Assembly (NCBI GenBank): GCA_027078545.1
Contig: JALWXN010000004.1
Span: 516,737 to 580,736 of the forward strand
Length of the DNA: 64,000 bases
Direction: 5' to 3'
DNA from: Nitrososphaeria archaeon
GTDB taxonomy: Archaea; Thermoproteota; Nitrososphaeria; Geothermarchaeales; JDFR-13
The notes below the pieces were generated by a model. It saw only the letters and a list, made by a program, of their open reading frames with translations, ran no database searches and was not told where the DNA came from. Position numbers and translations under genes: made by a program. Shown in pieces: positions 1 through 64,000 of this stretch (position 1 is its first letter; every line of letters begins with the position of its first letter).

Positions 1-1493
1 ATTTCGAGAGTAGGGATGACGAAAGGCCGGTCGATGAGCTCCTCCTCTCGGTGGACTCGTGGGAATCCGACTTTATAGTCACCACTTTCAACCAGGTCAT
101 CGAGGCCTTTGTAAAGCCCCAGAATTCGTTGAATAAGAAGCTGCACAACATGGTTCCCTCGATAATTATCATTGATGAGGTCCAGGCCCTGCCCACTGAG
201 TACTGGCTCCTCCTACGGAGGCTTATCGAGGAGACTACGAGGGTATACGGGATAAAGTATGTCTTGATGAGCGCCACTATACCCCCATGGATAGTTAAGA
301 GTGGAGACTTCAGATGGGTGGAGCTCCTGACCAACGAAAGAATAATCAATAGGATGGGTTGGGGATATAACAGGTGGCGCCTAGTCGACCAGTCCCAGGC
401 CGATATGGATACGGATGGCCTCGTGGATATAGCCTGTGAAATGGTTGATAGGTATGGGTCGCTACTCATAGTGGTTAACACCATCCCAAGGTCCAAGGAG
501 GTCTACCAAAGGCTCCGTAAGAAGCTATGCGCGAAATACAAGGTGGTGAAGTACCACACAGGAAAACAGCTCTGGTGTAGGGATAAGGGGGCCACGATAA
601 TCCTTAGCTACCTATCCACGAACGTCGTTCCAAAGGAGCGTATAGCTAGGATAGAGCGTCTCAAGCACCTGATCAGCGAGGGCTGGAGAGTAGTCCTAGT
701 AAGTACGCAGGCCGTGGAGGCGGGTGTGGATATCGACTTCGAGGCGGGTATAAGGGATGTTGCCCCGATAGACTCGATTATACAGGTGGCCGGTAGGTGT
801 AACAGGAATGCCAGGGGCGATCCTGCTCCGCTCCACCTAGTAAGGCTATGTAGACAAAGCGTTGATGATGCTGAGGAGGGAGGGAGTAGTGAGAAGAGGT
901 GCGATGCCAGGATTATATATGGCGTGGTGAGTGATGAGATCACGAGGGAGTCGTTGGAGGAGCTTAGGCGTGAGCTAAGGGATGACATTACGGAGAGGGA
1001 TATGCTTCTCCGTATAGGGAGGATATTCGACAAGGTTGTTAGGAACAAGGCTGTGGAGACTAGTGACGCCTCTAAAAACGTCCTGAAGAAGATGGCTATG
1101 ATAAGCCCTAGGGATAATGAGGTCAAGAACTTCAGTCTGCTGGAGGAGGGCTACAAGGCCGTGGATATCTATGTAGAGCTCGATGATGAAGCGGTGAGGC
1201 TGAGGGAGGAGTATAACGACCTGGTAAACCAGTATAGAGATCTCCTCAGGAGGTTCTCAGAGGGTAGGGCCGAGCTTAAGGATGTTATCAACATGAGGAG
1301 GAGGCTTAGGTTGAAGTGGGCAGAGATGAGTAGGTACATAGCCAGCGACATACCCAGCAGAGTTTATATTGGTGATTATGAGGAGTGGGGGGATGCGGGG
1401 CTATATGTTGTGCGTAGCGAGGATGTTGGACACTTCTACGACCTAGTTACTGGGATAGTGCATAGGGATGGGGAGGGCACGGTCATAGACTAG
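1..1493 (+). CDS. cas3: CRISPR-associated helicase Cas3, C-terminal part (5' end lies outside window)
   Basis: Reading frame stays open to window start (FESRDDERPVDELLLS upstream of the listed GTG); DEVQALP box, SAT motif (LMSATIP), VSTQAVEAGVDIDF and QVAGRCNRNARG helicase motifs; next to cas2/cas1/cas4. Confidence 0.9.
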   Translation, partial: FESRDDERPVDELLLSVDSWESDFIVTTFNQVIEAFVKPQNSLNKKLHNMVPSIIIIDEVQALPTEYWLLLRRLIEETTRVYGIKYVLMSATIPPWIVKSGDFRWVELLTNERIINRMGWGYNRWRLVDQSQADMDTDGLVDIACEMVDRYGSLLIVVNTIPRSKEVYQRLRKKLCAKYKVVKYHTGKQLWCRDKGATIILSYLSTNVVPKERIARIERLKHLISEGWRVVLVSTQAVEAGVDIDFEAGIRDVAPIDSIIQVAGRCNRNARGDPAPLHLVRLCRQSVDDAEEGGSSEKRCDARIIYGVVSDEITRESLEELRRELRDDITERDMLLRIGRIFDKVVRNKAVETSDASKNVLKKMAMISPRDNEVKNFSLLEEGYKAVDIYVELDDEAVRLREEYNDLVNQYRDLLRRFSEGRAELKDVINMRRRLRLKWAEMSRYIASDIPSRVYIGDYEEWGDAGLYVVRSEDVGHFYDLVTGIVHRDGEGTVID

Positions 1494-1494
1494 C

Positions 1495-1761
1495 CTATAT
1501 GATGAAGTCTGTGGGCGCCTTCTCCCTACCCAGAACCTCCTTCTTGAGGAACTTCTCGGATGGGAGGCGGTAGATAAGTATTGAGTCCTCATCCTCGTCG
1601 ATGATCTCCCTCAGCATCTCCTTAAGCCTCCTCAGGTTGGCCTCCGTGATCTCACCCTCGAAGACGCTGTTCTGAACCCAGTTGAGATAGACCCTACAGG
1701 TCTTCAACACCTTACCAAGCCTCTCAACGTTGATGTCATAGACCAGGATGACATATACCAT
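1495..1761 (-). CDS. cas2: CRISPR-associated endoribonuclease Cas2
   Basis: 88 aa, MVYVILVYDINVERLGKVLKTCRVYLNWVQNSVFEGEIT; typical Cas2 fold signature; next to cas1. Confidence 0.95.
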   Translation of the reverse strand: MVYVILVYDINVERLGKVLKTCRVYLNWVQNSVFEGEITEANLRRLKEMLREIIDEDEDSILIYRLPSEKFLKKEVLGREKAPTDFII

Positions 1762-1774
1762 GCCTGGCAGCCCC

Positions 1775-2758
1775 CTATAGCTTCAAGACATATGGCCTAT
1801 ACTCCTCATCCCTCATCAGGTGCCTCTCAATCTTATACAGCTCTATACGTATAAGCCTCTCATACTTCATCCTCCTCTTCCCACTCCGGAATGTCGCCTC
1901 CAGCCTATCGTTAAACTCCTTCACAAACCTCTTCATAGCCTCGCTGGTCATGAAGACCCCCTTCACATCGTTGTGGAAGTCCCTAGGCGTTATCACCCTA
2001 TTGTTCACAAGGTTGAATATAGTCCTATCGACGAATAGTGGCTTGAATATCTCGGCCACGTCTAGGTTCAGGGTGAAGCTCCTGAAGTTGGACTCGTGGA
2101 GATACCCTATACGGGGATCAAGCCTCGTCCGGTATATCTGGCCGAGCACCACCCTGTAGAGCAGGCTGTTCCCAAAGCTTATCAAGGCGTTTATCCTGTT
2201 CTCCGGTGGCCTCTTACTCCTCCTGTCGAAGCCGAAGCCCTCCCTAGTGATTATCCTGTTCCAAGCCATGTAATAGACCTTCCTAGCCCCACCCTCTAGG
2301 GCGAGTAGCTCTCCTATGGAGTCGATATTCCCCAGGTTCTCCAGCCTCCCCCTAAGTATTGATATGGCGTCGTCGAGGTCCCTACCCTTCCTCCTATAAT
2401 ACATGAGCAGCCCAATCATATTCCTTATCGATCCCTCAACGAACTTCTTTGCGAGCCCTAGGCGGCACTCAGGGTTGAGGTAGCATTCAGCCTGTTTAAC
2501 AGTCATGTAGCCAGAGGCGTAGAATAGCCGGGGGTAGAATGTGCCTACGTAGTGGCCATAGTAGTCGAAGAGGTGGAGTAGGATCCTGTTCTTATTGAGG
2601 AACTCGAGGAGCCTCTTATTGAACTCCACCTCTGAGAAGACGTAGATCTCGCTGACATTCGTCACGGGTATAGATCTCTTCCCACCCTCGTAGTAGAGGT
2701 AGAGTGTGTTCCCACTCCTCTTCAAGACCCCATTCCGGAATATGTAGAGCCTCTTCAA
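1775..2758 (-). CDS. cas1: CRISPR-associated integrase Cas1
   Basis: 327 aa; RRSKRPPENRINALISFGNSLLY, LDPRIGYLHE and LDVAEIFKPLFVDRTIF motifs. Confidence 0.97.
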   Translation of the reverse strand: MKRLYIFRNGVLKRSGNTLYLYYEGGKRSIPVTNVSEIYVFSEVEFNKRLLEFLNKNRILLHLFDYYGHYVGTFYPRLFYASGYMTVKQAECYLNPECRLGLAKKFVEGSIRNMIGLLMYYRRKGRDLDDAISILRGRLENLGNIDSIGELLALEGGARKVYYMAWNRIITREGFGFDRRSKRPPENRINALISFGNSLLYRVVLGQIYRTRLDPRIGYLHESNFRSFTLNLDVAEIFKPLFVDRTIFNLVNNRVITPRDFHNDVKGVFMTSEAMKRFVKEFNDRLEATFRSGKRRMKYERLIRIELYKIERHLMRDEEYRPYVLKL

Positions 2759-3276
2759 CCCTCGGTACCCCAGCAGAAGTCCCTGTATCCACAGCGGTTA
2801 CAGAACCTGATCTTCTTTGGGGGTGGGGGCCTAGGCATCATGACTATCTCCCTGATCTCCCTCAGGACATCCTCCAACATCTCTATATCCCCCTCCTCGA
2901 GGGTGACCCTGAATGTCTTATGCTCACGTGGAACCTTTATCCTACCCTCCATCTCCACGCCGAGCTCCCTCAGCCTGTAGAGATAGTACTTCAGCTGGAG
3001 CCTAGCAGCCTCGATGAAGGATGAGGAGGTCTTCACCTCATAGACCAGCTTCCTACCCCTTACAACAACGTCGAACTTGACCCCCTCCAGCCCAACCTCC
3101 TTAGTCTCGGTGTCGAAGCTCGTCTCATGAATGGCGCGGCCCAGGTCTATCCGGGGGTCCTCCTCGTCAGGAGTTATGCTCCGCGCCATCAGCCATACCT
3201 GCCTCTTACAGATGGCGTAGTACCAGAGGAGAGTACCGGTTATCGCCCTATCCCCATCGAGGAAGTAGCTCATCAA
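2755..3276 (-). CDS. cas4: CRISPR-associated exonuclease Cas4
   Basis: 173 aa; Cys in YAICKRQVW plus C-terminal CNRCGYRDFCW cluster, KLVYEVKTSS nuclease motif; overlaps cas1. Confidence 0.93.
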   Translation of the reverse strand: MMSYFLDGDRAITGTLLWYYAICKRQVWLMARSITPDEEDPRIDLGRAIHETSFDTETKEVGLEGVKFDVVVRGRKLVYEVKTSSSFIEAARLQLKYYLYRLRELGVEMEGRIKVPREHKTFRVTLEEGDIEMLEDVLREIREIVMMPRPPPPKKIRFCNRCGYRDFCWGTEG

Positions 3277-3319
3277 GAAAAATGTATGGTTTTACGTCGA
3301 ATAAAATCAGCCCGGGAAG

Positions 3320-4087
3320 CTATCCATCGAGAATCTTGAAGAGGCCGAAGCCCTGTGGATTCTTGGAGCCCAGCCCCGCCTCATATACAACCCTTATCAG
3401 GCCCAGTGACCCCCTGAGCCTATACAGGCCCTTCCAGCCCTTGATGACCGTCCCCTTGTAATACGTCACGACCTCCTTGGGCCTCTTAATAGGAGTGATC
3501 TCTAGGTACATCTCGCCGGGGTCGCCGTGGAGTATGCTATACTTCCTCCTAGCATTCATGTTTATAAGCTCGGTGAACTCCCTCTCCACCGGGTTGTAGT
3601 AATATGTCTTCCTCCTACCGTCGGGTGTCTGGAGGGTTGAATATACGGTGACTGGGCTGAGCATCCTAATCCTATACTCAGCATCCTCCCTGTCATCCCC
3701 TCCCCATCTACGGTTCTCTACATGGATACTGACAACCCTGTAGCTCGAGCCACCTATCCTGACAAACCTATTCCTAGTCAGGCCAGTGACAAACTCGTCG
3801 ATAAAGGTCTTTATAGGCGAGGATATGTAGAGAGACATCTCCCCCACGGGGATACCCACGCCCCCAGCCCTGTCCCACTTGACACCCCCAAGGATATCCG
3901 AGAAGCAGAAGAGCTTAAAACTCCTCCCACCAACCCTGAAGCCCTCCTGGTGGAGGAAACGGCTCAGCTCGGGGGAGACCACCCGGTAGACCATGCTCTG
4001 CACAGCATATCTATAGTGGAGAGGGATGGGATCATCCCCAACAAACACAACCCTAACCCTAACCACAGACAGACTAATCACACACAC
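3320..4087 (-). CDS. cas6: CRISPR repeat endoribonuclease Cas6 (module A)
   Basis: 255 aa; C-terminal G-rich loop GLGSKNPQGFGLFKIL; adjacent to cas4 and array 1. Confidence 0.88.
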   Translation of the reverse strand: MCVISLSVVRVRVVFVGDDPIPLHYRYAVQSMVYRVVSPELSRFLHQEGFRVGGRSFKLFCFSDILGGVKWDRAGGVGIPVGEMSLYISSPIKTFIDEFVTGLTRNRFVRIGGSSYRVVSIHVENRRWGGDDREDAEYRIRMLSPVTVYSTLQTPDGRRKTYYYNPVEREFTELINMNARRKYSILHGDPGEMYLEITPIKRPKEVVTYYKGTVIKGWKGLYRLRGSLGLIRVVYEAGLGSKNPQGFGLFKILDG

Positions 4088-4220
4088 GAGAAATAAACCA
4101 CAAAACCTACAAAGCGACCAGGTTTATATACCTCCTCCGCTGGGCTTGGCGGTCGCTACCCAATCCTTAAAAAACCACTTAAAACCTAAGAAAACAGAAT
4201 AAAATTAATACAAACCCAGA
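4088..4220 (+). promoter_or_regulatory. Leader of CRISPR array 1 / divergent cas6 promoter
   Basis: AT-rich region with TATA-like tttatatac between cas6 and the intact-repeat end of array 1; the degenerate repeat is at the opposite end. Confidence 0.7.
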
Positions 4221-5170
4221 GTTCCAGCATACCTACGAGGGTTCGAAACCTACACCAACTACACCTGTGAGTATCCACCACTTATAGTTCCAGCATACCT
4301 ACGAGGGTTCGAAACAATATGGCTTGAAAAATACGGCGATAAAGATGGACTATGTTCCAGCATACCTACGAGGGTTCGAAACCACCAAGTAGGATAGCAC
4401 AGCTGATAAACACTAGGCGTTCCAGCATACCTACGAGGGTTCGAAACAAGTTGTAATAGGAATAGGTTTGGTGGGTATATAAGTGTTCCAGCATACCTAC
4501 GAGGGTTCGAAACGTATGTCGTCTAGGAATATCACTGGTATATCCTCGAGGTTCCAGCATACCTACGAGGGTTCGAAACGGTAGTTAGCCGTTAGGATGA
4601 ACGACACCTTCTCATGTTCCAGCATACCTACGAGGGTTCGAAACCACTAGCCACGACCCTTTCTTCTTCCTCTCTTCCCAGTTCCAGCATACCTACGAGG
4701 GTTCGAAACTATCTGTCCTCACCAACATTCTCCATATATTCCAGCGGTTCCAGCATACCTACGAGGGTTCGAAACCTCCTAGTGGTCGGGGTGCTGGCTG
4801 GCCTAGTATACGAGTTCCAGCATACCTACGAGGGTTCGAAACGTGTGAGGACACCGCCCACATAGTCCCCCAATGTCTCGTTCCAGCATACCTACGAGGG
4901 TTCGAAACCTCGACATAGTGATCACCCCAGGTGGACTTTTTCTTGTTCCAGCATACCTACGAGGGTTCGAAACTGTCAGTGTTTTTCTCGTCTATCTCTA
5001 GTAGCTCGTAGTTCCAGCATACCTACGAGGGTTCGAAACTATGGTAAAAACGGGGTGATGAGATGCCAGTAGTCGGTTCCAGCATACCTACGAGGGTTCG
5101 AAACTGAATATCTCCTTCAGCTTCTCAACGGCCTCGTCGGGGTTCCAGCATACCTATGAGGGTTCGGAGT
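4221..5170 (+). CRISPR. CRISPR array 1: 15 repeats, 14 spacers of ~36-38 nt
   Basis: 29-bp repeat GTTCCAGCATACCTACGAGGGTTCGAAAC at 4221, 4287, 4354, 4419 and onward to 5076; degenerate terminal copy at 5142-5170 (cctatgag...ttcggag). Confidence 0.99.
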
Positions 5171-5311
5171 GGGTGTTGTCTGTGTTTTGTTCTTGGTATG
5201 TTTGTGGTGGTTTGGTTAGATGTGCTTTTGCTATGAGTGAGGTATTTTTGTTTGGATGTTGGGATTTATTGGTTGTGTTCTCTTTGGTCTCCACGGTCTA
5301 TGTTGCTGTGT

Positions 5312-5683
5312 CTACTTGTTGCAGTATGTTTTCCGTATTTTGTAGTCGTCTCTGAGGAATACTCCGTCTCGGCATATCTCGTCTGCTATTGGGTCTCCCT
5401 TTGTGAAGAGCCTCTTAAGCTCCCCGGGGTTTAGGGGTATTACTTCGTAGTTGGGTGGTGGGTCTATCTTCCTGAGCCTCTCTGGGGGCCTACCCTTGAA
5501 TACTTCTGATATGAGGACGATGTCGACGTCGCTCCACTCGTTGAAGTCTCCCCTGGCGTATGACCCGATCAGGACCGCTGTACATTTGAAGCCTAGGCCC
5601 CGTGCCCACTCCATCGCCTCGGCGATGACCCTACTCCTTATTTCCCGCCTCTCCTCAATGATCCCCATGTCTCTTCCACCCAC
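5312..5683 (-). CDS. MNT-domain nucleotidyltransferase (MntA-like antitoxin)
   Basis: GSYARGDFNEWSDVDIVLIS matches the GSx10DxD motif of minimal nucleotidyltransferases; overlaps the upstream HEPN gene. Confidence 0.9.
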   Translation of the reverse strand: MGGRDMGIIEERREIRSRVIAEAMEWARGLGFKCTAVLIGSYARGDFNEWSDVDIVLISEVFKGRPPERLRKIDPPPNYEVIPLNPGELKRLFTKGDPIADEICRDGVFLRDDYKIRKTYCNK

Positions 5684-6054
5684 TTGAGGAGTCTCCAGGC
5701 CTGTGTCAACGCCTCTCTACAGTCCGCCTCGGTGTAGTAGTCCATCGGCGTTCCCTCGCCCCAGACGTCTGGATACCTCGTGGGGATATACAGCTTATCC
5801 AGCATCCTAGCAGCCTCAAAAACCTCCGTGGGAACCTCAATGTATTCGGATAATTGTTTAAGCAATATAGTTATGCTATGCCCACCCCTCCTAAACCCCA
5901 ACCCATACATCAACGCCTTTACAGCGAACCCAGCCGCCTGCTGAGCCTTGAAACAAGCCCAGTTATAAAACTCATTCTCCAGGTCTGAAGTTGCAGACTC
6001 GAGAGTCTCCCTAGCTGTAGAAATCCATCTACTAAACTCATCATTATCCAGCAT
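5638..6054 (-). CDS. HEPN-domain protein (HepT-like partner)
   Basis: 138-aa helical protein, WISTARETLESATSDLENEFYNWACFKAQQAAGFAVKALMYGLG...HSITILL; paired with MNT gene. Confidence 0.88.
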   Translation of the reverse strand: MLDNDEFSRWISTARETLESATSDLENEFYNWACFKAQQAAGFAVKALMYGLGFRRGGHSITILLKQLSEYIEVPTEVFEAARMLDKLYIPTRYPDVWGEGTPMDYYTEADCREALTQAWRLLKWVEETWGSLRRGGK

Positions 6055-6171
6055 ACCACTCTAACATACCAACCTACCTATCACAGTAATATACTCAACT
6101 GCGCAAGCATTCCACAAAACATCACACCAAGACCTCGACTCACAGACACTCAAGCATCTACCATACACCAC

Positions 6172-9100
6172 ATTCCAACCCTTCCTAGTCTGGTTTTAAC
6201 CCTCGATGAACTTCCTTATCTTCTCTACGAGATTCTTCTTTCAACCCTTCCTAGTCTGGTTCTAACAGTGAAGATGAGTGATAATAGAGTGAAGTATAAG
6301 ATCCCACTTTCAACCCTTCCTAGTCTGGTTCTAACTCGATCCTTCCTTCCAGCTCTTCGATTCTTTCGATGAGTTCTTTCAACCCTTCCTAGTCTGGTTC
6401 TAACTAAGAGAATAGACATTGGCAGTCATCATATTGACTTGTTGTCTTTCAACCCTTCCTAGTCTGGTTCTAACTGGATGCTTCTCTGGAGACCCCTCCA
6501 CAAACCGGGTCTCCTTTCAACCCTTCCTAGTCTGGTTCTAACGGATTACCGACAAACTCACTACCTTCCTTTCTCGGCTTCTTTCAACCCTTCCTAGTCT
6601 GGTTCTAACATCCTTAGCATGCTCAACATACTCAAGAGCAAGTGCACTTTCAACCCTTCCTAGTCTGGTTCTAACATACTCCGTAGAGTCCTACCAGGCG
6701 GAGTAACAATAGTGCTTTCAACCCTTCCTAGTCTGGTTCTAACTCAAAAGGAACATGAGGCGGTTGTATATGAGTTGTTTCACTTTCAACCCTTCCTAGT
6801 CTGGTTCTAACTTGAAGAAGGGTTAGAAGAGGCGACAATCGACGTATTCCTTTCAACCCTTCCTAGTCTGGTTCTAACTTTGGGATGTCCAGTGCCAGAT
6901 GAGGAAAGCATGGGAATCGCCTTTCAACCCTTCCTAGTCTGGTTCTAACCAAGAAAGCATTTTCGACGCACGATAGTTCTCATGCCCACGCTTTCAACCC
7001 TTCCTAGTCTGGTTCTAACGCTTTGACTATTACCATGAAGCGTCGTAAATCCTCTTCTCTTTCAACCCTTCCTAGTCTGGTTCTAACGCTCTCTTGACAC
7101 CTTGGGATGCCTACAAGGACTTGTTAGCTTTCAACCCTTCCTAGTCTGGTTCTAACGTGATCTCGATCGTGTCTGCGATGATGATGTCTGAGTACTTTCA
7201 ACCCTTCCTAGTCTGGTTCTAACCCTCGTGGATGGCTGGGTATATCCTGACGGGCAGGGCGTCTGTACTTTCAACCCTTCCTAGTCTGGTTCTAACACAG
7301 AGCCGATCAGGAAGACCGCTAGACCAACCCCGCCACCATCTTTCAACCCTTCCTAGTCTGGTTCTAACCCAGACCCCGCCCCTACCCAGTCCTCTTAGTT
7401 AGTTTACTTTCAACCCTTCCTAGTCTGGTTCTAACTCTTGATGTCAAGGAAAACGAGAGCATACTGGTAAATACAATAAACTTTCAACCCTTCCTAGTCT
7501 GGTTCTAACCGGTATTTCCCTTCCACCAGTGCCGTTTCGAGTATGTCCTTTCAACCCTTCCTAGTCTGGTTCTAACTCTGAGCGACCCTCCTGCCGTTGG
7601 CTCATGGACATAGCTCCTTTCAACCCTTCCTAGTCTGGTTCTAACTTGTTGAAGCACTCTTGACATAGATTGTTACTATACCCTTCTTTCAACCCTTCCT
7701 AGTCTGGTTCTAACCGAACAACCCCCAAAACCCAACCGCCGAAAAAACCAAGAATTCTTTCAACCCTTCCTAGTCTGGTTCTAACTCATTACCCTCTTGG
7801 AGTCGCTGAATAATGCCAGACCGACTCTTTCAACCCTTCCTAGTCTGGTTCTAACCGAGGTCATAACTGAGGTATCGCTCACAGCGGGTGAGATCGCTTT
7901 CAACCCTTCCTAGTCTGGTTCTAACGCCAGGGAGGGGGCGACATTCATGTCGATAGTTCATATGCACCTTTCAACCCTTCCTAGTCTGGTTCTAACTGTC
8001 CATAGAAAATTTAACTAGGAAGATAGATAGATTACTACTTTCAACCCTTCCTAGTCTGGTTCTAACCTTAGATGACATGATAGAGGAAACTATTCAGCGG
8101 TTGGCTTTCAACCCTTCCTAGTCTGGTTCTAACGGGAACTCACTAGGGCGGAAATACCTGTCCACCGCATCATGCTTTCAACCCTTCCTAGTCTGGTTCT
8201 AACTATCATTTTCCCGACAAATAAGCCGCTTATCATCAATGCTGCTTTCAACCCTTCCTAGTCTGGTTCTAACAGTCTGATTACATACTTACAGGTATGC
8301 TAGTATCGGGGGTTGACTTTCAACCCTTCCTAGTCTGGTTCTAACATACGATTTCGATCGATGTATGTCAGTAGCTCGTCCAGTTCTTTCAACCCTTCCT
8401 AGTCTGGTTCTAACATCGAATACGGCGTCCGTGATGGTCGGAAACCAGAACGCCCCTTTCAACCCTTCCTAGTCTGGTTCTAACTTCAGTACCCGCTTCA
8501 ATTGTTTTGAGTTTCAACAAAACTGACTTTCAACCCTTCCTAGTCTGGTTCTAACGGTACTTAGAGTGGGGTGGCGAATCTATAAAAACTACAGAACTTT
8601 CAACCCTTCCTAGTCTGGTTCTAACTATGGGATTTGAAGGTTGTTTGGAGGGCTGGGTTGGTTTTACTTTCAACCCTTCCTAGTCTGGTTCTAACTTGGA
8701 TGCGTAGGTCAGCTACAAAAGGGTTTCATATTTTGACTTTCAACCCTTCCTAGTCTGGTTCTAACACTGTTAATCGGCAAGGTTGCTGAAATTTATTGCA
8801 ATTATAAGCTTTCAACCCTTCCTAGTCTGGTTCTAACACTCATATCGACATCGTGCTGTTGACACCAGTCCTTGAACTCTTTCAACCCTTCCTAGTCTGG
8901 TTCTAACTAATTAGTCCCCCGAACTCATCTACTATCCAGTAAACGTTTCTTTCAACCCTTCCTAGTCTGGTTCTAACTTTTAAACTCCTCTCCAGTATTG
9001 CCGAGGTCGCTATCCCATCTTTCAACCCTTCCTAGTCTGGTTCTAACATCTAGAAGACCAAGACCAGAACCTCCTGTAGAGAAGCCCTTTCAACCCTTCC

Positions 9101-11419
9101 TAGTCTGGTTCTAACGTCTGCCTCACCACCATGTATTATTTCTACCTGACTTTTGTCTTTCAACCCTTCCTAGTCTGGTTCTAACGATAAGCTCTTCAAC
9201 GAGTCAAATGTTCCCGAGTAGTTCCTTTCAACCCTTCCTAGTCTGGTTCTAACGCGTGAGACCCTGCTCCCCTGTCTCCACGACCTGACATATCTCTTTC
9301 AACCCTTCCTAGTCTGGTTCTAACACGTTTGCTCGGGCTCTTCCAGCCAGACCCGGCCGTATCGTCTTTCAACCCTTCCTAGTCTGGTTCTAACGTGATA
9401 TGATACCTAACACCCGTAGCTGATTTTCAGTTGTCCTTTCAACCCTTCCTAGTCTGGTTCTAACCGCCAGTTCCCCACTCGACATCCCGAACCGACCCCC
9501 CAGGGGAGCTTTCAACCCTTCCTAGTCTGGTTCTAACAAGATGATGTTGTTGAAACTCGGCAATGCGAACTTGTTGTTCTTTCAACCCTTCCTAGTCTGG
9601 TTCTAACTACCTTGATTCAGACCTTGTCCTATATACTCGTGTACAAGGCTTTCAACCCTTCCTAGTCTGGTTCTAACGTAAACTTGTATGAATCTCACGA
9701 CTACACCACTTGGAATCTTTCAACCCTTCCTAGTCTGGTTCTAACTACCACTTTTCTGGCTACCTCTCACCTGAAACCTTGTTCCAGCTTTCAACCCTTC
9801 CTAGTCTGGTTCTAACACAGTTTCTCAGTTGACATGAGTCTGTAGGTGGCTGACTAGGCTTTCAACCCTTCCTAGTCTGGTTCTAACATGACCCCCGGTA
9901 CGAATATCCTGTATCTACCATTTGGATCCTTTCAACCCTTCCTAGTCTGGTTCTAACTCCCTATATACCTTATATAAGGGTAATAGGGTCTATCATATAC
10001 TTTCAACCCTTCCTAGTCTGGTTCTAACGAGCTATACTTCTTCAGAAAAATCAACGCAAAGACTTTCTACCTTTCAACCCTTCCTAGTCTGGTTCTAACC
10101 ACACTTCTGCGACTAACCGGGAGGAAGAGCCACGAATTAGCTTTCAACCCTTCCTAGTCTGGTTCTAACTTTAGTCTTCTGGTTCACCCTGATTGTCAGT
10201 TGGTAGTCCTTTCAACCCTTCCTAGTCTGGTTCTAACGTTTACGCCTTTATCCCATCCCATTTATTCTCACCTAAACCTTTCAACCCTTCCTAGTCTGGT
10301 TCTAACTCAACCCAAACAACCCAGGAAAACCCGCACCCCAAAAATCTTTCAACCCTTCCTAGTCTGGTTCTAACTGGTCAGGGTAGGTGGCGGTGGAGCG
10401 AAGGCAGAGGATATCCTTTCAACCCTTCCTAGTCTGGTTCTAACATTGAAATGTACCTAAACCGTGTAGGCGATAAAGAGAACTCCTTTCAACCCTTCCT
10501 AGTCTGGTTCTAACCTTGATTTTGAGGGATCGATATGCTACCAAAAAGATTCAGAATCTTTCAACCCTTCCTAGTCTGGTTCTAACTTGGCGGGGGTGAT
10601 GGGATGAAGTTGCTTAGACTTGGTGTGGTCTCTTTCAACCCTTCCTAGTCTGGTTCTAACTGCTCGACCTTCAGAGCCTGATCGAGCCTGGGCAGAAGGT
10701 GCTTTCAACCCTTCCTAGTCTGGTTCTAACGTAAGACTAAGAACATCACATTGACTGGTCAACAGTTACTTTCAACCCTTCCTAGTCTGGTTCTAACTGA
10801 TACTGGGATGGCGAGCGACAACTCAGCCCCGATCTTCCTTTCAACCCTTCCTAGTCTGGTTCTAACGTATTCTGGGCGGTGAGCATGGTTTCTAGATAGA
10901 TCCTACCTTTCAACCCTTCCTAGTCTGGTTCTAACCCAACCTCCTTCTGATAGCATCTTTAACAAATTCAGCTACTTTCAACCCTTCCTAGTCTGGTTCT
11001 AACCTGGTTCTGCTGCTTTCGGGCCTTTTCCTGGGGATGTTCTTCTTTCAACCCTTCCTAGTCTGGTTCTAACTAACTATGGCGGGATTCCTGACATAAC
11101 GTGAAGACTGAATCTTTCAACCCTTCCTAGTCTGGTTCTAACATTTCAATCAGTTCAAAAACACGATGCGTAAAGTGTACACTTTCAACCCTTCCTAGTC
11201 TGGTTCTAACGGGAGCTCGAAGTCCTGCGAAGATGAGTTCCCGACCATCACTTTCAACCCTTCCTAGTCTGGTTCTAACTCTGAAGACCCGTCACCAGCA
11301 CCAGGATCAGTACCGCTGCCCTTTCAACCCTTCCTAGTCTGGTTCTAACCAAGGAGGTGGATGGCCTTCGTCTACTCCTCTACACGAATCCTTTCAACCC
11401 TTCCTAGTCTGGTTCTAAC
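6172..11419 (-). CRISPR. CRISPR array 2: ~76 repeats, ~75 spacers of ~37-45 nt; transcribed from the 11.4 kb leader
   Basis: 29-bp repeat CTTTCAACCCTTCCTAGTCTGGTTCTAAC (minus-strand GTTAGAACCAGACTAGGAAGGGTTGAAAG); last intact repeat 11391-11419; degenerate distal copy 6172-6200. Counted by eye. Confidence 0.99.
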
Positions 11420-11562
11420 CCGTGGCTTTTCTTTTGTTTCTACATAGATGTTTTTGGTGTTTCTATTATTTAAGTTTTATGTGTGTCAAACCTCTGATCC
11501 TGCAGGGGGTTTATAAAGATGTGACGCAGAAAAGTATATAAACCCTTATAAAGGGGGGTCTT
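11420..11562 (-). promoter_or_regulatory. Leader of CRISPR array 2
   Basis: Near-identical to 33259-33401 beside array 3; next to the intact-repeat end of the array. Confidence 0.9.
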
Positions 11563-11589
11563 GGATCTAGGCTTCTTCTGTCGTTGTCG

Positions 11590-13497
11590 CTATGTGTCTT
11601 TGGTGTTCTGTGTGGTTTTTTCTTCTTTGTCCTCGTCCTTGTCTTTGATCCCTAGTTTTTCTTTGATCCATTTGATTTTTAGTTCTAGTCTTTTTTTCCT
11701 GTGTCTTGGCTGGGCTAGGACGCTGTGTCCGTGGCTTCCCTTTAGGAAGACTAGTAGTAGGGACTCTTTCTTATGGGTTCTGAGGGCTAGGTGCATTGCC
11801 AGTGCCTGGTCTATGTAGCAGCGGTAGTCCTCTAGGCTGTGGATTATGAGTACTGGTGTCTTCACCCTGTGGGCGTGGTAGGCGGGGCTCTTCTCCACAT
11901 ATTTCTCCAGGTTGTCTAGCGGTGTCCCGCCTATCTGGTCTGGGTTGAACCAGTATCCTATGTCTGATGCCCAGTAGTCTGCTATCCAGTCGGCTATCCC
12001 GTTCTCGCTCACGGCTGCCTTGAATAGGTCTGTCTGGGTTATTATCCAGTTGGTCATGTAGCCGCCGTAGCTTATCCCGGTGACGGCTGTCTTCTCCCTG
12101 TCGACTGGGTATCTCTCCATGACCTCCTCGACGAACCTCATTATCTGTCTATAGTCGATCTCTCCGTAGCGCCCCCTTATATCGGCGAACTCCTCTGTGT
12201 AGCCCTCGCTCCCATGTGGGTTGCAATATGCAACCAGGAAGCCCTGGCTAGCCATTAGCTGCATCTCTGGGTGGAAGTAGTAGCCGTACATCCCCTTTGG
12301 CCCGCCGTGGATATAGAGTATCAATGGGTATGGCCCATCCCCATCAGGCTTGATGACCCAGCCGTCGATCTCCTCCCCCTCGGCCTCTATGGTGAGCTTC
12401 TCCGGCCTATATAGCTTGGCCTCCTCCACGAGCCATGTGTTGAGGCTCGTGACCCTCTCCTCCACCTCCTCGCCATACCTGTAGATCTCTGGCGGCTCTG
12501 TCGGGCTGGACATGACGTAGTATAGGTGTCTACCCCTTGCCGATGCCTGTATAACGTATTTCTCACCCCTTACGAGGTCCTCTATCCTGCCGCCCCTATA
12601 CCTCGCCAGGACGGACATGCCGGCGTCGCTGTAGGTTATGACTGGGTCCCCCATGTAGTCGCCGTGGATCCCGGTTATATCCCTGTCTAGGATGCCGCAG
12701 GAGAGGCATTCAGGCATGTTGTTGTATAGCATGTATAGCCGTCCATGGCTTGATATCCCTATCTCGAAGCGGTGTCCGAGGAAGTATAGCTTCTCGCCGA
12801 TGGATCTCGGCCTGTATATATGCATGTCGCTGAGGATCTCCCTACTCTCCCCGGTCTTGGGATCGAGGACCTTAAGCTTGTTCTTGAGGGGGTTTATCCA
12901 GTCCTCATATATCGTGTAGTATATCCTGCCCATGTGTACCTCGTATTCGAGGACTCCGTGCTCCTCCTCCGTGAGCCTCTTCACGTGGCCCGACTCAACC
13001 TCCACCCTGTATAGCTGGTCCCTCCTACCGGCTATTATCCCCATCCTGTCGAACCAGAGTGGGGCGTTATCGGTGTAGACGTAGTCGCCGTCCGGGTCGT
13101 AGCCGTCGGCCTCCTCCCCAGCCTGGACGATCAGTGTCTTACCGTCGAGCCACTCCACACCGGAGACCCCGTGTTTGAACCATGCCACGAGCCTGGGCTC
13201 GCCGCCCCTACCCACCACGTAGACGCCGTTACCCTCCTTCTTATCCTCATCCCTCCTGCTTATGAATGCTAGGAGCTCACCGTCCGGGCTCCATGAGGGA
13301 GCGGCGTCGTCCTTCCCCTGGAAATAGGTCTCGCCCCCGTCTCTCCATAGGATCCTTATCTCCCCCTGGTACTTGTTGTCCTCTGGCCTGGGGACTGATA
13401 CTGTGTAGGCTAGGTCGCCCTTAGCCGAGACATCTAGTAGGCCTATCCTGTTTAGTCGTATAACGTCGTCTATCTCGAGCCTCCTCATACCCCTCAT
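11590..13497 (-). CDS. S9-family (prolyl oligopeptidase / acylaminoacyl-peptidase-like) serine peptidase
   Basis: 635 aa; N-terminal beta-propeller, GISYGGYMTNW nucleophile elbow, HSLEDYRCYIDQA and GSHGHS catalytic Asp/His regions. Confidence 0.92.
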   Translation of the reverse strand: MRGMRRLEIDDVIRLNRIGLLDVSAKGDLAYTVSVPRPEDNKYQGEIRILWRDGGETYFQGKDDAAPSWSPDGELLAFISRRDEDKKEGNGVYVVGRGGEPRLVAWFKHGVSGVEWLDGKTLIVQAGEEADGYDPDGDYVYTDNAPLWFDRMGIIAGRRDQLYRVEVESGHVKRLTEEEHGVLEYEVHMGRIYYTIYEDWINPLKNKLKVLDPKTGESREILSDMHIYRPRSIGEKLYFLGHRFEIGISSHGRLYMLYNNMPECLSCGILDRDITGIHGDYMGDPVITYSDAGMSVLARYRGGRIEDLVRGEKYVIQASARGRHLYYVMSSPTEPPEIYRYGEEVEERVTSLNTWLVEEAKLYRPEKLTIEAEGEEIDGWVIKPDGDGPYPLILYIHGGPKGMYGYYFHPEMQLMASQGFLVAYCNPHGSEGYTEEFADIRGRYGEIDYRQIMRFVEEVMERYPVDREKTAVTGISYGGYMTNWIITQTDLFKAAVSENGIADWIADYWASDIGYWFNPDQIGGTPLDNLEKYVEKSPAYHAHRVKTPVLIIHSLEDYRCYIDQALAMHLALRTHKKESLLLVFLKGSHGHSVLAQPRHRKKRLELKIKWIKEKLGIKDKDEDKEEKTTQNTKDT

Positions 13498-13528
13498 TAT
13501 TGGCGCTAGGCCCGTGATAAATCCGGCT

Positions 13529-15172
13529 CTACATATCCATGTGGGGCCTCGACATCCAGTCCAGCTCTATAGCTACGAACCATATCGTCACTATCCACAT
13601 CGCGATGGCTATCACTATCTCTATGGCTAGGTTGAGCCTCCTCTGCCTCACCAGTGTACCGGCCCCATGTATCCTGGGTAGTACCCTGTAGGATAGTATG
13701 GTGGTACATGTCATTAGGAAGGCCATGGCGAGTGTGTTTGCCGCACCTGTGAGTAGTATCAGCCCCCCGGGCTGGGAGAGCATTATCTGGGGTATGGCTA
13801 TGGAGGTGTAGGCTATCCATGAGAGGTAGTAGGTCTTGGTGTAGCCTATCCCCCTCCTAGCCGCGAGGTAGATTATGGAGGGTATCATTACGAGGTAGAA
13901 GATGAGGATTACGTAGGATACGGGTGGGGATAGGGGTTTGAGCATCCGGAAGTGGAAGAGTACCTCTGAACCCATCGTGGCTAGGGCTGTGGGGATGGAG
14001 AGTATGAGTATCAGCTTGGGGAGTAGGTGGGGGTCGTCGCCATACTCCTCCCTCACCACGACGTAGGACGTCTCCGCCATGAACCGGCTGAACAGGTCTC
14101 CAGCCACTAGGTATATGTCGAAGAGGAATAGGAAGGCTATTGCTAGGAATGCTACCCTGCCGTATACGCCGTAGAGCGTCTCCATCCACTGGCTCTGTAT
14201 CTCCACCAGCTCATAGTCCCTTGGGAGGGTCACCCCTCTAGGTACGAGTATCGAGTAGGTGAGTAGTGTTGTGAGTATTATCGTGAAGGTGTTGAGGGAG
14301 ACGCCTATCAGGTTGTCCGTCCATAGCCAGTTGACCCACCTCCTCCACTCCTCCCTATCCTCCTCGGTCTCGACTACGAAGTCGTAGCCCGACTCTGGCA
14401 TCGCCTCCGGGGCGCCTGTCAATGGGCTCCTTATCCTGCCTACATGCCTAGCCTGTCCATAGCCCTTTTCCCTCACCCAGTAGCTGTAGGCGAGGTTCCA
14501 TATCCCCCCTGCCCCCGTATAGGCCATGAGGGTTACCCACGTCTTATAGTCCTCCATCTCCCAGCCGGGGAAGGGTGGCCAGTTGAACTGTGTGAAGCCT
14601 GTTAGATAGTCGGGTAGTGCCCTGGCAACGTCCGGGCTTATCAGGGCCACCGCCAGTAATCCGCCCATGGCCGTTACTGCTGCGAATGACTCGATCGCCT
14701 CTATCACCCTGTATACCGAGGGCCCTATCAAGACGACTATCATTGTTATGAGTACCACTATGAGGGACCAGAGCCTGACACCCTCTACTGGGGAGCCGGG
14801 TGGATAGTTGGTGAGTGAGTATATGGCTGAGGCAGCCGCACCTGCGTAGCCACCTACCCATGTGAAGATCATGGATATCAGGATGACCGTTGCCCAGCCG
14901 ACCCTCCTGTCGAGCCTGAAGAGCCCTGTTATTATCCCCTCGCCAGTGGCCAGTGTATACCTCCCTATCTCCTGGTTATACCATACCTGTATCGCTGAGA
15001 AGATTAGGAGCCAGCCTAGGAAGGATATTCCATACTTCGCCACCATGTAGGGCCACCATATCAGCTCCCCACTCCCCTGGCTAAGCCCCGCCCAGACTAG
15101 TCCAGGCCCCAGTACAGCAGCTACTCCCGGGAAGTATGGTATCCTCCTTCTCCTGAGGGGCTTCAGTGTCAT
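13529..15172 (-). CDS. Nramp-family-like multi-pass transporter (copy 1)
   Basis: 547 aa polytopic; GPGLVWAGLSQGSGELIWWPYMVAKYG at the Nramp TM1 position; paralog at 59864-61498. Confidence 0.7.
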   Translation of the reverse strand: MTLKPLRRRRIPYFPGVAAVLGPGLVWAGLSQGSGELIWWPYMVAKYGISFLGWLLIFSAIQVWYNQEIGRYTLATGEGIITGLFRLDRRVGWATVILISMIFTWVGGYAGAAASAIYSLTNYPPGSPVEGVRLWSLIVVLITMIVVLIGPSVYRVIEAIESFAAVTAMGGLLAVALISPDVARALPDYLTGFTQFNWPPFPGWEMEDYKTWVTLMAYTGAGGIWNLAYSYWVREKGYGQARHVGRIRSPLTGAPEAMPESGYDFVVETEEDREEWRRWVNWLWTDNLIGVSLNTFTIILTTLLTYSILVPRGVTLPRDYELVEIQSQWMETLYGVYGRVAFLAIAFLFLFDIYLVAGDLFSRFMAETSYVVVREEYGDDPHLLPKLILILSIPTALATMGSEVLFHFRMLKPLSPPVSYVILIFYLVMIPSIIYLAARRGIGYTKTYYLSWIAYTSIAIPQIMLSQPGGLILLTGAANTLAMAFLMTCTTILSYRVLPRIHGAGTLVRQRRLNLAIEIVIAIAMWIVTIWFVAIELDWMSRPHMDM

Positions 15173-15188
15173 CGCCCCACCTCTCTAT

Positions 15189-16307
15189 CTATCCCCTCAA
15201 TAGGTCAGTCTCTATCTCGACGCCTATCCCTGGCCTGTCGCCCAGCGCCTCCTCGAGGTCTATAGCCCCATCCCTGACCTCCGGCCTACCCCTCCTGACG
15301 AGCCTGTCCCGTAGCTCCGCCTCTAGGCCGTCGATCTGTATGTAGGCGAGGCCCTCCTCCGCAGCAGCTAGGTGTAGGGTTGCGTAGAAGCCGTATAGGG
15401 AGGCGTAGTAGTGGGGGCTGTAGAGGACCTTGTTCTTCCTGACTATCTCTATCAGCTCCCTGGCTATGCGGTAGCCCCCTGTCTTGGATACGTCTGGCAT
15501 ATAGATGTCTATAAGTCTATACTTCTCGAAGAGCCTTAGGAGGTCATACCTGTCATATATGTTCTCCCCACCTGCTATCCACAGCTCGTCGAAGTTCATT
15601 ATGGCTATCCTCTTCACCATGTCTAGGGCGCCTATGTCGTCCATGTAGACGGGCTCCTCGAACCACTTTATCAGCTCGCCTACTTCCTTGAGGAGTGAGA
15701 GGGCCTCCTCCATCGTGTAGCCCATGTTGGCGTCGACCATCACCCTCTCTATCCCCGTAGCCTCCACGAACTGCCTCACCATCTCGATATCCCGCTCCAG
15801 GTCGAAGCCCACCCTGAGCTTGAAGTCCTCCACGCCCTTGTCCATCCATCCCCTTACCCTGTCAATGTCTCCAGGGCCTAGGCCTGTAACGTATACCCTG
15901 GCTTCTCGGTTCTTCATCCCGCCTAGGAGCTGGTATACAGGCTTGTTCTCCATCCTGCCTAGTAGGTCGTGGAGAGCCATATCTATGCCTGACAATACCC
16001 TGGATATCGCGCCCTTCCCCCAGACCATGCGGAGGGGCTGTGTAGCCCTATAGAGGTGGTCGAGAGCCTCGTCAATGCTGCTCCATTCTCTATCCACAAT
16101 TAGTCTGGAGAGCTCCTCAATGGCTGCTGTGGTCTCTATCACTCCCCACCTGGGGAATAGGCTGAATATCTCTCCCCAGCCCTCATACTCCCCCGAGACT
16201 ATCTTGACGAAGAGGTAGGTCCTCTTATCCACCTCTCCATAGGAGAGCCTCAGTGGTCTGGGGGTCTTCTCCGTGGCTGTATAGATCTCTATCTCGTCTA
16301 TCCTCAA
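15189..16307 (-). CDS. Enolase-superfamily (mandelate racemase subgroup-like) enzyme
   Basis: 372 aa; metal-ligand motifs VDANMGY, FEEPV, GGEN; DVSKTGG and SPHYYAS (His) as in the MR subgroup. Confidence 0.85.
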   Translation of the reverse strand: MRIDEIEIYTATEKTPRPLRLSYGEVDKRTYLFVKIVSGEYEGWGEIFSLFPRWGVIETTAAIEELSRLIVDREWSSIDEALDHLYRATQPLRMVWGKGAISRVLSGIDMALHDLLGRMENKPVYQLLGGMKNREARVYVTGLGPGDIDRVRGWMDKGVEDFKLRVGFDLERDIEMVRQFVEATGIERVMVDANMGYTMEEALSLLKEVGELIKWFEEPVYMDDIGALDMVKRIAIMNFDELWIAGGENIYDRYDLLRLFEKYRLIDIYMPDVSKTGGYRIARELIEIVRKNKVLYSPHYYASLYGFYATLHLAAAEEGLAYIQIDGLEAELRDRLVRRGRPEVRDGAIDLEEALGDRPGIGVEIETDLLRG

Positions 16308-16314
16308 CAGGTCT

Positions 16315-16713
16315 TCACCCCTCGAGTATCTCGTATGGACTTGGCGTGGGCCACTCGGGTAGGAGTGGGACGAGCATCACCCCGCCTACAGCCACGTATC
16401 TAAGGGTCTCCCTCCCCGTATTGATGACCCGGTGCCTAGCGTTCACGGGTATATATACCGCGTCCCCAGCCGATATCTCGTGCCTCTCACCCTCGACCTC
16501 CACCACCCCACTTCCCTGGACTATGTAGTAGACCTCTTCACACCTATGCCTATGTAGGGGTGTGGAGTGACCCGGCTCGACCTCGACGAGGCCTAGGCAT
16601 AGGGTCTTTACGTCGAAGCCCTGCTCGGGATAGATCAGTTTCCAGTCCCTCACCCCGGGCCTCTCCATGGGGGCTCCGGATACATACTCCTCTCTACGTA
16701 TAACCACCCTCAT
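16315..16713 (-). CDS. Cupin-domain protein
   Basis: 132 aa; GHSTPLHRHRCEEVYYIVQGSGVVEVEGE cupin motif 1, YIPVNARHRVINTG motif 2. Confidence 0.92.
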   Translation of the reverse strand: MRVVIRREEYVSGAPMERPGVRDWKLIYPEQGFDVKTLCLGLVEVEPGHSTPLHRHRCEEVYYIVQGSGVVEVEGERHEISAGDAVYIPVNARHRVINTGRETLRYVAVGGVMLVPLLPEWPTPSPYEILEG

Positions 16714-16792
16714 AATACTGTAGATGCCCAGCCTATACTAATGAGGATCTTTACAGAGAGCCCCGTTTTATCTGTGGACGCCCTATTAATTC

Positions 16793-17626
16793 TTGATGAC
16801 GCGCTGGCCATATGTGCTGGGCCTATCCATAGCTGTCCTCACTATCCTAGGCCTCCTACTCCCTAGGGACATCTCACTCCCCCTCTGGCTCGTGATGGAT
16901 GTCCTAGGGGATGCGGAGGGCTATGTCGTCATAACCCTGGCACTGTACTTCCTCCTTAGCCCAAGGATAGGCTACTCCTCACTACTCATAATCCTTGTCA
17001 GTGGGCTTGTCAACATTTATCTGAAGGATCTGCTACGTATACCTAGGCCGGAGGATGCGTTGATAGAGGCTGAGGGCTACTCCTTCCCGAGTGGCCATGC
17101 CCAGGTATCGGGCACCTTCTGGACGGCCCTCTACCTATTCCTCAAGAGCAGAGCCGTGGTGGTGATCGGGGCTCCATACGTAGCCCTGATATCTGTCTCT
17201 AGGCTGGTCCTAGGAGTCCATACACCCGTCGATGTCCTGGGCGGCGTGGTGATAGGCTTCGTGGTGGGGCTCTCAGCACCATTCATCATTGAGCTTATCG
17301 ACGAGTATCTATTGACGAGGTATGGTGTCCACGTGATCCTAGGTAGTATAGCCCTATTGATGTATGTGGGGATGGGCTACGAGACGCTCCTAAAGATTGG
17401 GGGTGTCGCGCTCGGCATGGCCCTACACCACGTCTTCTACAGGGAGGACTTGGAGCTGGATATGAGGACTAGGCTACTAGGCTATGTGGGGTACCTAGTC
17501 CCCGCCTTCATACTCACTAGGCTGGCCATAGACCCTGTGACGACCTTCCTAGTCTTCCTAGTCATAGGTGGCTTGGCACCGGTCTACTACTTCAGGTTCC
17601 TCCCCCGTATGGGTAGAGGGGGTTAG
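16793..17626 (+). CDS. PAP2-family membrane phosphatase
   Basis: KDLLRIPRP, SFPSGHAQ, SRLVLGVHTPVDVLGG motifs; multiple TM segments. Confidence 0.9.
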   Translation: MMTRWPYVLGLSIAVLTILGLLLPRDISLPLWLVMDVLGDAEGYVVITLALYFLLSPRIGYSSLLIILVSGLVNIYLKDLLRIPRPEDALIEAEGYSFPSGHAQVSGTFWTALYLFLKSRAVVVIGAPYVALISVSRLVLGVHTPVDVLGGVVIGFVVGLSAPFIIELIDEYLLTRYGVHVILGSIALLMYVGMGYETLLKIGGVALGMALHHVFYREDLELDMRTRLLGYVGYLVPAFILTRLAIDPVTTFLVFLVIGGLAPVYYFRFLPRMGRGG

Positions 17627-17695
17627 GAATCTGCTTAAACACATGGTGATCCTGGGTAGCCACCCTATTTAAGCGTTGGGGGGATCAGGATATAC

Positions 17696-19651
17696 ATGTT
17701 TAGGAGGGGTTTGGCACCCCTAATGCTCGCCGTGCTACTCATGCTCCCGATGCTTCCAGCGGCCTCCAGCCCCAGCCCAAGGCCTGTCCTACCCGGTGCT
17801 ATAGAGGTGTACGACCTCTCATGGAGGGTGGAGAACGGTATACCCATCTTCTTCAACATCTTCCACGGCATGGAGACTGTGGCGACTGTGGCGGAGAACG
17901 GCTACTATATGAACCGTCTAACCATGACTGAGCATACCTCGACCCATATGGATGCCCCCTGCCACTTCGTCGAGGGGGCCTGGTGTGTCGATGAGATCCC
18001 TGTGAGGCGGCTCTACGGAGTAGCTGTCGTCATGGATGCGAGTAGATACATAATGGGTCCGAACGACACTATAACCGCTAGTGAGATAAGGATCTGGGAG
18101 ACGGTGACGGGGCTTAGGATCCCTAAGGGAGGGATACTCCTAGTCTACACCGGCTGGTCGGACTACTGGGGCCTCTACGACTCATGGGAGGAGTACATGG
18201 ACGCCACTGGTGGAGGTTTCCCAGGCTTCTCTGAGGACGCCGCTGACTACCTTATTGAGAGGGGTGTTATCGGGGTTGGTATAGATACGCTGAGCATCGA
18301 CCCAGCCCCGAGCACCGACTTCATCTTCCATAAGAAGCTACTAGCCACGAATGCCTGGGCCCTGGAGAATGTTAGGATACCCAGGGAGATACTTAACAGC
18401 TACGTCTTCCTATTCGTGGCGCCGATGAAGATTGACCAGGGCTCGGGCGCACCGACCAGGGTATTTGCATTCACGCTCGGCGAGGAGTACTTCCCCGTTG
18501 AGGAGGGGCTCATGCCACTTCCTGCTAAACCTGGCCCGCCGGTCCTGGAGGATTTCGAGCCTCCTAGGCACATGGTCCAGCTGGCCTTTGCACAGGAGAT
18601 GAAGCGTGCCTTCGACTCTGCCGTTATATACGACCTCTCCTGGGAGGTTAGGAATGGCATCCCACTCTTCTTCAACATATTCGACGGCTTCTCCAACCTA
18701 GCCACGATCGAGGAGCTGGGCTACTACATCAATAGGCTCGTAATGGTTGAGCATACCTCTACACATATGGATGCGCCGTGCCACTTCGTCGAGGGGGTGT
18801 GGTGTGTCGATGAGGTCCCGCCTGAGAGGCTGATCTCAAGGGCGGTCGTGATGGACGTCTCATGGGCCGTCTCGAGCCCTAACGATACTGTATCTGCTGA
18901 GGAGGTGCGTAGGTGGGAGAGGGAGGCTAATATCAGGATCTCGCCGGGGGACATAGTCCTCACCTATACTGGCTGGGGCGACTACTGGGGGCTGTACGAC
19001 GAGTGGGGCGACTATATGGATGCTACTGGAGGCGGCTTCCCAGGCTTCGCCGAGGACGCGGCCCAGATCTTCGTATCCAGGGGTGTATATGGAGTTGGTA
19101 TAGACACCCTGAGTACTGACCCAGCCCCATCCACGATCTTCCCCTTCCATAAACGTGTCCTAGAGGAGAATATCTATGGCCTGGAGAACGTCAGGCTCAC
19201 CCGTGACTCCCCAGTCCTGAACAGGACATTCACAGCCTTTGTATTCCCCTTCAAGGTTGGCATGGGCTCGGGCGGCACGACAAGGATATTCCTCCTAGAT
19301 GGGCTCGACATGTGGAGCGTCCTCGACGAGGTCGATGAGTGGCTAGAGATCTACAGGTATCTAGAGTGGAACAGGGCCTATAACCAGTACATAGGGAATG
19401 AGACGGCGTCACTGGGCAACTTCCTACGCAACATACGTGACGCGATAGACGATGTGAACAGCTCGTTGGAGGAGCTGGACCAGGCGGTGAAGGATCTCCA
19501 GCAGAGGATATCCGACCTGGAGGACGATGTCAAAGCCTCTAGGGAGGAGGTTGAGAGCCTATCCAGCCAGACAGGCCTAGCGATAGCGCTGTCACTCATA
19601 GCCCTGGCAGCCCTGGCACTATACATACTCATCACTAGGGCTAGGGAGTAG
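17696..19651 (+). CDS. Secreted, membrane-anchored protein with two tandem cyclase (kynurenine formamidase-like, COG1878) domains
   Basis: 651 aa; signal peptide; EHTSTHMDAPCHFVEG occurs twice (tandem ~300-aa repeat); C-terminal coiled coil and TM (AIALSLIALAALALYILI). Confidence 0.85.
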   Translation: MFRRGLAPLMLAVLLMLPMLPAASSPSPRPVLPGAIEVYDLSWRVENGIPIFFNIFHGMETVATVAENGYYMNRLTMTEHTSTHMDAPCHFVEGAWCVDEIPVRRLYGVAVVMDASRYIMGPNDTITASEIRIWETVTGLRIPKGGILLVYTGWSDYWGLYDSWEEYMDATGGGFPGFSEDAADYLIERGVIGVGIDTLSIDPAPSTDFIFHKKLLATNAWALENVRIPREILNSYVFLFVAPMKIDQGSGAPTRVFAFTLGEEYFPVEEGLMPLPAKPGPPVLEDFEPPRHMVQLAFAQEMKRAFDSAVIYDLSWEVRNGIPLFFNIFDGFSNLATIEELGYYINRLVMVEHTSTHMDAPCHFVEGVWCVDEVPPERLISRAVVMDVSWAVSSPNDTVSAEEVRRWEREANIRISPGDIVLTYTGWGDYWGLYDEWGDYMDATGGGFPGFAEDAAQIFVSRGVYGVGIDTLSTDPAPSTIFPFHKRVLEENIYGLENVRLTRDSPVLNRTFTAFVFPFKVGMGSGGTTRIFLLDGLDMWSVLDEVDEWLEIYRYLEWNRAYNQYIGNETASLGNFLRNIRDAIDDVNSSLEELDQAVKDLQQRISDLEDDVKASREEVESLSSQTGLAIALSLIALAALALYILITRARE

Positions 19652-19695
19652 AGAGACCCACCACCCACTTTTTATAAAGACCTATCCAGGAATGT

Positions 19696-19774
19696 GCCTG
19701 GGGCCGTCGATCCCCCGCCAACCTCATCACCAGGACACACCTAGCTCGTAGACGGGGGACGGTTCGCCCCAGGC
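19696..19774 (+). ncRNA. Candidate structured RNA (long imperfect hairpin)
   Basis: GCCTGGGGC (19696-19704) pairs perfectly with GCCCCAGGC (19766-19774); inner CGT/ACG and CCCCCG/CGGGGG helices; TATA-like tttttataaa ~25 nt upstream. Confidence 0.45.
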
Positions 19775-19822
19775 TGTCCTTATATATGTATATGGCGCTA
19801 GTGGTTATCAATCAACGCCCAT

Positions 19823-20647
19823 CTATATGGCCTCCCTGAACACCTTTGCCCAGAACCCAAGCTGCTCCGAAGGAGTATACATGTCACCCTTGTCTTCTAT
19901 CAGTCCGGCTCTCAGGAGGGCGCTTATATAGGAAGCCGCCGCACTACCTCCCTTAGAGATGCTCCCCTTGTTTATCAGCTTCTTGATGAGGTCGATATAG
20001 TCTCTGGGATAAGGTATCGGGGTCATGTCAGTAAGCTCTATATCATTGGGATCAGGGGCAAGCGTGGCTCTGAGATCGTCGGGCAACATGTCCAGTATCT
20101 CCTTCGCCCTCTCCTCGAACTCCTTTGGGGTATTCAGGGCCTTGAAGAATCTTTGCACGACTTCATCATTGATTGAGCCACGGGCCCCATCTACCCCCTT
20201 GGTATATACGTGGTACGCCTTCAGCGGCCTGACAACCATAGACATTATCAGGGTTACTGTGGAGACCATCTTCCTCCCACCCGTCACTAGTAGGTGTATA
20301 CTGTAGTCGGGAGAGTCTCTAAAGAGCCTAAGCTTTCCAGCCAACATCTCCACAAACTTCTCCACCTCGTCCCGAGTAGTCACGTCAGGGCCATCAATGA
20401 AGATGGATACGACGTCTCCATTCCCAAGCCCTAAGCTGGGTATGCCTCTCGGAGGTTTGCCATAGACGAGCTGGGCCTTAGCTATAGCGGCGGATGCATA
20501 ACACCTCCTGTCGGAGCTCCCTATAAGCAGGACCTTGTCGGGCAGCACCCCCTGAGAAGCCATCTTATAGACGAAGCTAGTCACTACACCGGGGCTAAAG
20601 CCGATAGGACATATAAAGACGTTCAACACACTCCGAGGATCAGACAT
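19823..20647 (-). CDS. CARF-domain protein without visible HEPN domain; C-terminal winged-helix-like region (cOA-responsive regulator or ring-nuclease candidate)
   Basis: 274 aa; FICPIGFSPGVVTSFV N-terminus, LLVTGGRKMVS CARF-type motif; no RxxxxH seen; divergent to cmr operon. Confidence 0.72.
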   Translation of the reverse strand: MSDPRSVLNVFICPIGFSPGVVTSFVYKMASQGVLPDKVLLIGSSDRRCYASAAIAKAQLVYGKPPRGIPSLGLGNGDVVSIFIDGPDVTTRDEVEKFVEMLAGKLRLFRDSPDYSIHLLVTGGRKMVSTVTLIMSMVVRPLKAYHVYTKGVDGARGSINDEVVQRFFKALNTPKEFEERAKEILDMLPDDLRATLAPDPNDIELTDMTPIPYPRDYIDLIKKLINKGSISKGGSAAASYISALLRAGLIEDKGDMYTPSEQLGFWAKVFREAI

Positions 20648-20785
20648 TCAGGGAGACACCTCCACCGGAAACAGGGGCAAACAAAAGACTCCCCCATAAA
20701 ATATTTAAAAAATATAGGCGGCATCCCCAGCAAAAATTCATGAAATAAAAAGAGTTATATATTTCATAAACACAACAAAATTACT

Positions 20786-21754
20786 ATGAACTCCACCTCT
20801 GAACCCTCCTCATCCGCTACCTTCAGAGGTAAAGCAAACGTCCTATACATTGCCAGTATCACCCCGCTACACCTAGGTGTAGGCAGGGAAGAGGGAGTAG
20901 TAGATCTCCCAGTACAGAGAGACGCCTATGGAATCCCCACGATTTACTCCTCTAGTTTAAAGGGAGCTTTACGTAGTGCTTGGGGAAACTTCTTCACAGA
21001 GGGTGATAGCAATGGGGATGTAAACAGTGAATGTGTAGGTATACAGCGAGAGAGGGTTTTTGGTGATCAAGAGAATCCGGGTGCGATTAATTTCTTTGAT
21101 GCATACATGCTCATATTCCCAGCACGAAGTTTAAAAGGAGTTGTGATAGGCGTCACGACACCCTTTCTTATAAAGAGACACTTCACTATGCTTAACATTT
21201 TAGGAATATGCGATGACAGTTGGGCTCAGATCGATATAGATGTGGATGAAGGAGATGCGATATTAATAACACAGGAAGGTGTGGATATAGAGACCTATAT
21301 AGCAACTAGTGGAGACTGCTGTAAAGTTGTGATAAACGAGTTGGACTTCGAGGCTGTTGATGGTAATAACGGTGATGATATAAGCGATGATTTGAGATCC
21401 TTCGTGAAATCAGTATTAGATAATTTCTTCATACCGTATAAGGCGGTTGCAATAGTGCATGATGACTGGCTAGGCTCACTATTAAATAGGTCTTTAATAT
21501 ACAGGACACGCGTAAGGCTCAAAGAAAAAACTAAAACTGTCGATGTGGGGCCTTGGACTGAGGAGCTGGTTCCTCCAGGCACTGTTTTCTCTATTTATTT
21601 GACAAATAACTCTCCTAAAAGAGAGGAGGTATTTGATAGGTATGTAACTTGCCTAGAGAATATACTGACCTCTGGGATTTTCATCGGGGGAGATGAGACT
21701 GTTGGCTCTGGTCTGGTAAAACTTTTAGAGGGGGTTAATTGCGATGGACGCTGA
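20786..21754 (+). CDS. cmr4: Type III-B RAMP protein Cmr4 (Cas7)
   Basis: TPLHLGVGREEGVVDLPVQRDAYGIPTIYSSSLKGALR and NFFDAYMLIFPARSLKGVVIGVTTP are Cmr4 hallmarks. Confidence 0.92.
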   Translation: MNSTSEPSSSATFRGKANVLYIASITPLHLGVGREEGVVDLPVQRDAYGIPTIYSSSLKGALRSAWGNFFTEGDSNGDVNSECVGIQRERVFGDQENPGAINFFDAYMLIFPARSLKGVVIGVTTPFLIKRHFTMLNILGICDDSWAQIDIDVDEGDAILITQEGVDIETYIATSGDCCKVVINELDFEAVDGNNGDDISDDLRSFVKSVLDNFFIPYKAVAIVHDDWLGSLLNRSLIYRTRVRLKEKTKTVDVGPWTEELVPPGTVFSIYLTNNSPKREEVFDRYVTCLENILTSGIFIGGDETVGSGLVKLLEGVNCDGR

Positions 21755-22286
21755 AAAGGTTAGAAGGGTTCTAGAGATCTGTATGGATGCCTATCAGTAT
21801 ATGACTAGCCCTGAAGGATTGGGGAGAGACGAGAGGAATAAAAAAGAAGCTTTGGAAGCGTTCAGAACCGATGCTAGGAAATACCCAGCATTAATAGCTA
21901 AAGAGGGTCTCTTCATCCCCCTACTTGATATGCTTAGAGATAGTGTGGAGAAAAAACGGGATAAACCTCATTTCGTTAAGCATAAAAAAGTATATAGCTG
22001 GGTAGTGGTTAGGGTACTCTACGAAGTAATAGTAGGGGATGAGCGTTTGTCACAATACGCCAGAAAGGAACGTATTACAAACGATAACAGAACCTTCGAC
22101 CAACTTGTTCTGAATGTAGATGGGGTAGTAGAATGGATAATAAGATTGGCACCGGGAGGAGACTCGATCGAAACGAACTTCCGAAATGAACACATGGCTA
22201 AGCAGCTAGTTGAATCCCTGCTCATCGTGAAGAAGTTTGCCGAGGCTATGATACCCCCCAAAGAGACTGGAGGCGGTGGATCCTAG
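21744..22286 (+). CDS. cmr5: Type III-B small subunit Cmr5 (Cas11)
   Basis: 180-aa helical protein overlapping cmr4, between cmr4 and cmr6. Confidence 0.8.
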   Translation: MDAEKVRRVLEICMDAYQYMTSPEGLGRDERNKKEALEAFRTDARKYPALIAKEGLFIPLLDMLRDSVEKKRDKPHFVKHKKVYSWVVVRVLYEVIVGDERLSQYARKERITNDNRTFDQLVLNVDGVVEWIIRLAPGGDSIETNFRNEHMAKQLVESLLIVKKFAEAMIPPKETGGGGS

Positions 22287-23189
22287 ATGGAGAATCTCAT
22301 CTCGTTTACCTACCCGAAAGATAGAAGGGAGCTCGTTAAGTTCTATAGGGAAAAGGAATATAAGTCCTATTTCGCTGAAAGAGTTGCGCTTGCTAGTGCT
22401 GATTTAGTAAATACAGATGGCAATACTTTGGATGAGCCGCTTAACAGTGTGGTAACAAGCTATCTGAGGGTAATACATGACTCCCTTAGTGCTTCAGGAA
22501 TCACGGTCTGGAGTATTAAGATGGAGACCGTCTCTAACTTGGCGTTAAATCTTTCAGGGGGCGTGTTCCATACAATCCTAAATCTAGGTGTTTCGTTGGA
22601 TCCAATTCTAGGTATCCCGTTTATCCCATCGACGTCTATAAAGGGTGCTTGGCGTCATGCAGTATGGATAATCCTTAGGAATCTATCACCAGATAATGCC
22701 GATACCCTGATAGAAGATCTCTTTGACAATATACCAGTGGTCGTGAAGGTATTCGATGCATACCCTACATATATCAACTCGGATGGTGGATACCTAGTTA
22801 TTCCAGATATCCTGAACCCCCACTACACAAGTACTACTAGGAACGAGTTGGATGTAAATCCTACGCCGATAATACATCTAACTATACCGAGGGGTATAGT
22901 GTTCGAAACAGTAGTGGGTATAGACGTAAAAGCTCTCATGAGGTCATTCGACGAGTCAACTGCAGAGGATGAGGAGGAGAGGCGTAGGATAAGGGATAGG
23001 AAGGAGAGGTGGAAAGACCTTATGAATAAACTGGCCGAGCGTCCAGAGGGGTCACGGGACAGGGTCAACAACATCGAGAAGACGATCCTGGTAATCCTGA
23101 AGGCCGGCCTCATGTTGGCTGGCAAGTTGGGTATAGGGGCAAAGACGTCGGTTGGCTACTCCCGCCTAGAGGTGGAGATAAATGAGTGA
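22287..23189 (+). CDS. cmr6: Type III-B RAMP protein Cmr6 (Cas7)
   Basis: DPILGIPFIPSTSIKGAWRHAVW, FDAYPTY...LVIPDILNPHYT, KLGIGAKTSVGYSR. Confidence 0.9.
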   Translation: MENLISFTYPKDRRELVKFYREKEYKSYFAERVALASADLVNTDGNTLDEPLNSVVTSYLRVIHDSLSASGITVWSIKMETVSNLALNLSGGVFHTILNLGVSLDPILGIPFIPSTSIKGAWRHAVWIILRNLSPDNADTLIEDLFDNIPVVVKVFDAYPTYINSDGGYLVIPDILNPHYTSTTRNELDVNPTPIIHLTIPRGIVFETVVGIDVKALMRSFDESTAEDEEERRRIRDRKERWKDLMNKLAERPEGSRDRVNNIEKTILVILKAGLMLAGKLGIGAKTSVGYSRLEVEINE

Positions 23190-26100
23190 GGGAGGGGAAC
23201 CGAATAGATTTGATGTCTTGGCCGAGTTCTTTGATCAAAAGGCATGGGCCTATCTACACGACCCTCTGGCTAAGGCCTACTTCATATATGCCCCAGATAA
23301 GAAACATGAAGATGAAGCTGAAAATGCATTTTCCAACATATGGGGTGAGGTTAATATTGACGACCCGTTCAAGAAAGCCATTAATCAGGCAGACATACTA
23401 GGCTCTATGCTGGATAGGAGATGGACCGGAATCTTCCATTCAGAAGCGATAGAGTCCTTTAGATACGTGAGAGCCGACGATTTCAGACTGATCATCAATA
23501 TATTTGACCCCGATAAGAAGAAACATCTTTCAAGGCCATACGACGATCAAAGTTTTGTAGATATACATAACGAAGTAGTCAAAGATCTAGCTAAACTATT
23601 GAGTAAAGAAGCGTTCTTGGCAGCTAAGCCAGACCTATGTATAGAGGACGCTCATCAAGTTACTGAGGTTATAAGGAAGATTATTAGGTATCATTTTCTC
23701 TATTTCTATGCAGAGCCAATATGGATCGCTCATGGTGGGGAGCCTTTACCAGCGGATACGAGGGTTCCAAACCACACTATCTTTGATCACATATCGGCTG
23801 CTGCTACTGTATACAACTTGATTACTAGGGTGGGGGATAGTGATGACCAGGAGGGTGGTTACCTGGTCAGGATAGATCTCGGGGGGATACAGCAGTTCAT
23901 ATCCTTCTCTAGGAAGGTTAGGGATCTCTGGGCATCAAGCTATATCCTCTCAATGATGGTGTGGGCGGCCATCAAACCCCTCATATTCGTATTTGGTCCC
24001 GACATCGTCCTAGTACCCACAATGAGGCTGAACCCTGTCTACCACCATCAACTCCATATCTGGATAAGAGACATATATAGAGATGAGTTTCTGAAGGATC
24101 GCATCTACTCACTGGATGAGAGAGTGTGGATATATGTTTTCCTAGATCTATACAAGAAAAGCTTGTTAAGTGTGCTACCACCTATAGAAGCATTAGAACA
24201 GCAGCAAGATGAAACTCTTAAGCCTCCTAGATATGCCCTCATACCAGCTATAATCACCTTAGCCCTTCCACCTCCGAGTGTACTAAGGGAGGGCCTGGAG
24301 CTTCTACTCGAGATCTCGGGTTGTGATGATATAACATGTGACGATGAATCAGAGGAGGAGCATAGGGGGGCAGGCATACTCTCTAGGAGCATGGTAAAGG
24401 TGATTAGGAAGAAGTTGGATGAACTTAGGAGGTCTGGGGATTCAGCTGGACCCGAGTTTGTGGAAAGCTTGATAACATCTCTGATTGAGGCGGTTTGGAA
24501 GGACGTGTACGAAGACGTTATGGGTCTCTGTACAGAAGGTCTTAATGACGATGGTATAAGAGAATTATTGAGAAGCTATCTAGCTAAGCTTATTGTACCA
24601 AATAACTCTTCGGTCGATGTCGACCTGTCATCATTGAAAGTTGATGAGCTGAGACTGATTTATAACTACATAAAGTCTGTGAAAGATACACCACCCGTAA
24701 TTATTAGGGTCGGTGCAGCTAAGCTAGACAAGAATCTAAGGAAGATACTGGACATGGCTATAGGTTCAGGAGAGGATGGAGGAGATGGTCTTGCCCATGC
24801 AGTGGCACAGTCAATCCTCGAACTTATGAATGATAGGATCAGTAGGAGGCTGGAGAATAAGCATCTGGTCAGGGATACTCCCTTCGCCTATAGGGACCTA
24901 TCCAGACTAACTGAGGAGATATTTTCCAAGAGAAGGAATGGTGAGGACATCGGGCTTGGAGTAGTTGTGGAAGAGGTAAAAGAGGTGAATGAAGGTCAAA
25001 AGAAGAATACTGTTATAGGAGTGAACCCTAACCGCGGTAGGGGGTATGACTACTGTACCATGTGTAGCATATTACCAGCGATAATCCACTATCACAGAGA
25101 GGTTGAATATGACTCTCCATACATATCGAAGGGTGAGAAGCTTTGCCCAGTATGCCTCTTCAAGAGACTCATAGGAGTGGATACCGAGTCGCTCAAAAAA
25201 TTCGTAAAAATAGTTTTCTCATTGAAGGGAGAGGATCCACCTCGCCTAGAGGTGTTGTCTACCATAGATGTCGCAAACAGATACTTGGGAGAGAAGATAT
25301 CAAAGATATTAGAGGAGTATCAACAGCTAACTAACAATGGATCCGCATCTGATATCGATGTACTCCTCTCCAAATTCACCAAATGCTCAAACCGTGACTG
25401 GATATGTGAAAATGTCCAGCAAGCTCCCGGCAGACCTGTGTCCTTTGAAGAGATTGATATGCCGTTAGGTATAGTTACGCGAGGGGAAGAGGAATTCGAC
25501 GAAGATATGTATAAAAAGGTCAAGAATGCTTGGGAGACACTGTTTAGAGAAAAGCTTGGGATAGACTTCCCGAATGGGATAACTATATACTATGGGATCT
25601 TCATCACTGATGCTGATAGGATTGGGAAGATTGTTTCTGGGGAGCTTTTCAGGGCGCGGCCCTTCAAAAAGCGTGATCCCGAGCTTTATGGTTATGAGGA
25701 TGAGGTGAGGTTCTATGTCGACTATATTAGGAAGAGCCTCAACATAGGTGATCCTAGTGCGAGGCGGTTCTTCAATATCTTATTATGTAGCGTGGAGAAC
25801 GTACTCCTAAGCCTTAGGCCATGGGACAAGGAGAATAGAAGTCTTGGTATAACATATGCTAAGGACTGTGTCATTAGGAGGCTTATAGCTAGGGGAGCTA
25901 TTCCTAAGGATAAGCTGGACGACGAAAGATATATGAGAGAGATCGAGAAGCTTGTCTACAGCGTATTAATCTTCTTCTATAGGCCCGTAATTCGACGGGA
26001 TGTAGATAACGGTTTTGAGATAGGGTTTATCTTTAGGCCTAGAGTCGTGCCCTCACCATCCTATCTCGTCTCGATATCAAGATCATTGATGATCTCCCTC

Positions 26101-27066
26101 CTCAGGGATGTATATAACGTCGAAAAGTCCAAGGGTATCGTGATATACGCCGGTGGAGACGACTTACTAGCACTGCTACCACTCGTTAAGCTGGATATCA
26201 AGGATGATGATGGTAAGAAGATAGTCTGTATGAGGGAGAACTTCCTGGAAACTATGGAGAATGTTAGGTCCTTCTATAGTCTCGGTGATGGGGAGGGCTT
26301 CGCTGTAGTAAAGAGTAGTAGGAATGGTGGAACTATAGTGGAGTATCCAGTCCCTATGCTCTATGGTCTGGGGAGGAGCCAGGTACTTTTGATGGCCCAT
26401 TATAGGGAGCCTATGTCCAAGGCTATTCAGCTGGCGCATGAACTTCTGGATAGGGTGGCTAAGGATGGCTCTAGGTGGAGGCTTGAGTGTAGCGAGGGAG
26501 CCATCTACGAGAGGGACGGTCTTGTAATAACATCATATTCAGGGGGAGTCGTCCGTGCCCCCACATCTCCCGTGCTTCAATGTATGCTGATAAGTGGCTG
26601 TGAGTACGAGCCTGTCCACAAGTATCTCAGGAGTCTCTATAGCTACATCTATGGAGATAAGATCATCAGCACGGAGGTAGCTGAAGAAGGGGAATGTAAG
26701 AGAAACCTTCTTTCACACTCATTCCTAAGGGATTATGTCCAGGATATGGGTCTAATGGGGTTGTCAGGCAAGTTGAATCCGGAGATACCAAGGAAAACCA
26801 TCGTGAGAATCATAGGTAGGAATCTTAGAATAGGGGGTATGGAGGAGGCTGATGGAGCTCTCAATCTTGCCCAGGAGATTTACAGGGAGATCTTCGACAT
26901 CCTGAGATGTATCTATCATAGTGACAGGCTGCTGGAAGAGCTTATACTGGAGCAGATGATGATAACCGGGGAATACGTAGAGTATGAATTGACAGCAAGT
27001 GAGATGGCGGTATCCATGCTCCTCAAAATGTCCGTGGCCACGAGGGGTGTGGGGGGCAATGACTAG
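23182..27066 (+). CDS. cmr2: Type III-B Cas10 (Cmr2) with GGDD palm active site
   Basis: 1294 aa; YLHDPLAKAYF near N-terminus, RIDLGGIQQFISFSRKVRDLWASSY palm, Cys cluster CTMCS...CPVC, VIYAGGDDLLALLP. Confidence 0.95.
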   Translation: MSEGGEPNRFDVLAEFFDQKAWAYLHDPLAKAYFIYAPDKKHEDEAENAFSNIWGEVNIDDPFKKAINQADILGSMLDRRWTGIFHSEAIESFRYVRADDFRLIINIFDPDKKKHLSRPYDDQSFVDIHNEVVKDLAKLLSKEAFLAAKPDLCIEDAHQVTEVIRKIIRYHFLYFYAEPIWIAHGGEPLPADTRVPNHTIFDHISAAATVYNLITRVGDSDDQEGGYLVRIDLGGIQQFISFSRKVRDLWASSYILSMMVWAAIKPLIFVFGPDIVLVPTMRLNPVYHHQLHIWIRDIYRDEFLKDRIYSLDERVWIYVFLDLYKKSLLSVLPPIEALEQQQDETLKPPRYALIPAIITLALPPPSVLREGLELLLEISGCDDITCDDESEEEHRGAGILSRSMVKVIRKKLDELRRSGDSAGPEFVESLITSLIEAVWKDVYEDVMGLCTEGLNDDGIRELLRSYLAKLIVPNNSSVDVDLSSLKVDELRLIYNYIKSVKDTPPVIIRVGAAKLDKNLRKILDMAIGSGEDGGDGLAHAVAQSILELMNDRISRRLENKHLVRDTPFAYRDLSRLTEEIFSKRRNGEDIGLGVVVEEVKEVNEGQKKNTVIGVNPNRGRGYDYCTMCSILPAIIHYHREVEYDSPYISKGEKLCPVCLFKRLIGVDTESLKKFVKIVFSLKGEDPPRLEVLSTIDVANRYLGEKISKILEEYQQLTNNGSASDIDVLLSKFTKCSNRDWICENVQQAPGRPVSFEEIDMPLGIVTRGEEEFDEDMYKKVKNAWETLFREKLGIDFPNGITIYYGIFITDADRIGKIVSGELFRARPFKKRDPELYGYEDEVRFYVDYIRKSLNIGDPSARRFFNILLCSVENVLLSLRPWDKENRSLGITYAKDCVIRRLIARGAIPKDKLDDERYMREIEKLVYSVLIFFYRPVIRRDVDNGFEIGFIFRPRVVPSPSYLVSISRSLMISLLRDVYNVEKSKGIVIYAGGDDLLALLPLVKLDIKDDDGKKIVCMRENFLETMENVRSFYSLGDGEGFAVVKSSRNGGTIVEYPVPMLYGLGRSQVLLMAHYREPMSKAIQLAHELLDRVAKDGSRWRLECSEGAIYERDGLVITSYSGGVVRAPTSPVLQCMLISGCEYEPVHKYLRSLYSYIYGDKIISTEVAEEGECKRNLLSHSFLRDYVQDMGLMGLSGKLNPEIPRKTIVRIIGRNLRIGGMEEADGALNLAQEIYREIFDILRCIYHSDRLLEELILEQMMITGEYVEYELTASEMAVSMLLKMSVATRGVGGND

Positions 27067-28243
27067 TATAAAGAGTCCCAAAACCGTGGTGGTTAGGCCC
27101 CTGGGTAGGGTCATGTTCAGAGGACCTGGAGAGTTTGATATGTCTAGTGCTGGTGTAAAGGCATACGCATCTTCAATGGCATACCCACTGCCCACGGCAA
27201 TCGCATCGATATTAATCGGTGGTAAGTTCCGCGATGGCTCCAGACCACAAGACTATCCGTGGGGTGACTGGGTAGGGGAGTATAAGGTGTTGATGGATAA
27301 GCTCGGCATACCTACTCCTAGAGGACCGTTTATAAGGATCTCTGTAGATGGAGGCCACAACTACTACGTTGTATATGACTATAAGCAGCAGTTCCTTCTA
27401 GGAATAGGTGAGAAGATAGAGATCCCCCTTAGGTTCATGGTCAATACACTGTTGGATGGTAGGCCGGGGGGACTTAGGATATCTCCTGAAAACGGTGGGT
27501 CTCCATACCCCAAGTTAATCCCAGCCTCGCGAGCTATCAGGGAGATCGTGGGGATAAACCTTGAGGGTGGGAAGACGACTGGTGGGAGGGGTGAGGGGAG
27601 GAAACGTGTATATACCGCAGAGTTCCTCTTCCCAGAATCATTAGTCCCCGATGTTGGGGAGAAATCGGTTAACCAGGTGACCGTCGAATATAGATACCTA
27701 GTCCCACCTGAGATAGGGAGTCTCGACCCAATAGTAACCAGGATAGGTGGTGAGGGTGGTCAGGCCAGGGTCGAGGTATCAAGTGGGGCCGTTCTAGAAA
27801 TAAATCTGTCTAGCTGGCGTGGCGATTGGCTAGGGCTCTATGTACTATCACCCATACTCATCCCAACAGACGAGGATATGCACAGTTACCTGCAAGGTGA
27901 AATAGAGGGGAGGCTAGACTCATCAGAGAGAGCTCTTCATGAGCTGTATGTGGTGGGGGAGACAGCCCTGCTGAACGCAGGCTTCGCACTAAGGAGAGAC
28001 GATAAACATAGATCTAGGAGGCCCATATACCGGGCATTGAAGCCCGGGTCGCTAATATATTTCCGTCTAGACTCTCCAGGTGATAAAAAGGGAGGGAAGC
28101 AGAAAATAGATGAGGAGAACGTTGAAAAGTTAATATGGGAGGGTATTGGAATGGGCCGAGAGGTAGGCTTCGGAAGCATAATACCCTTCAACTATGAAAT
28201 GGAGACCCACGAGGAGGTGTTAGAGACATGGGAAATAACATAG
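27059..28243 (+). CDS. cmr3: Type III-B RAMP protein Cmr3 (Cas5-like); start likely ATG 27059 rather than 26999
   Basis: VVVRPLGRVMFRGPGEF...AYPLPTAIASILIG, EVGFGSIIPF C-terminal motif; 8-bp overlap with cmr2. Confidence 0.88.
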   Translation: MTSIKSPKTVVVRPLGRVMFRGPGEFDMSSAGVKAYASSMAYPLPTAIASILIGGKFRDGSRPQDYPWGDWVGEYKVLMDKLGIPTPRGPFIRISVDGGHNYYVVYDYKQQFLLGIGEKIEIPLRFMVNTLLDGRPGGLRISPENGGSPYPKLIPASRAIREIVGINLEGGKTTGGRGEGRKRVYTAEFLFPESLVPDVGEKSVNQVTVEYRYLVPPEIGSLDPIVTRIGGEGGQARVEVSSGAVLEINLSSWRGDWLGLYVLSPILIPTDEDMHSYLQGEIEGRLDSSERALHELYVVGETALLNAGFALRRDDKHRSRRPIYRALKPGSLIYFRLDSPGDKKGGKQKIDEENVEKLIWEGIGMGREVGFGSIIPFNYEMETHEEVLETWEIT

Positions 28244-29724
28244 ATAGAAAGCTAGCCGAAGAGATCCACAACAAACATAAGATAATGGGGATAGAGCTAG
28301 ACGTCCTATTCCCAATGACCGGGGGATATATAGGAAAGCCCTATGACGACCTCCTAGGTCTCCATGTACCAGAACCAAAAGATTTTAAATATCTATGGAG
28401 GTGGTGGGCGAGAATATTCATAAATGATGATCCAGACAACAATCTTCAGGATTTAGATAACAGAGTGGCGAAGGTTCTTGGTGGTACTTCGAATGATACT
28501 GGAAAGTCGCTATTTGATTTAGGGGTTCACGTCGTTGATGTATATCCTCCAAACATTCAGTATTTACCACCAGACTCCCTTTCAGTAGCCGTTAACAAAT
28601 TGGCACATGAGGCATTTCAAGAAATTAATAACCTAGTGAGGATCGATATAATCCATCATGTTAGCCTATCAATCGGTGATCCGTCAAAAGGTGATATAAA
28701 TGTCTCGATTTATAGGGACAGAAATAACAAAGAAGATGAATTTACCCTTATTGAGTCTTATGATGAACTTTTTTCGAGTTATTTAAGTGGGGTAGATTAC
28801 AAAGATGAAATAGCTAACTTTATGCAAGCAATTCCAAGGGTGAAACTCATAACTAGAGATAGAATTGATAACGTCAGAACCCTTAGGAGTGATGAGTTTA
28901 AAGATAGTTTGAGAAAATCTTTGGTTAAGATTCTATCCCACCTATTCATTCCGCAAAGGATCAAGCTCAAACTACTTGTATATAGAAGTGATGCATCACG
29001 TGAAATAAGTGGTTATCATGCCGACTATCTAAAGTACCTCCTCGCATCCTTAATCCTCGGATCCATAGGCTATATGAGCAGTAGGGGGATGGGGAGTATC
29101 GTTCCACCAAGAGATCCTAGCAACATAATCATTAATGCTGACGGACTTGAAGATGATATCAGGAATTCTTACGGGGAACTACTGGATATACTCTTTTCGG
29201 GAGCTAGTAATATTGATATAAGCAGATTAAGGGAGGCTCTCGGATTAAGGACACCACTTCGCATAAATAACATGCCTATGGTTCCTATCTTACATCCAAA
29301 TTACTCATTCGTGATAGTCAAGAGATGTACCTCTAGTCAAGATGAGTTGTCCATACTAAGTAAGATTAGTCAAACTATCAGCGGTAATAATAGTTTGTGC
29401 AATAGAGTCAATAGTAACACCCGCTCTCTAAACTGGGCTCTATGTAAATTAATGATGGGTGCTCCCAGGAAAAGCATAAGTTCTAAATATCCACGTGGTC
29501 TAAGGGGACATGAAGATTGTATTCCAAGAAGGAGGAGGTCGGCTATATCCTACAAAATGCTAGCATATCCAAATATTAAAACGATTCTTACAACCGGATT
29601 CCTTTCAAGAGACATAGTAAATAGAGGTAGGCGTAGCAGATGTTGGAATAACTCCAGCTTGATGAGAGAATTGGACACGCTTTTCAAAAGTATCGGCCAA
29701 GAGATATCTAGAATCAGTTGTTAG
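28228..29724 (+). CDS. cmr1: Type III-B RAMP protein Cmr1 (Cas7)
   Basis: ELDVLFPMTGGYIG...KDFKYLWRWWARIF; IGYMSSRGMGSIV; last gene of operon. Confidence 0.85.
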   Translation: MGNNIDRKLAEEIHNKHKIMGIELDVLFPMTGGYIGKPYDDLLGLHVPEPKDFKYLWRWWARIFINDDPDNNLQDLDNRVAKVLGGTSNDTGKSLFDLGVHVVDVYPPNIQYLPPDSLSVAVNKLAHEAFQEINNLVRIDIIHHVSLSIGDPSKGDINVSIYRDRNNKEDEFTLIESYDELFSSYLSGVDYKDEIANFMQAIPRVKLITRDRIDNVRTLRSDEFKDSLRKSLVKILSHLFIPQRIKLKLLVYRSDASREISGYHADYLKYLLASLILGSIGYMSSRGMGSIVPPRDPSNIIINADGLEDDIRNSYGELLDILFSGASNIDISRLREALGLRTPLRINNMPMVPILHPNYSFVIVKRCTSSQDELSILSKISQTISGNNSLCNRVNSNTRSLNWALCKLMMGAPRKSISSKYPRGLRGHEDCIPRRRRSAISYKMLAYPNIKTILTTGFLSRDIVNRGRRSRCWNNSSLMRELDTLFKSIGQEISRISC

Positions 29725-29810
29725 AACGAAGGGCTAACCCAGATGAGAGATAATTCTTATGGATAGGTGTTGTGTTTAGCTGAAATTAAATAATTTTCAT
29801 CTTCACCTTT

Positions 29811-31085
29811 CTAGATGTTACTCAACCATTTCCATAGTGGTGTGTGTTGTATTGTTTGGTTTTTGTGTTGGGTTGTGGTTTCTAGGTTCCATGTTATGAC
29901 TCGGAGGTTTTTGCATTGAAGGTGCTCCCCTATCTTGACTAGGTTGTTGAGTTCTCTTCGTTCTATCTCGTCGTGGCTGTTTGCGTAGGTTACCTGTATG
30001 AGCTCCTTGGTCTTGGTGCCTTCCCTGAGTATGAAGTCTACTTCTCTTCCCCTGTTGTCTAGGTAGTGGTATATCTGTAGGAGTGGCTCTTTATTCGTCC
30101 TCCTGAGTAGTTCTAGGTAGACTGTGTTCTCCATCTTCTTCCCGATGTCCCTCTCTATCTGGAGTGGTTTTGCGAGGCCTAGGTCTGCTATGTATACCTT
30201 CTTGGGCCACATCCTCCTCTGGTATACGCTTGGGGAGTAGCGGTCTAGGAAGAATACGCTTAGTGTGTCTCCCAATGCGTCTAGGTAGCTGTAGACGGTC
30301 TTCTTGGATAGCCCTGTCCTCTGCCCAATATAGTTCACTATCTTCTTGATGCTTAGAAGGTTAGAGTAGTTCTGGAATATGAATTCGAAGAGGAGCCTGG
30401 CGAGCTCGAAGCTCCGGAGCCTATGCCTCTCTATAAAGTCTCTGAGTAGGATCTCGTCGTAGTAGGTTCTCAGTATCTTCTCCCTGGTGAAGCGGTCGCT
30501 GGCCAGGACTACCTCTGGGTAGCCCCCTATCTCGAGGTACTCGTCTAGGAGCCTGAGTATGTATCCCCTCTCCTCAAAGGTCGGGTACATGTCTGGGCTG
30601 GAGCCCCTGGCACTGAGGAATTCTCTGAAGCTGAAGGGTAGGAGTAGGTAGGATACCGCCCTCCCCCTTAGCTGTGTAGCCAGCTCCCTGCTCAGCAGCT
30701 TGGATGAGGAGCCAGTCACGAATATCCTATAGCCATAGTCGAGAAGCGTCCTCAGGAGGGCCTCCCAACCCCGAGCCTCCTGGACCTCGTCGAGGAGGAG
30801 GGTGTCAGGCCTAGTCCCAGTGACCTCTGTATAGATCTCCACCGCCTCGAAGAACTCCCTAGCCCCTACCCCCCTGAAGAAGACGTTCTCAAAGTTTAGA
30901 TACATAGCCCTGGGGTATCGATGGGTCAGCAGGTAATACATGTAGAACGTCTTACCCGACCTACGCGGCCCAACAATAGCGACGATCTTACCCGGAATAG
31001 GCCTGGCGTCAAGCTCGCGGAGGACCCCCTTGAACACCGGTCTCCTCCTAAAATAGTCTATAACCACGTCTCTATCCAGAGGCAT
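29811..31085 (-). CDS. AAA ATPase of the DUF4143/COG1373 type
   Basis: VGPRRSGKTFYMYYLL P-loop, TLLLDEVQEARGWEALL Walker B, VTGSSSKLLSRELATQLRGR, C-terminal VDFILREG nuclease-like motif. Confidence 0.9.
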   Translation of the reverse strand: MPLDRDVVIDYFRRRPVFKGVLRELDARPIPGKIVAIVGPRRSGKTFYMYYLLTHRYPRAMYLNFENVFFRGVGAREFFEAVEIYTEVTGTRPDTLLLDEVQEARGWEALLRTLLDYGYRIFVTGSSSKLLSRELATQLRGRAVSYLLLPFSFREFLSARGSSPDMYPTFEERGYILRLLDEYLEIGGYPEVVLASDRFTREKILRTYYDEILLRDFIERHRLRSFELARLLFEFIFQNYSNLLSIKKIVNYIGQRTGLSKKTVYSYLDALGDTLSVFFLDRYSPSVYQRRMWPKKVYIADLGLAKPLQIERDIGKKMENTVYLELLRRTNKEPLLQIYHYLDNRGREVDFILREGTKTKELIQVTYANSHDEIERRELNNLVKIGEHLQCKNLRVITWNLETTTQHKNQTIQHTPLWKWLSNI

Positions 31086-31103
31086 AGTGAATAAAATATG
31101 TCT

Positions 31104-31165
31104 AAACCCGTTAAAAAGTTCCCTAAGGAAACCAAAAACCCGTTAAAAAGTTCCCTAGGGAAACC
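31104..31165. repeat. Two tandem 30-bp repeats, period 32 bp, with internal palindrome
   Basis: AAACCCGTTAAAAAGTTCCCTAAGGAAACC at 31104 and AAACCCGTTAAAAAGTTCCCTAGGGAAACC at 31136; just upstream of the ATPase start. Confidence 0.85.
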
Positions 31166-31472
31166 TACCAACCAAATAATAAAAAAGGCCCAACCACACC
31201 ATACTAGGCCATACATCCCTCAATCAGGCCCTCAGCTCCTCCTCAAGAAGTTGGTCGGCCTGCTCCTCCACCACGTCAAATGTAAGGTCCTCCCTACCGT
31301 ATCTACCTCTAAGCCTAGTTAGTGGATCCTCCTCAGCACCCGTCATACCCAATGTATTGATACTAAAAACCCCTACAAATATCAACAAAGCCTCCACGAC
31401 ATTCAACACACATGTATCCATTACGTAGCCATTACAATAAACCAGTCTAACACTAACATCAGAAAGAACACA

Positions 31473-33258
31473 CCTCCAACCCTTCCTAGTCTGGTTCTAA
31501 CACCAAGGAGGACTACGAGGTTCTGACAGGGCTCTTCATCTTTCAACCCTTCCTAGTCTGGTTTTAACCGTTTCCTCGAGGCTGAGAGGGTCCCTCAGGA
31601 GGTGAAGGGGAATGGAATGCTTTCAACCCTTCCTAGTCTGGTTTTAACACGTGAAGCACGACGTCCCCCTGCTTGGCGCTCGTAAGATCGAGCTTTCAAC
31701 CCTTCCTAGTCTGGTTTTAACGAAAACGTTTTACGCAATGTATTCTACAAGTAATATGTTTCTCTTTCAACCCTTCCTAGTCTGGTTTTAACTACTCAGA
31801 AACATCAAAGAGCTAATAGAAATATATTGTGCTTTCAACCCTTCCTAGTCTGGTTTTAACTCAAACGCCATACTCTATCACCTCCTCTAGAACTCACACT
31901 GCTTTCAACCCTTCCTAGTCTGGTTTTAACTATAAGCCGATACTGAAACTGTTTATGCCGTATCTAGCGCTTTCAACCCTTCCTAGTCTGGTTTTAACAA
32001 ACTGGTATGGCGATTACTGATGTCATTAGACTTGCAAGCTTTCAACCCTTCCTAGTCTGGTTTTAACATAGTAGGCTCAAGTACTTCTCGGTCTTGTGGC
32101 TTGGCATCACCTTTCAACCCTTCCTAGTCTGGTTTTAACATCGTCAAGACAGCAAGACCATCACCCCCGCCACTAGAACGCTTTCAACCCTTCCTAGTCT
32201 GGTTTTAACTGGTATGATGGCCTGTCTCAGGAGTAGCTTCATCATGCTGACTTTCAACCCTTCCTAGTCTGGTTTTAACCGTCCGGCTTGAGCTTGTGGA
32301 ACGGGACTACTACACAACTTTCAACCCTTCCTAGTCTGGTTTTAACATCGTCAAGACAGCAAGACCATCACCCCCGCCACTAGAACGCTTTCAACCCTTC
32401 CTAGTCTGGTTTTAACAAGTTGTTCGACGATTGGAAAAGTGTTTTTCATCTCGTTTACTTTCAACCCTTCCTAGTCTGGTTTTAACCTTCTCTGGGGTGG
32501 TGGCTTCCTGCCGCAGAGTATTGTTGTTCCCTTTCAACCCTTCCTAGTCTGGTTTTAACCATCCTGGTACAGGGAGCAGGACAGTAAACATAGATCTTAC
32601 TTTCAACCCTTCCTAGTCTGGTTTTAACACGGGAAAGTCTACACTAGCACTACGCATGATGAAATATGTCCTTTCAACCCTTCCTAGTCTGGTTTTAACA
32701 CAGATACCGATTCCCGCCAATGTTGTTGTCCGTTTTATTCACTTTCAACCCTTCCTAGTCTGGTTTTAACACTACGTAAAACTGATGACGAAGACGGGAT
32801 AGAGGATGAAGCTTTCAACCCTTCCTAGTCTGGTTTTAACTTCATCATGCGTAGTGCTAGTGTAGACTTTCCCGTTCCCTTCTTTCAACCCTTCCTAGTC
32901 TGGTTTTAACATGGGTGTTCTGTCAGGCTTATAAGCCTGAACCGATTTCTCTTTCAACCCTTCCTAGTCTGGTTTTAACGTATCTCCCGCCGAATATCTG
33001 GGTGGAGGTAGAAGTCCTTGACTTTCAACCCTTCCTAGTCTGGTTTTAACTGGATGATGAAGGGAAGGTGGTGAAGACCATCCCGAAGAGCTTTCAACCC
33101 TTCCTAGTCTGGTTTTAACATGACGGTAGCGGAAACCCGACAGGGGTCGCAGTCTACATACTTTCAACCCTTCCTAGTCTGGTTTTAACATATATATGAT
33201 GTGCTCCACATCTTCAGGTTGTAGGGAGCCTTTCAACCCTTCCTAGTCTGGTTTTAAC
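31473..33258 (-). CRISPR. CRISPR array 3: 26 repeats, 25 spacers
   Basis: 29-bp repeat CTTTCAACCCTTCCTAGTCTGGTTTTAAC, one base different from array 2; degenerate distal copy 31473-31501; leader-proximal copy 33230-33258. Confidence 0.99.
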
Positions 33259-33401
33259 CCGTGGGTTTTCTTCTGTTTCTATATAGACGTTTTTGGTGTT
33301 TCTATTATTTAAGTTTTATGTGTGTCAAACCTTTGATCCTGCAGGGGGTTTATAAAGATGTGACGCAGAAAAGTATATAAAGCTTTATAAAGGGGGGTCT
33401 T
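33259..33401 (-). promoter_or_regulatory. Leader of CRISPR array 3 (divergent to cas6 of module C)
   Basis: Near-identical to the array 2 leader (11420-11562); contains several TATA-like boxes. Confidence 0.9.
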
Positions 33402-33432
33402 TGGGGCTGGTTCTGTTTTATGAATTTTTGAT

Positions 33433-34299
33433 GTGATGGTTTTTGATGTGAGGTTGCTTCTCCGTCTTAGGGCATTGGGAGATTTTGATTATGATCTGGA
33501 GTATTACCCCCGTGTCCAGGGCTTCCTCTATGATCTGCTTAGGGGGAGTGACTATGACTTTCTGCATGACGCGATGGGTGATAAGTTCTTCTGCTTCTCC
33601 AACATCTTCCCCGTCCCCCTTGATAGGGATACTGGGGATAAGCAGGTGGCTAGCCACGAAGATGCTTCTAATGGAGAGGAGGAGGCGTCTGTCGATGCGT
33701 ATCAGATTAGGAGGGGTGATGTTAAGTATCTAATCATATCGACTCCGGATAAGAGGCTTTTCCAAGCCTTTGAAGACGGGCTTAGGGAGCATAGGGATAG
33801 CCAGGGGGGTGTGGCCCGCTTCGGCAATATGGTCTTCCAGGTACTGGACTGGAAGCGTGTCAATGTCAGGGTTCCTGACCATCCATTCATCATCAGGTCG
33901 GCCACCCCGGTTGTCTATAGGATATATAGGCCGAGATATGGGGAGCTCGGGATAAGGAGTGATAAGGAGTATGTATATTGGCGGGAGGAGTATGGATTGG
34001 ACACCCTCCTCAGGCTTATTAGGGAGGATATATCCACTAAGCACCTCATCTTCTATGGCCGCCCACCGTATACGCTTGACTTCATCAAGAGGATAAGGTT
34101 TGTGAAGTCGGTTAGCGCCCACTTCACGATGAACCGTAGGAGGGTCCAGGTCGTCGGGTCGATAATAGAGATCCATATCGACGATCCACTAGACAGGGAG
34201 GCGAAGAGGGTCGTCCGCTTCTTCCTGGATACTGGGCTTGGTGAGAGGAATCCCTTGGGCTTCGGCTTCATTAATATAATTCGTCGAAAGAATCGTTGA
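33433..34299 (+). CDS. cas6: CRISPR repeat endoribonuclease Cas6 (module C)
   Basis: 288 aa; C-terminal DTGLGERNPLGFGFINII glycine-rich loop; starts ~32 bp from array 3 leader. Confidence 0.9.
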   Translation: MMVFDVRLLLRLRALGDFDYDLEYYPRVQGFLYDLLRGSDYDFLHDAMGDKFFCFSNIFPVPLDRDTGDKQVASHEDASNGEEEASVDAYQIRRGDVKYLIISTPDKRLFQAFEDGLREHRDSQGGVARFGNMVFQVLDWKRVNVRVPDHPFIIRSATPVVYRIYRPRYGELGIRSDKEYVYWREEYGLDTLLRLIREDISTKHLIFYGRPPYTLDFIKRIRFVKSVSAHFTMNRRRVQVVGSIIEIHIDDPLDREAKRVVRFFLDTGLGERNPLGFGFINIIRRKNR

Positions 34300-34389
34300 T
34301 CAGCCCTGAAAAAGGCTTTGGAGACTGTCTATGCCCTGTTTAGCCGTCAAAATTGATTTATATAATTGTGTATAGCCATATTATCCTTA

Positions 34390-34407
34390 GCCCGTTTCCT
34401 AACGGGC
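34390..34407 (+). promoter_or_regulatory. Perfect 7-bp stem / 4-nt loop hairpin in predicted 5' leader of the type I interference operon
   Basis: GCCCGTT-TCCT-AACGGGC; TATA-like tttatataatt at ~34350; ORF ATG at 34432. Confidence 0.6.
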
Positions 34408-34431
34408 CCAGCGTCGTGTGGGGTGTATCCT

Positions 34432-34779
34432 ATGGAGGCCTCCCGATACGTCAAGGCCTTCAACTGGGCCTTTATGGTGGGGAAGCTCATCATGGATAGC
34501 CAGGGTAGGGATGAGGGTGAGAAGCTCCTTAAGAGGCTGCTCTACGACCTTAGGGGTGAGGACCTGCCTGGCCGATTCAGGGATGTCCTTATGCAGGATA
34601 TTTACTACCTCCAGACTGCCAGGGAGGTGGAGAGTCTGAAGAGCATCAGCGTGCCTCGATTCATCCTGGAGGAGGGCCTCTATGGGGACCGTTTCTACTA
34701 TCTGAAGTCCGCTATTATAGCGGGCTTCATGAATGCCCTGGCATCCTCGTATGGTGGAGGTGAGGAGGGTGGCGAGTAA
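34432..34779 (+). CDS. Small helical Cas protein, probable small subunit (Csa5/Cas11-like)
   Basis: ~115 aa, MEASRYVKAFNWAFMVGKLIM...FYYLKSAIIAGFMNALAS; immediately upstream of cas7 as in type I-A loci. Confidence 0.55.
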   Translation: MEASRYVKAFNWAFMVGKLIMDSQGRDEGEKLLKRLLYDLRGEDLPGRFRDVLMQDIYYLQTAREVESLKSISVPRFILEEGLYGDRFYYLKSAIIAGFMNALASSYGGGEEGGE

Positions 34780-35692
34780 GACGATCTCAATCGGGATAAT
34801 AGGACGGATAACCGGGAACGTGAACGCCGATGGTGTCGTGGGCCAGCGCATACTGATCAAGAAGATGTACTCCACCAAGGGTGAGGTCATACCCTTCGTA
34901 TCGGCCCGTGCGGTTAAGAGGGCCATCAGGGATGAGCTGATGAACCGTGGATTCAAGATAGACCCCTTCATAAAGGGGAAGAAGGGAGCGCTAGACCTGT
35001 CAGACAGCGGCAAGCCCGATGAATATGTCGACAACGACCTATTCGGATACATGGTGCCCGTCTCTGGGGAGAGGGCGTGGATCAGGCAGGCACCAGTGGC
35101 GATTTCGTACTTCAAGGCTTTGAGGGACACGCCTGTCAGGGCGGAATTTGGTGGTAGGTTTCCCAGGCCACATGGGCCGAGTGGCGACCCTGTACCCTTT
35201 GAGGTTGAGGTGGCTGACTTCATAGGTAGGGTCTGTAGCATCGTGTACGACTATATAGGTGACTTCACGAAGGAGGTGGAGGCCGGTAATAATAGTATTA
35301 AGACACCAGTCCTGAGTAATGATGAGCGTAGGAAGCGGCTAGGAGCCTTCCTAGACATATTCCTCACCCCAAGCTATGTACTGCCTAGGAGGACTAACAG
35401 CCTGGTTATGCCCGAGTATATCTTGGCAGTGGCCGCCTTCTCAAAGGTCGGTCCAATACCCGTCTGCAACTACCTTGACATCGATGCAGATGGTAATGTT
35501 GATCTCAACCTTCTCAGAGGTCTCGTAAAGATGAAGGAGAAGTATAGGGGCGATGTAGAGATCTTTATCATAGCGTATAAGGATGCTGTGAGGATAATGG
35601 ATGATCCAGTCCTAAGAGAGATAGCCTATGTTGTCGATGATCCGGACTACGTGGTCAATAAGCTGGTAGACCTGATGTTCCCTAAGGAGTAG
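34751..35692 (+). CDS. cas7: Cas7 backbone protein (DevR/Csa2/Cst2 superfamily)
   Basis: SIGIIGRITGNVNADGVVGQRILIKKMYSTKGEVIPFVSARAVKRAIRDEL; start chosen at ATG 34751 (alternative 34733). Confidence 0.88.
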   Translation: MVEVRRVASKTISIGIIGRITGNVNADGVVGQRILIKKMYSTKGEVIPFVSARAVKRAIRDELMNRGFKIDPFIKGKKGALDLSDSGKPDEYVDNDLFGYMVPVSGERAWIRQAPVAISYFKALRDTPVRAEFGGRFPRPHGPSGDPVPFEVEVADFIGRVCSIVYDYIGDFTKEVEAGNNSIKTPVLSNDERRKRLGAFLDIFLTPSYVLPRRTNSLVMPEYILAVAAFSKVGPIPVCNYLDIDADGNVDLNLLRGLVKMKEKYRGDVEIFIIAYKDAVRIMDDPVLREIAYVVDDPDYVVNKLVDLMFPKE

Positions 35693-35703
35693 GGACTGGG
35701 CTG

Positions 35704-36402
35704 GTGATGAAGGCGGTACTTGTTGAGGTGGAGTTCCCCGAGGCGGTCTTCACCTCCCACTACACCAAGGGCTTCAGGGAGACCTATCTAATACCACTCC
35801 CCACATCCGTAGCAGGGATGTTCGGCGCCATGCTGGGCATAGAGAGGTATAATATGCCCAGCTTCATCAGGAACAAGTGGTTCGGGGCGAAGCTACTATC
35901 CTATAATGGTGTAGGGAGAGAGATCTACTTGTTCCCAAAGATTAAGGGAAAGGCTGATAAAAACACGTGGAATGTGGAGTGGGCCCCCGCGTTCCAGGGC
36001 ATAGTGAATAACCCCAGGTATCTAATAGCAATGGCATCTGAGGATGAGGGACTCCTCAGAGACGTTCTACGGAGCTTGGGTAGGGGCTTGGTATACCTCC
36101 CATATGGAGGGCTTAACGACTTCATAGCCCTGGATGTAGAGGTTCACGGGGATCTCTACGACGTAGAGCTTACTAAGGAGGTTGAAGGGTATGCTCCTGA
36201 GGATGATGTGGCGACGGTCATACCGATGGAGGATGGGGAGATGTATAAGTCCTATGTGAAGTATCGTGGAGATGTTGCCACATTCATAATGGTCTATAGG
36301 GCCAGGATCAGGCTGAAGAGGGAGGTATACGCAGTGAAGGACTATGGAGTCCCCCTCTACGAGATCGGGGAGAACTTTAATTATCTGGTGATGGGTAGGT
36401 GA
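35704..36402 (+). CDS. cas5: Cas5
   Basis: VEVEFPEAVFTSHYTKGFRETYLIPLPTSVAGMFGAMLGIE is a Cas5 N-terminal signature; between cas7 and cas3. Confidence 0.88.
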   Translation: MMKAVLVEVEFPEAVFTSHYTKGFRETYLIPLPTSVAGMFGAMLGIERYNMPSFIRNKWFGAKLLSYNGVGREIYLFPKIKGKADKNTWNVEWAPAFQGIVNNPRYLIAMASEDEGLLRDVLRSLGRGLVYLPYGGLNDFIALDVEVHGDLYDVELTKEVEGYAPEDDVATVIPMEDGEMYKSYVKYRGDVATFIMVYRARIRLKREVYAVKDYGVPLYEIGENFNYLVMGR

Positions 36403-38660
36403 TCTGGAGGCCTAGGAAGATGATCGCCTGGGACGATCCTAATACTAAGGAGAGCCATCCCTGCAAACCCCTAGCAAGACATATTGAGGAGATTAGGAAG
36501 TTCTATGGCGTACTTAGGAGGCAGTACGACCCAGCTGTAGACCCCAGTCTAATAGGCTGGGCTGAGGAGATCATAGAGAAGGTCATCGATTATCACGACA
36601 TGGGGAAGCTGCATCCCGACTGGTCGGTACGCCAGGACAGGAGGACTATAAACCATTCCGAGATGTCCGTAAGATGGATACTGGATCACCTCCCAAGCCT
36701 CGGGATGCCCGGTATAGATACTAGGGAGTTCTGGCTCATGGTCTACCTCATCCTCAAGCACCATAGTAGACTCTCCAAACCCGCTTTGACAGGGATTAGA
36801 GACAGGGAGCTAAAGACCTTCCTAGAGGAGTATTTCGAACCGACCATAATGCCAGGCAGTGTCTCCTTGTTTGACATCCTACTCGGCCTCAGTTTTGAGG
36901 AGGCCGTGGTACTGGCGGATCTCTACGGCATGTTCAAGGTCGCTGACATGTTTTCAGCCCTCGACATATGTGTAGCGGATATAGATCCCTCACTCCAGAT
37001 AAGCATAGATAAGGTCAAGAATATGCTTAGTGAGGACGGATCACTAGACATGAACAGGTTTAACAGTCAGAAGAAGCTGGTGGATGCTGCTGATATAACC
37101 TTGTTGAGGGCGTATACGGGATGGGGCAAGACGACAGCCTCAATACTCTATGCCGTCTCTTCAGGCAGGAGAAGGGTGTTCTATATCCTCCCAACCATTA
37201 CAGCCATCAACAAGTTCTATGAGAGGATGAGTAGGGCCTTCGGAGATGTGGTAGGGAAGTATTTCTACCTGTATGAGTGGGAGAAGGGATCCAAGAAGGA
37301 TATTGATGACGAGCTGGTGAAGAGGGATCTCCTAAACACGCTGATGATTGAGCGTCTCTTCCTGAGATACCCAATAACCATAACCACTATCGACCAGCTG
37401 ATACTCACATTCCTAAGGATATTCAAGTATCACCTACGTAGGTTCAGCTTCTACAACTCGGTTCTCATCTTCGACGAGGTCCATCTATACACCCCTAGGC
37501 TTATGGCACTCCTCCTGTTATTCCTTAGGCAGTTCCACCGTATCTATAGGCTCAGAACCCTCATCATGTCCGCCACGCTACCCACTCCATTGATCGACTT
37601 TATCAAAGAGTATTTGGGTGCTGATGGTACAAGGGTGGATGTATTTGACCATCGGGACGGTTATATGGGTAGAAGGCGTGTCATGTACGAGGTTAGGGAT
37701 GAGTCGATATTCGACGTATTGGATGAAGTCGTTAGCCGATTTAATAGGGGGGAGTCAGTACTGGTTATCCTAAACACGGTTGATAGGGCTGTTGAGGCGG
37801 CCCGTCTTCTTAGGGATAAGGTGGGTGGTGACGGCTCATCAGTGGTTCTCCTCCACAGTAGGTATATGTATGTGGATAGGGAGAGGATAGAGAGGCGGGT
37901 AGAGAGACTCGTCAGGAGTGGTAAACCCCATATCTTCGTCTCCACACAGGTTTCCGAGGTCAGCCTGGACATATCCTATAGCTATCTCTATACCGAGGCT
38001 GCTCCTCTCTCCTCCATCATACAGAGGTTCGGGAGGGTTAATAGGCGTGGTGAGTATGAAACGGTGATTGACAGGGTGAATGCAACTATACTTACCGAGG
38101 TAGGAGGAGATGGAGGGGATTCCGGGAACAAGTATGCCCCATATAGTAAGTATGAGGTGTTGGAGACCATCGATGTTCTACGGGGTTATGAGGGTGATAA
38201 GCTGAGGAATGAGCTCCAGCTCCTCGAGGAGTATGACAGGAGGTTTGATGTAAACGAGTATCTAAAGGAGCTGAAGAATATGAGGCTAGAGTCCCTCCTT
38301 AGGGAGAATGGATATCTAATCGCGCTGGATCTGAGTGAGGAGTCTGTTAAGAAGCTTATAGACTATAGGAATAGGGATAGCGTACTCGCCATACCCAATC
38401 CCGAGACGATGATCATTGATGATGAGGGTAGGAAGCGTGAGTTGGCCGAGCTCATAGAAACCCTGAGCAGCCCCGGCCTGCCATATGAGGATAGGCGGAT
38501 CCTGCTTACAAGGCTGAAGGGATACCTCGTGCCCATGCCGATCTACTTCCTCGCTGAGGGGGGCCGTTGGAGGGGCTTCCCCATCGTCGATATGGATGGA
38601 TACGTGTATAGTCCGTATTATGGATTTGCGAAGGTAGAGGTGATAGAGTATGTCCACTAA
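36399..38660 (+). CDS. cas3: Cas3 with N-terminal HD nuclease and helicase domains
   Basis: YHDMGKLHPDW...INHSEMS HD motifs; TGWGKTTASIL Walker A; LIFDEVHLY; MSATLP; VSTQVSEVSLDISYSYL; QRFGRVNRRG. Confidence 0.95.
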   Translation: MIWRPRKMIAWDDPNTKESHPCKPLARHIEEIRKFYGVLRRQYDPAVDPSLIGWAEEIIEKVIDYHDMGKLHPDWSVRQDRRTINHSEMSVRWILDHLPSLGMPGIDTREFWLMVYLILKHHSRLSKPALTGIRDRELKTFLEEYFEPTIMPGSVSLFDILLGLSFEEAVVLADLYGMFKVADMFSALDICVADIDPSLQISIDKVKNMLSEDGSLDMNRFNSQKKLVDAADITLLRAYTGWGKTTASILYAVSSGRRRVFYILPTITAINKFYERMSRAFGDVVGKYFYLYEWEKGSKKDIDDELVKRDLLNTLMIERLFLRYPITITTIDQLILTFLRIFKYHLRRFSFYNSVLIFDEVHLYTPRLMALLLLFLRQFHRIYRLRTLIMSATLPTPLIDFIKEYLGADGTRVDVFDHRDGYMGRRRVMYEVRDESIFDVLDEVVSRFNRGESVLVILNTVDRAVEAARLLRDKVGGDGSSVVLLHSRYMYVDRERIERRVERLVRSGKPHIFVSTQVSEVSLDISYSYLYTEAAPLSSIIQRFGRVNRRGEYETVIDRVNATILTEVGGDGGDSGNKYAPYSKYEVLETIDVLRGYEGDKLRNELQLLEEYDRRFDVNEYLKELKNMRLESLLRENGYLIALDLSEESVKKLIDYRNRDSVLAIPNPETMIIDDEGRKRELAELIETLSSPGLPYEDRRILLTRLKGYLVPMPIYFLAEGGRWRGFPIVDMDGYVYSPYYGFAKVEVIEYVH

Positions 38661-39627
38661 GAGTATAAATTACTGGGAGGAGATCAATAGATGGCTTAGT
38701 CTTAGAAGAAAATATACATATACCCTAGAAATAGCAGCCCATAATATTTCTGGTATTAACTTCATGAGTACGAGGGGACCAGCAAAAAGATTGGATGATG
38801 ATTTAAAAGAAGGGAGGGACTACTTCGATAGCCTTATTGAGGTCTTAGATCATATGAAACGGTCAGACGAATACAAAGCCAGCGTTGTTCCAACTATGGT
38901 GTCTTGGAATAAAGGAAGGGGTCTATGGATAAAAAATGTCGAGCCATCGAGTATTGAGAAGGGATATTTTGCATATATGGTTACAACTGGACTTGGTTAT
39001 AGACCTCATAGGGAAGCTATAGTCATTGTTAACTTCATAGGCGATATGGATTTGGAGTCTAAGGCCAAGCTATGGCAGTATATCTTCCGGAGGGAGGATA
39101 TAGGGTCGCCATTAAGACCTAATTGGAAGGTAATTAGCAGTGGCTCATTCGACTACGATATTCCCTTAAATGTAGAGGGGAAGCCCTTGTCGTACGTATT
39201 CGCAACGGCTATCCTTATACAGTATGCAAAGTTTCTGGGACAGACACAGGCATTAGACCCGGATGCCGATCTCTCTATGGTGGTGCTAACGGTAGGAAGG
39301 AGTATACCCAATGAGCTCCAGGTATTTACACGGATAAACAGACTGGTGGGGCATTGGTTCGACGATGTTATTAATAATAAGGGTAGGGGTTCAAGCGGCT
39401 TCGGACGCTTCGTCGGGTCACTCTACATATCTGATATGAAGTATAGGGATAAGTCTGTATCCATGCTTAACAAGTTCCTCCACAGTTTCCTCAATGGCCA
39501 GGTGTCTGGTGAGCTCCTGGATAAGCTGATAAACCTAAGGGTCACATACATGTTGGGTGAGGTTATTAAGAGCAAGGGTCGTGCCTATGGATTCCGGGGA
39601 GCCCAGTTCTTCTTCTCCAAGCTATGA
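38650..39627 (+). CDS. Unrecognised 325-aa Cas-operon protein at the position of the type I-A Cas8a; putative large-subunit (Cas8) analogue
   Basis: Overlaps cas3 stop and cas4 start; no motif recognised; no other large-subunit candidate in the operon. Confidence 0.5.
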   Translation: MSTKSINYWEEINRWLSLRRKYTYTLEIAAHNISGINFMSTRGPAKRLDDDLKEGRDYFDSLIEVLDHMKRSDEYKASVVPTMVSWNKGRGLWIKNVEPSSIEKGYFAYMVTTGLGYRPHREAIVIVNFIGDMDLESKAKLWQYIFRREDIGSPLRPNWKVISSGSFDYDIPLNVEGKPLSYVFATAILIQYAKFLGQTQALDPDADLSMVVLTVGRSIPNELQVFTRINRLVGHWFDDVINNKGRGSSGFGRFVGSLYISDMKYRDKSVSMLNKFLHSFLNGQVSGELLDKLINLRVTYMLGEVIKSKGRAYGFRGAQFFFSKL

Positions 39628-40147
39628 GGACTTCCCATTGGATGAGTTTGTCAGGGGCGTCGAGATATATTATTCAGTCGTCTGCCCCACCAAGCTATGG
39701 CTCTTCATGAAGGGCCTGGGTAGGGAGCATGAGAGCAGCCTCGTGATACTCGGTCGGCTACTACATGAGAGGTTCTTCAAGAGGAGGGTGAAGAACGTAC
39801 TTGTTGAGGAGAAGGCCTCGATCGACTTCCTATCCTATGGAGATAAGATAGTCATCCATGAGGTGAAGCATAGTGATAAGCTCAGCCATGCTGATAGGCT
39901 ACAGATAATGTACTACATCCTAGTCCTCCTGAACAAGGGTGTGAATAAGGTCTACGGCGTCATCCACTATCCTAGGCAGAGGAGGAGGGAGAGGGTACGC
40001 CTAACCAAGGAGGGGTATAGGGAGATTATGGAGAGGATAAGGTTTATCGAGGAGCTCCGGAATAGTGATGAGATGCCCCCGCCGGAGTGGAAGCCGATAT
40101 GTAGGAGGTGTAGCTACCACGAGTTCTGCTGGCTGGAGGGGAGGTAG
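39587..40147 (+). CDS. cas4: Cas4 (module C)
   Basis: VVCPTKLWLF, KIVIHEVKHS, ICRRCSYHEFCW Cys cluster; start chosen at internal ATG. Confidence 0.92.
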   Translation: MDSGEPSSSSPSYEDFPLDEFVRGVEIYYSVVCPTKLWLFMKGLGREHESSLVILGRLLHERFFKRRVKNVLVEEKASIDFLSYGDKIVIHEVKHSDKLSHADRLQIMYYILVLLNKGVNKVYGVIHYPRQRRRERVRLTKEGYREIMERIRFIEELRNSDEMPPPEWKPICRRCSYHEFCWLEGR

Positions 40148-40185
40148 TGGGGCTAAGAGTATGTCTCCCCCAATATTTATAGGGG

Positions 40186-41196
40186 TTGTCCGTCTTGGCG
40201 AAGGTGAACTACTACCTAGTCAACCATGGTAAGCTTGTGAGGAAGGCCAACACCGTCTACTTCTACAGGGTGGGCGAAAAAGGTATAGACAAGATACCCA
40301 TACCAGTCAAGAAGATACACGCGGTCTACTGCCTCGCCCGTATAGGCCTCTCCTCAGGGGTGATATCATACCTATCCAAGCATAGGGTCCCTGTACACTT
40401 CTACAACAAGTATGGGGTCTACCTAGCCACACTATACCCCAGGAAATACCTCCTCTCAGGCTATCTCCTGGTGAGGCAGGCTCTACACCACATATCCAGG
40501 TGGAGACGCCTATTCATAGCTAGGCAGATAGTGAAGGGAGCGATCTCAAACATGATTCGGAACCTTGAGAAGCAGGGGCAGAGGATGGATCTGAATAGGG
40601 AGATAGAGCTTCTAAAGAAGTTCCTCTCCGAGGTGGATCGTGTCAGGAGTGTTCAGGAGTTGATGGGTGTGGAGGGGAATGCTAGGCATGAGTACTACAG
40701 GTCTTTCAACAAGATACTCGGGGGGAGGATGACGTATAGTAGGAGGAGTAGGAGGCCTCCCGAGACTATGCTCGACGCCTTGATAAGCTTTGGAAACAGC
40801 CTACTATACGGCACAGTCCTGACAGAGATATATCATACCCAGCTAGACCCAACCATAAGCTATCTACACCAGCCATATGAGCGTAGGTATAGCCTAGCAC
40901 TCGACATAGCCGAGATCTTCAAGCCGATAATAGTTGACCGGGTGATCTTCACACTGGTGAATAAGAAGATCATTGGGGAGGAGGATTTCAGGAGGGAGTT
41001 GAACGCCATCCTCCTGAATACTGAGGGGAAGAGGAAGTTCCTCAAGGAGTATGAGGGTAAGCTACAGTCAACCATTAGGCACCGGGGCCTAGGGAGGAAG
41101 GTCAGCCATCAACGCCTCATAAGGCTGGAATGCTACAAGCTCATCAAGCATCTACTAGGCACCTCGGAATACCGACCCCTGGTAGCCTGGTGGTGA
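40186..41196 (+). CDS. cas1: Cas1 (module C)
   Basis: RRSRRPPETMLDALISFGNSLLYGTVLTEIYHTQLDPTISYLHQPYERRYSLALDIAEIFKP. Confidence 0.97.
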   Translation: MSVLAKVNYYLVNHGKLVRKANTVYFYRVGEKGIDKIPIPVKKIHAVYCLARIGLSSGVISYLSKHRVPVHFYNKYGVYLATLYPRKYLLSGYLLVRQALHHISRWRRLFIARQIVKGAISNMIRNLEKQGQRMDLNREIELLKKFLSEVDRVRSVQELMGVEGNARHEYYRSFNKILGGRMTYSRRSRRPPETMLDALISFGNSLLYGTVLTEIYHTQLDPTISYLHQPYERRYSLALDIAEIFKPIIVDRVIFTLVNKKIIGEEDFRRELNAILLNTEGKRKFLKEYEGKLQSTIRHRGLGRKVSHQRLIRLECYKLIKHLLGTSEYRPLVAWW

Positions 41197-41198
41197 GG

Positions 41199-41468
41199 AT
41201 GTACGTCATACTAACATACGACGTGAATGTGGAGAGGCTAGCGAAGGTTCTGAAGTATCTCAGGCAGTATATGGTCTGGGTACAGAACAGCGTCTTCGAG
41301 GGAGACCTGACCAGTGCAGAGCTTATGGAGATGCTCGACGGCCTAAAGGAGCTGATCGATGAGGATGAGGACAGCATCAGGATCTACATCCTACCCTCGA
41401 AGAAGATCCTGGGGACCCTAATCATAGGAAGGAGATATGACACTTCACATGAGGACACGATCCTCTGA
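41199..41468 (+). CDS. cas2: Cas2 (module C); start at ATG 41199
   Basis: MYVILTYDVNVERLAKVLKYLRQYMVWVQNSVFEGDLT. Confidence 0.95.
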   Translation: MYVILTYDVNVERLAKVLKYLRQYMVWVQNSVFEGDLTSAELMEMLDGLKELIDEDEDSIRIYILPSKKILGTLIIGRRYDTSHEDTIL

Positions 41469-41556
41469 TGGGATAACCATCGAGTTAGACCCCTGCCTAA
41501 GCCGGGAGCATCGGAGCGGCTCCTTATAATGGCTCCATCCCCAGATTGGCTTTGAC

Positions 41557-42648
41557 ATGGATAGGGGGTATCTCGCCGCCCTCACTGGTGTTGTGGGTCT
41601 ATACACTGCTTTGGCGGGGCTATACTTCGACATTGCTTATCACCACGTCTTCCCCTTTGAGGCCTTCTGGAGCAACCCACACATATTGATGTATAGTGGG
41701 TTGGCGCTGGCCTTCCTCGTGGGTGGCTATCTACTCATTGATCCGGGGCTTAGGAGGGGGTTTGGAGGCTCGACTATCAGGATCCTGGGCCTGGAGATAT
41801 CTCCCTACACCCTCCTCTACAGCCTCTCATGTATATCCGCCCTCCTCGCCGGCTACCTAGACAGTATATGGCATGGTATCTGGGGGAGCTTCGAGAGCTC
41901 CTACAGCTATCCACATACATTGGCACTCACTTCGAGCATCACGGCTGCCCTCGTCCTGGTGACGGTCCTCGTGAGGGAGTATAGATCCTCCATACTGGCG
42001 TCGTCAATATTCCTGGCAGGTATAGGAATGGCCCTCTTCAGAACCTTTATAGGCCCATTCTCAAACCCCAGGGCCCTCTTCGAGGAGCTGGCCTCGGGGA
42101 CTGGTCTGGGGCACCACTTCGAGGGGGAGTCGACCCTCCTCTGGGAGAAGTACTTGGAGAAGGGGCTCTACGCGGAGAACCCCCTACTCGCACCCATGGT
42201 GGTGGCCCTGGTCTACGCCTCGGTACTCATGCTTGCGTATCAATATACCGGGGCTAGGGAGGCGGTGCTCTATACCGGGCTACTGGTCACGGGCCTAATG
42301 CTCATATTCTACTTCTCCGTAGATCTGGCCGGGTATAACCCTGTATATAGGAGTCCACTCGCCCTCTCAGCCCCAATAATGGCGATGGCCATCTATCTAC
42401 TTGGAGTCCCCAGGGGGTTCTTCGTGGCGACACTCGTCCCGGGGCTCCTCCACATCCTGCTCATCGCTCCGGAACCACTTGCCCTGGTAACATCCTTGGT
42501 TGGAGGTGCTCTAGGCATCGCCATATCCGTGACTGCGTATCGTGGACTGATAAACATTGGTAGGTGGACACTCGGCCTAGTAGCAGTGTTCTTCGTAGCC
42601 GTGCCCATCGTCCTGGGCTATGCAGACATATATATCCGGTTCCTATAG
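41557..42648 (+). CDS. Polytopic integral membrane protein of unknown function
   Basis: 363 aa, about ten hydrophobic segments. Confidence 0.75.
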   Translation: MDRGYLAALTGVVGLYTALAGLYFDIAYHHVFPFEAFWSNPHILMYSGLALAFLVGGYLLIDPGLRRGFGGSTIRILGLEISPYTLLYSLSCISALLAGYLDSIWHGIWGSFESSYSYPHTLALTSSITAALVLVTVLVREYRSSILASSIFLAGIGMALFRTFIGPFSNPRALFEELASGTGLGHHFEGESTLLWEKYLEKGLYAENPLLAPMVVALVYASVLMLAYQYTGAREAVLYTGLLVTGLMLIFYFSVDLAGYNPVYRSPLALSAPIMAMAIYLLGVPRGFFVATLVPGLLHILLIAPEPLALVTSLVGGALGIAISVTAYRGLINIGRWTLGLVAVFFVAVPIVLGYADIYIRFL

Positions 42649-42650
42649 CG

Positions 42651-43679
42651 CTAGAGTATGATTCCTGGAGTCGCTACGAAGCCTATGTAGGCTAGGTACC
42701 AGCCCAGTATGAATACTGCCGCTGTGACTATGAGGTAGGCCCAGTCCCTAGCGTTTAGCCTCCTCTCGATCAGGTATGTCCTGTTGGGCTTTGCCCTGAA
42801 TGCCCTGAGATCAGCGGCTATCGCCATGTTGCTACCCCTCCTCAGACTGCTGAGTATCAGTGGGACGGTCATGTGTCTAAAGACCTTGATAGCGTTCCTC
42901 AGAGCCTTCAGGAGCTCCCTGGGATCCCTGCTCCTAGGCGGGCTCATCGAAAGCCCCCTCACCTTAGCCGCGTTTATGATGGTGTTGGCGTCCTCGAATA
43001 GGCTGGGTATAAGCCTTATACCTATGACTACTGCGAAGCTGAGGATGTATGGTACACCTATCCTGAAGTCCCCCCTCTTGATGAAGTTTGTCAGGCCTAG
43101 TAGGAGTGCGTTGGGAGCTGTTGAGATTGCTAGGAGTAGGCCGCTCCCAGCTGCAACCAGTATCCTCAGGCTCTGGAAGGCTCCGTAGTACATGCCCTCC
43201 AGCGTGAGTATATGCCCACCGAGGATGTAGTCTAGTCCGGGGTGCATCTCATAGATCGGGGTGACGTCGTATATGAAGCTCCTGCTCCACCAGTCGTAGC
43301 CATAGCGTATCCCCTGGTAGAATATGCTGTTGATGGGTATGGGTAGGAGTAGGACAAGCATCGTTATCAGCTTGTCCCTAGGAGGCTTAGCCGCTATCCA
43401 CATGAGGACTACCCATAGGAATAGTAGGCTCAGGATGAGTAGGTCGTCGAGGATCGAGGCTAGAAGTGTGACTGTGAATGTCCAGAATATCTTGACCCTC
43501 GGGTCAAGCCTGTGGAAGAAGCTGTCCCTCTCCTCGTATAGGAAGAACCTCCTAAGGGCGCCCCTAAGGATCAGCCTGTAGATCAGGAGGATTATGACTC
43601 CGGGGCCCAGGATGAAGAATACCGTGAAGTCGAATAGGAATTTGAGTGTGTCTAGGAGTATGGCTAATACATCCTCCAT
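42651..43679 (-). CDS. ECF transporter transmembrane component EcfT (CbiQ family)
   Basis: FFHRLDPRVKIFWTFTVTLLASI and AAKVRGLS...PRELLKALRNAIKVFRHMTVPLILSSLRRG EcfT signature. Confidence 0.9.
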   Translation of the reverse strand: MEDVLAILLDTLKFLFDFTVFFILGPGVIILLIYRLILRGALRRFFLYEERDSFFHRLDPRVKIFWTFTVTLLASILDDLLILSLLFLWVVLMWIAAKPPRDKLITMLVLLLPIPINSIFYQGIRYGYDWWSRSFIYDVTPIYEMHPGLDYILGGHILTLEGMYYGAFQSLRILVAAGSGLLLAISTAPNALLLGLTNFIKRGDFRIGVPYILSFAVVIGIRLIPSLFEDANTIINAAKVRGLSMSPPRSRDPRELLKALRNAIKVFRHMTVPLILSSLRRGSNMAIAADLRAFRAKPNRTYLIERRLNARDWAYLIVTAAVFILGWYLAYIGFVATPGIIL

Positions 43680-43685
43680 GCCTGG

Positions 43686-45392
43686 TCACCCCGTCTCTAC
43701 CGGCTTGATAACCTCTAGGAAGTCCTCGACGCTGAGTATAGCTGGCCTGTCGGGGAAGATGTTCATCCCGAGCTGGGTTATGTATGGTGGTAGGATGTCG
43801 TAGTTGGGTAGCCACTCGCTTGTGAAGAGCTCTCCAGGCTCGCCGTCGAAGACTATCTCACCGTTATGCATCAGTATAACCCTGTCGGCATACTCGGCTA
43901 CGACCCTCATGTCATGGGTTATGAAGATCACTGTTATCCCCCTCTCCCTATTCAGCCTCCTAGCTAGGTCCATGAGCTTGACTGAGTGTCCCCAGTCCTG
44001 GCCGGTGGTCGGCTCGTCGAGTATGAGTATCTTCGGCTGCATAGTCAGTATCGTGGCTACAGCCAGCCTCCTCCTCTGCCCCCTGCTCAGGCTCTGTGGA
44101 TGCCTATCCCTAAACTTCTCGAGGCCCAGCACCTGCAGAGCGTCCTCCACCCTCCTCCTAACCTCCTCCTCGTCCAGCCCCAGGTTCCTCGGGCCGAAGG
44201 CCAGCTCATCCTCCACAGTATTTGTGAAGAGCTGGTGATCCGGGTTCTGGAATACATAGCCTACATACTTGATTATCTCGGTCATAGGGGTCTCCCTAAC
44301 ATCGTGGCCATATATCCTGGCTGTACCCCTCGTAGGCTTTAAGAGGCCTACCAGGATCTGGCTCAGGGTGGACTTTCCGCTCCCATTCCTCCCTATTATG
44401 GCTACGAACTCCCCCTCCCATATCTTGAGGGAGACCCCTTTAAGCGCGGTCACCCCGTTGGGGTATGTATGCCAGAGATCCTCCACCTCGATCGCTATCC
44501 TCCCCCCACTACCTACACCCTGCCCGGGCCTATCGATCCTGACTGGTCCGTTCACTAGTGGCTTGAAGAGCTGGACACCCTCCTCGAGGCTTATCGGCAT
44601 ACCGTCTCTCCAGCCATATTTATATGCGGCCTCGGAGATCTGTGGGGGTCTGACACCCTTCTCCAAGAACTCGTTGAGCCTTGTATATGCCTTGTGGGGC
44701 TCGTCGTCAACGATTATCTCCCCCTCCTCCATGAGTATTATCCTATCGGCGTACTTCGATACCTCGTCAAGCCTATGCTCGATCAGTATGACGGTTACGT
44801 CCCTCCTCCTCTGTATCTCGCTTATCACGCTTAGGACGGCCATAGCCCCCTGTGGATCGAGGTCTGAGGTCGGCTCGTCAAAGATTATTATCTCCGGCTC
44901 CATAGCCAGTATACCCGCTATAGCCGTCCTCTGCTTCTGCCCACCGCTCAGGGCGAATATGGGCCTATCCCTAATCTCGTATACACCCGCATCCCTCATA
45001 GCCCTCTCGACGCGGCGGATAATCTCCTCCTTAGGCATAGCCAGGTTCTCCGGTCCGAATGCCACGTCCTCCTCCACGGTCAGGGCGAAGAGCTGGTCCT
45101 CAGGGTTCTGCAGTACCACCCCGACCAGCTGGGTCAGCTGGTGTAGAGGCTTCGTCTTGGTATCTATACCCTTCACCAGGACACGGCCCTTCATAACCCC
45201 CTTGTCGATGACGTGGGGGATGTATCCACAGATCGTCAGTGCCAATGTAGATTTTCCACACCCACTCCTACCCGTGAGGACTATGAACTCCCCCTTCCTA
45301 ACCTCTAGGTTTATCCCCTTGAGGACCCACTCATCGCTGAATGGATATTTATACCAGAGATCCTCTATCCGGAGTACGACCTCCCTACTCAT
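43686..45392 (-). CDS. ECF transporter fused dual ATPase (EcfA-EcfA)
   Basis: Two ABC domains in one ORF: GRSGCGKST...LSGGQKQR and GRNGSGKST...LSRGQRRR. Confidence 0.95.
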   Translation of the reverse strand: MSREVVLRIEDLWYKYPFSDEWVLKGINLEVRKGEFIVLTGRSGCGKSTLALTICGYIPHVIDKGVMKGRVLVKGIDTKTKPLHQLTQLVGVVLQNPEDQLFALTVEEDVAFGPENLAMPKEEIIRRVERAMRDAGVYEIRDRPIFALSGGQKQRTAIAGILAMEPEIIIFDEPTSDLDPQGAMAVLSVISEIQRRRDVTVILIEHRLDEVSKYADRIILMEEGEIIVDDEPHKAYTRLNEFLEKGVRPPQISEAAYKYGWRDGMPISLEEGVQLFKPLVNGPVRIDRPGQGVGSGGRIAIEVEDLWHTYPNGVTALKGVSLKIWEGEFVAIIGRNGSGKSTLSQILVGLLKPTRGTARIYGHDVRETPMTEIIKYVGYVFQNPDHQLFTNTVEDELAFGPRNLGLDEEEVRRRVEDALQVLGLEKFRDRHPQSLSRGQRRRLAVATILTMQPKILILDEPTTGQDWGHSVKLMDLARRLNRERGITVIFITHDMRVVAEYADRVILMHNGEIVFDGEPGELFTSEWLPNYDILPPYITQLGMNIFPDRPAILSVEDFLEVIKPVETG

Positions 45393-45467
45393 GCCCTCTA
45401 TCCCCGGTGGGGATGTCTAGATAGTATCATGACATGGATGTATAAAAAGTGGGGATGGATAGCGGGC

Positions 45468-46652
45468 TCAGGGTATCAGCCTCTCAAGCACCTTGAATAG
45501 TGGCAGTGCGACGAAGGCTCCGTAGATCATGTTGAATACCGTCATCGTTATGGTATGCATGTAGACGACGTAGCTCGTGGTGTAGAAGTGGTTGAGGTAT
45601 GGGTAGAAGACGTAGTAGAGTGATATCCATGCGAAGAAGGCCCTGAGCCCGCCTATAAGGGCCGCGTCGATGACGGCCCATATACCCTTGGGCCTGGGTA
45701 TCGTTGCTCCCTCGGCCTGGCTTAGGAAGTACTTGTTGGAGATTGCTAGGTACATATCCACGGGGACGGCCTGGGCCAGGGCGTAGACATACCACCTTAT
45801 GTCGAAGCCGTAGAACATGAGCTGGCTCGTGAACTGGTAGACAAACTGGATGAATGTTGCTACCCCGGGCTTCCTAACTATCAATACGCCTAGTACGAAG
45901 AATGTGGCGTATCCTATGTCGCCGATCGCATAGTTCACGAATGGTATGGGTAGCCTGTTCGTCATCGCGAAGAATCCTAGGCTACGCCCTATTACCTGTA
46001 CCCAGACCGTTAGGAATATGCCGAATATCGTGGAGTATATGATGTCCTTAGTCTTGAATGATGCGCCGTAGAGCTTACCCTTTTCAATGGCGTAGAAGGT
46101 GGCGCCTATAGCCACTACCGAGACTATCAACGTGCCTAGATACACCATGAATGGCTCTGGCACGAATGGCCTCTTATAGGTCTCCTGGAACACCACGTTA
46201 CCCTCTGCATCCATGATCGTCAATACGAAGTCGACGGCCTTCGGCTCAATAGTCTCCGGCACCGCTAGCTGGAAGGATAGCCTCTTGGTATCGCCGGGCT
46301 GGAGACCTGTAACATTGGCTATGAAGTAGGATCCGTCATCCGATGCCACGCCATCCCTCGGGGGCCTGAGAACCTTGAACCCGGCCTCTACAGGTACCTC
46401 GAGCTTCACCGTGAGGAGGTCGATGGGCTCGCTCCCCTCATTAGTGATGTATATGGCTCCCCAGAAGGAGCCCTGCCCCCTGAAGCCGCCGGATATTATG
46501 ACCTGCTCATTGGTCTGGGCCTTGAAGGTCGTGTTGTAGTAGTGGGGGAAGTAGAACTCGACGTCGATGCTGGGCTGTGCCACCGCGTCGATGGGCGCTA
46601 GGACTAGGAGGGCTAGGATGAGGATTGGTAGGAGGGTGTGGACACCCCTCAT
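45468..46652 (-). CDS. Probable ECF substrate-binding (S) component with N-terminal secreted/extracellular beta-domain
   Basis: Signal peptide, ~130-aa extracytoplasmic region (NEW3/CARDB-like), then a ~6-TM region; next to EcfA/EcfT. Confidence 0.65.
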   Translation of the reverse strand: MRGVHTLLPILILALLVLAPIDAVAQPSIDVEFYFPHYYNTTFKAQTNEQVIISGGFRGQGSFWGAIYITNEGSEPIDLLTVKLEVPVEAGFKVLRPPRDGVASDDGSYFIANVTGLQPGDTKRLSFQLAVPETIEPKAVDFVLTIMDAEGNVVFQETYKRPFVPEPFMVYLGTLIVSVVAIGATFYAIEKGKLYGASFKTKDIIYSTIFGIFLTVWVQVIGRSLGFFAMTNRLPIPFVNYAIGDIGYATFFVLGVLIVRKPGVATFIQFVYQFTSQLMFYGFDIRWYVYALAQAVPVDMYLAISNKYFLSQAEGATIPRPKGIWAVIDAALIGGLRAFFAWISLYYVFYPYLNHFYTTSYVVYMHTITMTVFNMIYGAFVALPLFKVLERLIP

Positions 46653-46716
46653 CTCACCAATGTAAAAAACATTTACTGTATATGTATGGATTTTACCTAT
46701 ATGTTTAAAATCTGGG

Positions 46717-48132
46717 CTAGGAATAGACTCTTATCCAGCCTCCGGGCCTAAGAACTGCTTCCACGACCGTGTATTCCACTCCCCCTACTGTGATCCTCCT
46801 GGTGCCTAGGAGCTCGTATCCCTCCCCCTCGACCCTGGCCTCTCCCCTGACGAGTAGGCCCTGGAGTAGGATCTCCCTCGGCTCCGCCGTCCATTCCTCT
46901 CCTCCCCTCCTGAAATAGATTGTCTCGGTGAATCCATGCCTGAGATATACACTATTCTCCTCCAGCCTCTCCTCGAACATCTCTGTGGGTATCATCTTTA
47001 CATCGACGCCCTCCTCGCTAACCGTGATTATGAGCATGTGGTAGATGGCCCCCTCCTCAGGCGAGACGTAGAGTGGTGACCCGGCTCCTCCCGAGACGTA
47101 GAACCATGTGGGCTCGAGATACCTCCTGTAGTAGATGTGGTTATGGGCTTGGAGCGCAACTGTGACGTTGTACTCCCTGAATATCTCCGCCACTTCCTTG
47201 TCATTGGTTATCGTCCTGTATGCGGGGCCGGAGAAGGCTGGTTTATGCATCGCTGTGAATCTATATCTATATTTCTGACCCTCCCCCAGCATCTCTATCA
47301 TCCACTCCTTCTGCCTCCCAGTGATCATGTTGGCCTCTCCCACGATGTCTGTGTCTAGGATCAGGAAGAGATCCTTACCATATGCAAAGCTGTAGTAGAG
47401 CCTACCGAGATTCATCAGGAAGAGGATCTGGGCATCCCTATCGCCTGTCGACGGCGCCTCACCCGTCTTAACCTCATGGTTCCCTGGGGCGACGAATATG
47501 GGTACAGCTGAGGACTCGTAGATGGAGAGGAAGTCGCTCCACTGCCATGCCAGGACTACCGCCTCGCTCCTATATCCATAGACTATGTCCCCGCCCAGGA
47601 TGGCGAAGTCGGGCCTCACTATGTTGAGGATCCTTATCAGCTTCTTGAACTGCTCTGGCTGTGGTGTTAGTGGGCCTCCCGGCCTATTATCGGCGAAGAA
47701 GGCGAACCTATACTCCTCCCTAGGGTTATCCGGGTCATAGACATATACCAGCTGCCTCGCCTTGGTCCTACCGCCGAAGTCGAAGATCAGCCTGTAGAAC
47801 CCCTCCTCAGGGATGGAGATGGATACGGATATGTTCCTGGTCTCCCCGCCCCCGACGCTGTATTCCTGCTCCGCTATCAGCTCGGGCTCCCCCAGCCCCC
47901 CATACCTGTCGAAGCTCCTGATATAGACCTTCAAGACTCCCGATGCTCCCCAGCCCACGTTCTCCATCGTTAGGGTGAATGTTGTCTCACGCCCGACTGT
48001 TATGACCTCGGGATCCCAGTCTATCCATATGGGTCTGAGGCTGGGGGGTGCGGATACGCTGTATAGGTAGAGGTATCCCCCGACGAGTATGGCCACTATG
48101 GCTAGGCCTAGTAGGAGCCTCCGCCTCATCAC
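46717..48132 (-). CDS. Secreted/anchored metallophosphoesterase with N-terminal CARDB-like domain
   Basis: FAFFADNRPGG, ILGGDIVYG, VAPGNHEV, MHKPAF, LQAHNHIYYR motifs; N-terminal TM; GWGASGVLKVYIRS CARDB-like. Confidence 0.88.
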   Translation of the reverse strand: MMRRRLLLGLAIVAILVGGYLYLYSVSAPPSLRPIWIDWDPEVITVGRETTFTLTMENVGWGASGVLKVYIRSFDRYGGLGEPELIAEQEYSVGGGETRNISVSISIPEEGFYRLIFDFGGRTKARQLVYVYDPDNPREEYRFAFFADNRPGGPLTPQPEQFKKLIRILNIVRPDFAILGGDIVYGYRSEAVVLAWQWSDFLSIYESSAVPIFVAPGNHEVKTGEAPSTGDRDAQILFLMNLGRLYYSFAYGKDLFLILDTDIVGEANMITGRQKEWMIEMLGEGQKYRYRFTAMHKPAFSGPAYRTITNDKEVAEIFREYNVTVALQAHNHIYYRRYLEPTWFYVSGGAGSPLYVSPEEGAIYHMLIITVSEEGVDVKMIPTEMFEERLEENSVYLRHGFTETIYFRRGGEEWTAEPREILLQGLLVRGEARVEGEGYELLGTRRITVGGVEYTVVEAVLRPGGWIRVYS

Positions 48133-48178
48133 TGAAATATTGGGGCTGGGCTATGAATAAAGTATCGAGTGTCCAGAG

Positions 48179-49276
48179 ATGGAGACGAGGATCAGGGCTG
48201 GAGAGGTAGTCATCATAGAGGGCCCGGCTAGGATAAGGGTTTTGGATGGCGGCGTGTCTAGCCTAGGAGCCCCGGTTGGGGAGCTGGAGGTCCCCCCTAC
48301 AAAGTCGCTACCCCTTAGGGCGGTTGAAGACTCTTTGGTGGAGGTGTTGATGGGGAGGATAGGGCCTGGCGATGTGGATATACCTAATAGCTGGGTGGAG
48401 GCGCTGGAGGCAGTTGCCTCGGAGGATGTTGAGAGGATAGCCGTCGTAGGAGGTGTAGACACGGGTAAGTCTGGCCTGACGACCTATCTCCTGAACGGCC
48501 TCCTCGAGAGAGGCTTCAGGACAGGGGTTATAGACACTGATATTGGTCAGAGCGATATAGGGCCGCCGACAACCCTGGGCCTCGCCATACCCGATGATCA
48601 GTATCCCCTCCTAACCATGCTAGCACCAGAGGCGCTATACTTCGTCGGCCTGACGAGTCCACGTGGACTTATACATAGGGTGGTCCAGGGCCTCGACACC
48701 CTCCTGGGCCAGGCCCTGGAGAAGGGTGTGGAGAAGGTTATACTCAACCCTACGGGCTGGTCCCACGGCTACGGCCTATACCAGCTCAAGAATGTTAAGC
48801 TCTCCCTCTATAGGCCAGACCTAGTGATAGTCTTCAGCCATGAGGAGGATGTTATCAGCTTCCTCTCCCGTAGATATAGGGTCGTGGCTGTGGAGCCGCC
48901 GCCCAGCCTGAAGCCTAGGGACCATGCGATGCGTACTGAGTATAGGAACTGGCTCTATAGGAGATACCTCAGCGGTGGGGAGGCGGTGGAAGTGGCTATG
49001 GATGAGGTGGAGGTGCTGGGCTATCCACTCAGGAGCCTCATGGATAGGTGGGGAGGGGATCTCAGGGGGATACTCGGAGCCTATACGACTGGTGAGGGCC
49101 TGGTCAACGCGTTATTCATAGTCTCGGATGTAGCTGGGGGCAGGTTAAGATTATACCTCTCCGGAGATGCATGGGGCATACCGACACTGGGCCTCCTGAG
49201 GCTGGATCCCGAGACGCTTACTGAGCTTGGATGGGTAGAGGATCTCATGGAGATCGTGCTAGACCCAGAGTCCTAG
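48179..49276 (+). CDS. Clp1/Grc3-like polynucleotide 5'-kinase family P-loop protein
   Basis: GGVDTGKSGLTTYLLNGLLERGFRTGVIDTDIGQSDIGPPTTLGLA. Confidence 0.85.
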   Translation: METRIRAGEVVIIEGPARIRVLDGGVSSLGAPVGELEVPPTKSLPLRAVEDSLVEVLMGRIGPGDVDIPNSWVEALEAVASEDVERIAVVGGVDTGKSGLTTYLLNGLLERGFRTGVIDTDIGQSDIGPPTTLGLAIPDDQYPLLTMLAPEALYFVGLTSPRGLIHRVVQGLDTLLGQALEKGVEKVILNPTGWSHGYGLYQLKNVKLSLYRPDLVIVFSHEEDVISFLSRRYRVVAVEPPPSLKPRDHAMRTEYRNWLYRRYLSGGEAVEVAMDEVEVLGYPLRSLMDRWGGDLRGILGAYTTGEGLVNALFIVSDVAGGRLRLYLSGDAWGIPTLGLLRLDPETLTELGWVEDLMEIVLDPES

Positions 49277-49342
49277 CCGTTCCACACCGTTCCACCTATT
49301 CCCTTTAGACACTGGAACATCCTAGTTCATCCCGGTGAATCC

Positions 49343-50053
49343 GTGATGAGCATAGGTCTCAAGGAGATAGTGATACTACTGCTCGTTGCAGCCCCCATAG
49401 TGGCGGCCTACCCCGCCTACCAGGGCGCTGTGGACAGTATATATGGAGTCTCAGACTCGCTGGACGACTCTGACCAGTACGTAACGGGCGACGACGACCC
49501 AGACATAGTTGAGTATAGGCTGAAGGTCACGCGTATGAGGGATAGGCTGGCAAGTCTCTATAGAGAGGGGGTCTTCACGGGGCAGTTGAAGGAGGAGGTG
49601 GGACACTTCCTCGTGGAGCTTAGCGACGAGAGGATAGCCTCCATGACGCCTCTAGAGCTTAGTATGGCTGAGGAGAGGCTGGAGCACTACCTCAAGATGG
49701 TTAACGGCTACTATGACGACGACATCTATGAAGAGTATTACTATGATGATAGTCCATCCGAGGATGACTGGGTGGACGGCTCAGCCGTAACTGAGAAGAG
49801 GGTGAGGTGGCTGATCAGGGAGATAATAGATAAGCAGGGTGATGTCTATGAGTATAGGGTTAAGGCAGAGACATATGGCGTCACCGATGTGGTCGACGAC
49901 CTCGAGAGGGCGGAGACCCTTCTCGACCAGGCGCTCAGCATACTTGGGGATAGGGGTGTAGATGGGTTTGAGGAGGCTTGGAGCCTATACCTAGAGGCAG
50001 ACCTCATCCTAGACACGGTGGACGAGGTCTTGGACCACGTGGCAGACGACTAG
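49343..50053 (+). CDS. Secreted acidic helical hypothetical protein
   Basis: 236 aa with signal peptide and D/E/Y-rich central stretch YYDDDIYEEYYYDDSPSEDD. Confidence 0.65.
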   Translation: MMSIGLKEIVILLLVAAPIVAAYPAYQGAVDSIYGVSDSLDDSDQYVTGDDDPDIVEYRLKVTRMRDRLASLYREGVFTGQLKEEVGHFLVELSDERIASMTPLELSMAEERLEHYLKMVNGYYDDDIYEEYYYDDSPSEDDWVDGSAVTEKRVRWLIREIIDKQGDVYEYRVKAETYGVTDVVDDLERAETLLDQALSILGDRGVDGFEEAWSLYLEADLILDTVDEVLDHVADD

Positions 50054-50101
50054 CCCCTCCCCCCTCCCCTTTTTATCACCACACCGGTAAATACTGTATC
50101 T

Positions 50102-50653
50102 ATGAGTCTCAAGATACCGGTCCTCCTAGGCACGGCTAGGAAGGGTAGGAGGTCTGAGAGGGCCGCTAGATACATGTTGGGCGTCGCGAGGGAGTATGGA
50201 CTAGACACATTCCTCATAGATGTTAGGGATCATATCATAGGGTATACAGATGACGAGGCAGAGACTGAGGCGGCTAGGCGTTATAGGGAGCTTATAAGGG
50301 GTATGGATGGACTGATAATAGTCACCCCTGAGTATAGCCATGGCTACCCGGGTGAGCTGAAGATCCTCCTCGACACTACCTGGAGGGAGTATGACCGCCG
50401 CCCCCTCGGCATAGCCGCTGTATCCTCCGGTAGGGGTGGCACCAGGGTCGTCGACGTCCTTAGAACCGCCGCCCTTGACCTGGGCTTCGTACCTATAAAG
50501 AGGGCCCTATACTTCGCCCCTATAGACGATATCCTGGACGAGGAGGGTAGGCTCATCAACAATAGGTTCAGGGAGTCGGTGGACAGGTTCATGGCGGAGC
50601 TCATATGGTTCGCCAAGACGCTCAAGTGGGGCAGGGAGAACCTGGAGCTATGA
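50102..50653 (+). CDS. NADPH-dependent FMN reductase family protein
   Basis: VLLGTARKGRRSERAARYM, IIVTPEYSHGYPGELKILLDT. Confidence 0.9.
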   Translation: MSLKIPVLLGTARKGRRSERAARYMLGVAREYGLDTFLIDVRDHIIGYTDDEAETEAARRYRELIRGMDGLIIVTPEYSHGYPGELKILLDTTWREYDRRPLGIAAVSSGRGGTRVVDVLRTAALDLGFVPIKRALYFAPIDDILDEEGRLINNRFRESVDRFMAELIWFAKTLKWGRENLEL

Positions 50654-51357
50654 ATGTGAAGAGGGAGAAGGAGAGGATTAGGCTGGAGGTCTACCGGAGG
50701 CTTCTCGAGGCTGGCGCCGCGAGGCCCCCAATGCCTATCGAGGGTAGGATACCCAACTTCGAGTCGGCTGAGAAGGCTGCGGAGAGGCTGAGGGAGATAC
50801 CGGGCTTCATGGATGCCGGGGTCGTAAAGGTCAACCCAGACAGCCCCCAGAGACCCGTTAGGAGGATGGTCCTCGAGATGGGTAAGAAGCTGGTCATGCC
50901 TACGCCCAGGCTTAGGAGGGGCTTCCTACTCCTAGACCCGGATAGGATCAGGAACATAGGCTTCGCCTCCACTATTAGGGGCGCCTTCACAGTGGGGAGG
51001 CCCGTCGAGCCTGAGGATCTCCCGGAGATAGGCTTCATCGTGGAGGGGAGTGTGGCGGCTGCCAGGGATGGTGGTAGGCTGGGTAAGGGTGAGGGCTATG
51101 CCGAGCTGGAGTATGCAATCCTGCTGGAGACTGGGAGGATAAGGAGGGATGTAGAGATAGCAACTACGGTACATCCCATCCAGGTCTATGAGACGCTGCC
51201 TAGAGACCCCTACGACGTCTCCCTCACCTATATCGCCACCTCTAGGGAGCTGATTAGGTGTACAGACTTCTTCCGCCCACCCGGGATCCTCTGGGACTTG
51301 ATAAGTGAGGAGAAGCTGGAGGAGATCCCTCTTCTTAGGCGATTAATGAGAAAATAA
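50650..51357 (+). CDS. 5-formyltetrahydrofolate cyclo-ligase-like (MTHFS-domain) protein; start at ATG 50650
   Basis: VKVNPDSPQRPVRRMVLEMGKKLVMPTPRLRRGFLLLDP...GRLGKGEGYAELEYAIL. Confidence 0.75.
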   Translation: MNVKREKERIRLEVYRRLLEAGAARPPMPIEGRIPNFESAEKAAERLREIPGFMDAGVVKVNPDSPQRPVRRMVLEMGKKLVMPTPRLRRGFLLLDPDRIRNIGFASTIRGAFTVGRPVEPEDLPEIGFIVEGSVAAARDGGRLGKGEGYAELEYAILLETGRIRRDVEIATTVHPIQVYETLPRDPYDVSLTYIATSRELIRCTDFFRPPGILWDLISEEKLEEIPLLRRLMRK

Positions 51358-51434
51358 TGGGTTGATATATACGTTATGCGTTATAAGTAGTCCCCAACAA
51401 CCATTATATATACCTAGTTGAAGGGTGTAGGGAT

Positions 51435-52613
51435 ATGGATAGGAGAAAGTTCCTAGCAGTTGCAGGTGGCGGCGCCATAGCAATCGCTGCTGGATACTTC
51501 ATCCTAAGCAACATGGGTGGAGAGGCCGGGAAGAAGACTATATACCTCTACACCTGGGAGGAGGAGATGAACTTCGACCCCCCAGTCGAGTATGAGGGTA
51601 CGGCCTATGACAACATAACCGATCTATTCGCCGCAGTCTATCCAGAGTATAACGTCGTAGCCTCCTACTACGGCGACCAGGATAGGATGGTCGCCGACCT
51701 CCTTGCCGGTAAGAAAGCCGACGTCATAGCGCCATGTGTCGACTATATACCCACGCTTGTGGAGAACGACCTGCTGGCCGAGATAGACACCGGTATGCTC
51801 GAGAACTGGGACAAGATGTTCCCAATCTTCCAGGATATACAGGGCGTCAGGGTCAATGGGAAGGTGGTCTTCATACCCACCAACTATGGATATGAGGGCC
51901 TTGCCTATAGGGCGGATCTCTTCGAGCAGAATGGTCTAGAGACTCCTACTAGCTGGATGGACTTCTTCCAGCCTTGGGAGCTCGGCTTCGATAAGCTAGA
52001 CAATCCTAAGAAGTTACTCATGCCGGATGACTCCTACATCGGTATAGCGATGGCTGCATTGGCCCTGGGCTACAACCTCGACGCTAATGGGGACGGTCTA
52101 TGGGAGCTTACTGATGAGCAGCTGGAGAACTGTAAGGAGCTCCTGATCAACCAGAAGCCCTATGTACTCAAGTATAGCGAGGAGGTCGATGTGGAGATGC
52201 CCAACCTAATGAGTGTAGGTGACGTCATCTTCAGCATTGGATGGGCCCCCGAGGCATTGTCCCTCCAGGACGAGGGTATAGACGCCGTCTTCGTGCTTCC
52301 TGATGAGGGTCCACTCACATTCCTATGTGGAAACGCTATAGTTGCTAATGCTGAGAACTATGAGGATGCCCATAAGCTGGTCGACTTCTACCTCGGCCCG
52401 GTTATTCAGAAGTACTTCGCCACTGAGTATTGGTATGGCATCACCAATGAGGCGGTTGTAAACCTCCTTAGGGAGGAGGATCCCGAGCTTGTTGATAGCC
52501 TCTTGCTAGACAAGCCTCAGCAGGCCCTCGCAAAGGGTGCCTTTGAGTATCCACTGGCCGAGGGCCAGGAGGAGCTCTGGGAGGAGGTCTGGGACGAGGT
52601 CAGGGGTGCCTAG
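51435..52613 (+). CDS. ABC substrate-binding protein, spermidine/putrescine (PotD) type, Tat/lipoprotein-like N-terminus
   Basis: MDRRKFLAVAGGGAIAIAAGYF; YLYTWEEEMNF, DRMVADLLAGKKADVIAPC, VFIPTNYGYEGLAYR. Confidence 0.88.
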   Translation: MDRRKFLAVAGGGAIAIAAGYFILSNMGGEAGKKTIYLYTWEEEMNFDPPVEYEGTAYDNITDLFAAVYPEYNVVASYYGDQDRMVADLLAGKKADVIAPCVDYIPTLVENDLLAEIDTGMLENWDKMFPIFQDIQGVRVNGKVVFIPTNYGYEGLAYRADLFEQNGLETPTSWMDFFQPWELGFDKLDNPKKLLMPDDSYIGIAMAALALGYNLDANGDGLWELTDEQLENCKELLINQKPYVLKYSEEVDVEMPNLMSVGDVIFSIGWAPEALSLQDEGIDAVFVLPDEGPLTFLCGNAIVANAENYEDAHKLVDFYLGPVIQKYFATEYWYGITNEAVVNLLREEDPELVDSLLLDKPQQALAKGAFEYPLAEGQEELWEEVWDEVRGA

Positions 52614-52619
52614 CACCCC

Positions 52620-52668
52620 GAATCTAAACCATTTATTTTTATAGACCCCACTGGAATGGTTTGGATTC
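52620..52668 (+). promoter_or_regulatory. Long inverted repeat between binding-protein and ATPase genes
   Basis: GAATCTAAACCATT (52620-52633) / AATGGTTTGGATTC (52655-52668), 13 of 14 positions complementary, the other G:U in RNA; ends 3 nt before the ATG at 52672. Confidence 0.8.
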
Positions 52669-52671
52669 ATA

Positions 52672-53754
52672 ATGGCTAAATCCGCCGACGTAATCCTTAG
52701 GGTTGACCGTGTCTCTAAGAGGTTCGGCGAGACATGGGCGCTTAGGGATGTCTCCCTAGACGTGTATAGGGGGGAGCTCCTAGTCCTCCTCGGCCCAAGT
52801 GGAAGTGGTAAGTCCACACTCCTCCGTATCATTGCTGGGCTTGAGACGGCTACTAGTGGGAGGCTCTACATGGATGGTGTGGACATAACCGATCTCCCAC
52901 CCTACAAGCGGGATACTAGCATGGTCTTCCAGCACCTGGCACTCTTCCCCCACATGACTGTATATGAGAACGTGGCCTACGGCCTGAAGATTAGGGGCGT
53001 CCCCAAGGAGGAGATCGACCGCCGCGTCGATGAGGTCCTCAGCCTCGTGAGGATCAGGGAGCTGAGGGATAGGAAGGTTACGAAGCTGAGTGGGGGGCAG
53101 CAGCAGAGGGTCGCTATAGCTAGGTCGTTGATCCTGAGGCCTAAGATACTACTCCTGGACGAGCCGCTGGGCGCATTGGATCTCAAGCTTAGGAAGGAGC
53201 TCCACATAGAGCTTAAACGCCTCCATGAGGAGGTGGGGAATACATGGATATTCGTAACCCATGACCAGGAGGAGGCCCTTACACTGGCCGATAGGATCGG
53301 GGTGATGAATGAGGGACGGCTCATCCAGGTGGGTGAGAAGTGGGATGTCTATGACTATCCCAAGACTAGGTTCGTCGCCGAGTTCATTGGGGAGACGAAC
53401 ATGTTTACAGTATCGATCGACGACATCTCTGGCGGTGTTGCGACTGGTAGCTGGAAGGGCTTCAGGGTGAGCTTTAAAGATGGTGGTTTCAGGCCGGGTG
53501 AGACCATATATCTGAGCGTTAGACCCGAGAACCTCCACATCTCTAAGGAGCCCCCCAGGGGGGAGGAGTATAACGTCTTCCATGGAGTGGTGGATGTGGA
53601 GGTCTTCAGGGGGAGCTACGTGATATACCATATCAGGCTTGATAATGGGGAGGTAATCAGGGTCACGGTTCTGTCGAAGGACGCTGAGTTCGACCCTGGT
53701 GATAGGGTCTATGTATATTGGAGGTTTGATAAGGGGGTGCCCCTGAGGGAATGA
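52672..53754 (+). CDS. ABC transporter ATPase, PotA type
   Basis: GPSGSGKSTLLRIIAGLE, LSGGQQQRVAIARSLI, LLLDEPLGALD, C-terminal TOBE-like region. Confidence 0.93.
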   Translation: MAKSADVILRVDRVSKRFGETWALRDVSLDVYRGELLVLLGPSGSGKSTLLRIIAGLETATSGRLYMDGVDITDLPPYKRDTSMVFQHLALFPHMTVYENVAYGLKIRGVPKEEIDRRVDEVLSLVRIRELRDRKVTKLSGGQQQRVAIARSLILRPKILLLDEPLGALDLKLRKELHIELKRLHEEVGNTWIFVTHDQEEALTLADRIGVMNEGRLIQVGEKWDVYDYPKTRFVAEFIGETNMFTVSIDDISGGVATGSWKGFRVSFKDGGFRPGETIYLSVRPENLHISKEPPRGEEYNVFHGVVDVEVFRGSYVIYHIRLDNGEVIRVTVLSKDAEFDPGDRVYVYWRFDKGVPLRE

Positions 53755-54620
53755 GGAGGCCTACTGGGGAGTCGCTCCAGAGGCTCAGGATATTCCTCTC
53801 GAACCTCCCTGCCTCTGCCTATATATTCATAATGTTCTACGTCTCGATAGGCATACTCATAGCGATTAGCTTCACGGTTCCCAGGAAATATATTGTTGAG
53901 TGGAGCTTCACCCTTGAGAACTATGTTAGGATATTCACAGACCCGAGGTTCCTCAGCCCCATCCTTAACACCTTCTTGATCGTCACCGTGGCTACGATCC
54001 TCCTGATAATTGTGGGGTTCCCCATAGCCTACTACCTGGCTAGGGTGAATCCCAACCTGGGTATCAAGCTCATCTTCTTCCTAATCATCCCTGTTGAGGT
54101 AAACTATTTGATAAGGGTCTATGCCTGGAGGAATATCCTGGGTGAGAACGGGTTCCTAAACTCTCTACTTCTGAGCCTTGGGGTGATCGATAAGCCACTC
54201 ACATTCCTCTTCTACAGCTGGTTCGCCGTGGTCATAGTACTTATCCATGAGTGGCTCCCATACGTCGTCATACCGTTCTACGTGAACCTGGTTGGGATAC
54301 CCAGGCAGCTCTATGAGGCGGCTATGGATCTCGGGGCTAATAGGTGGCAGATCTTCAGGTCGATAACTCTCCCATTGGTGAAGCCGGCTGTATTGACGGT
54401 TCTATTCATAGTCTTCATACCCTCCCTCGGAGAGTTCGCTATACCCTCGCTGGTGGGTGGGGAGTCGGGGATAATGCTCGGCGTATTGATAGACAGGTAT
54501 CTCTCAGACTTCCGCCTAGCCTTCGGCGCCGCGCTGAGCTTCATACTACTACTGGTGACGATGGGGCTGAGCATACTCATGATCAAGATATTCGGCTACG
54601 AGGCCCTCTACCAGAGGTGA
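53751..54620 (+). CDS. ABC transporter permease, PotB type
   Basis: YEAAMDLGANRWQIFRSITLPLVKPAVL EAA loop; polytopic. Confidence 0.92.
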   Translation: MRRPTGESLQRLRIFLSNLPASAYIFIMFYVSIGILIAISFTVPRKYIVEWSFTLENYVRIFTDPRFLSPILNTFLIVTVATILLIIVGFPIAYYLARVNPNLGIKLIFFLIIPVEVNYLIRVYAWRNILGENGFLNSLLLSLGVIDKPLTFLFYSWFAVVIVLIHEWLPYVVIPFYVNLVGIPRQLYEAAMDLGANRWQIFRSITLPLVKPAVLTVLFIVFIPSLGEFAIPSLVGGESGIMLGVLIDRYLSDFRLAFGAALSFILLLVTMGLSILMIKIFGYEALYQR

Positions 54621-54624
54621 TATT

Positions 54625-55419
54625 ATGGAGACGTCGAGGCTGCTGAAGATAGCCCTTGTGGCTTACACGGCGTTCACGGTAGGCTTCTTCATATACCTCC
54701 CCGTAGCCGTCATAATCGTATATAGCTTCAACGACGTCCCATTCTTCATCCCCGAGTGGAGGGGCTTCACCCTCGAATGGTTCGTCAAGGCCTTCACCCG
54801 TAGAGACGTCGTTACCAGCCTCTGGAACAGCCTATACATAGCGGTCTTCACGACGGCTGTCTCCCTCGCCCTGGCGATCCCCCCGACATTCTACGTTGTG
54901 CGTGGGCGTGGGAGGGTTAAGGATCTCTACATGCTATACCTTATGCTACCCTTCGTCATACCATGGATCATCATCGGGGTCTCCCTCTACATCTTCTACT
55001 GGTACCTGGGGATTGAGAAGAGCCTCTTGACAGCCGCGTTGGGCCATATAGTATATAGCATACCCCTGATAGTCACCCTCCTCGCACCTAGGCTCTACAG
55101 CCTAGACCCGGATATTGAGAGGGCGAGCATGGATCTCGGCGCTACCCCCTGGCAAACCTTCCGCTACGTAGTGTTTCCACAGGTCTTCCCGGCGATAGTC
55201 TCGGCAGCCATAATAACCTTCATATGGAGCTTCGACAACTTCGTGATTAGCTACTATACCCTGGGTGGGGAGCTGACCTGGCCTGTATGGGTCTTCTCAG
55301 TAATCGGTAAGCAGAGGAATATATTCCCTGTCGTGATGGCCGTCTCAACCGTGATCATACTCGTCTCGACAGTGGTGATCGCCTATATCGTGAAGAAGGG
55401 CTATGTAGACATATTGTAG
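54625..55419 (+). CDS. ABC transporter permease, PotC type
   Basis: ERASMDLGATPWQTFRYVVFPQVFPAIVSA EAA loop; polytopic. Confidence 0.92.
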   Translation: METSRLLKIALVAYTAFTVGFFIYLPVAVIIVYSFNDVPFFIPEWRGFTLEWFVKAFTRRDVVTSLWNSLYIAVFTTAVSLALAIPPTFYVVRGRGRVKDLYMLYLMLPFVIPWIIIGVSLYIFYWYLGIEKSLLTAALGHIVYSIPLIVTLLAPRLYSLDPDIERASMDLGATPWQTFRYVVFPQVFPAIVSAAIITFIWSFDNFVISYYTLGGELTWPVWVFSVIGKQRNIFPVVMAVSTVIILVSTVVIAYIVKKGYVDIL

Positions 55420-55493
55420 AGACTCCCCTTCCCGGTGGTCTGAAAAACTGGTTTGGGTGGATATGTGGCTCTCCCAGCTGCTCTAGAGGCTCT

Positions 55494-55685
55494 TTAGAAC
55501 TCCTCTTCCTCCTCGTCTCCCCAGTCCTCCTCGTCGAAGTCCTCCAGGTCCTCGAGGTCCTCAATGTCCTCGATGTCCTCTAGGTCGTCCCAGTCCTCGT
55601 CGAAGTCCTCCTCGAACTCCTCCTCCCACTCCTCCTCCATGTGGTAGGTCATCATTTTACTAGCCACCCCACCCTCAAGGGTCAA
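55494..55685 (-). CDS. Small, extremely acidic protein
   Basis: EEEWEEEFEEDFDEDWDDLEDIEDIEDLEDLEDFDEEDWGDEEEEEF; TATA-like ctttatatac upstream on the minus strand; probable start is an internal ATG. Confidence 0.55.
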   Translation of the reverse strand: MTLEGGVASKMMTYHMEEEWEEEFEEDFDEDWDDLEDIEDIEDLEDLEDFDEEDWGDEEEEEF

Positions 55686-55782
55686 TTAAAGTGTTTTCGG
55701 ATTGGTATATAAAGCTTTATCTAGGCTATCCAGCCAGTCCTAAAAAAGCCTTTTTATACATATTTATCCATGGTGCCTGGGG

Positions 55783-56643
55783 ATGGCTGAGCAGAAGGTC
55801 TACAGCGTGGAGGAGGTTAGTAGGTATGCCCCTAAGCTCTTCGGCATACCCACAGGTGTGGAGGGGCTGGACAATCTGTTCTACAGGGTCGAGTATGTCG
55901 ATGGGAGGCCTGTTAAGAAGCCTCTGGGCGGTTATCCATACCTAGCAGTCCTCAACATAACCGGTGTGGCGGATACTGGTAAGAGCCTGATGGCGGAGCA
56001 GTTCGCTGTTAGGCAGGCGGGTGACGGCTACCCCACCATATTCGTGACGGTGGAGACACCGAAGGAGTTCGTCGTCCAGGGCCTCCTACAGAGGGCAACT
56101 GCTATGAGGCTCGACCTGGAGAAGGTGAAGAAGAACCTCTTCGTTATCGATGCTGCCTCTGACCATAGGATGAGGGAGGAGGTGGACTACCTCCTAGATA
56201 CGCTGGCCTATGGGATCAGGGAGTACGGGGTGAAATCAGTCGTTATCGACAGTGTCACAGGCCTATTCGAGGCCAAGGAGGTCCTGGCTAGGAGTATAGT
56301 TAGGAAGGTCTACAACTTCCTGAAGAAGTGGAGGCAGACGGCCCTGCTCGTCAGCCAGAAGAGGAGCGCCTCCGAGGAGATGAGTGCAGAGGCGGCGGGT
56401 GGATATGGCGTTGCCCATATAGTGGATGGTACGATAGTGCTTTACAAGAAGCTGATCATGACCAAGTATGACGTGTCTACCTTCAACATGCCCATCGGTA
56501 GTGTTATTAGGCTCTTCAGGATCGATGGCTGCAGGATGGCTGGACATGACTCCAACACCCATGTCATGGAGATCACTGAGGAGGGCCTTGTCAGGATTGG
56601 GCCTACCCTCGAGGAGTGGATAAGTGGTAGGGGACGCCAGTGA
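55783..56643 (+). CDS. KaiC/RadA-like RecA-superfamily ATPase
   Basis: ITGVADTGKSLMAEQFAVRQ Walker A, VKSVVIDSVTGLF Walker B. Confidence 0.88.
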   Translation: MAEQKVYSVEEVSRYAPKLFGIPTGVEGLDNLFYRVEYVDGRPVKKPLGGYPYLAVLNITGVADTGKSLMAEQFAVRQAGDGYPTIFVTVETPKEFVVQGLLQRATAMRLDLEKVKKNLFVIDAASDHRMREEVDYLLDTLAYGIREYGVKSVVIDSVTGLFEAKEVLARSIVRKVYNFLKKWRQTALLVSQKRSASEEMSAEAAGGYGVAHIVDGTIVLYKKLIMTKYDVSTFNMPIGSVIRLFRIDGCRMAGHDSNTHVMEITEEGLVRIGPTLEEWISGRGRQ

Positions 56644-57697
56644 AGTGACCCGTATAGTCAGGGTTGACCATAATAGGCTGGATGAGCAGCTTAGAGAGGC
56701 TGTAGAGATACTTAGGAGGGGAGGCCTCGTAGTATTCCCCACAGAGACGGTCTATGGCCTGGGGGCCGATGCCTATATTCCAGAGGCGGTTGAGAAGATC
56801 TTCAGGGTTAAGGGTAGACCCCAGGACAACCCCCTAATAGTCCATATCTCAAGCATGGATATGCTTGGGAGGGTTGCTAGGGAGATACCTGTGGATGCAT
56901 ATAGGGCTGCGGAGAAGCTCTGGCCCGGCCCCTTCACGATGGTGTTGCCTAGGGGCGATGTCCCACCGATAGTCTCGGCCGGCCTCGACACTGTAGCTGT
57001 TAGGATGCCTGGGCATAGGGTGGCGCTACGCCTAATAGAGCTCCTCGGCGACCCAATAGCTGCCCCCAGCGCCAACCGTTCTGGGAGGCCTAGCCCCACA
57101 TCCGCCCAGCACGTGGTCGAGGATCTCTATGGTCTGGTCGACCTGATCCTAGATGATGGGGAGACCCTCTACGGTGTTGAGTCGACAGTCGTGGACTTCA
57201 CCACTGATCCGCCGACCCTCCTAAGGCCTGGCCCCCTAACCCCGGAGGAGCTCATGGAGATACTGGGGACTGAGCTGGAGATCCCTGGATATGCCCGTGG
57301 ACTCACACATACCGGAGTCGCCAGGTCACCCGGCGTGAAGTATAGGCACTACTCACCCAGGGCGGAGGTAGTCCTGATAGAGATGGAGGACTATAGGGAT
57401 CTCGATAGGCTTGTGGGGAGGGTTCTGGAGGAGTTTAACCGGCTCAGGGGTCGTAGGGTCGTTATACTCGCTACTGATGAGACTAGGGATAGGTATTTAG
57501 GGCTTGGGGTCCCCGTCCTATCCCTTGGGAGCCGTGGCGATCCATACACCATAGCCAAGAACCTCTTCGCCATGCTTAGGGAGGCCGATAGGCTTGGGGC
57601 CGAGGTTGTCCTAGTGGAGGGTGTTGAGGAGAGGGGGCTAGGGCTGACCATTATGAATAGGCTTAGGAAGGCGGCCTCTAGGAGGGTGTCTACATAG
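56624..57697 (+). CDS. Sua5/YrdC/YciO family threonylcarbamoyl-AMP synthase
   Basis: GGLVVFPTETVYGLGADA, KGRPQDNPLIVHI, SANRSGRPSPT, YRHYSPRAEV (Sua5 domain). Confidence 0.94.
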   Translation: MVGDASEVTRIVRVDHNRLDEQLREAVEILRRGGLVVFPTETVYGLGADAYIPEAVEKIFRVKGRPQDNPLIVHISSMDMLGRVAREIPVDAYRAAEKLWPGPFTMVLPRGDVPPIVSAGLDTVAVRMPGHRVALRLIELLGDPIAAPSANRSGRPSPTSAQHVVEDLYGLVDLILDDGETLYGVESTVVDFTTDPPTLLRPGPLTPEELMEILGTELEIPGYARGLTHTGVARSPGVKYRHYSPRAEVVLIEMEDYRDLDRLVGRVLEEFNRLRGRRVVILATDETRDRYLGLGVPVLSLGSRGDPYTIAKNLFAMLREADRLGAEVVLVEGVEERGLGLTIMNRLRKAASRRVST

Positions 57698-57754
57698 CCT
57701 GTGGCCCGGCTATATCTCTAACCCTATATATACTGTATATGGAGGTGTCACGCG

Positions 57755-58375
57755 ATGGTTATGGAGATCAAGCCTCCGAGGGAGCCGGATGAGGAGAGGG
57801 ATGAGAAGGTATTGAAGATGCTTATTGAGGCGATCAGGATCATCGGTGGGCCTAAGAAGCTTGTGGGTATGAGGAACCTGACATGGCTCCCCAGCCTGGT
57901 CAGGGCTATGTATGCGGTCCTCCTGAGGAACGCTGGCTATACCTATGAGGAGATTGCGAGTAGGCTCGGTGTGACCAGGGCAACTGTGGAGAAGATGTTG
58001 ACTGCCGATGAGGAGGCTGTCAAGAAGAAGGTTGCCGGCCTGACGGAGGAGGATATAGATGAGCATGTGGCCGGCGGCCTGGCGAAGCTGGCTTATAAGG
58101 AGATGATGCGTAGGGGTGTGGAGGAGGAGATCGAGAAGATAACCACGACCTCGACCGCATTGGGTATCGACTGGCCAGTGAGAGTTGCAACGCTCCTCAA
58201 GGGTGCGGACTTCCCACTGGATAGGGAGGAGTTGATGGAGAGGCTTAGAGGCGTCAAGATAATGGGCGTCGACGCTGAGGAGCTGCTCGGTGAGATCGAG
58301 TATCCAGTGACCTCCCCAGTAGACCTTGTGAAGAAGGTCTCCGAGGTCCTCAGGAAGAGGAAGATGGTTAAGTAG
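57755..58375 (+). CDS. HTH regulator-like protein of the type found near archaeal KaiC-like ATPases
   Basis: GYTYEEIASRLGVTRATVEKML helix-turn-helix; two genes from the KaiC-like ATPase. Confidence 0.6.
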   Translation: MVMEIKPPREPDEERDEKVLKMLIEAIRIIGGPKKLVGMRNLTWLPSLVRAMYAVLLRNAGYTYEEIASRLGVTRATVEKMLTADEEAVKKKVAGLTEEDIDEHVAGGLAKLAYKEMMRRGVEEEIEKITTTSTALGIDWPVRVATLLKGADFPLDREELMERLRGVKIMGVDAEELLGEIEYPVTSPVDLVKKVSEVLRKRKMVK

Positions 58376-58381
58376 GGTGGG

Positions 58382-59308
58382 CTAAGCCCCACCCCTTAAA
58401 AACTTTAGCCAGATTATCAGGGCTGCAGCTACAGCCACAGCGCCTACCCCAAGGAGGAGGACTGGGTCGATCCCCCCACCCTCTACACCTGGCTCCTCAC
58501 TAGGTGCTTCACCACCCTCTCTCGTGGGTTCCTCCTGCCTAGGAGGCTCCGTAGTGCTATCCTCACCAGGCTCTCCAGCCTCTTCTCCCGGCTCCTCTAC
58601 CTCTGTACCCGTGTCTATCTCAGTATTAGGTTCTCCACCAAGCTCAGCTGCCCGTATCAGGACTGTGTCCTCCAGTATCTTCTTCTCGGCGATCTGTGGC
58701 TCGTAGTAGTAGCTTAGATGTGCTGATACTCCTACCACCATCTGTGAACCTTCTTTCTGGGTATACTCCTCCACTTGTGTCCAGTCTATATCGCCTATCA
58801 GGGATATTGTGAAGGCTATCTCGTCCTCACTGATAGATACGCCACCCTCCACCTCCTTCTCATAGATGGGGATTACTGGGGACTTCACGATGGTTATCGT
58901 GTCGATCTCATCCGTGACGTGGTTGGTGGATATCTCGAATTTGAAGCTCACCAGTGTATCGCCATATTTATACGAGACGTGGCCCCCGATGCTTAGGTGG
59001 ATCTCCTCCGCTAGGAACTCCTGCATCTCCGCTATTGATATGGCTTGGCCGTTGAACCTAATCCTGACCACCGCTGCTTCGTCACCTATCTCGGAGGATA
59101 CGGCTACAATGTCTATCCTATCCCTTAGGCCCATGATCCTATCGATAACCTCCTGTGGAACCTCTATGTCTGGGGGTGTCTCCTCAGGCGGATACTCCCT
59201 AAGGTCGTCCACATCGTCCGTCACGCTGTAGGCCTCCACCACATCTGTTATGTCGGCCATCCCCAGGAGTAGGATGGTGAGGATGGCTATGGTCAATGCC
59301 TTCTTCAT
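58382..59308 (-). CDS. Secreted C-terminally membrane-anchored hypothetical protein
   Basis: Signal peptide; Pro/Glu/Gly-rich linker; C-terminal TM PVLLLGVGAVAVAAALIIWLKFLRGG. Confidence 0.7.
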   Translation of the reverse strand: MKKALTIAILTILLLGMADITDVVEAYSVTDDVDDLREYPPEETPPDIEVPQEVIDRIMGLRDRIDIVAVSSEIGDEAAVVRIRFNGQAISIAEMQEFLAEEIHLSIGGHVSYKYGDTLVSFKFEISTNHVTDEIDTITIVKSPVIPIYEKEVEGGVSISEDEIAFTISLIGDIDWTQVEEYTQKEGSQMVVGVSAHLSYYYEPQIAEKKILEDTVLIRAAELGGEPNTEIDTGTEVEEPGEEAGEPGEDSTTEPPRQEEPTREGGEAPSEEPGVEGGGIDPVLLLGVGAVAVAAALIIWLKFLRGGA

Positions 59309-59376
59309 ACCTATCTAAGCCCTGTAGCTACGATTAGAATCAACCTTTTTGAACATTCCCTCGCATTCAAGTCTCT

Positions 59377-59436
59377 GGGGGATGATGTTAAGAGGGTCAC
59401 CTGATCATGGGATGACAATCTTACCCGTCTGACCCC
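59377..59436 (+). ncRNA. Candidate C/D-box sRNA
   Basis: gggg-ATGATGT (C, 59382-59388)...CTGA (D', 59401-59404)...GGGATGA (C', 59409-59415)...CTGA (D, 59429-59432)-cccc; terminal GGGG/CCCC stem; 12-13-nt guide intervals; intergenic. Confidence 0.7.
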
Positions 59437-59437
59437 T

Positions 59438-59851
59438 CTACACCCCCCTGAGCCTCCTCCTCAGCCATGCCGTGAACCTGGCTGTGTATAGATGGGCTAT
59501 CCAGTGGTATAGGCCGAATAGTCCTCCGAGCAGGTGGAATACTAGCCATGTCGATAGGTATGTCCCGACCAGGTCTAGGCCTCCCATCAGGTATATCCAC
59601 TCACCGAGGATCCTTAGGAATGGGTAGCCAGCTCCCCATAGGGCCACGCTGACAAGTATGGGGTGGCCCAGGTATCTACCTACTAGCCCGGACATCTCGG
59701 GTATCAGCGCTGCATAGAGTATCAATGGTGTGAAGACTGCTGTCGAGTATAGTGCTGATTCTAGGGGGTCATCGGTAAAAAGGGATGAGAATAGTAGGAG
59801 TAGGTATGGTAGTGTGACGGCTAGTATGGAGCCTGTCCTGCTGTACCTCAC
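59438..59851 (-). CDS. Small integral membrane hypothetical protein
   Basis: 137 aa, several hydrophobic segments. Confidence 0.55.
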   Translation of the reverse strand: MRYSRTGSILAVTLPYLLLLFSSLFTDDPLESALYSTAVFTPLILYAALIPEMSGLVGRYLGHPILVSVALWGAGYPFLRILGEWIYLMGGLDLVGTYLSTWLVFHLLGGLFGLYHWIAHLYTARFTAWLRRRLRGV

Positions 59852-59863
59852 CCCTATGCACCG

Positions 59864-61498
59864 CTATATTATCCCCAGCCTCTTGGCTATGAACCATGCC
59901 GCGACTAGCCAGAACGCTATGGCTATCAATATCTCTATGACGAGGTGTATAGGGTGCTGCCTAACCAGTCTCCCGGCGCCATGTATCCTGGGTAGTATGC
60001 TCCACGTCAGTATGATGAGCACGGTCATCAGGAAGGCCATCCCTATACCGTTGACGAGACCTGTCAGTATTATGAGTCCGCCGGGGGACTTTAGGAATAC
60101 CTGTGCTATCGCCATGAGTGTGAAGACTATCCAGACGCTGTAGTATATCCGCTGATACTCCCAGCCCGTGGATACTGCGCGGTCGATTATCCATAGTATG
60201 GCTATGAGGTAGATGATAACGACTCCAACCGAGGTTAGGTATGTAGGTGTGGCTATCGCCTCCAGCGGTGTCCCCGTGGCTAGGTCCGCCGCTATGCTGA
60301 GTATCAGTACTGGGAGGGCGACTATCGCTATGAGCCTGGTGAATACTCCCCTGCTACCCCTTAGGACTGTGTATGAGAGGTCTGAGACGAACCTGCTGTA
60401 TAGGTCGCCAGCCACTATGAAGACGTCGAAGAGGAAGAAGAAGCCTAGGAGTAGCATGGCTATCCTACCCGCCTCTCCCCATAGGCTGGCGAACCACTCT
60501 CCCTGTGTGAGGACGAGGTTGAAGTCCTTGGATATCTCTAGCCCCCTAGGCCTGAGTATGCTGAACGTGAGTAGTGAGGTGATGATTATCGTGAAGGCGT
60601 TTAGGAGGACCCCTATCAGGTTGTCTGTCCATAGCCAGTTGATCCACCTCCTCCACTCCCTGGCGGCCTCATCATCCGGCTCGAAGTCGTAGCCCACCTC
60701 GGGTATAGGCTCGGCCCTACCCGTCAGTGGGCTGGTCACCCTTCCTACATGCCTCGCCTGGCCGAAGCCCTTCTCCCTTATCCAGTAGCTGTAGGCCAGG
60801 TTCCATACTCCCCCGGCGCCTGTATATGCTATGAGGGTTATCCATGTAGCCTCGTCGGCCGGGTCCCAGCCCTCGAAGGGTGGCCACTGGAACTGTGTGA
60901 AGCCCGCGAAGAACTCGGGTGCGTATTTAGCCACGTCCGGGCTTATCAGGGCCACGGCCAGCATCCCTATTAGGGAGGCTAGGGCGGCGAAGCTCTCAAC
61001 TACCTCTATAACCTTGTAGGCAACGGGGCCTAGGACTATGAGTAGGAAGCTGGCCAGGATAATTATTACTGACCATAGCCTCTGGGCGCTGGGGGCGTCC
61101 CAGCCGGGTGGGAACCCGGTTATACCGTGTAGGGCGGAGGCCGAGGCCCCTGCGTAGCCCCCTACCCAGCTGTAGACCATAACTATCATTATGAAGGCTA
61201 TCCATCCCGCGGCTATGTTGACGCGGTATATCCCTGTTAGGATCCCCTCGCCAGTGGCGACTGTGTATCTCCCGATCTCCTGGTTGTACCAGTACTGTAG
61301 GAATGCGAATATGAATAGCCAGCCTAGGAATACGGCTCCATACTTAGCCACCATGTAGGGCCACCATATCAGCTCCCCACTCCCCTGGCTTAGCCCCGCC
61401 CATATAAGGCCCGGCCCGAAGACGGCGGCTATACCTGGGAATGGTGGGAGCCTCTTCCTCCTAAACCCTTCTCTTATGCCTTGGCTCACCGGGGACAC
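59864..61498 (-). CDS. Nramp-family-like multi-pass transporter (copy 2)
   Basis: 544 aa; GPGLIWAGLSQGSGELIWWPYMVAKYG; EWRRWINWLWTDNLIGVLLNAFTIIITSLLTFSIL shared with copy 1. Confidence 0.7.
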   Translation of the reverse strand: MSPVSQGIREGFRRKRLPPFPGIAAVFGPGLIWAGLSQGSGELIWWPYMVAKYGAVFLGWLFIFAFLQYWYNQEIGRYTVATGEGILTGIYRVNIAAGWIAFIMIVMVYSWVGGYAGASASALHGITGFPPGWDAPSAQRLWSVIIILASFLLIVLGPVAYKVIEVVESFAALASLIGMLAVALISPDVAKYAPEFFAGFTQFQWPPFEGWDPADEATWITLIAYTGAGGVWNLAYSYWIREKGFGQARHVGRVTSPLTGRAEPIPEVGYDFEPDDEAAREWRRWINWLWTDNLIGVLLNAFTIIITSLLTFSILRPRGLEISKDFNLVLTQGEWFASLWGEAGRIAMLLLGFFFLFDVFIVAGDLYSRFVSDLSYTVLRGSRGVFTRLIAIVALPVLILSIAADLATGTPLEAIATPTYLTSVGVVIIYLIAILWIIDRAVSTGWEYQRIYYSVWIVFTLMAIAQVFLKSPGGLIILTGLVNGIGMAFLMTVLIILTWSILPRIHGAGRLVRQHPIHLVIEILIAIAFWLVAAWFIAKRLGII

Positions 61499-61731
61499 CC
61501 CATACTAAACTATATGCATCCAATCACCCGGCTATGCTTAAACATCCCGATTCATATTTCGAAGTATCCTTAGCAGATTGCTTAAACAATAAATGTTTTC
61601 AGACCCCCTAACCATGATACCTGGGCATCGGGACACCCCGGCCGGGGGAGTGTGTGTCTTTATATAGAGACCCGCCTGAAATCATTATAGCATAGCCTCG
61701 AGACACATACTCGGGGGAGGTATGTAGGTCT

Positions 61732-63945
61732 ATGCCGAGGTATAAGCAGACCCAGGAGATTCTCAAGCTGATCGGGAATAGGGAACAGGTTAGGAACATC
61801 GGTATCATAGCACATGTAGACCATGGTAAGACGACTCTCACGGATAGCCTCCTCGCGGCCTCCGGACTCTTGAGCCCCACGGTCGCGGGTGAGGCTAGGG
61901 CGCTCGACTATCTCGAGGAGGAGCAGAAGAGGGGTATCACGATCAAGACTGCGAATATAAGCCTGCTCCACGACTATGGTGGGAAGAGCTACGTGGTTAA
62001 CCTCATCGACACCCCTGGCCATGTAGACTTCACTGGTAAGGTTACCCGTGCACTAAGGGCTATCGACGGGGCGGTGGTTGTTGTTGACGCTGTGGAGGAG
62101 ATCATGGTCCAGACCGAGACCGTTACTAGGCAGGCCCTGGCTGAGAGGGTCAAGCCTATACTATTCATAAACAAGGTTGATAGGCTGATCACAGAGCTTA
62201 GGCTGGGCCCGAAGGATATACAGAAGAAGCTGGCCAGGATCATAGATAGGTTCAACAGGCTGATAGACATCTTCGCAGAGGAGGAGTATAAGAATAAGTG
62301 GAAGGTTAGGCCGGATCTCAACAACGTAGCCTTCGGCTCGGCCAAGGATAGGTGGGGCTTCACGTTGAAGCAGGCTATGGAGAAGGGGATGACATTCAAC
62401 GATGTGCTCAAGTTCTATGAGGAGGGTAGGCTCGAGGAGCTCAAGGAGCTCTTCCCAGTCCATAAAGCTGTCCTGGACATGGTTATTGAGCATATTCCCA
62501 ACCCGATGGAGGCCCAGAAGTATAGGCTGCCCAAGATATGGAAGGGAGACCTGAACAGTGAGGTCGGCCAGGCAATGCTGAACTGTGACATCGACGGGCC
62601 AGTAGCATTCATGGTTACCAATGTGATGGTTGATGAGAGGGCTGGCCTCGTAGCTACTGGTAGGCTCCTCTCAGGCACTCTGAAGCCGGGTATGGAGGTA
62701 TACCTGATCAACAAGGGGACTAAGGACAGGATCCTACAGGTCGGGATGTATATGGGGCCGTATAGGGAGGTCGTCGACTATATGGTGGCTGGTAACATTC
62801 CCGCCGTCCTGGGCCTCGATGGCGTCACTGCTGGTGAGACAGTCTCTACCCTGCCAGACATGGTTCCCTTCGAGAGCATCAAGTATATCTCGGAGCCCGT
62901 AGTGACCATAGCCATCGAGCCTAAGAATACCCGTGACCTCCCCAAGCTTATCAACGCCCTTAGGAAGCTGGCTATCGAGGATCCGAACCTAAAGGTCTCG
63001 ATCAATGAGGAGACGGGTGAGTACCTCATCTCTGGTATGGGTACCCTACACCTAGAGGTTAGTATCCACTTCCTCCAGGACATGGGTATAGAGGTCGTCA
63101 CCTCCCCACCGATAGTCGTCTATAGGGAGACCATCACGAAGAAGAGCCCACTATTCCCGGGCAAGTCTCCCAACAAGCATAACAAGGTTAAGCTTTACCT
63201 GGAGAAGCTGCCCGAGGAGCTTATCAACCTGATCAGCAGCGGTGAGATCACTGATAGGACCCCTAGGAAGGATCTGCAGAAGATCCTGATGGAGTATGGC
63301 TGGAGTGCTGAGGAGGCCCGTAGGGTGTGGGCCATCGATAATGAGCGTGGAAACATACTGGTGGATATGACGAAGGGTGTCCAGTATCTCCAGGAGAGTA
63401 AGCAGATGATCATAAGCGCCTTCTTCGACTTCGTCAAGGAGGGTGCCCTGGCTAGGGAGCCGGTCAGGGGTATAAAGGCTGTGCTGGTCGACGCGGAGTT
63501 CCACGAGGATCCGGCCCACAGGACACTGGCACAGGTAGTCCCCATGGTGCATAGGGCTCTCCTAGGGGGTGAGCTGGCCGCGGAGCCGAGTCTATATGAG
63601 CCCATAATGAAGATACAGGTGCAGGTCCCGGCGGAGTTTATCGGTGCGGTGACCTCGGTTCTCGCTGGTAAGCGTGGCCAGGTGACTAACATCGACCAGA
63701 GGGAGTACTACGCAGTGGTTAATGGATACATACCTGTCTCGGAGACCTTCGACCTGGCCCAGGTGCTTAGGGGCGCTACCCAGGGTAGGGCGTTCTGGCA
63801 GACCCAGTTCAGCCACTGGCAGCTGGTGCCCAAGGCTATGCTTAAGCAGCTAGTAGCGGAGATCAGGAAGAGGAAGGGACTGCCCGAGAATCCGCCTAGC
63901 TACGAGGAGTTCATACCTCCGGGGGAGACGATCGAGATTATATAG
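61732..63945 (+). CDS. fusA: Translation elongation factor aEF-2
   Basis: 737 aa; AHVDHGKTT, RGITIKTANISL, DTPGHVDFTGKVTRALRAIDGAVVVVDAVE; C-terminal REYYAVVNGYIPVSETFDLAQVLRGATQGRAFW. Confidence 0.98.
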   Translation: MPRYKQTQEILKLIGNREQVRNIGIIAHVDHGKTTLTDSLLAASGLLSPTVAGEARALDYLEEEQKRGITIKTANISLLHDYGGKSYVVNLIDTPGHVDFTGKVTRALRAIDGAVVVVDAVEEIMVQTETVTRQALAERVKPILFINKVDRLITELRLGPKDIQKKLARIIDRFNRLIDIFAEEEYKNKWKVRPDLNNVAFGSAKDRWGFTLKQAMEKGMTFNDVLKFYEEGRLEELKELFPVHKAVLDMVIEHIPNPMEAQKYRLPKIWKGDLNSEVGQAMLNCDIDGPVAFMVTNVMVDERAGLVATGRLLSGTLKPGMEVYLINKGTKDRILQVGMYMGPYREVVDYMVAGNIPAVLGLDGVTAGETVSTLPDMVPFESIKYISEPVVTIAIEPKNTRDLPKLINALRKLAIEDPNLKVSINEETGEYLISGMGTLHLEVSIHFLQDMGIEVVTSPPIVVYRETITKKSPLFPGKSPNKHNKVKLYLEKLPEELINLISSGEITDRTPRKDLQKILMEYGWSAEEARRVWAIDNERGNILVDMTKGVQYLQESKQMIISAFFDFVKEGALAREPVRGIKAVLVDAEFHEDPAHRTLAQVVPMVHRALLGGELAAEPSLYEPIMKIQVQVPAEFIGAVTSVLAGKRGQVTNIDQREYYAVVNGYIPVSETFDLAQVLRGATQGRAFWQTQFSHWQLVPKAMLKQLVAEIRKRKGLPENPPSYEEFIPPGETIEII

Positions 63946-64000
63946 CTCCCCCTACACCAACATATTTTATCTCCTATCCTCCCAACACACTAAGGAGTTA

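Follow-up and report, generated by a model that had tools for sequence, protein, structure and literature searches.

The window, a stretch of 64,000 nucleotides, corresponds to C4:516737-580736 of a 1.24-Mb archaeal genome. Two CRISPR arrays in it, arrays 2 and 3, are composed of identical direct repeats separated by unique spacers of regular length (29-nt repeats, 37-51 nt spacers). Array 2 (6172..11419, minus strand) contains 76 repeats of 29 nt and 75 spacers of 37-45 nt, and array 3 (31473..33258, minus strand) contains 26 repeats and 25 spacers of 38-51 nt. The array 2 leader (11420..11559, minus strand), about 140 bp long, is located on the right of the array, so the crRNA sense is the minus strand. 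It is 95% identical to the array 3 leader (33259..33398, minus strand).

The arrays are neighbored by cas genes. The type III-B effector genes (20786..28243, plus strand) are cmr4 (20786-21754), cmr5 (21744-22286), cmr6 (22287-23189), cas10/cmr2 (23182-27066) and cmr3 (26999-28243), all on the plus strand. The array 3 leader is adjoined by a gene for a Cas6-family crRNA endonuclease (33433..34299, plus strand; Pfam Cas_Cas6_C, 1.2e-6; PADLOC Cas6b, 1.7e-34).

We tabulated every repeat in both arrays base by base. In array 2, 75 of the 76 repeats are letter-identical CTTTCAACCCTTCCTAGTCTGGTTCTAAC, ending in ...GGTTCTAAC. The leader-distal copy, or terminal repeat (6172..6200, minus strand), reads ATTCCAACCCTTCCTAGTCTGGTTTTAAC and is the sole array 2 repeat ending in ...GGTTTTAAC. 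The situation in array 3 is the opposite. Its body (25 of 26 repeats, identical) carries ...GGTTTTAAC, and its terminal repeat (31473..31501, minus strand), which reads CCTCCAACCCTTCCTAGTCTGGTTCTAAC, is the only one with ...GGTTCTAAC. At the diagnostic site, the terminal repeats have T (6196, array 2) and C (31497, array 3), and both are degenerate in their last 5 nt. An earlier note on this DNA had described the opposite alleles at the two distal ends, as well as CCAACCC replacing TCAACCC in both terminal copies. Both descriptions hold in the full tabulation, down to the coordinates and every letter, and neither variant is interspersed within either array.

Five arrays with one repeat

Genome-wide, the repeat is found in 182 copies. 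These make up five arrays, all of which have homologous leaders; C and D below denote arrays 2 and 3. The others are array A (C4:481.9-483.8 kb, 28 repeats), array B (C4:497.6-497.9 kb, 5 repeats) and array E (C4:789.9-793.1 kb, minus strand, 47 repeats). The conserved leader is found at one end of these arrays and the odd repeat at the opposite end. The distal and body alleles are both C in array A. Arrays B, D and E are in one state, a C terminal with a T body, and array C has a T terminal with a C body. The terminal repeat is therefore C in four of the five arrays, whatever the body allele, and array C alone has a T terminal. With four C terminals and no pairing among them, arrays C and D are not a special pair, and their mirror image amounts to two of five draws. 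In all four mixed arrays, the allele changes at the very first junction. With one randomly placed switch per array, the chance of this is about 3e-6; the position of the switch is not due to chance.

Congeneric relatives carrying the repeat are public metagenome-assembled genomes of Candidatus Geothermarchaeota. Wherever the diagnostic site is seen in these three genomes (G001-G003), it is T. On the piece of G001 that was seen there is no array, only one degenerate copy of the repeat (L064, around 1496-1524), also with T. A search of other genera of the family, allowing up to 3 mismatches, gave no match, and none of the viral contigs searched carry the repeat.

Several spacers recur. Array D contains two identical spacers, D10 (32140-32180) and D13 (32347-32387), separated by two unrelated spacers and with unduplicated neighbors. 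Spacers D17 (32629-32670) and D20 (32841-32881) overlap by 35 bp on opposite strands, one site having been acquired twice, once in each orientation. The array C spacer at 11074-11113 matches array A spacer 9 (L042) at 38 of 40 positions. The two have a common leader-side end and lengths 1 nt apart, as would be expected if they had been acquired separately with a single PAM as the anchor. Spacer D8 (31999-32038) is a close variant of a G003 spacer (L047); the two agree at 32 of 34 aligned positions and end alike on the leader side, as one site sampled independently in two species. We looked for protospacers of four recurrent spacer sequences, including the 11074-11113/array A pair, by exact pattern in viral contigs and found none.

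Degeneration of the terminal repeats

Differences between terminal and body repeats are concentrated at the 3' end of the terminal repeat. In the last 5 nt (crRNA sense), 19 of 35 cells are changed, versus 2 of 161 elsewhere, the diagnostic site being left aside in the latter count (p=6e-15). The exception is array B, whose terminal repeat shows no degeneration. Because no spacer follows the terminal repeat, its last 5 nt form no crRNA handle, and relaxed constraint is expected there. The core of the repeat, from what is generally known of Cas6, should still be needed for maturing the last crRNA. The limit of the degeneration to the last 5 nt is as expected on these grounds.

The CCAACCC motif common to arrays C and D differs from the intact one by a single base (position 4, T>C), inside this freely degenerate stretch. 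It is therefore weak evidence of common descent. The chance of finding C at position 4 in both arrays is about 0.03-0.45, depending on the assumption, and the same C is present in the array A terminal and its orthologue in G002.

We also looked for older degenerate repeats beyond the terminal ones of any array; the best match, with 11 mismatches of 28, is unconvincing. The distal flank of array B (L043, ~2100-3128) matches the flank of a G003 array (L047) up to the edge of that array, with ~930 bp of other sequence intervening between array B and the matching flank. As the terminal repeat of array B is intact, the array may have lost its true end. A third array in the window (4212-5177), which has a different repeat type and adjoins cas1 and cas6, likewise has a last copy whose final 5 nt have degenerated from GAAAC to GGAGT.

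Orthologous loci and leaders

The sequences beyond the terminal repeats (0.5-1.5 kb) were compared among the five arrays, and nothing is common to them except the repeat itself. The exchange junctions that the earlier note had proposed to look for beyond 6172 and 31473 are not visible, as the flanks there are unrelated. For array D, both flanks searched in G001-G003 gave no match outside their own genome, nor did the distal flank of array C. The leader-side flank of array C, which is coding, has only diverged matches in these genomes (64-72% identical stretches).

Two of the arrays have orthologues in G002. The upstream flank of array A is 89% identical to contig C7 and its downstream flank 86% identical to C13; the flanks of array E are 84% and 83% identical to contig C2. 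This orthology indicates that loci A and E were already in place before the split from G002. The G002 orthologues of both have T at the diagnostic site, in the terminal repeat as well as in the body. At locus A, the terminal repeat agrees with its own body in each genome, two core sites distinguish one genome from the other, and the degenerate handle bases are common to both terminals. This is what a deletion between body and terminal repeats would leave, with the leader side from the body and the handle from the terminal. Terminal repeats are thus not perfectly frozen and can adopt the body allele. Within the G002 orthologue of array A (L045, 7908-8286), six consecutive CTTCCTAG repeats lie in an array of CTTCTTAG repeats. 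This block is a switch and return, possibly a segment inserted from another array.

Comparison of the ~140-bp leaders revealed a different pattern from that of the flanks. Leaders A and E have 96.4% identity to each other, and the array C leader is 91-93% identical to both. However, A is only 85.7% identical to its G002 counterpart (C13), and E 83.6% (C2). Within-genome leader copies are thus closer than orthologous ones at loci whose flanks are orthologous. Since the orthologous flanks are 83-89% identical, the leader is not slow-evolving. In AU tests, a clade of the E and G002 C2 leaders was rejected (p=0.0006), and a grouping of A with G002 C13 was borderline (p=0.064). In the first 100 bp, A and E have an identity of 0.98, which falls to 0.3-0.5 beyond ~150 bp and places the boundary of their likeness at ~140 bp. 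Over the same stretch, A remains ~0.8 identical to its own orthologue throughout. These comparisons suggest that the leaders were most likely homogenized between arrays after the split from G002. The leader of array B is of the G002 type.

The leader tree groups A with E against the rest, with moderate supports (89-92%), and leaders C and D are nearest to each other by identity. Each of these pairs includes one C-bodied and one T-bodied array, which implies that the body allele has changed more than once. Judged from these alignments, the exchange that the data reveal would be at the leader end, not at the distal ends. A search of the literature gave no paper on gene conversion between array leaders.

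Origin of the terminal alleles

Taken together, the analysis suggested that the terminal repeats are probably relics, preserved at the fixed end of arrays that grow at the other. Arrays C and D would belong to a family of five that have a single repeat and a single leader type in common, and the leader-proximal repeat would be the template for new units. We infer that recombination between repeats removes older internal units, which would leave each body with a single allele of recent origin. Each array would be anchored by its terminal repeat, whose degenerate last 5 nt would lower recombination with body repeats. The allele next to the leader would change through mutation or through occasional conversion between arrays at the leader end, and the terminal repeat would then keep the older C/T state. 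The homogenized leaders are evidence for such conversion. The opposite end alleles of arrays C and D would then be two independent relics of earlier allele states. Terminal-repeat polymorphism, the stability of the anchor and its proposed protection from recombination have been reviewed (PMC8047081), and the terminal unit is described there as the most stable part of an array.

In a toy simulation with copying, trimming, rare switching and terminal recombination at 2%, 48-56% of the arrays were homogeneous, 37-41% were terminal-only and 8-11% were mixed internally. A terminal repeat is known for seven arrays across the two genomes; at the diagnostic site, three of them are homogeneous, four are terminal-only and none is internally mixed. 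The parameters were chosen as an illustration and were not fitted; terminal-only arrays become fewer when switching is faster or terminal recombination is freer.

Several points count against the anchor explanation. T may be the ancestral allele in the genus, given its presence in G001-G003. If so, the C terminals of A, B, D and E, which lie at unrelated loci, would require a past C phase in these arrays and then a return of three bodies to T, which is not parsimonious. Locus A, where the terminal repeat matches its own body in either genome, shows that terminals are not wholly frozen. In addition, the barrier argument does not cover array B, whose terminal repeat is without degeneration.

The arrays could also derive from a mixed founder that held both alleles and was copied to several places, each copy then growing from one repeat. 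In its favor, every mixed array varies at one and the same site, and the leaders are homologous, those of C and D being 95% identical. However, no second founder spacer or flank is common to the arrays. Furthermore, loci A and E are older than the G002 split, yet their terminals are T in G002 and C here, which is not a frozen founder state. We regard this origin as unlikely.

The earlier note had proposed that a reciprocal exchange near the distal ends of arrays C and D exchanged their terminal repeats. The terminal allele of each is indeed the body allele of the other, and in Sulfolobus CRISPR loci are known to recombine with one another (PMC4390879). An exchange predicts two complementary partners, but five arrays are found, four of them with a C terminal. 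The combination of a C terminal and a T body is found in B and E as well and does not call for a partner. The sequences past the terminal repeats have nothing in common, and the terminal spacers of C and D do not match each other. An exchange is accordingly very unlikely. Other parts of the growth history in that note stand, namely that the terminal repeats are old and that homogeneous bodies grew by copying of the leader-end repeat; with five arrays and no visible junction, the reciprocal exchange between C and D is not supported.

Independent mutation of each terminal repeat at one site is less probable still. The change is a single-site C/T transition, and terminal repeats do gather changes. 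Outside their last 5 nt and with this site set apart, however, only 2 of 161 cells are changed, yet four of five arrays differ from their body exactly at the diagnostic site and in the same two letters. Collapse to the last repeat followed by regrowth from it, documented in Legionella (PMC7056967), could account for arrays with matching terminal and body alleles (A and the G002 array on C7). Such regrowth would, however, fill the body with copies of the degenerate handle, whereas all bodies keep an intact CTTTCAAC end bar single odd copies; collapse and regrowth is the most improbable of the alternatives, contradicted for these arrays unless an intact repeat survived beside the terminal one.

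The pattern resembles degenerate terminal repeats (anchor or trailer-end repeats) elsewhere, such as those of Streptococcus agalactiae CRISPR1 (PMC4466440; reviewed in PMC8047081), where the deviation is limited to the leader-distal repeat. In those systems, this terminal repeat is stable and marks the lineage (PMC4466440, PMC8047081). Unlike in S. agalactiae CRISPR1 (PMC4466440), an additional C/T site in the core separates terminal from body here, with the same pair of letters in four of the five paralogous arrays. The paired I-F arrays of Legionella pneumophila (PMC7056967) are similar in that two related systems coexist in one strain, with one SNP between the consensus repeats and a mutated last repeat. 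In the Lens strain, the last repeat keeps the SNP allele of its own system (PMC7056967), whereas four terminals here carry the allele opposite to the body. Collapse and regrowth, seen in Legionella (PMC7056967), leave no sign here. Multi-locus CRISPR in Sulfolobus (PMC4390879) likewise has several arrays with a common repeat and leader and recombination between loci. The exchange there was read from shared spacer blocks (PMC4390879); here it is read from the leader, through orthology with a congeneric genome.

The arrays are thus a new archaeal example of known terminal-repeat behavior in CRISPR, and the added element is the evidence for a homogenization of leaders between arrays. Comparison across the whole genome corrects the pairwise account of a swap, and all arrays of a genome should be compared before the allele of a terminal repeat is read as exchange. 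The five paralogous arrays, two of them with orthologues in a relative, provide a small natural test set for the differing rates at which leaders, leader-end repeats and terminal repeats evolve. We suggest, tentatively, that dispersed arrays in this archaeal lineage may evolve in concert: the ~140-bp leader and first repeat would be repeatedly converted from one array to another, the alleles of leader-end repeats would flip over time, and the terminals would record earlier flips.
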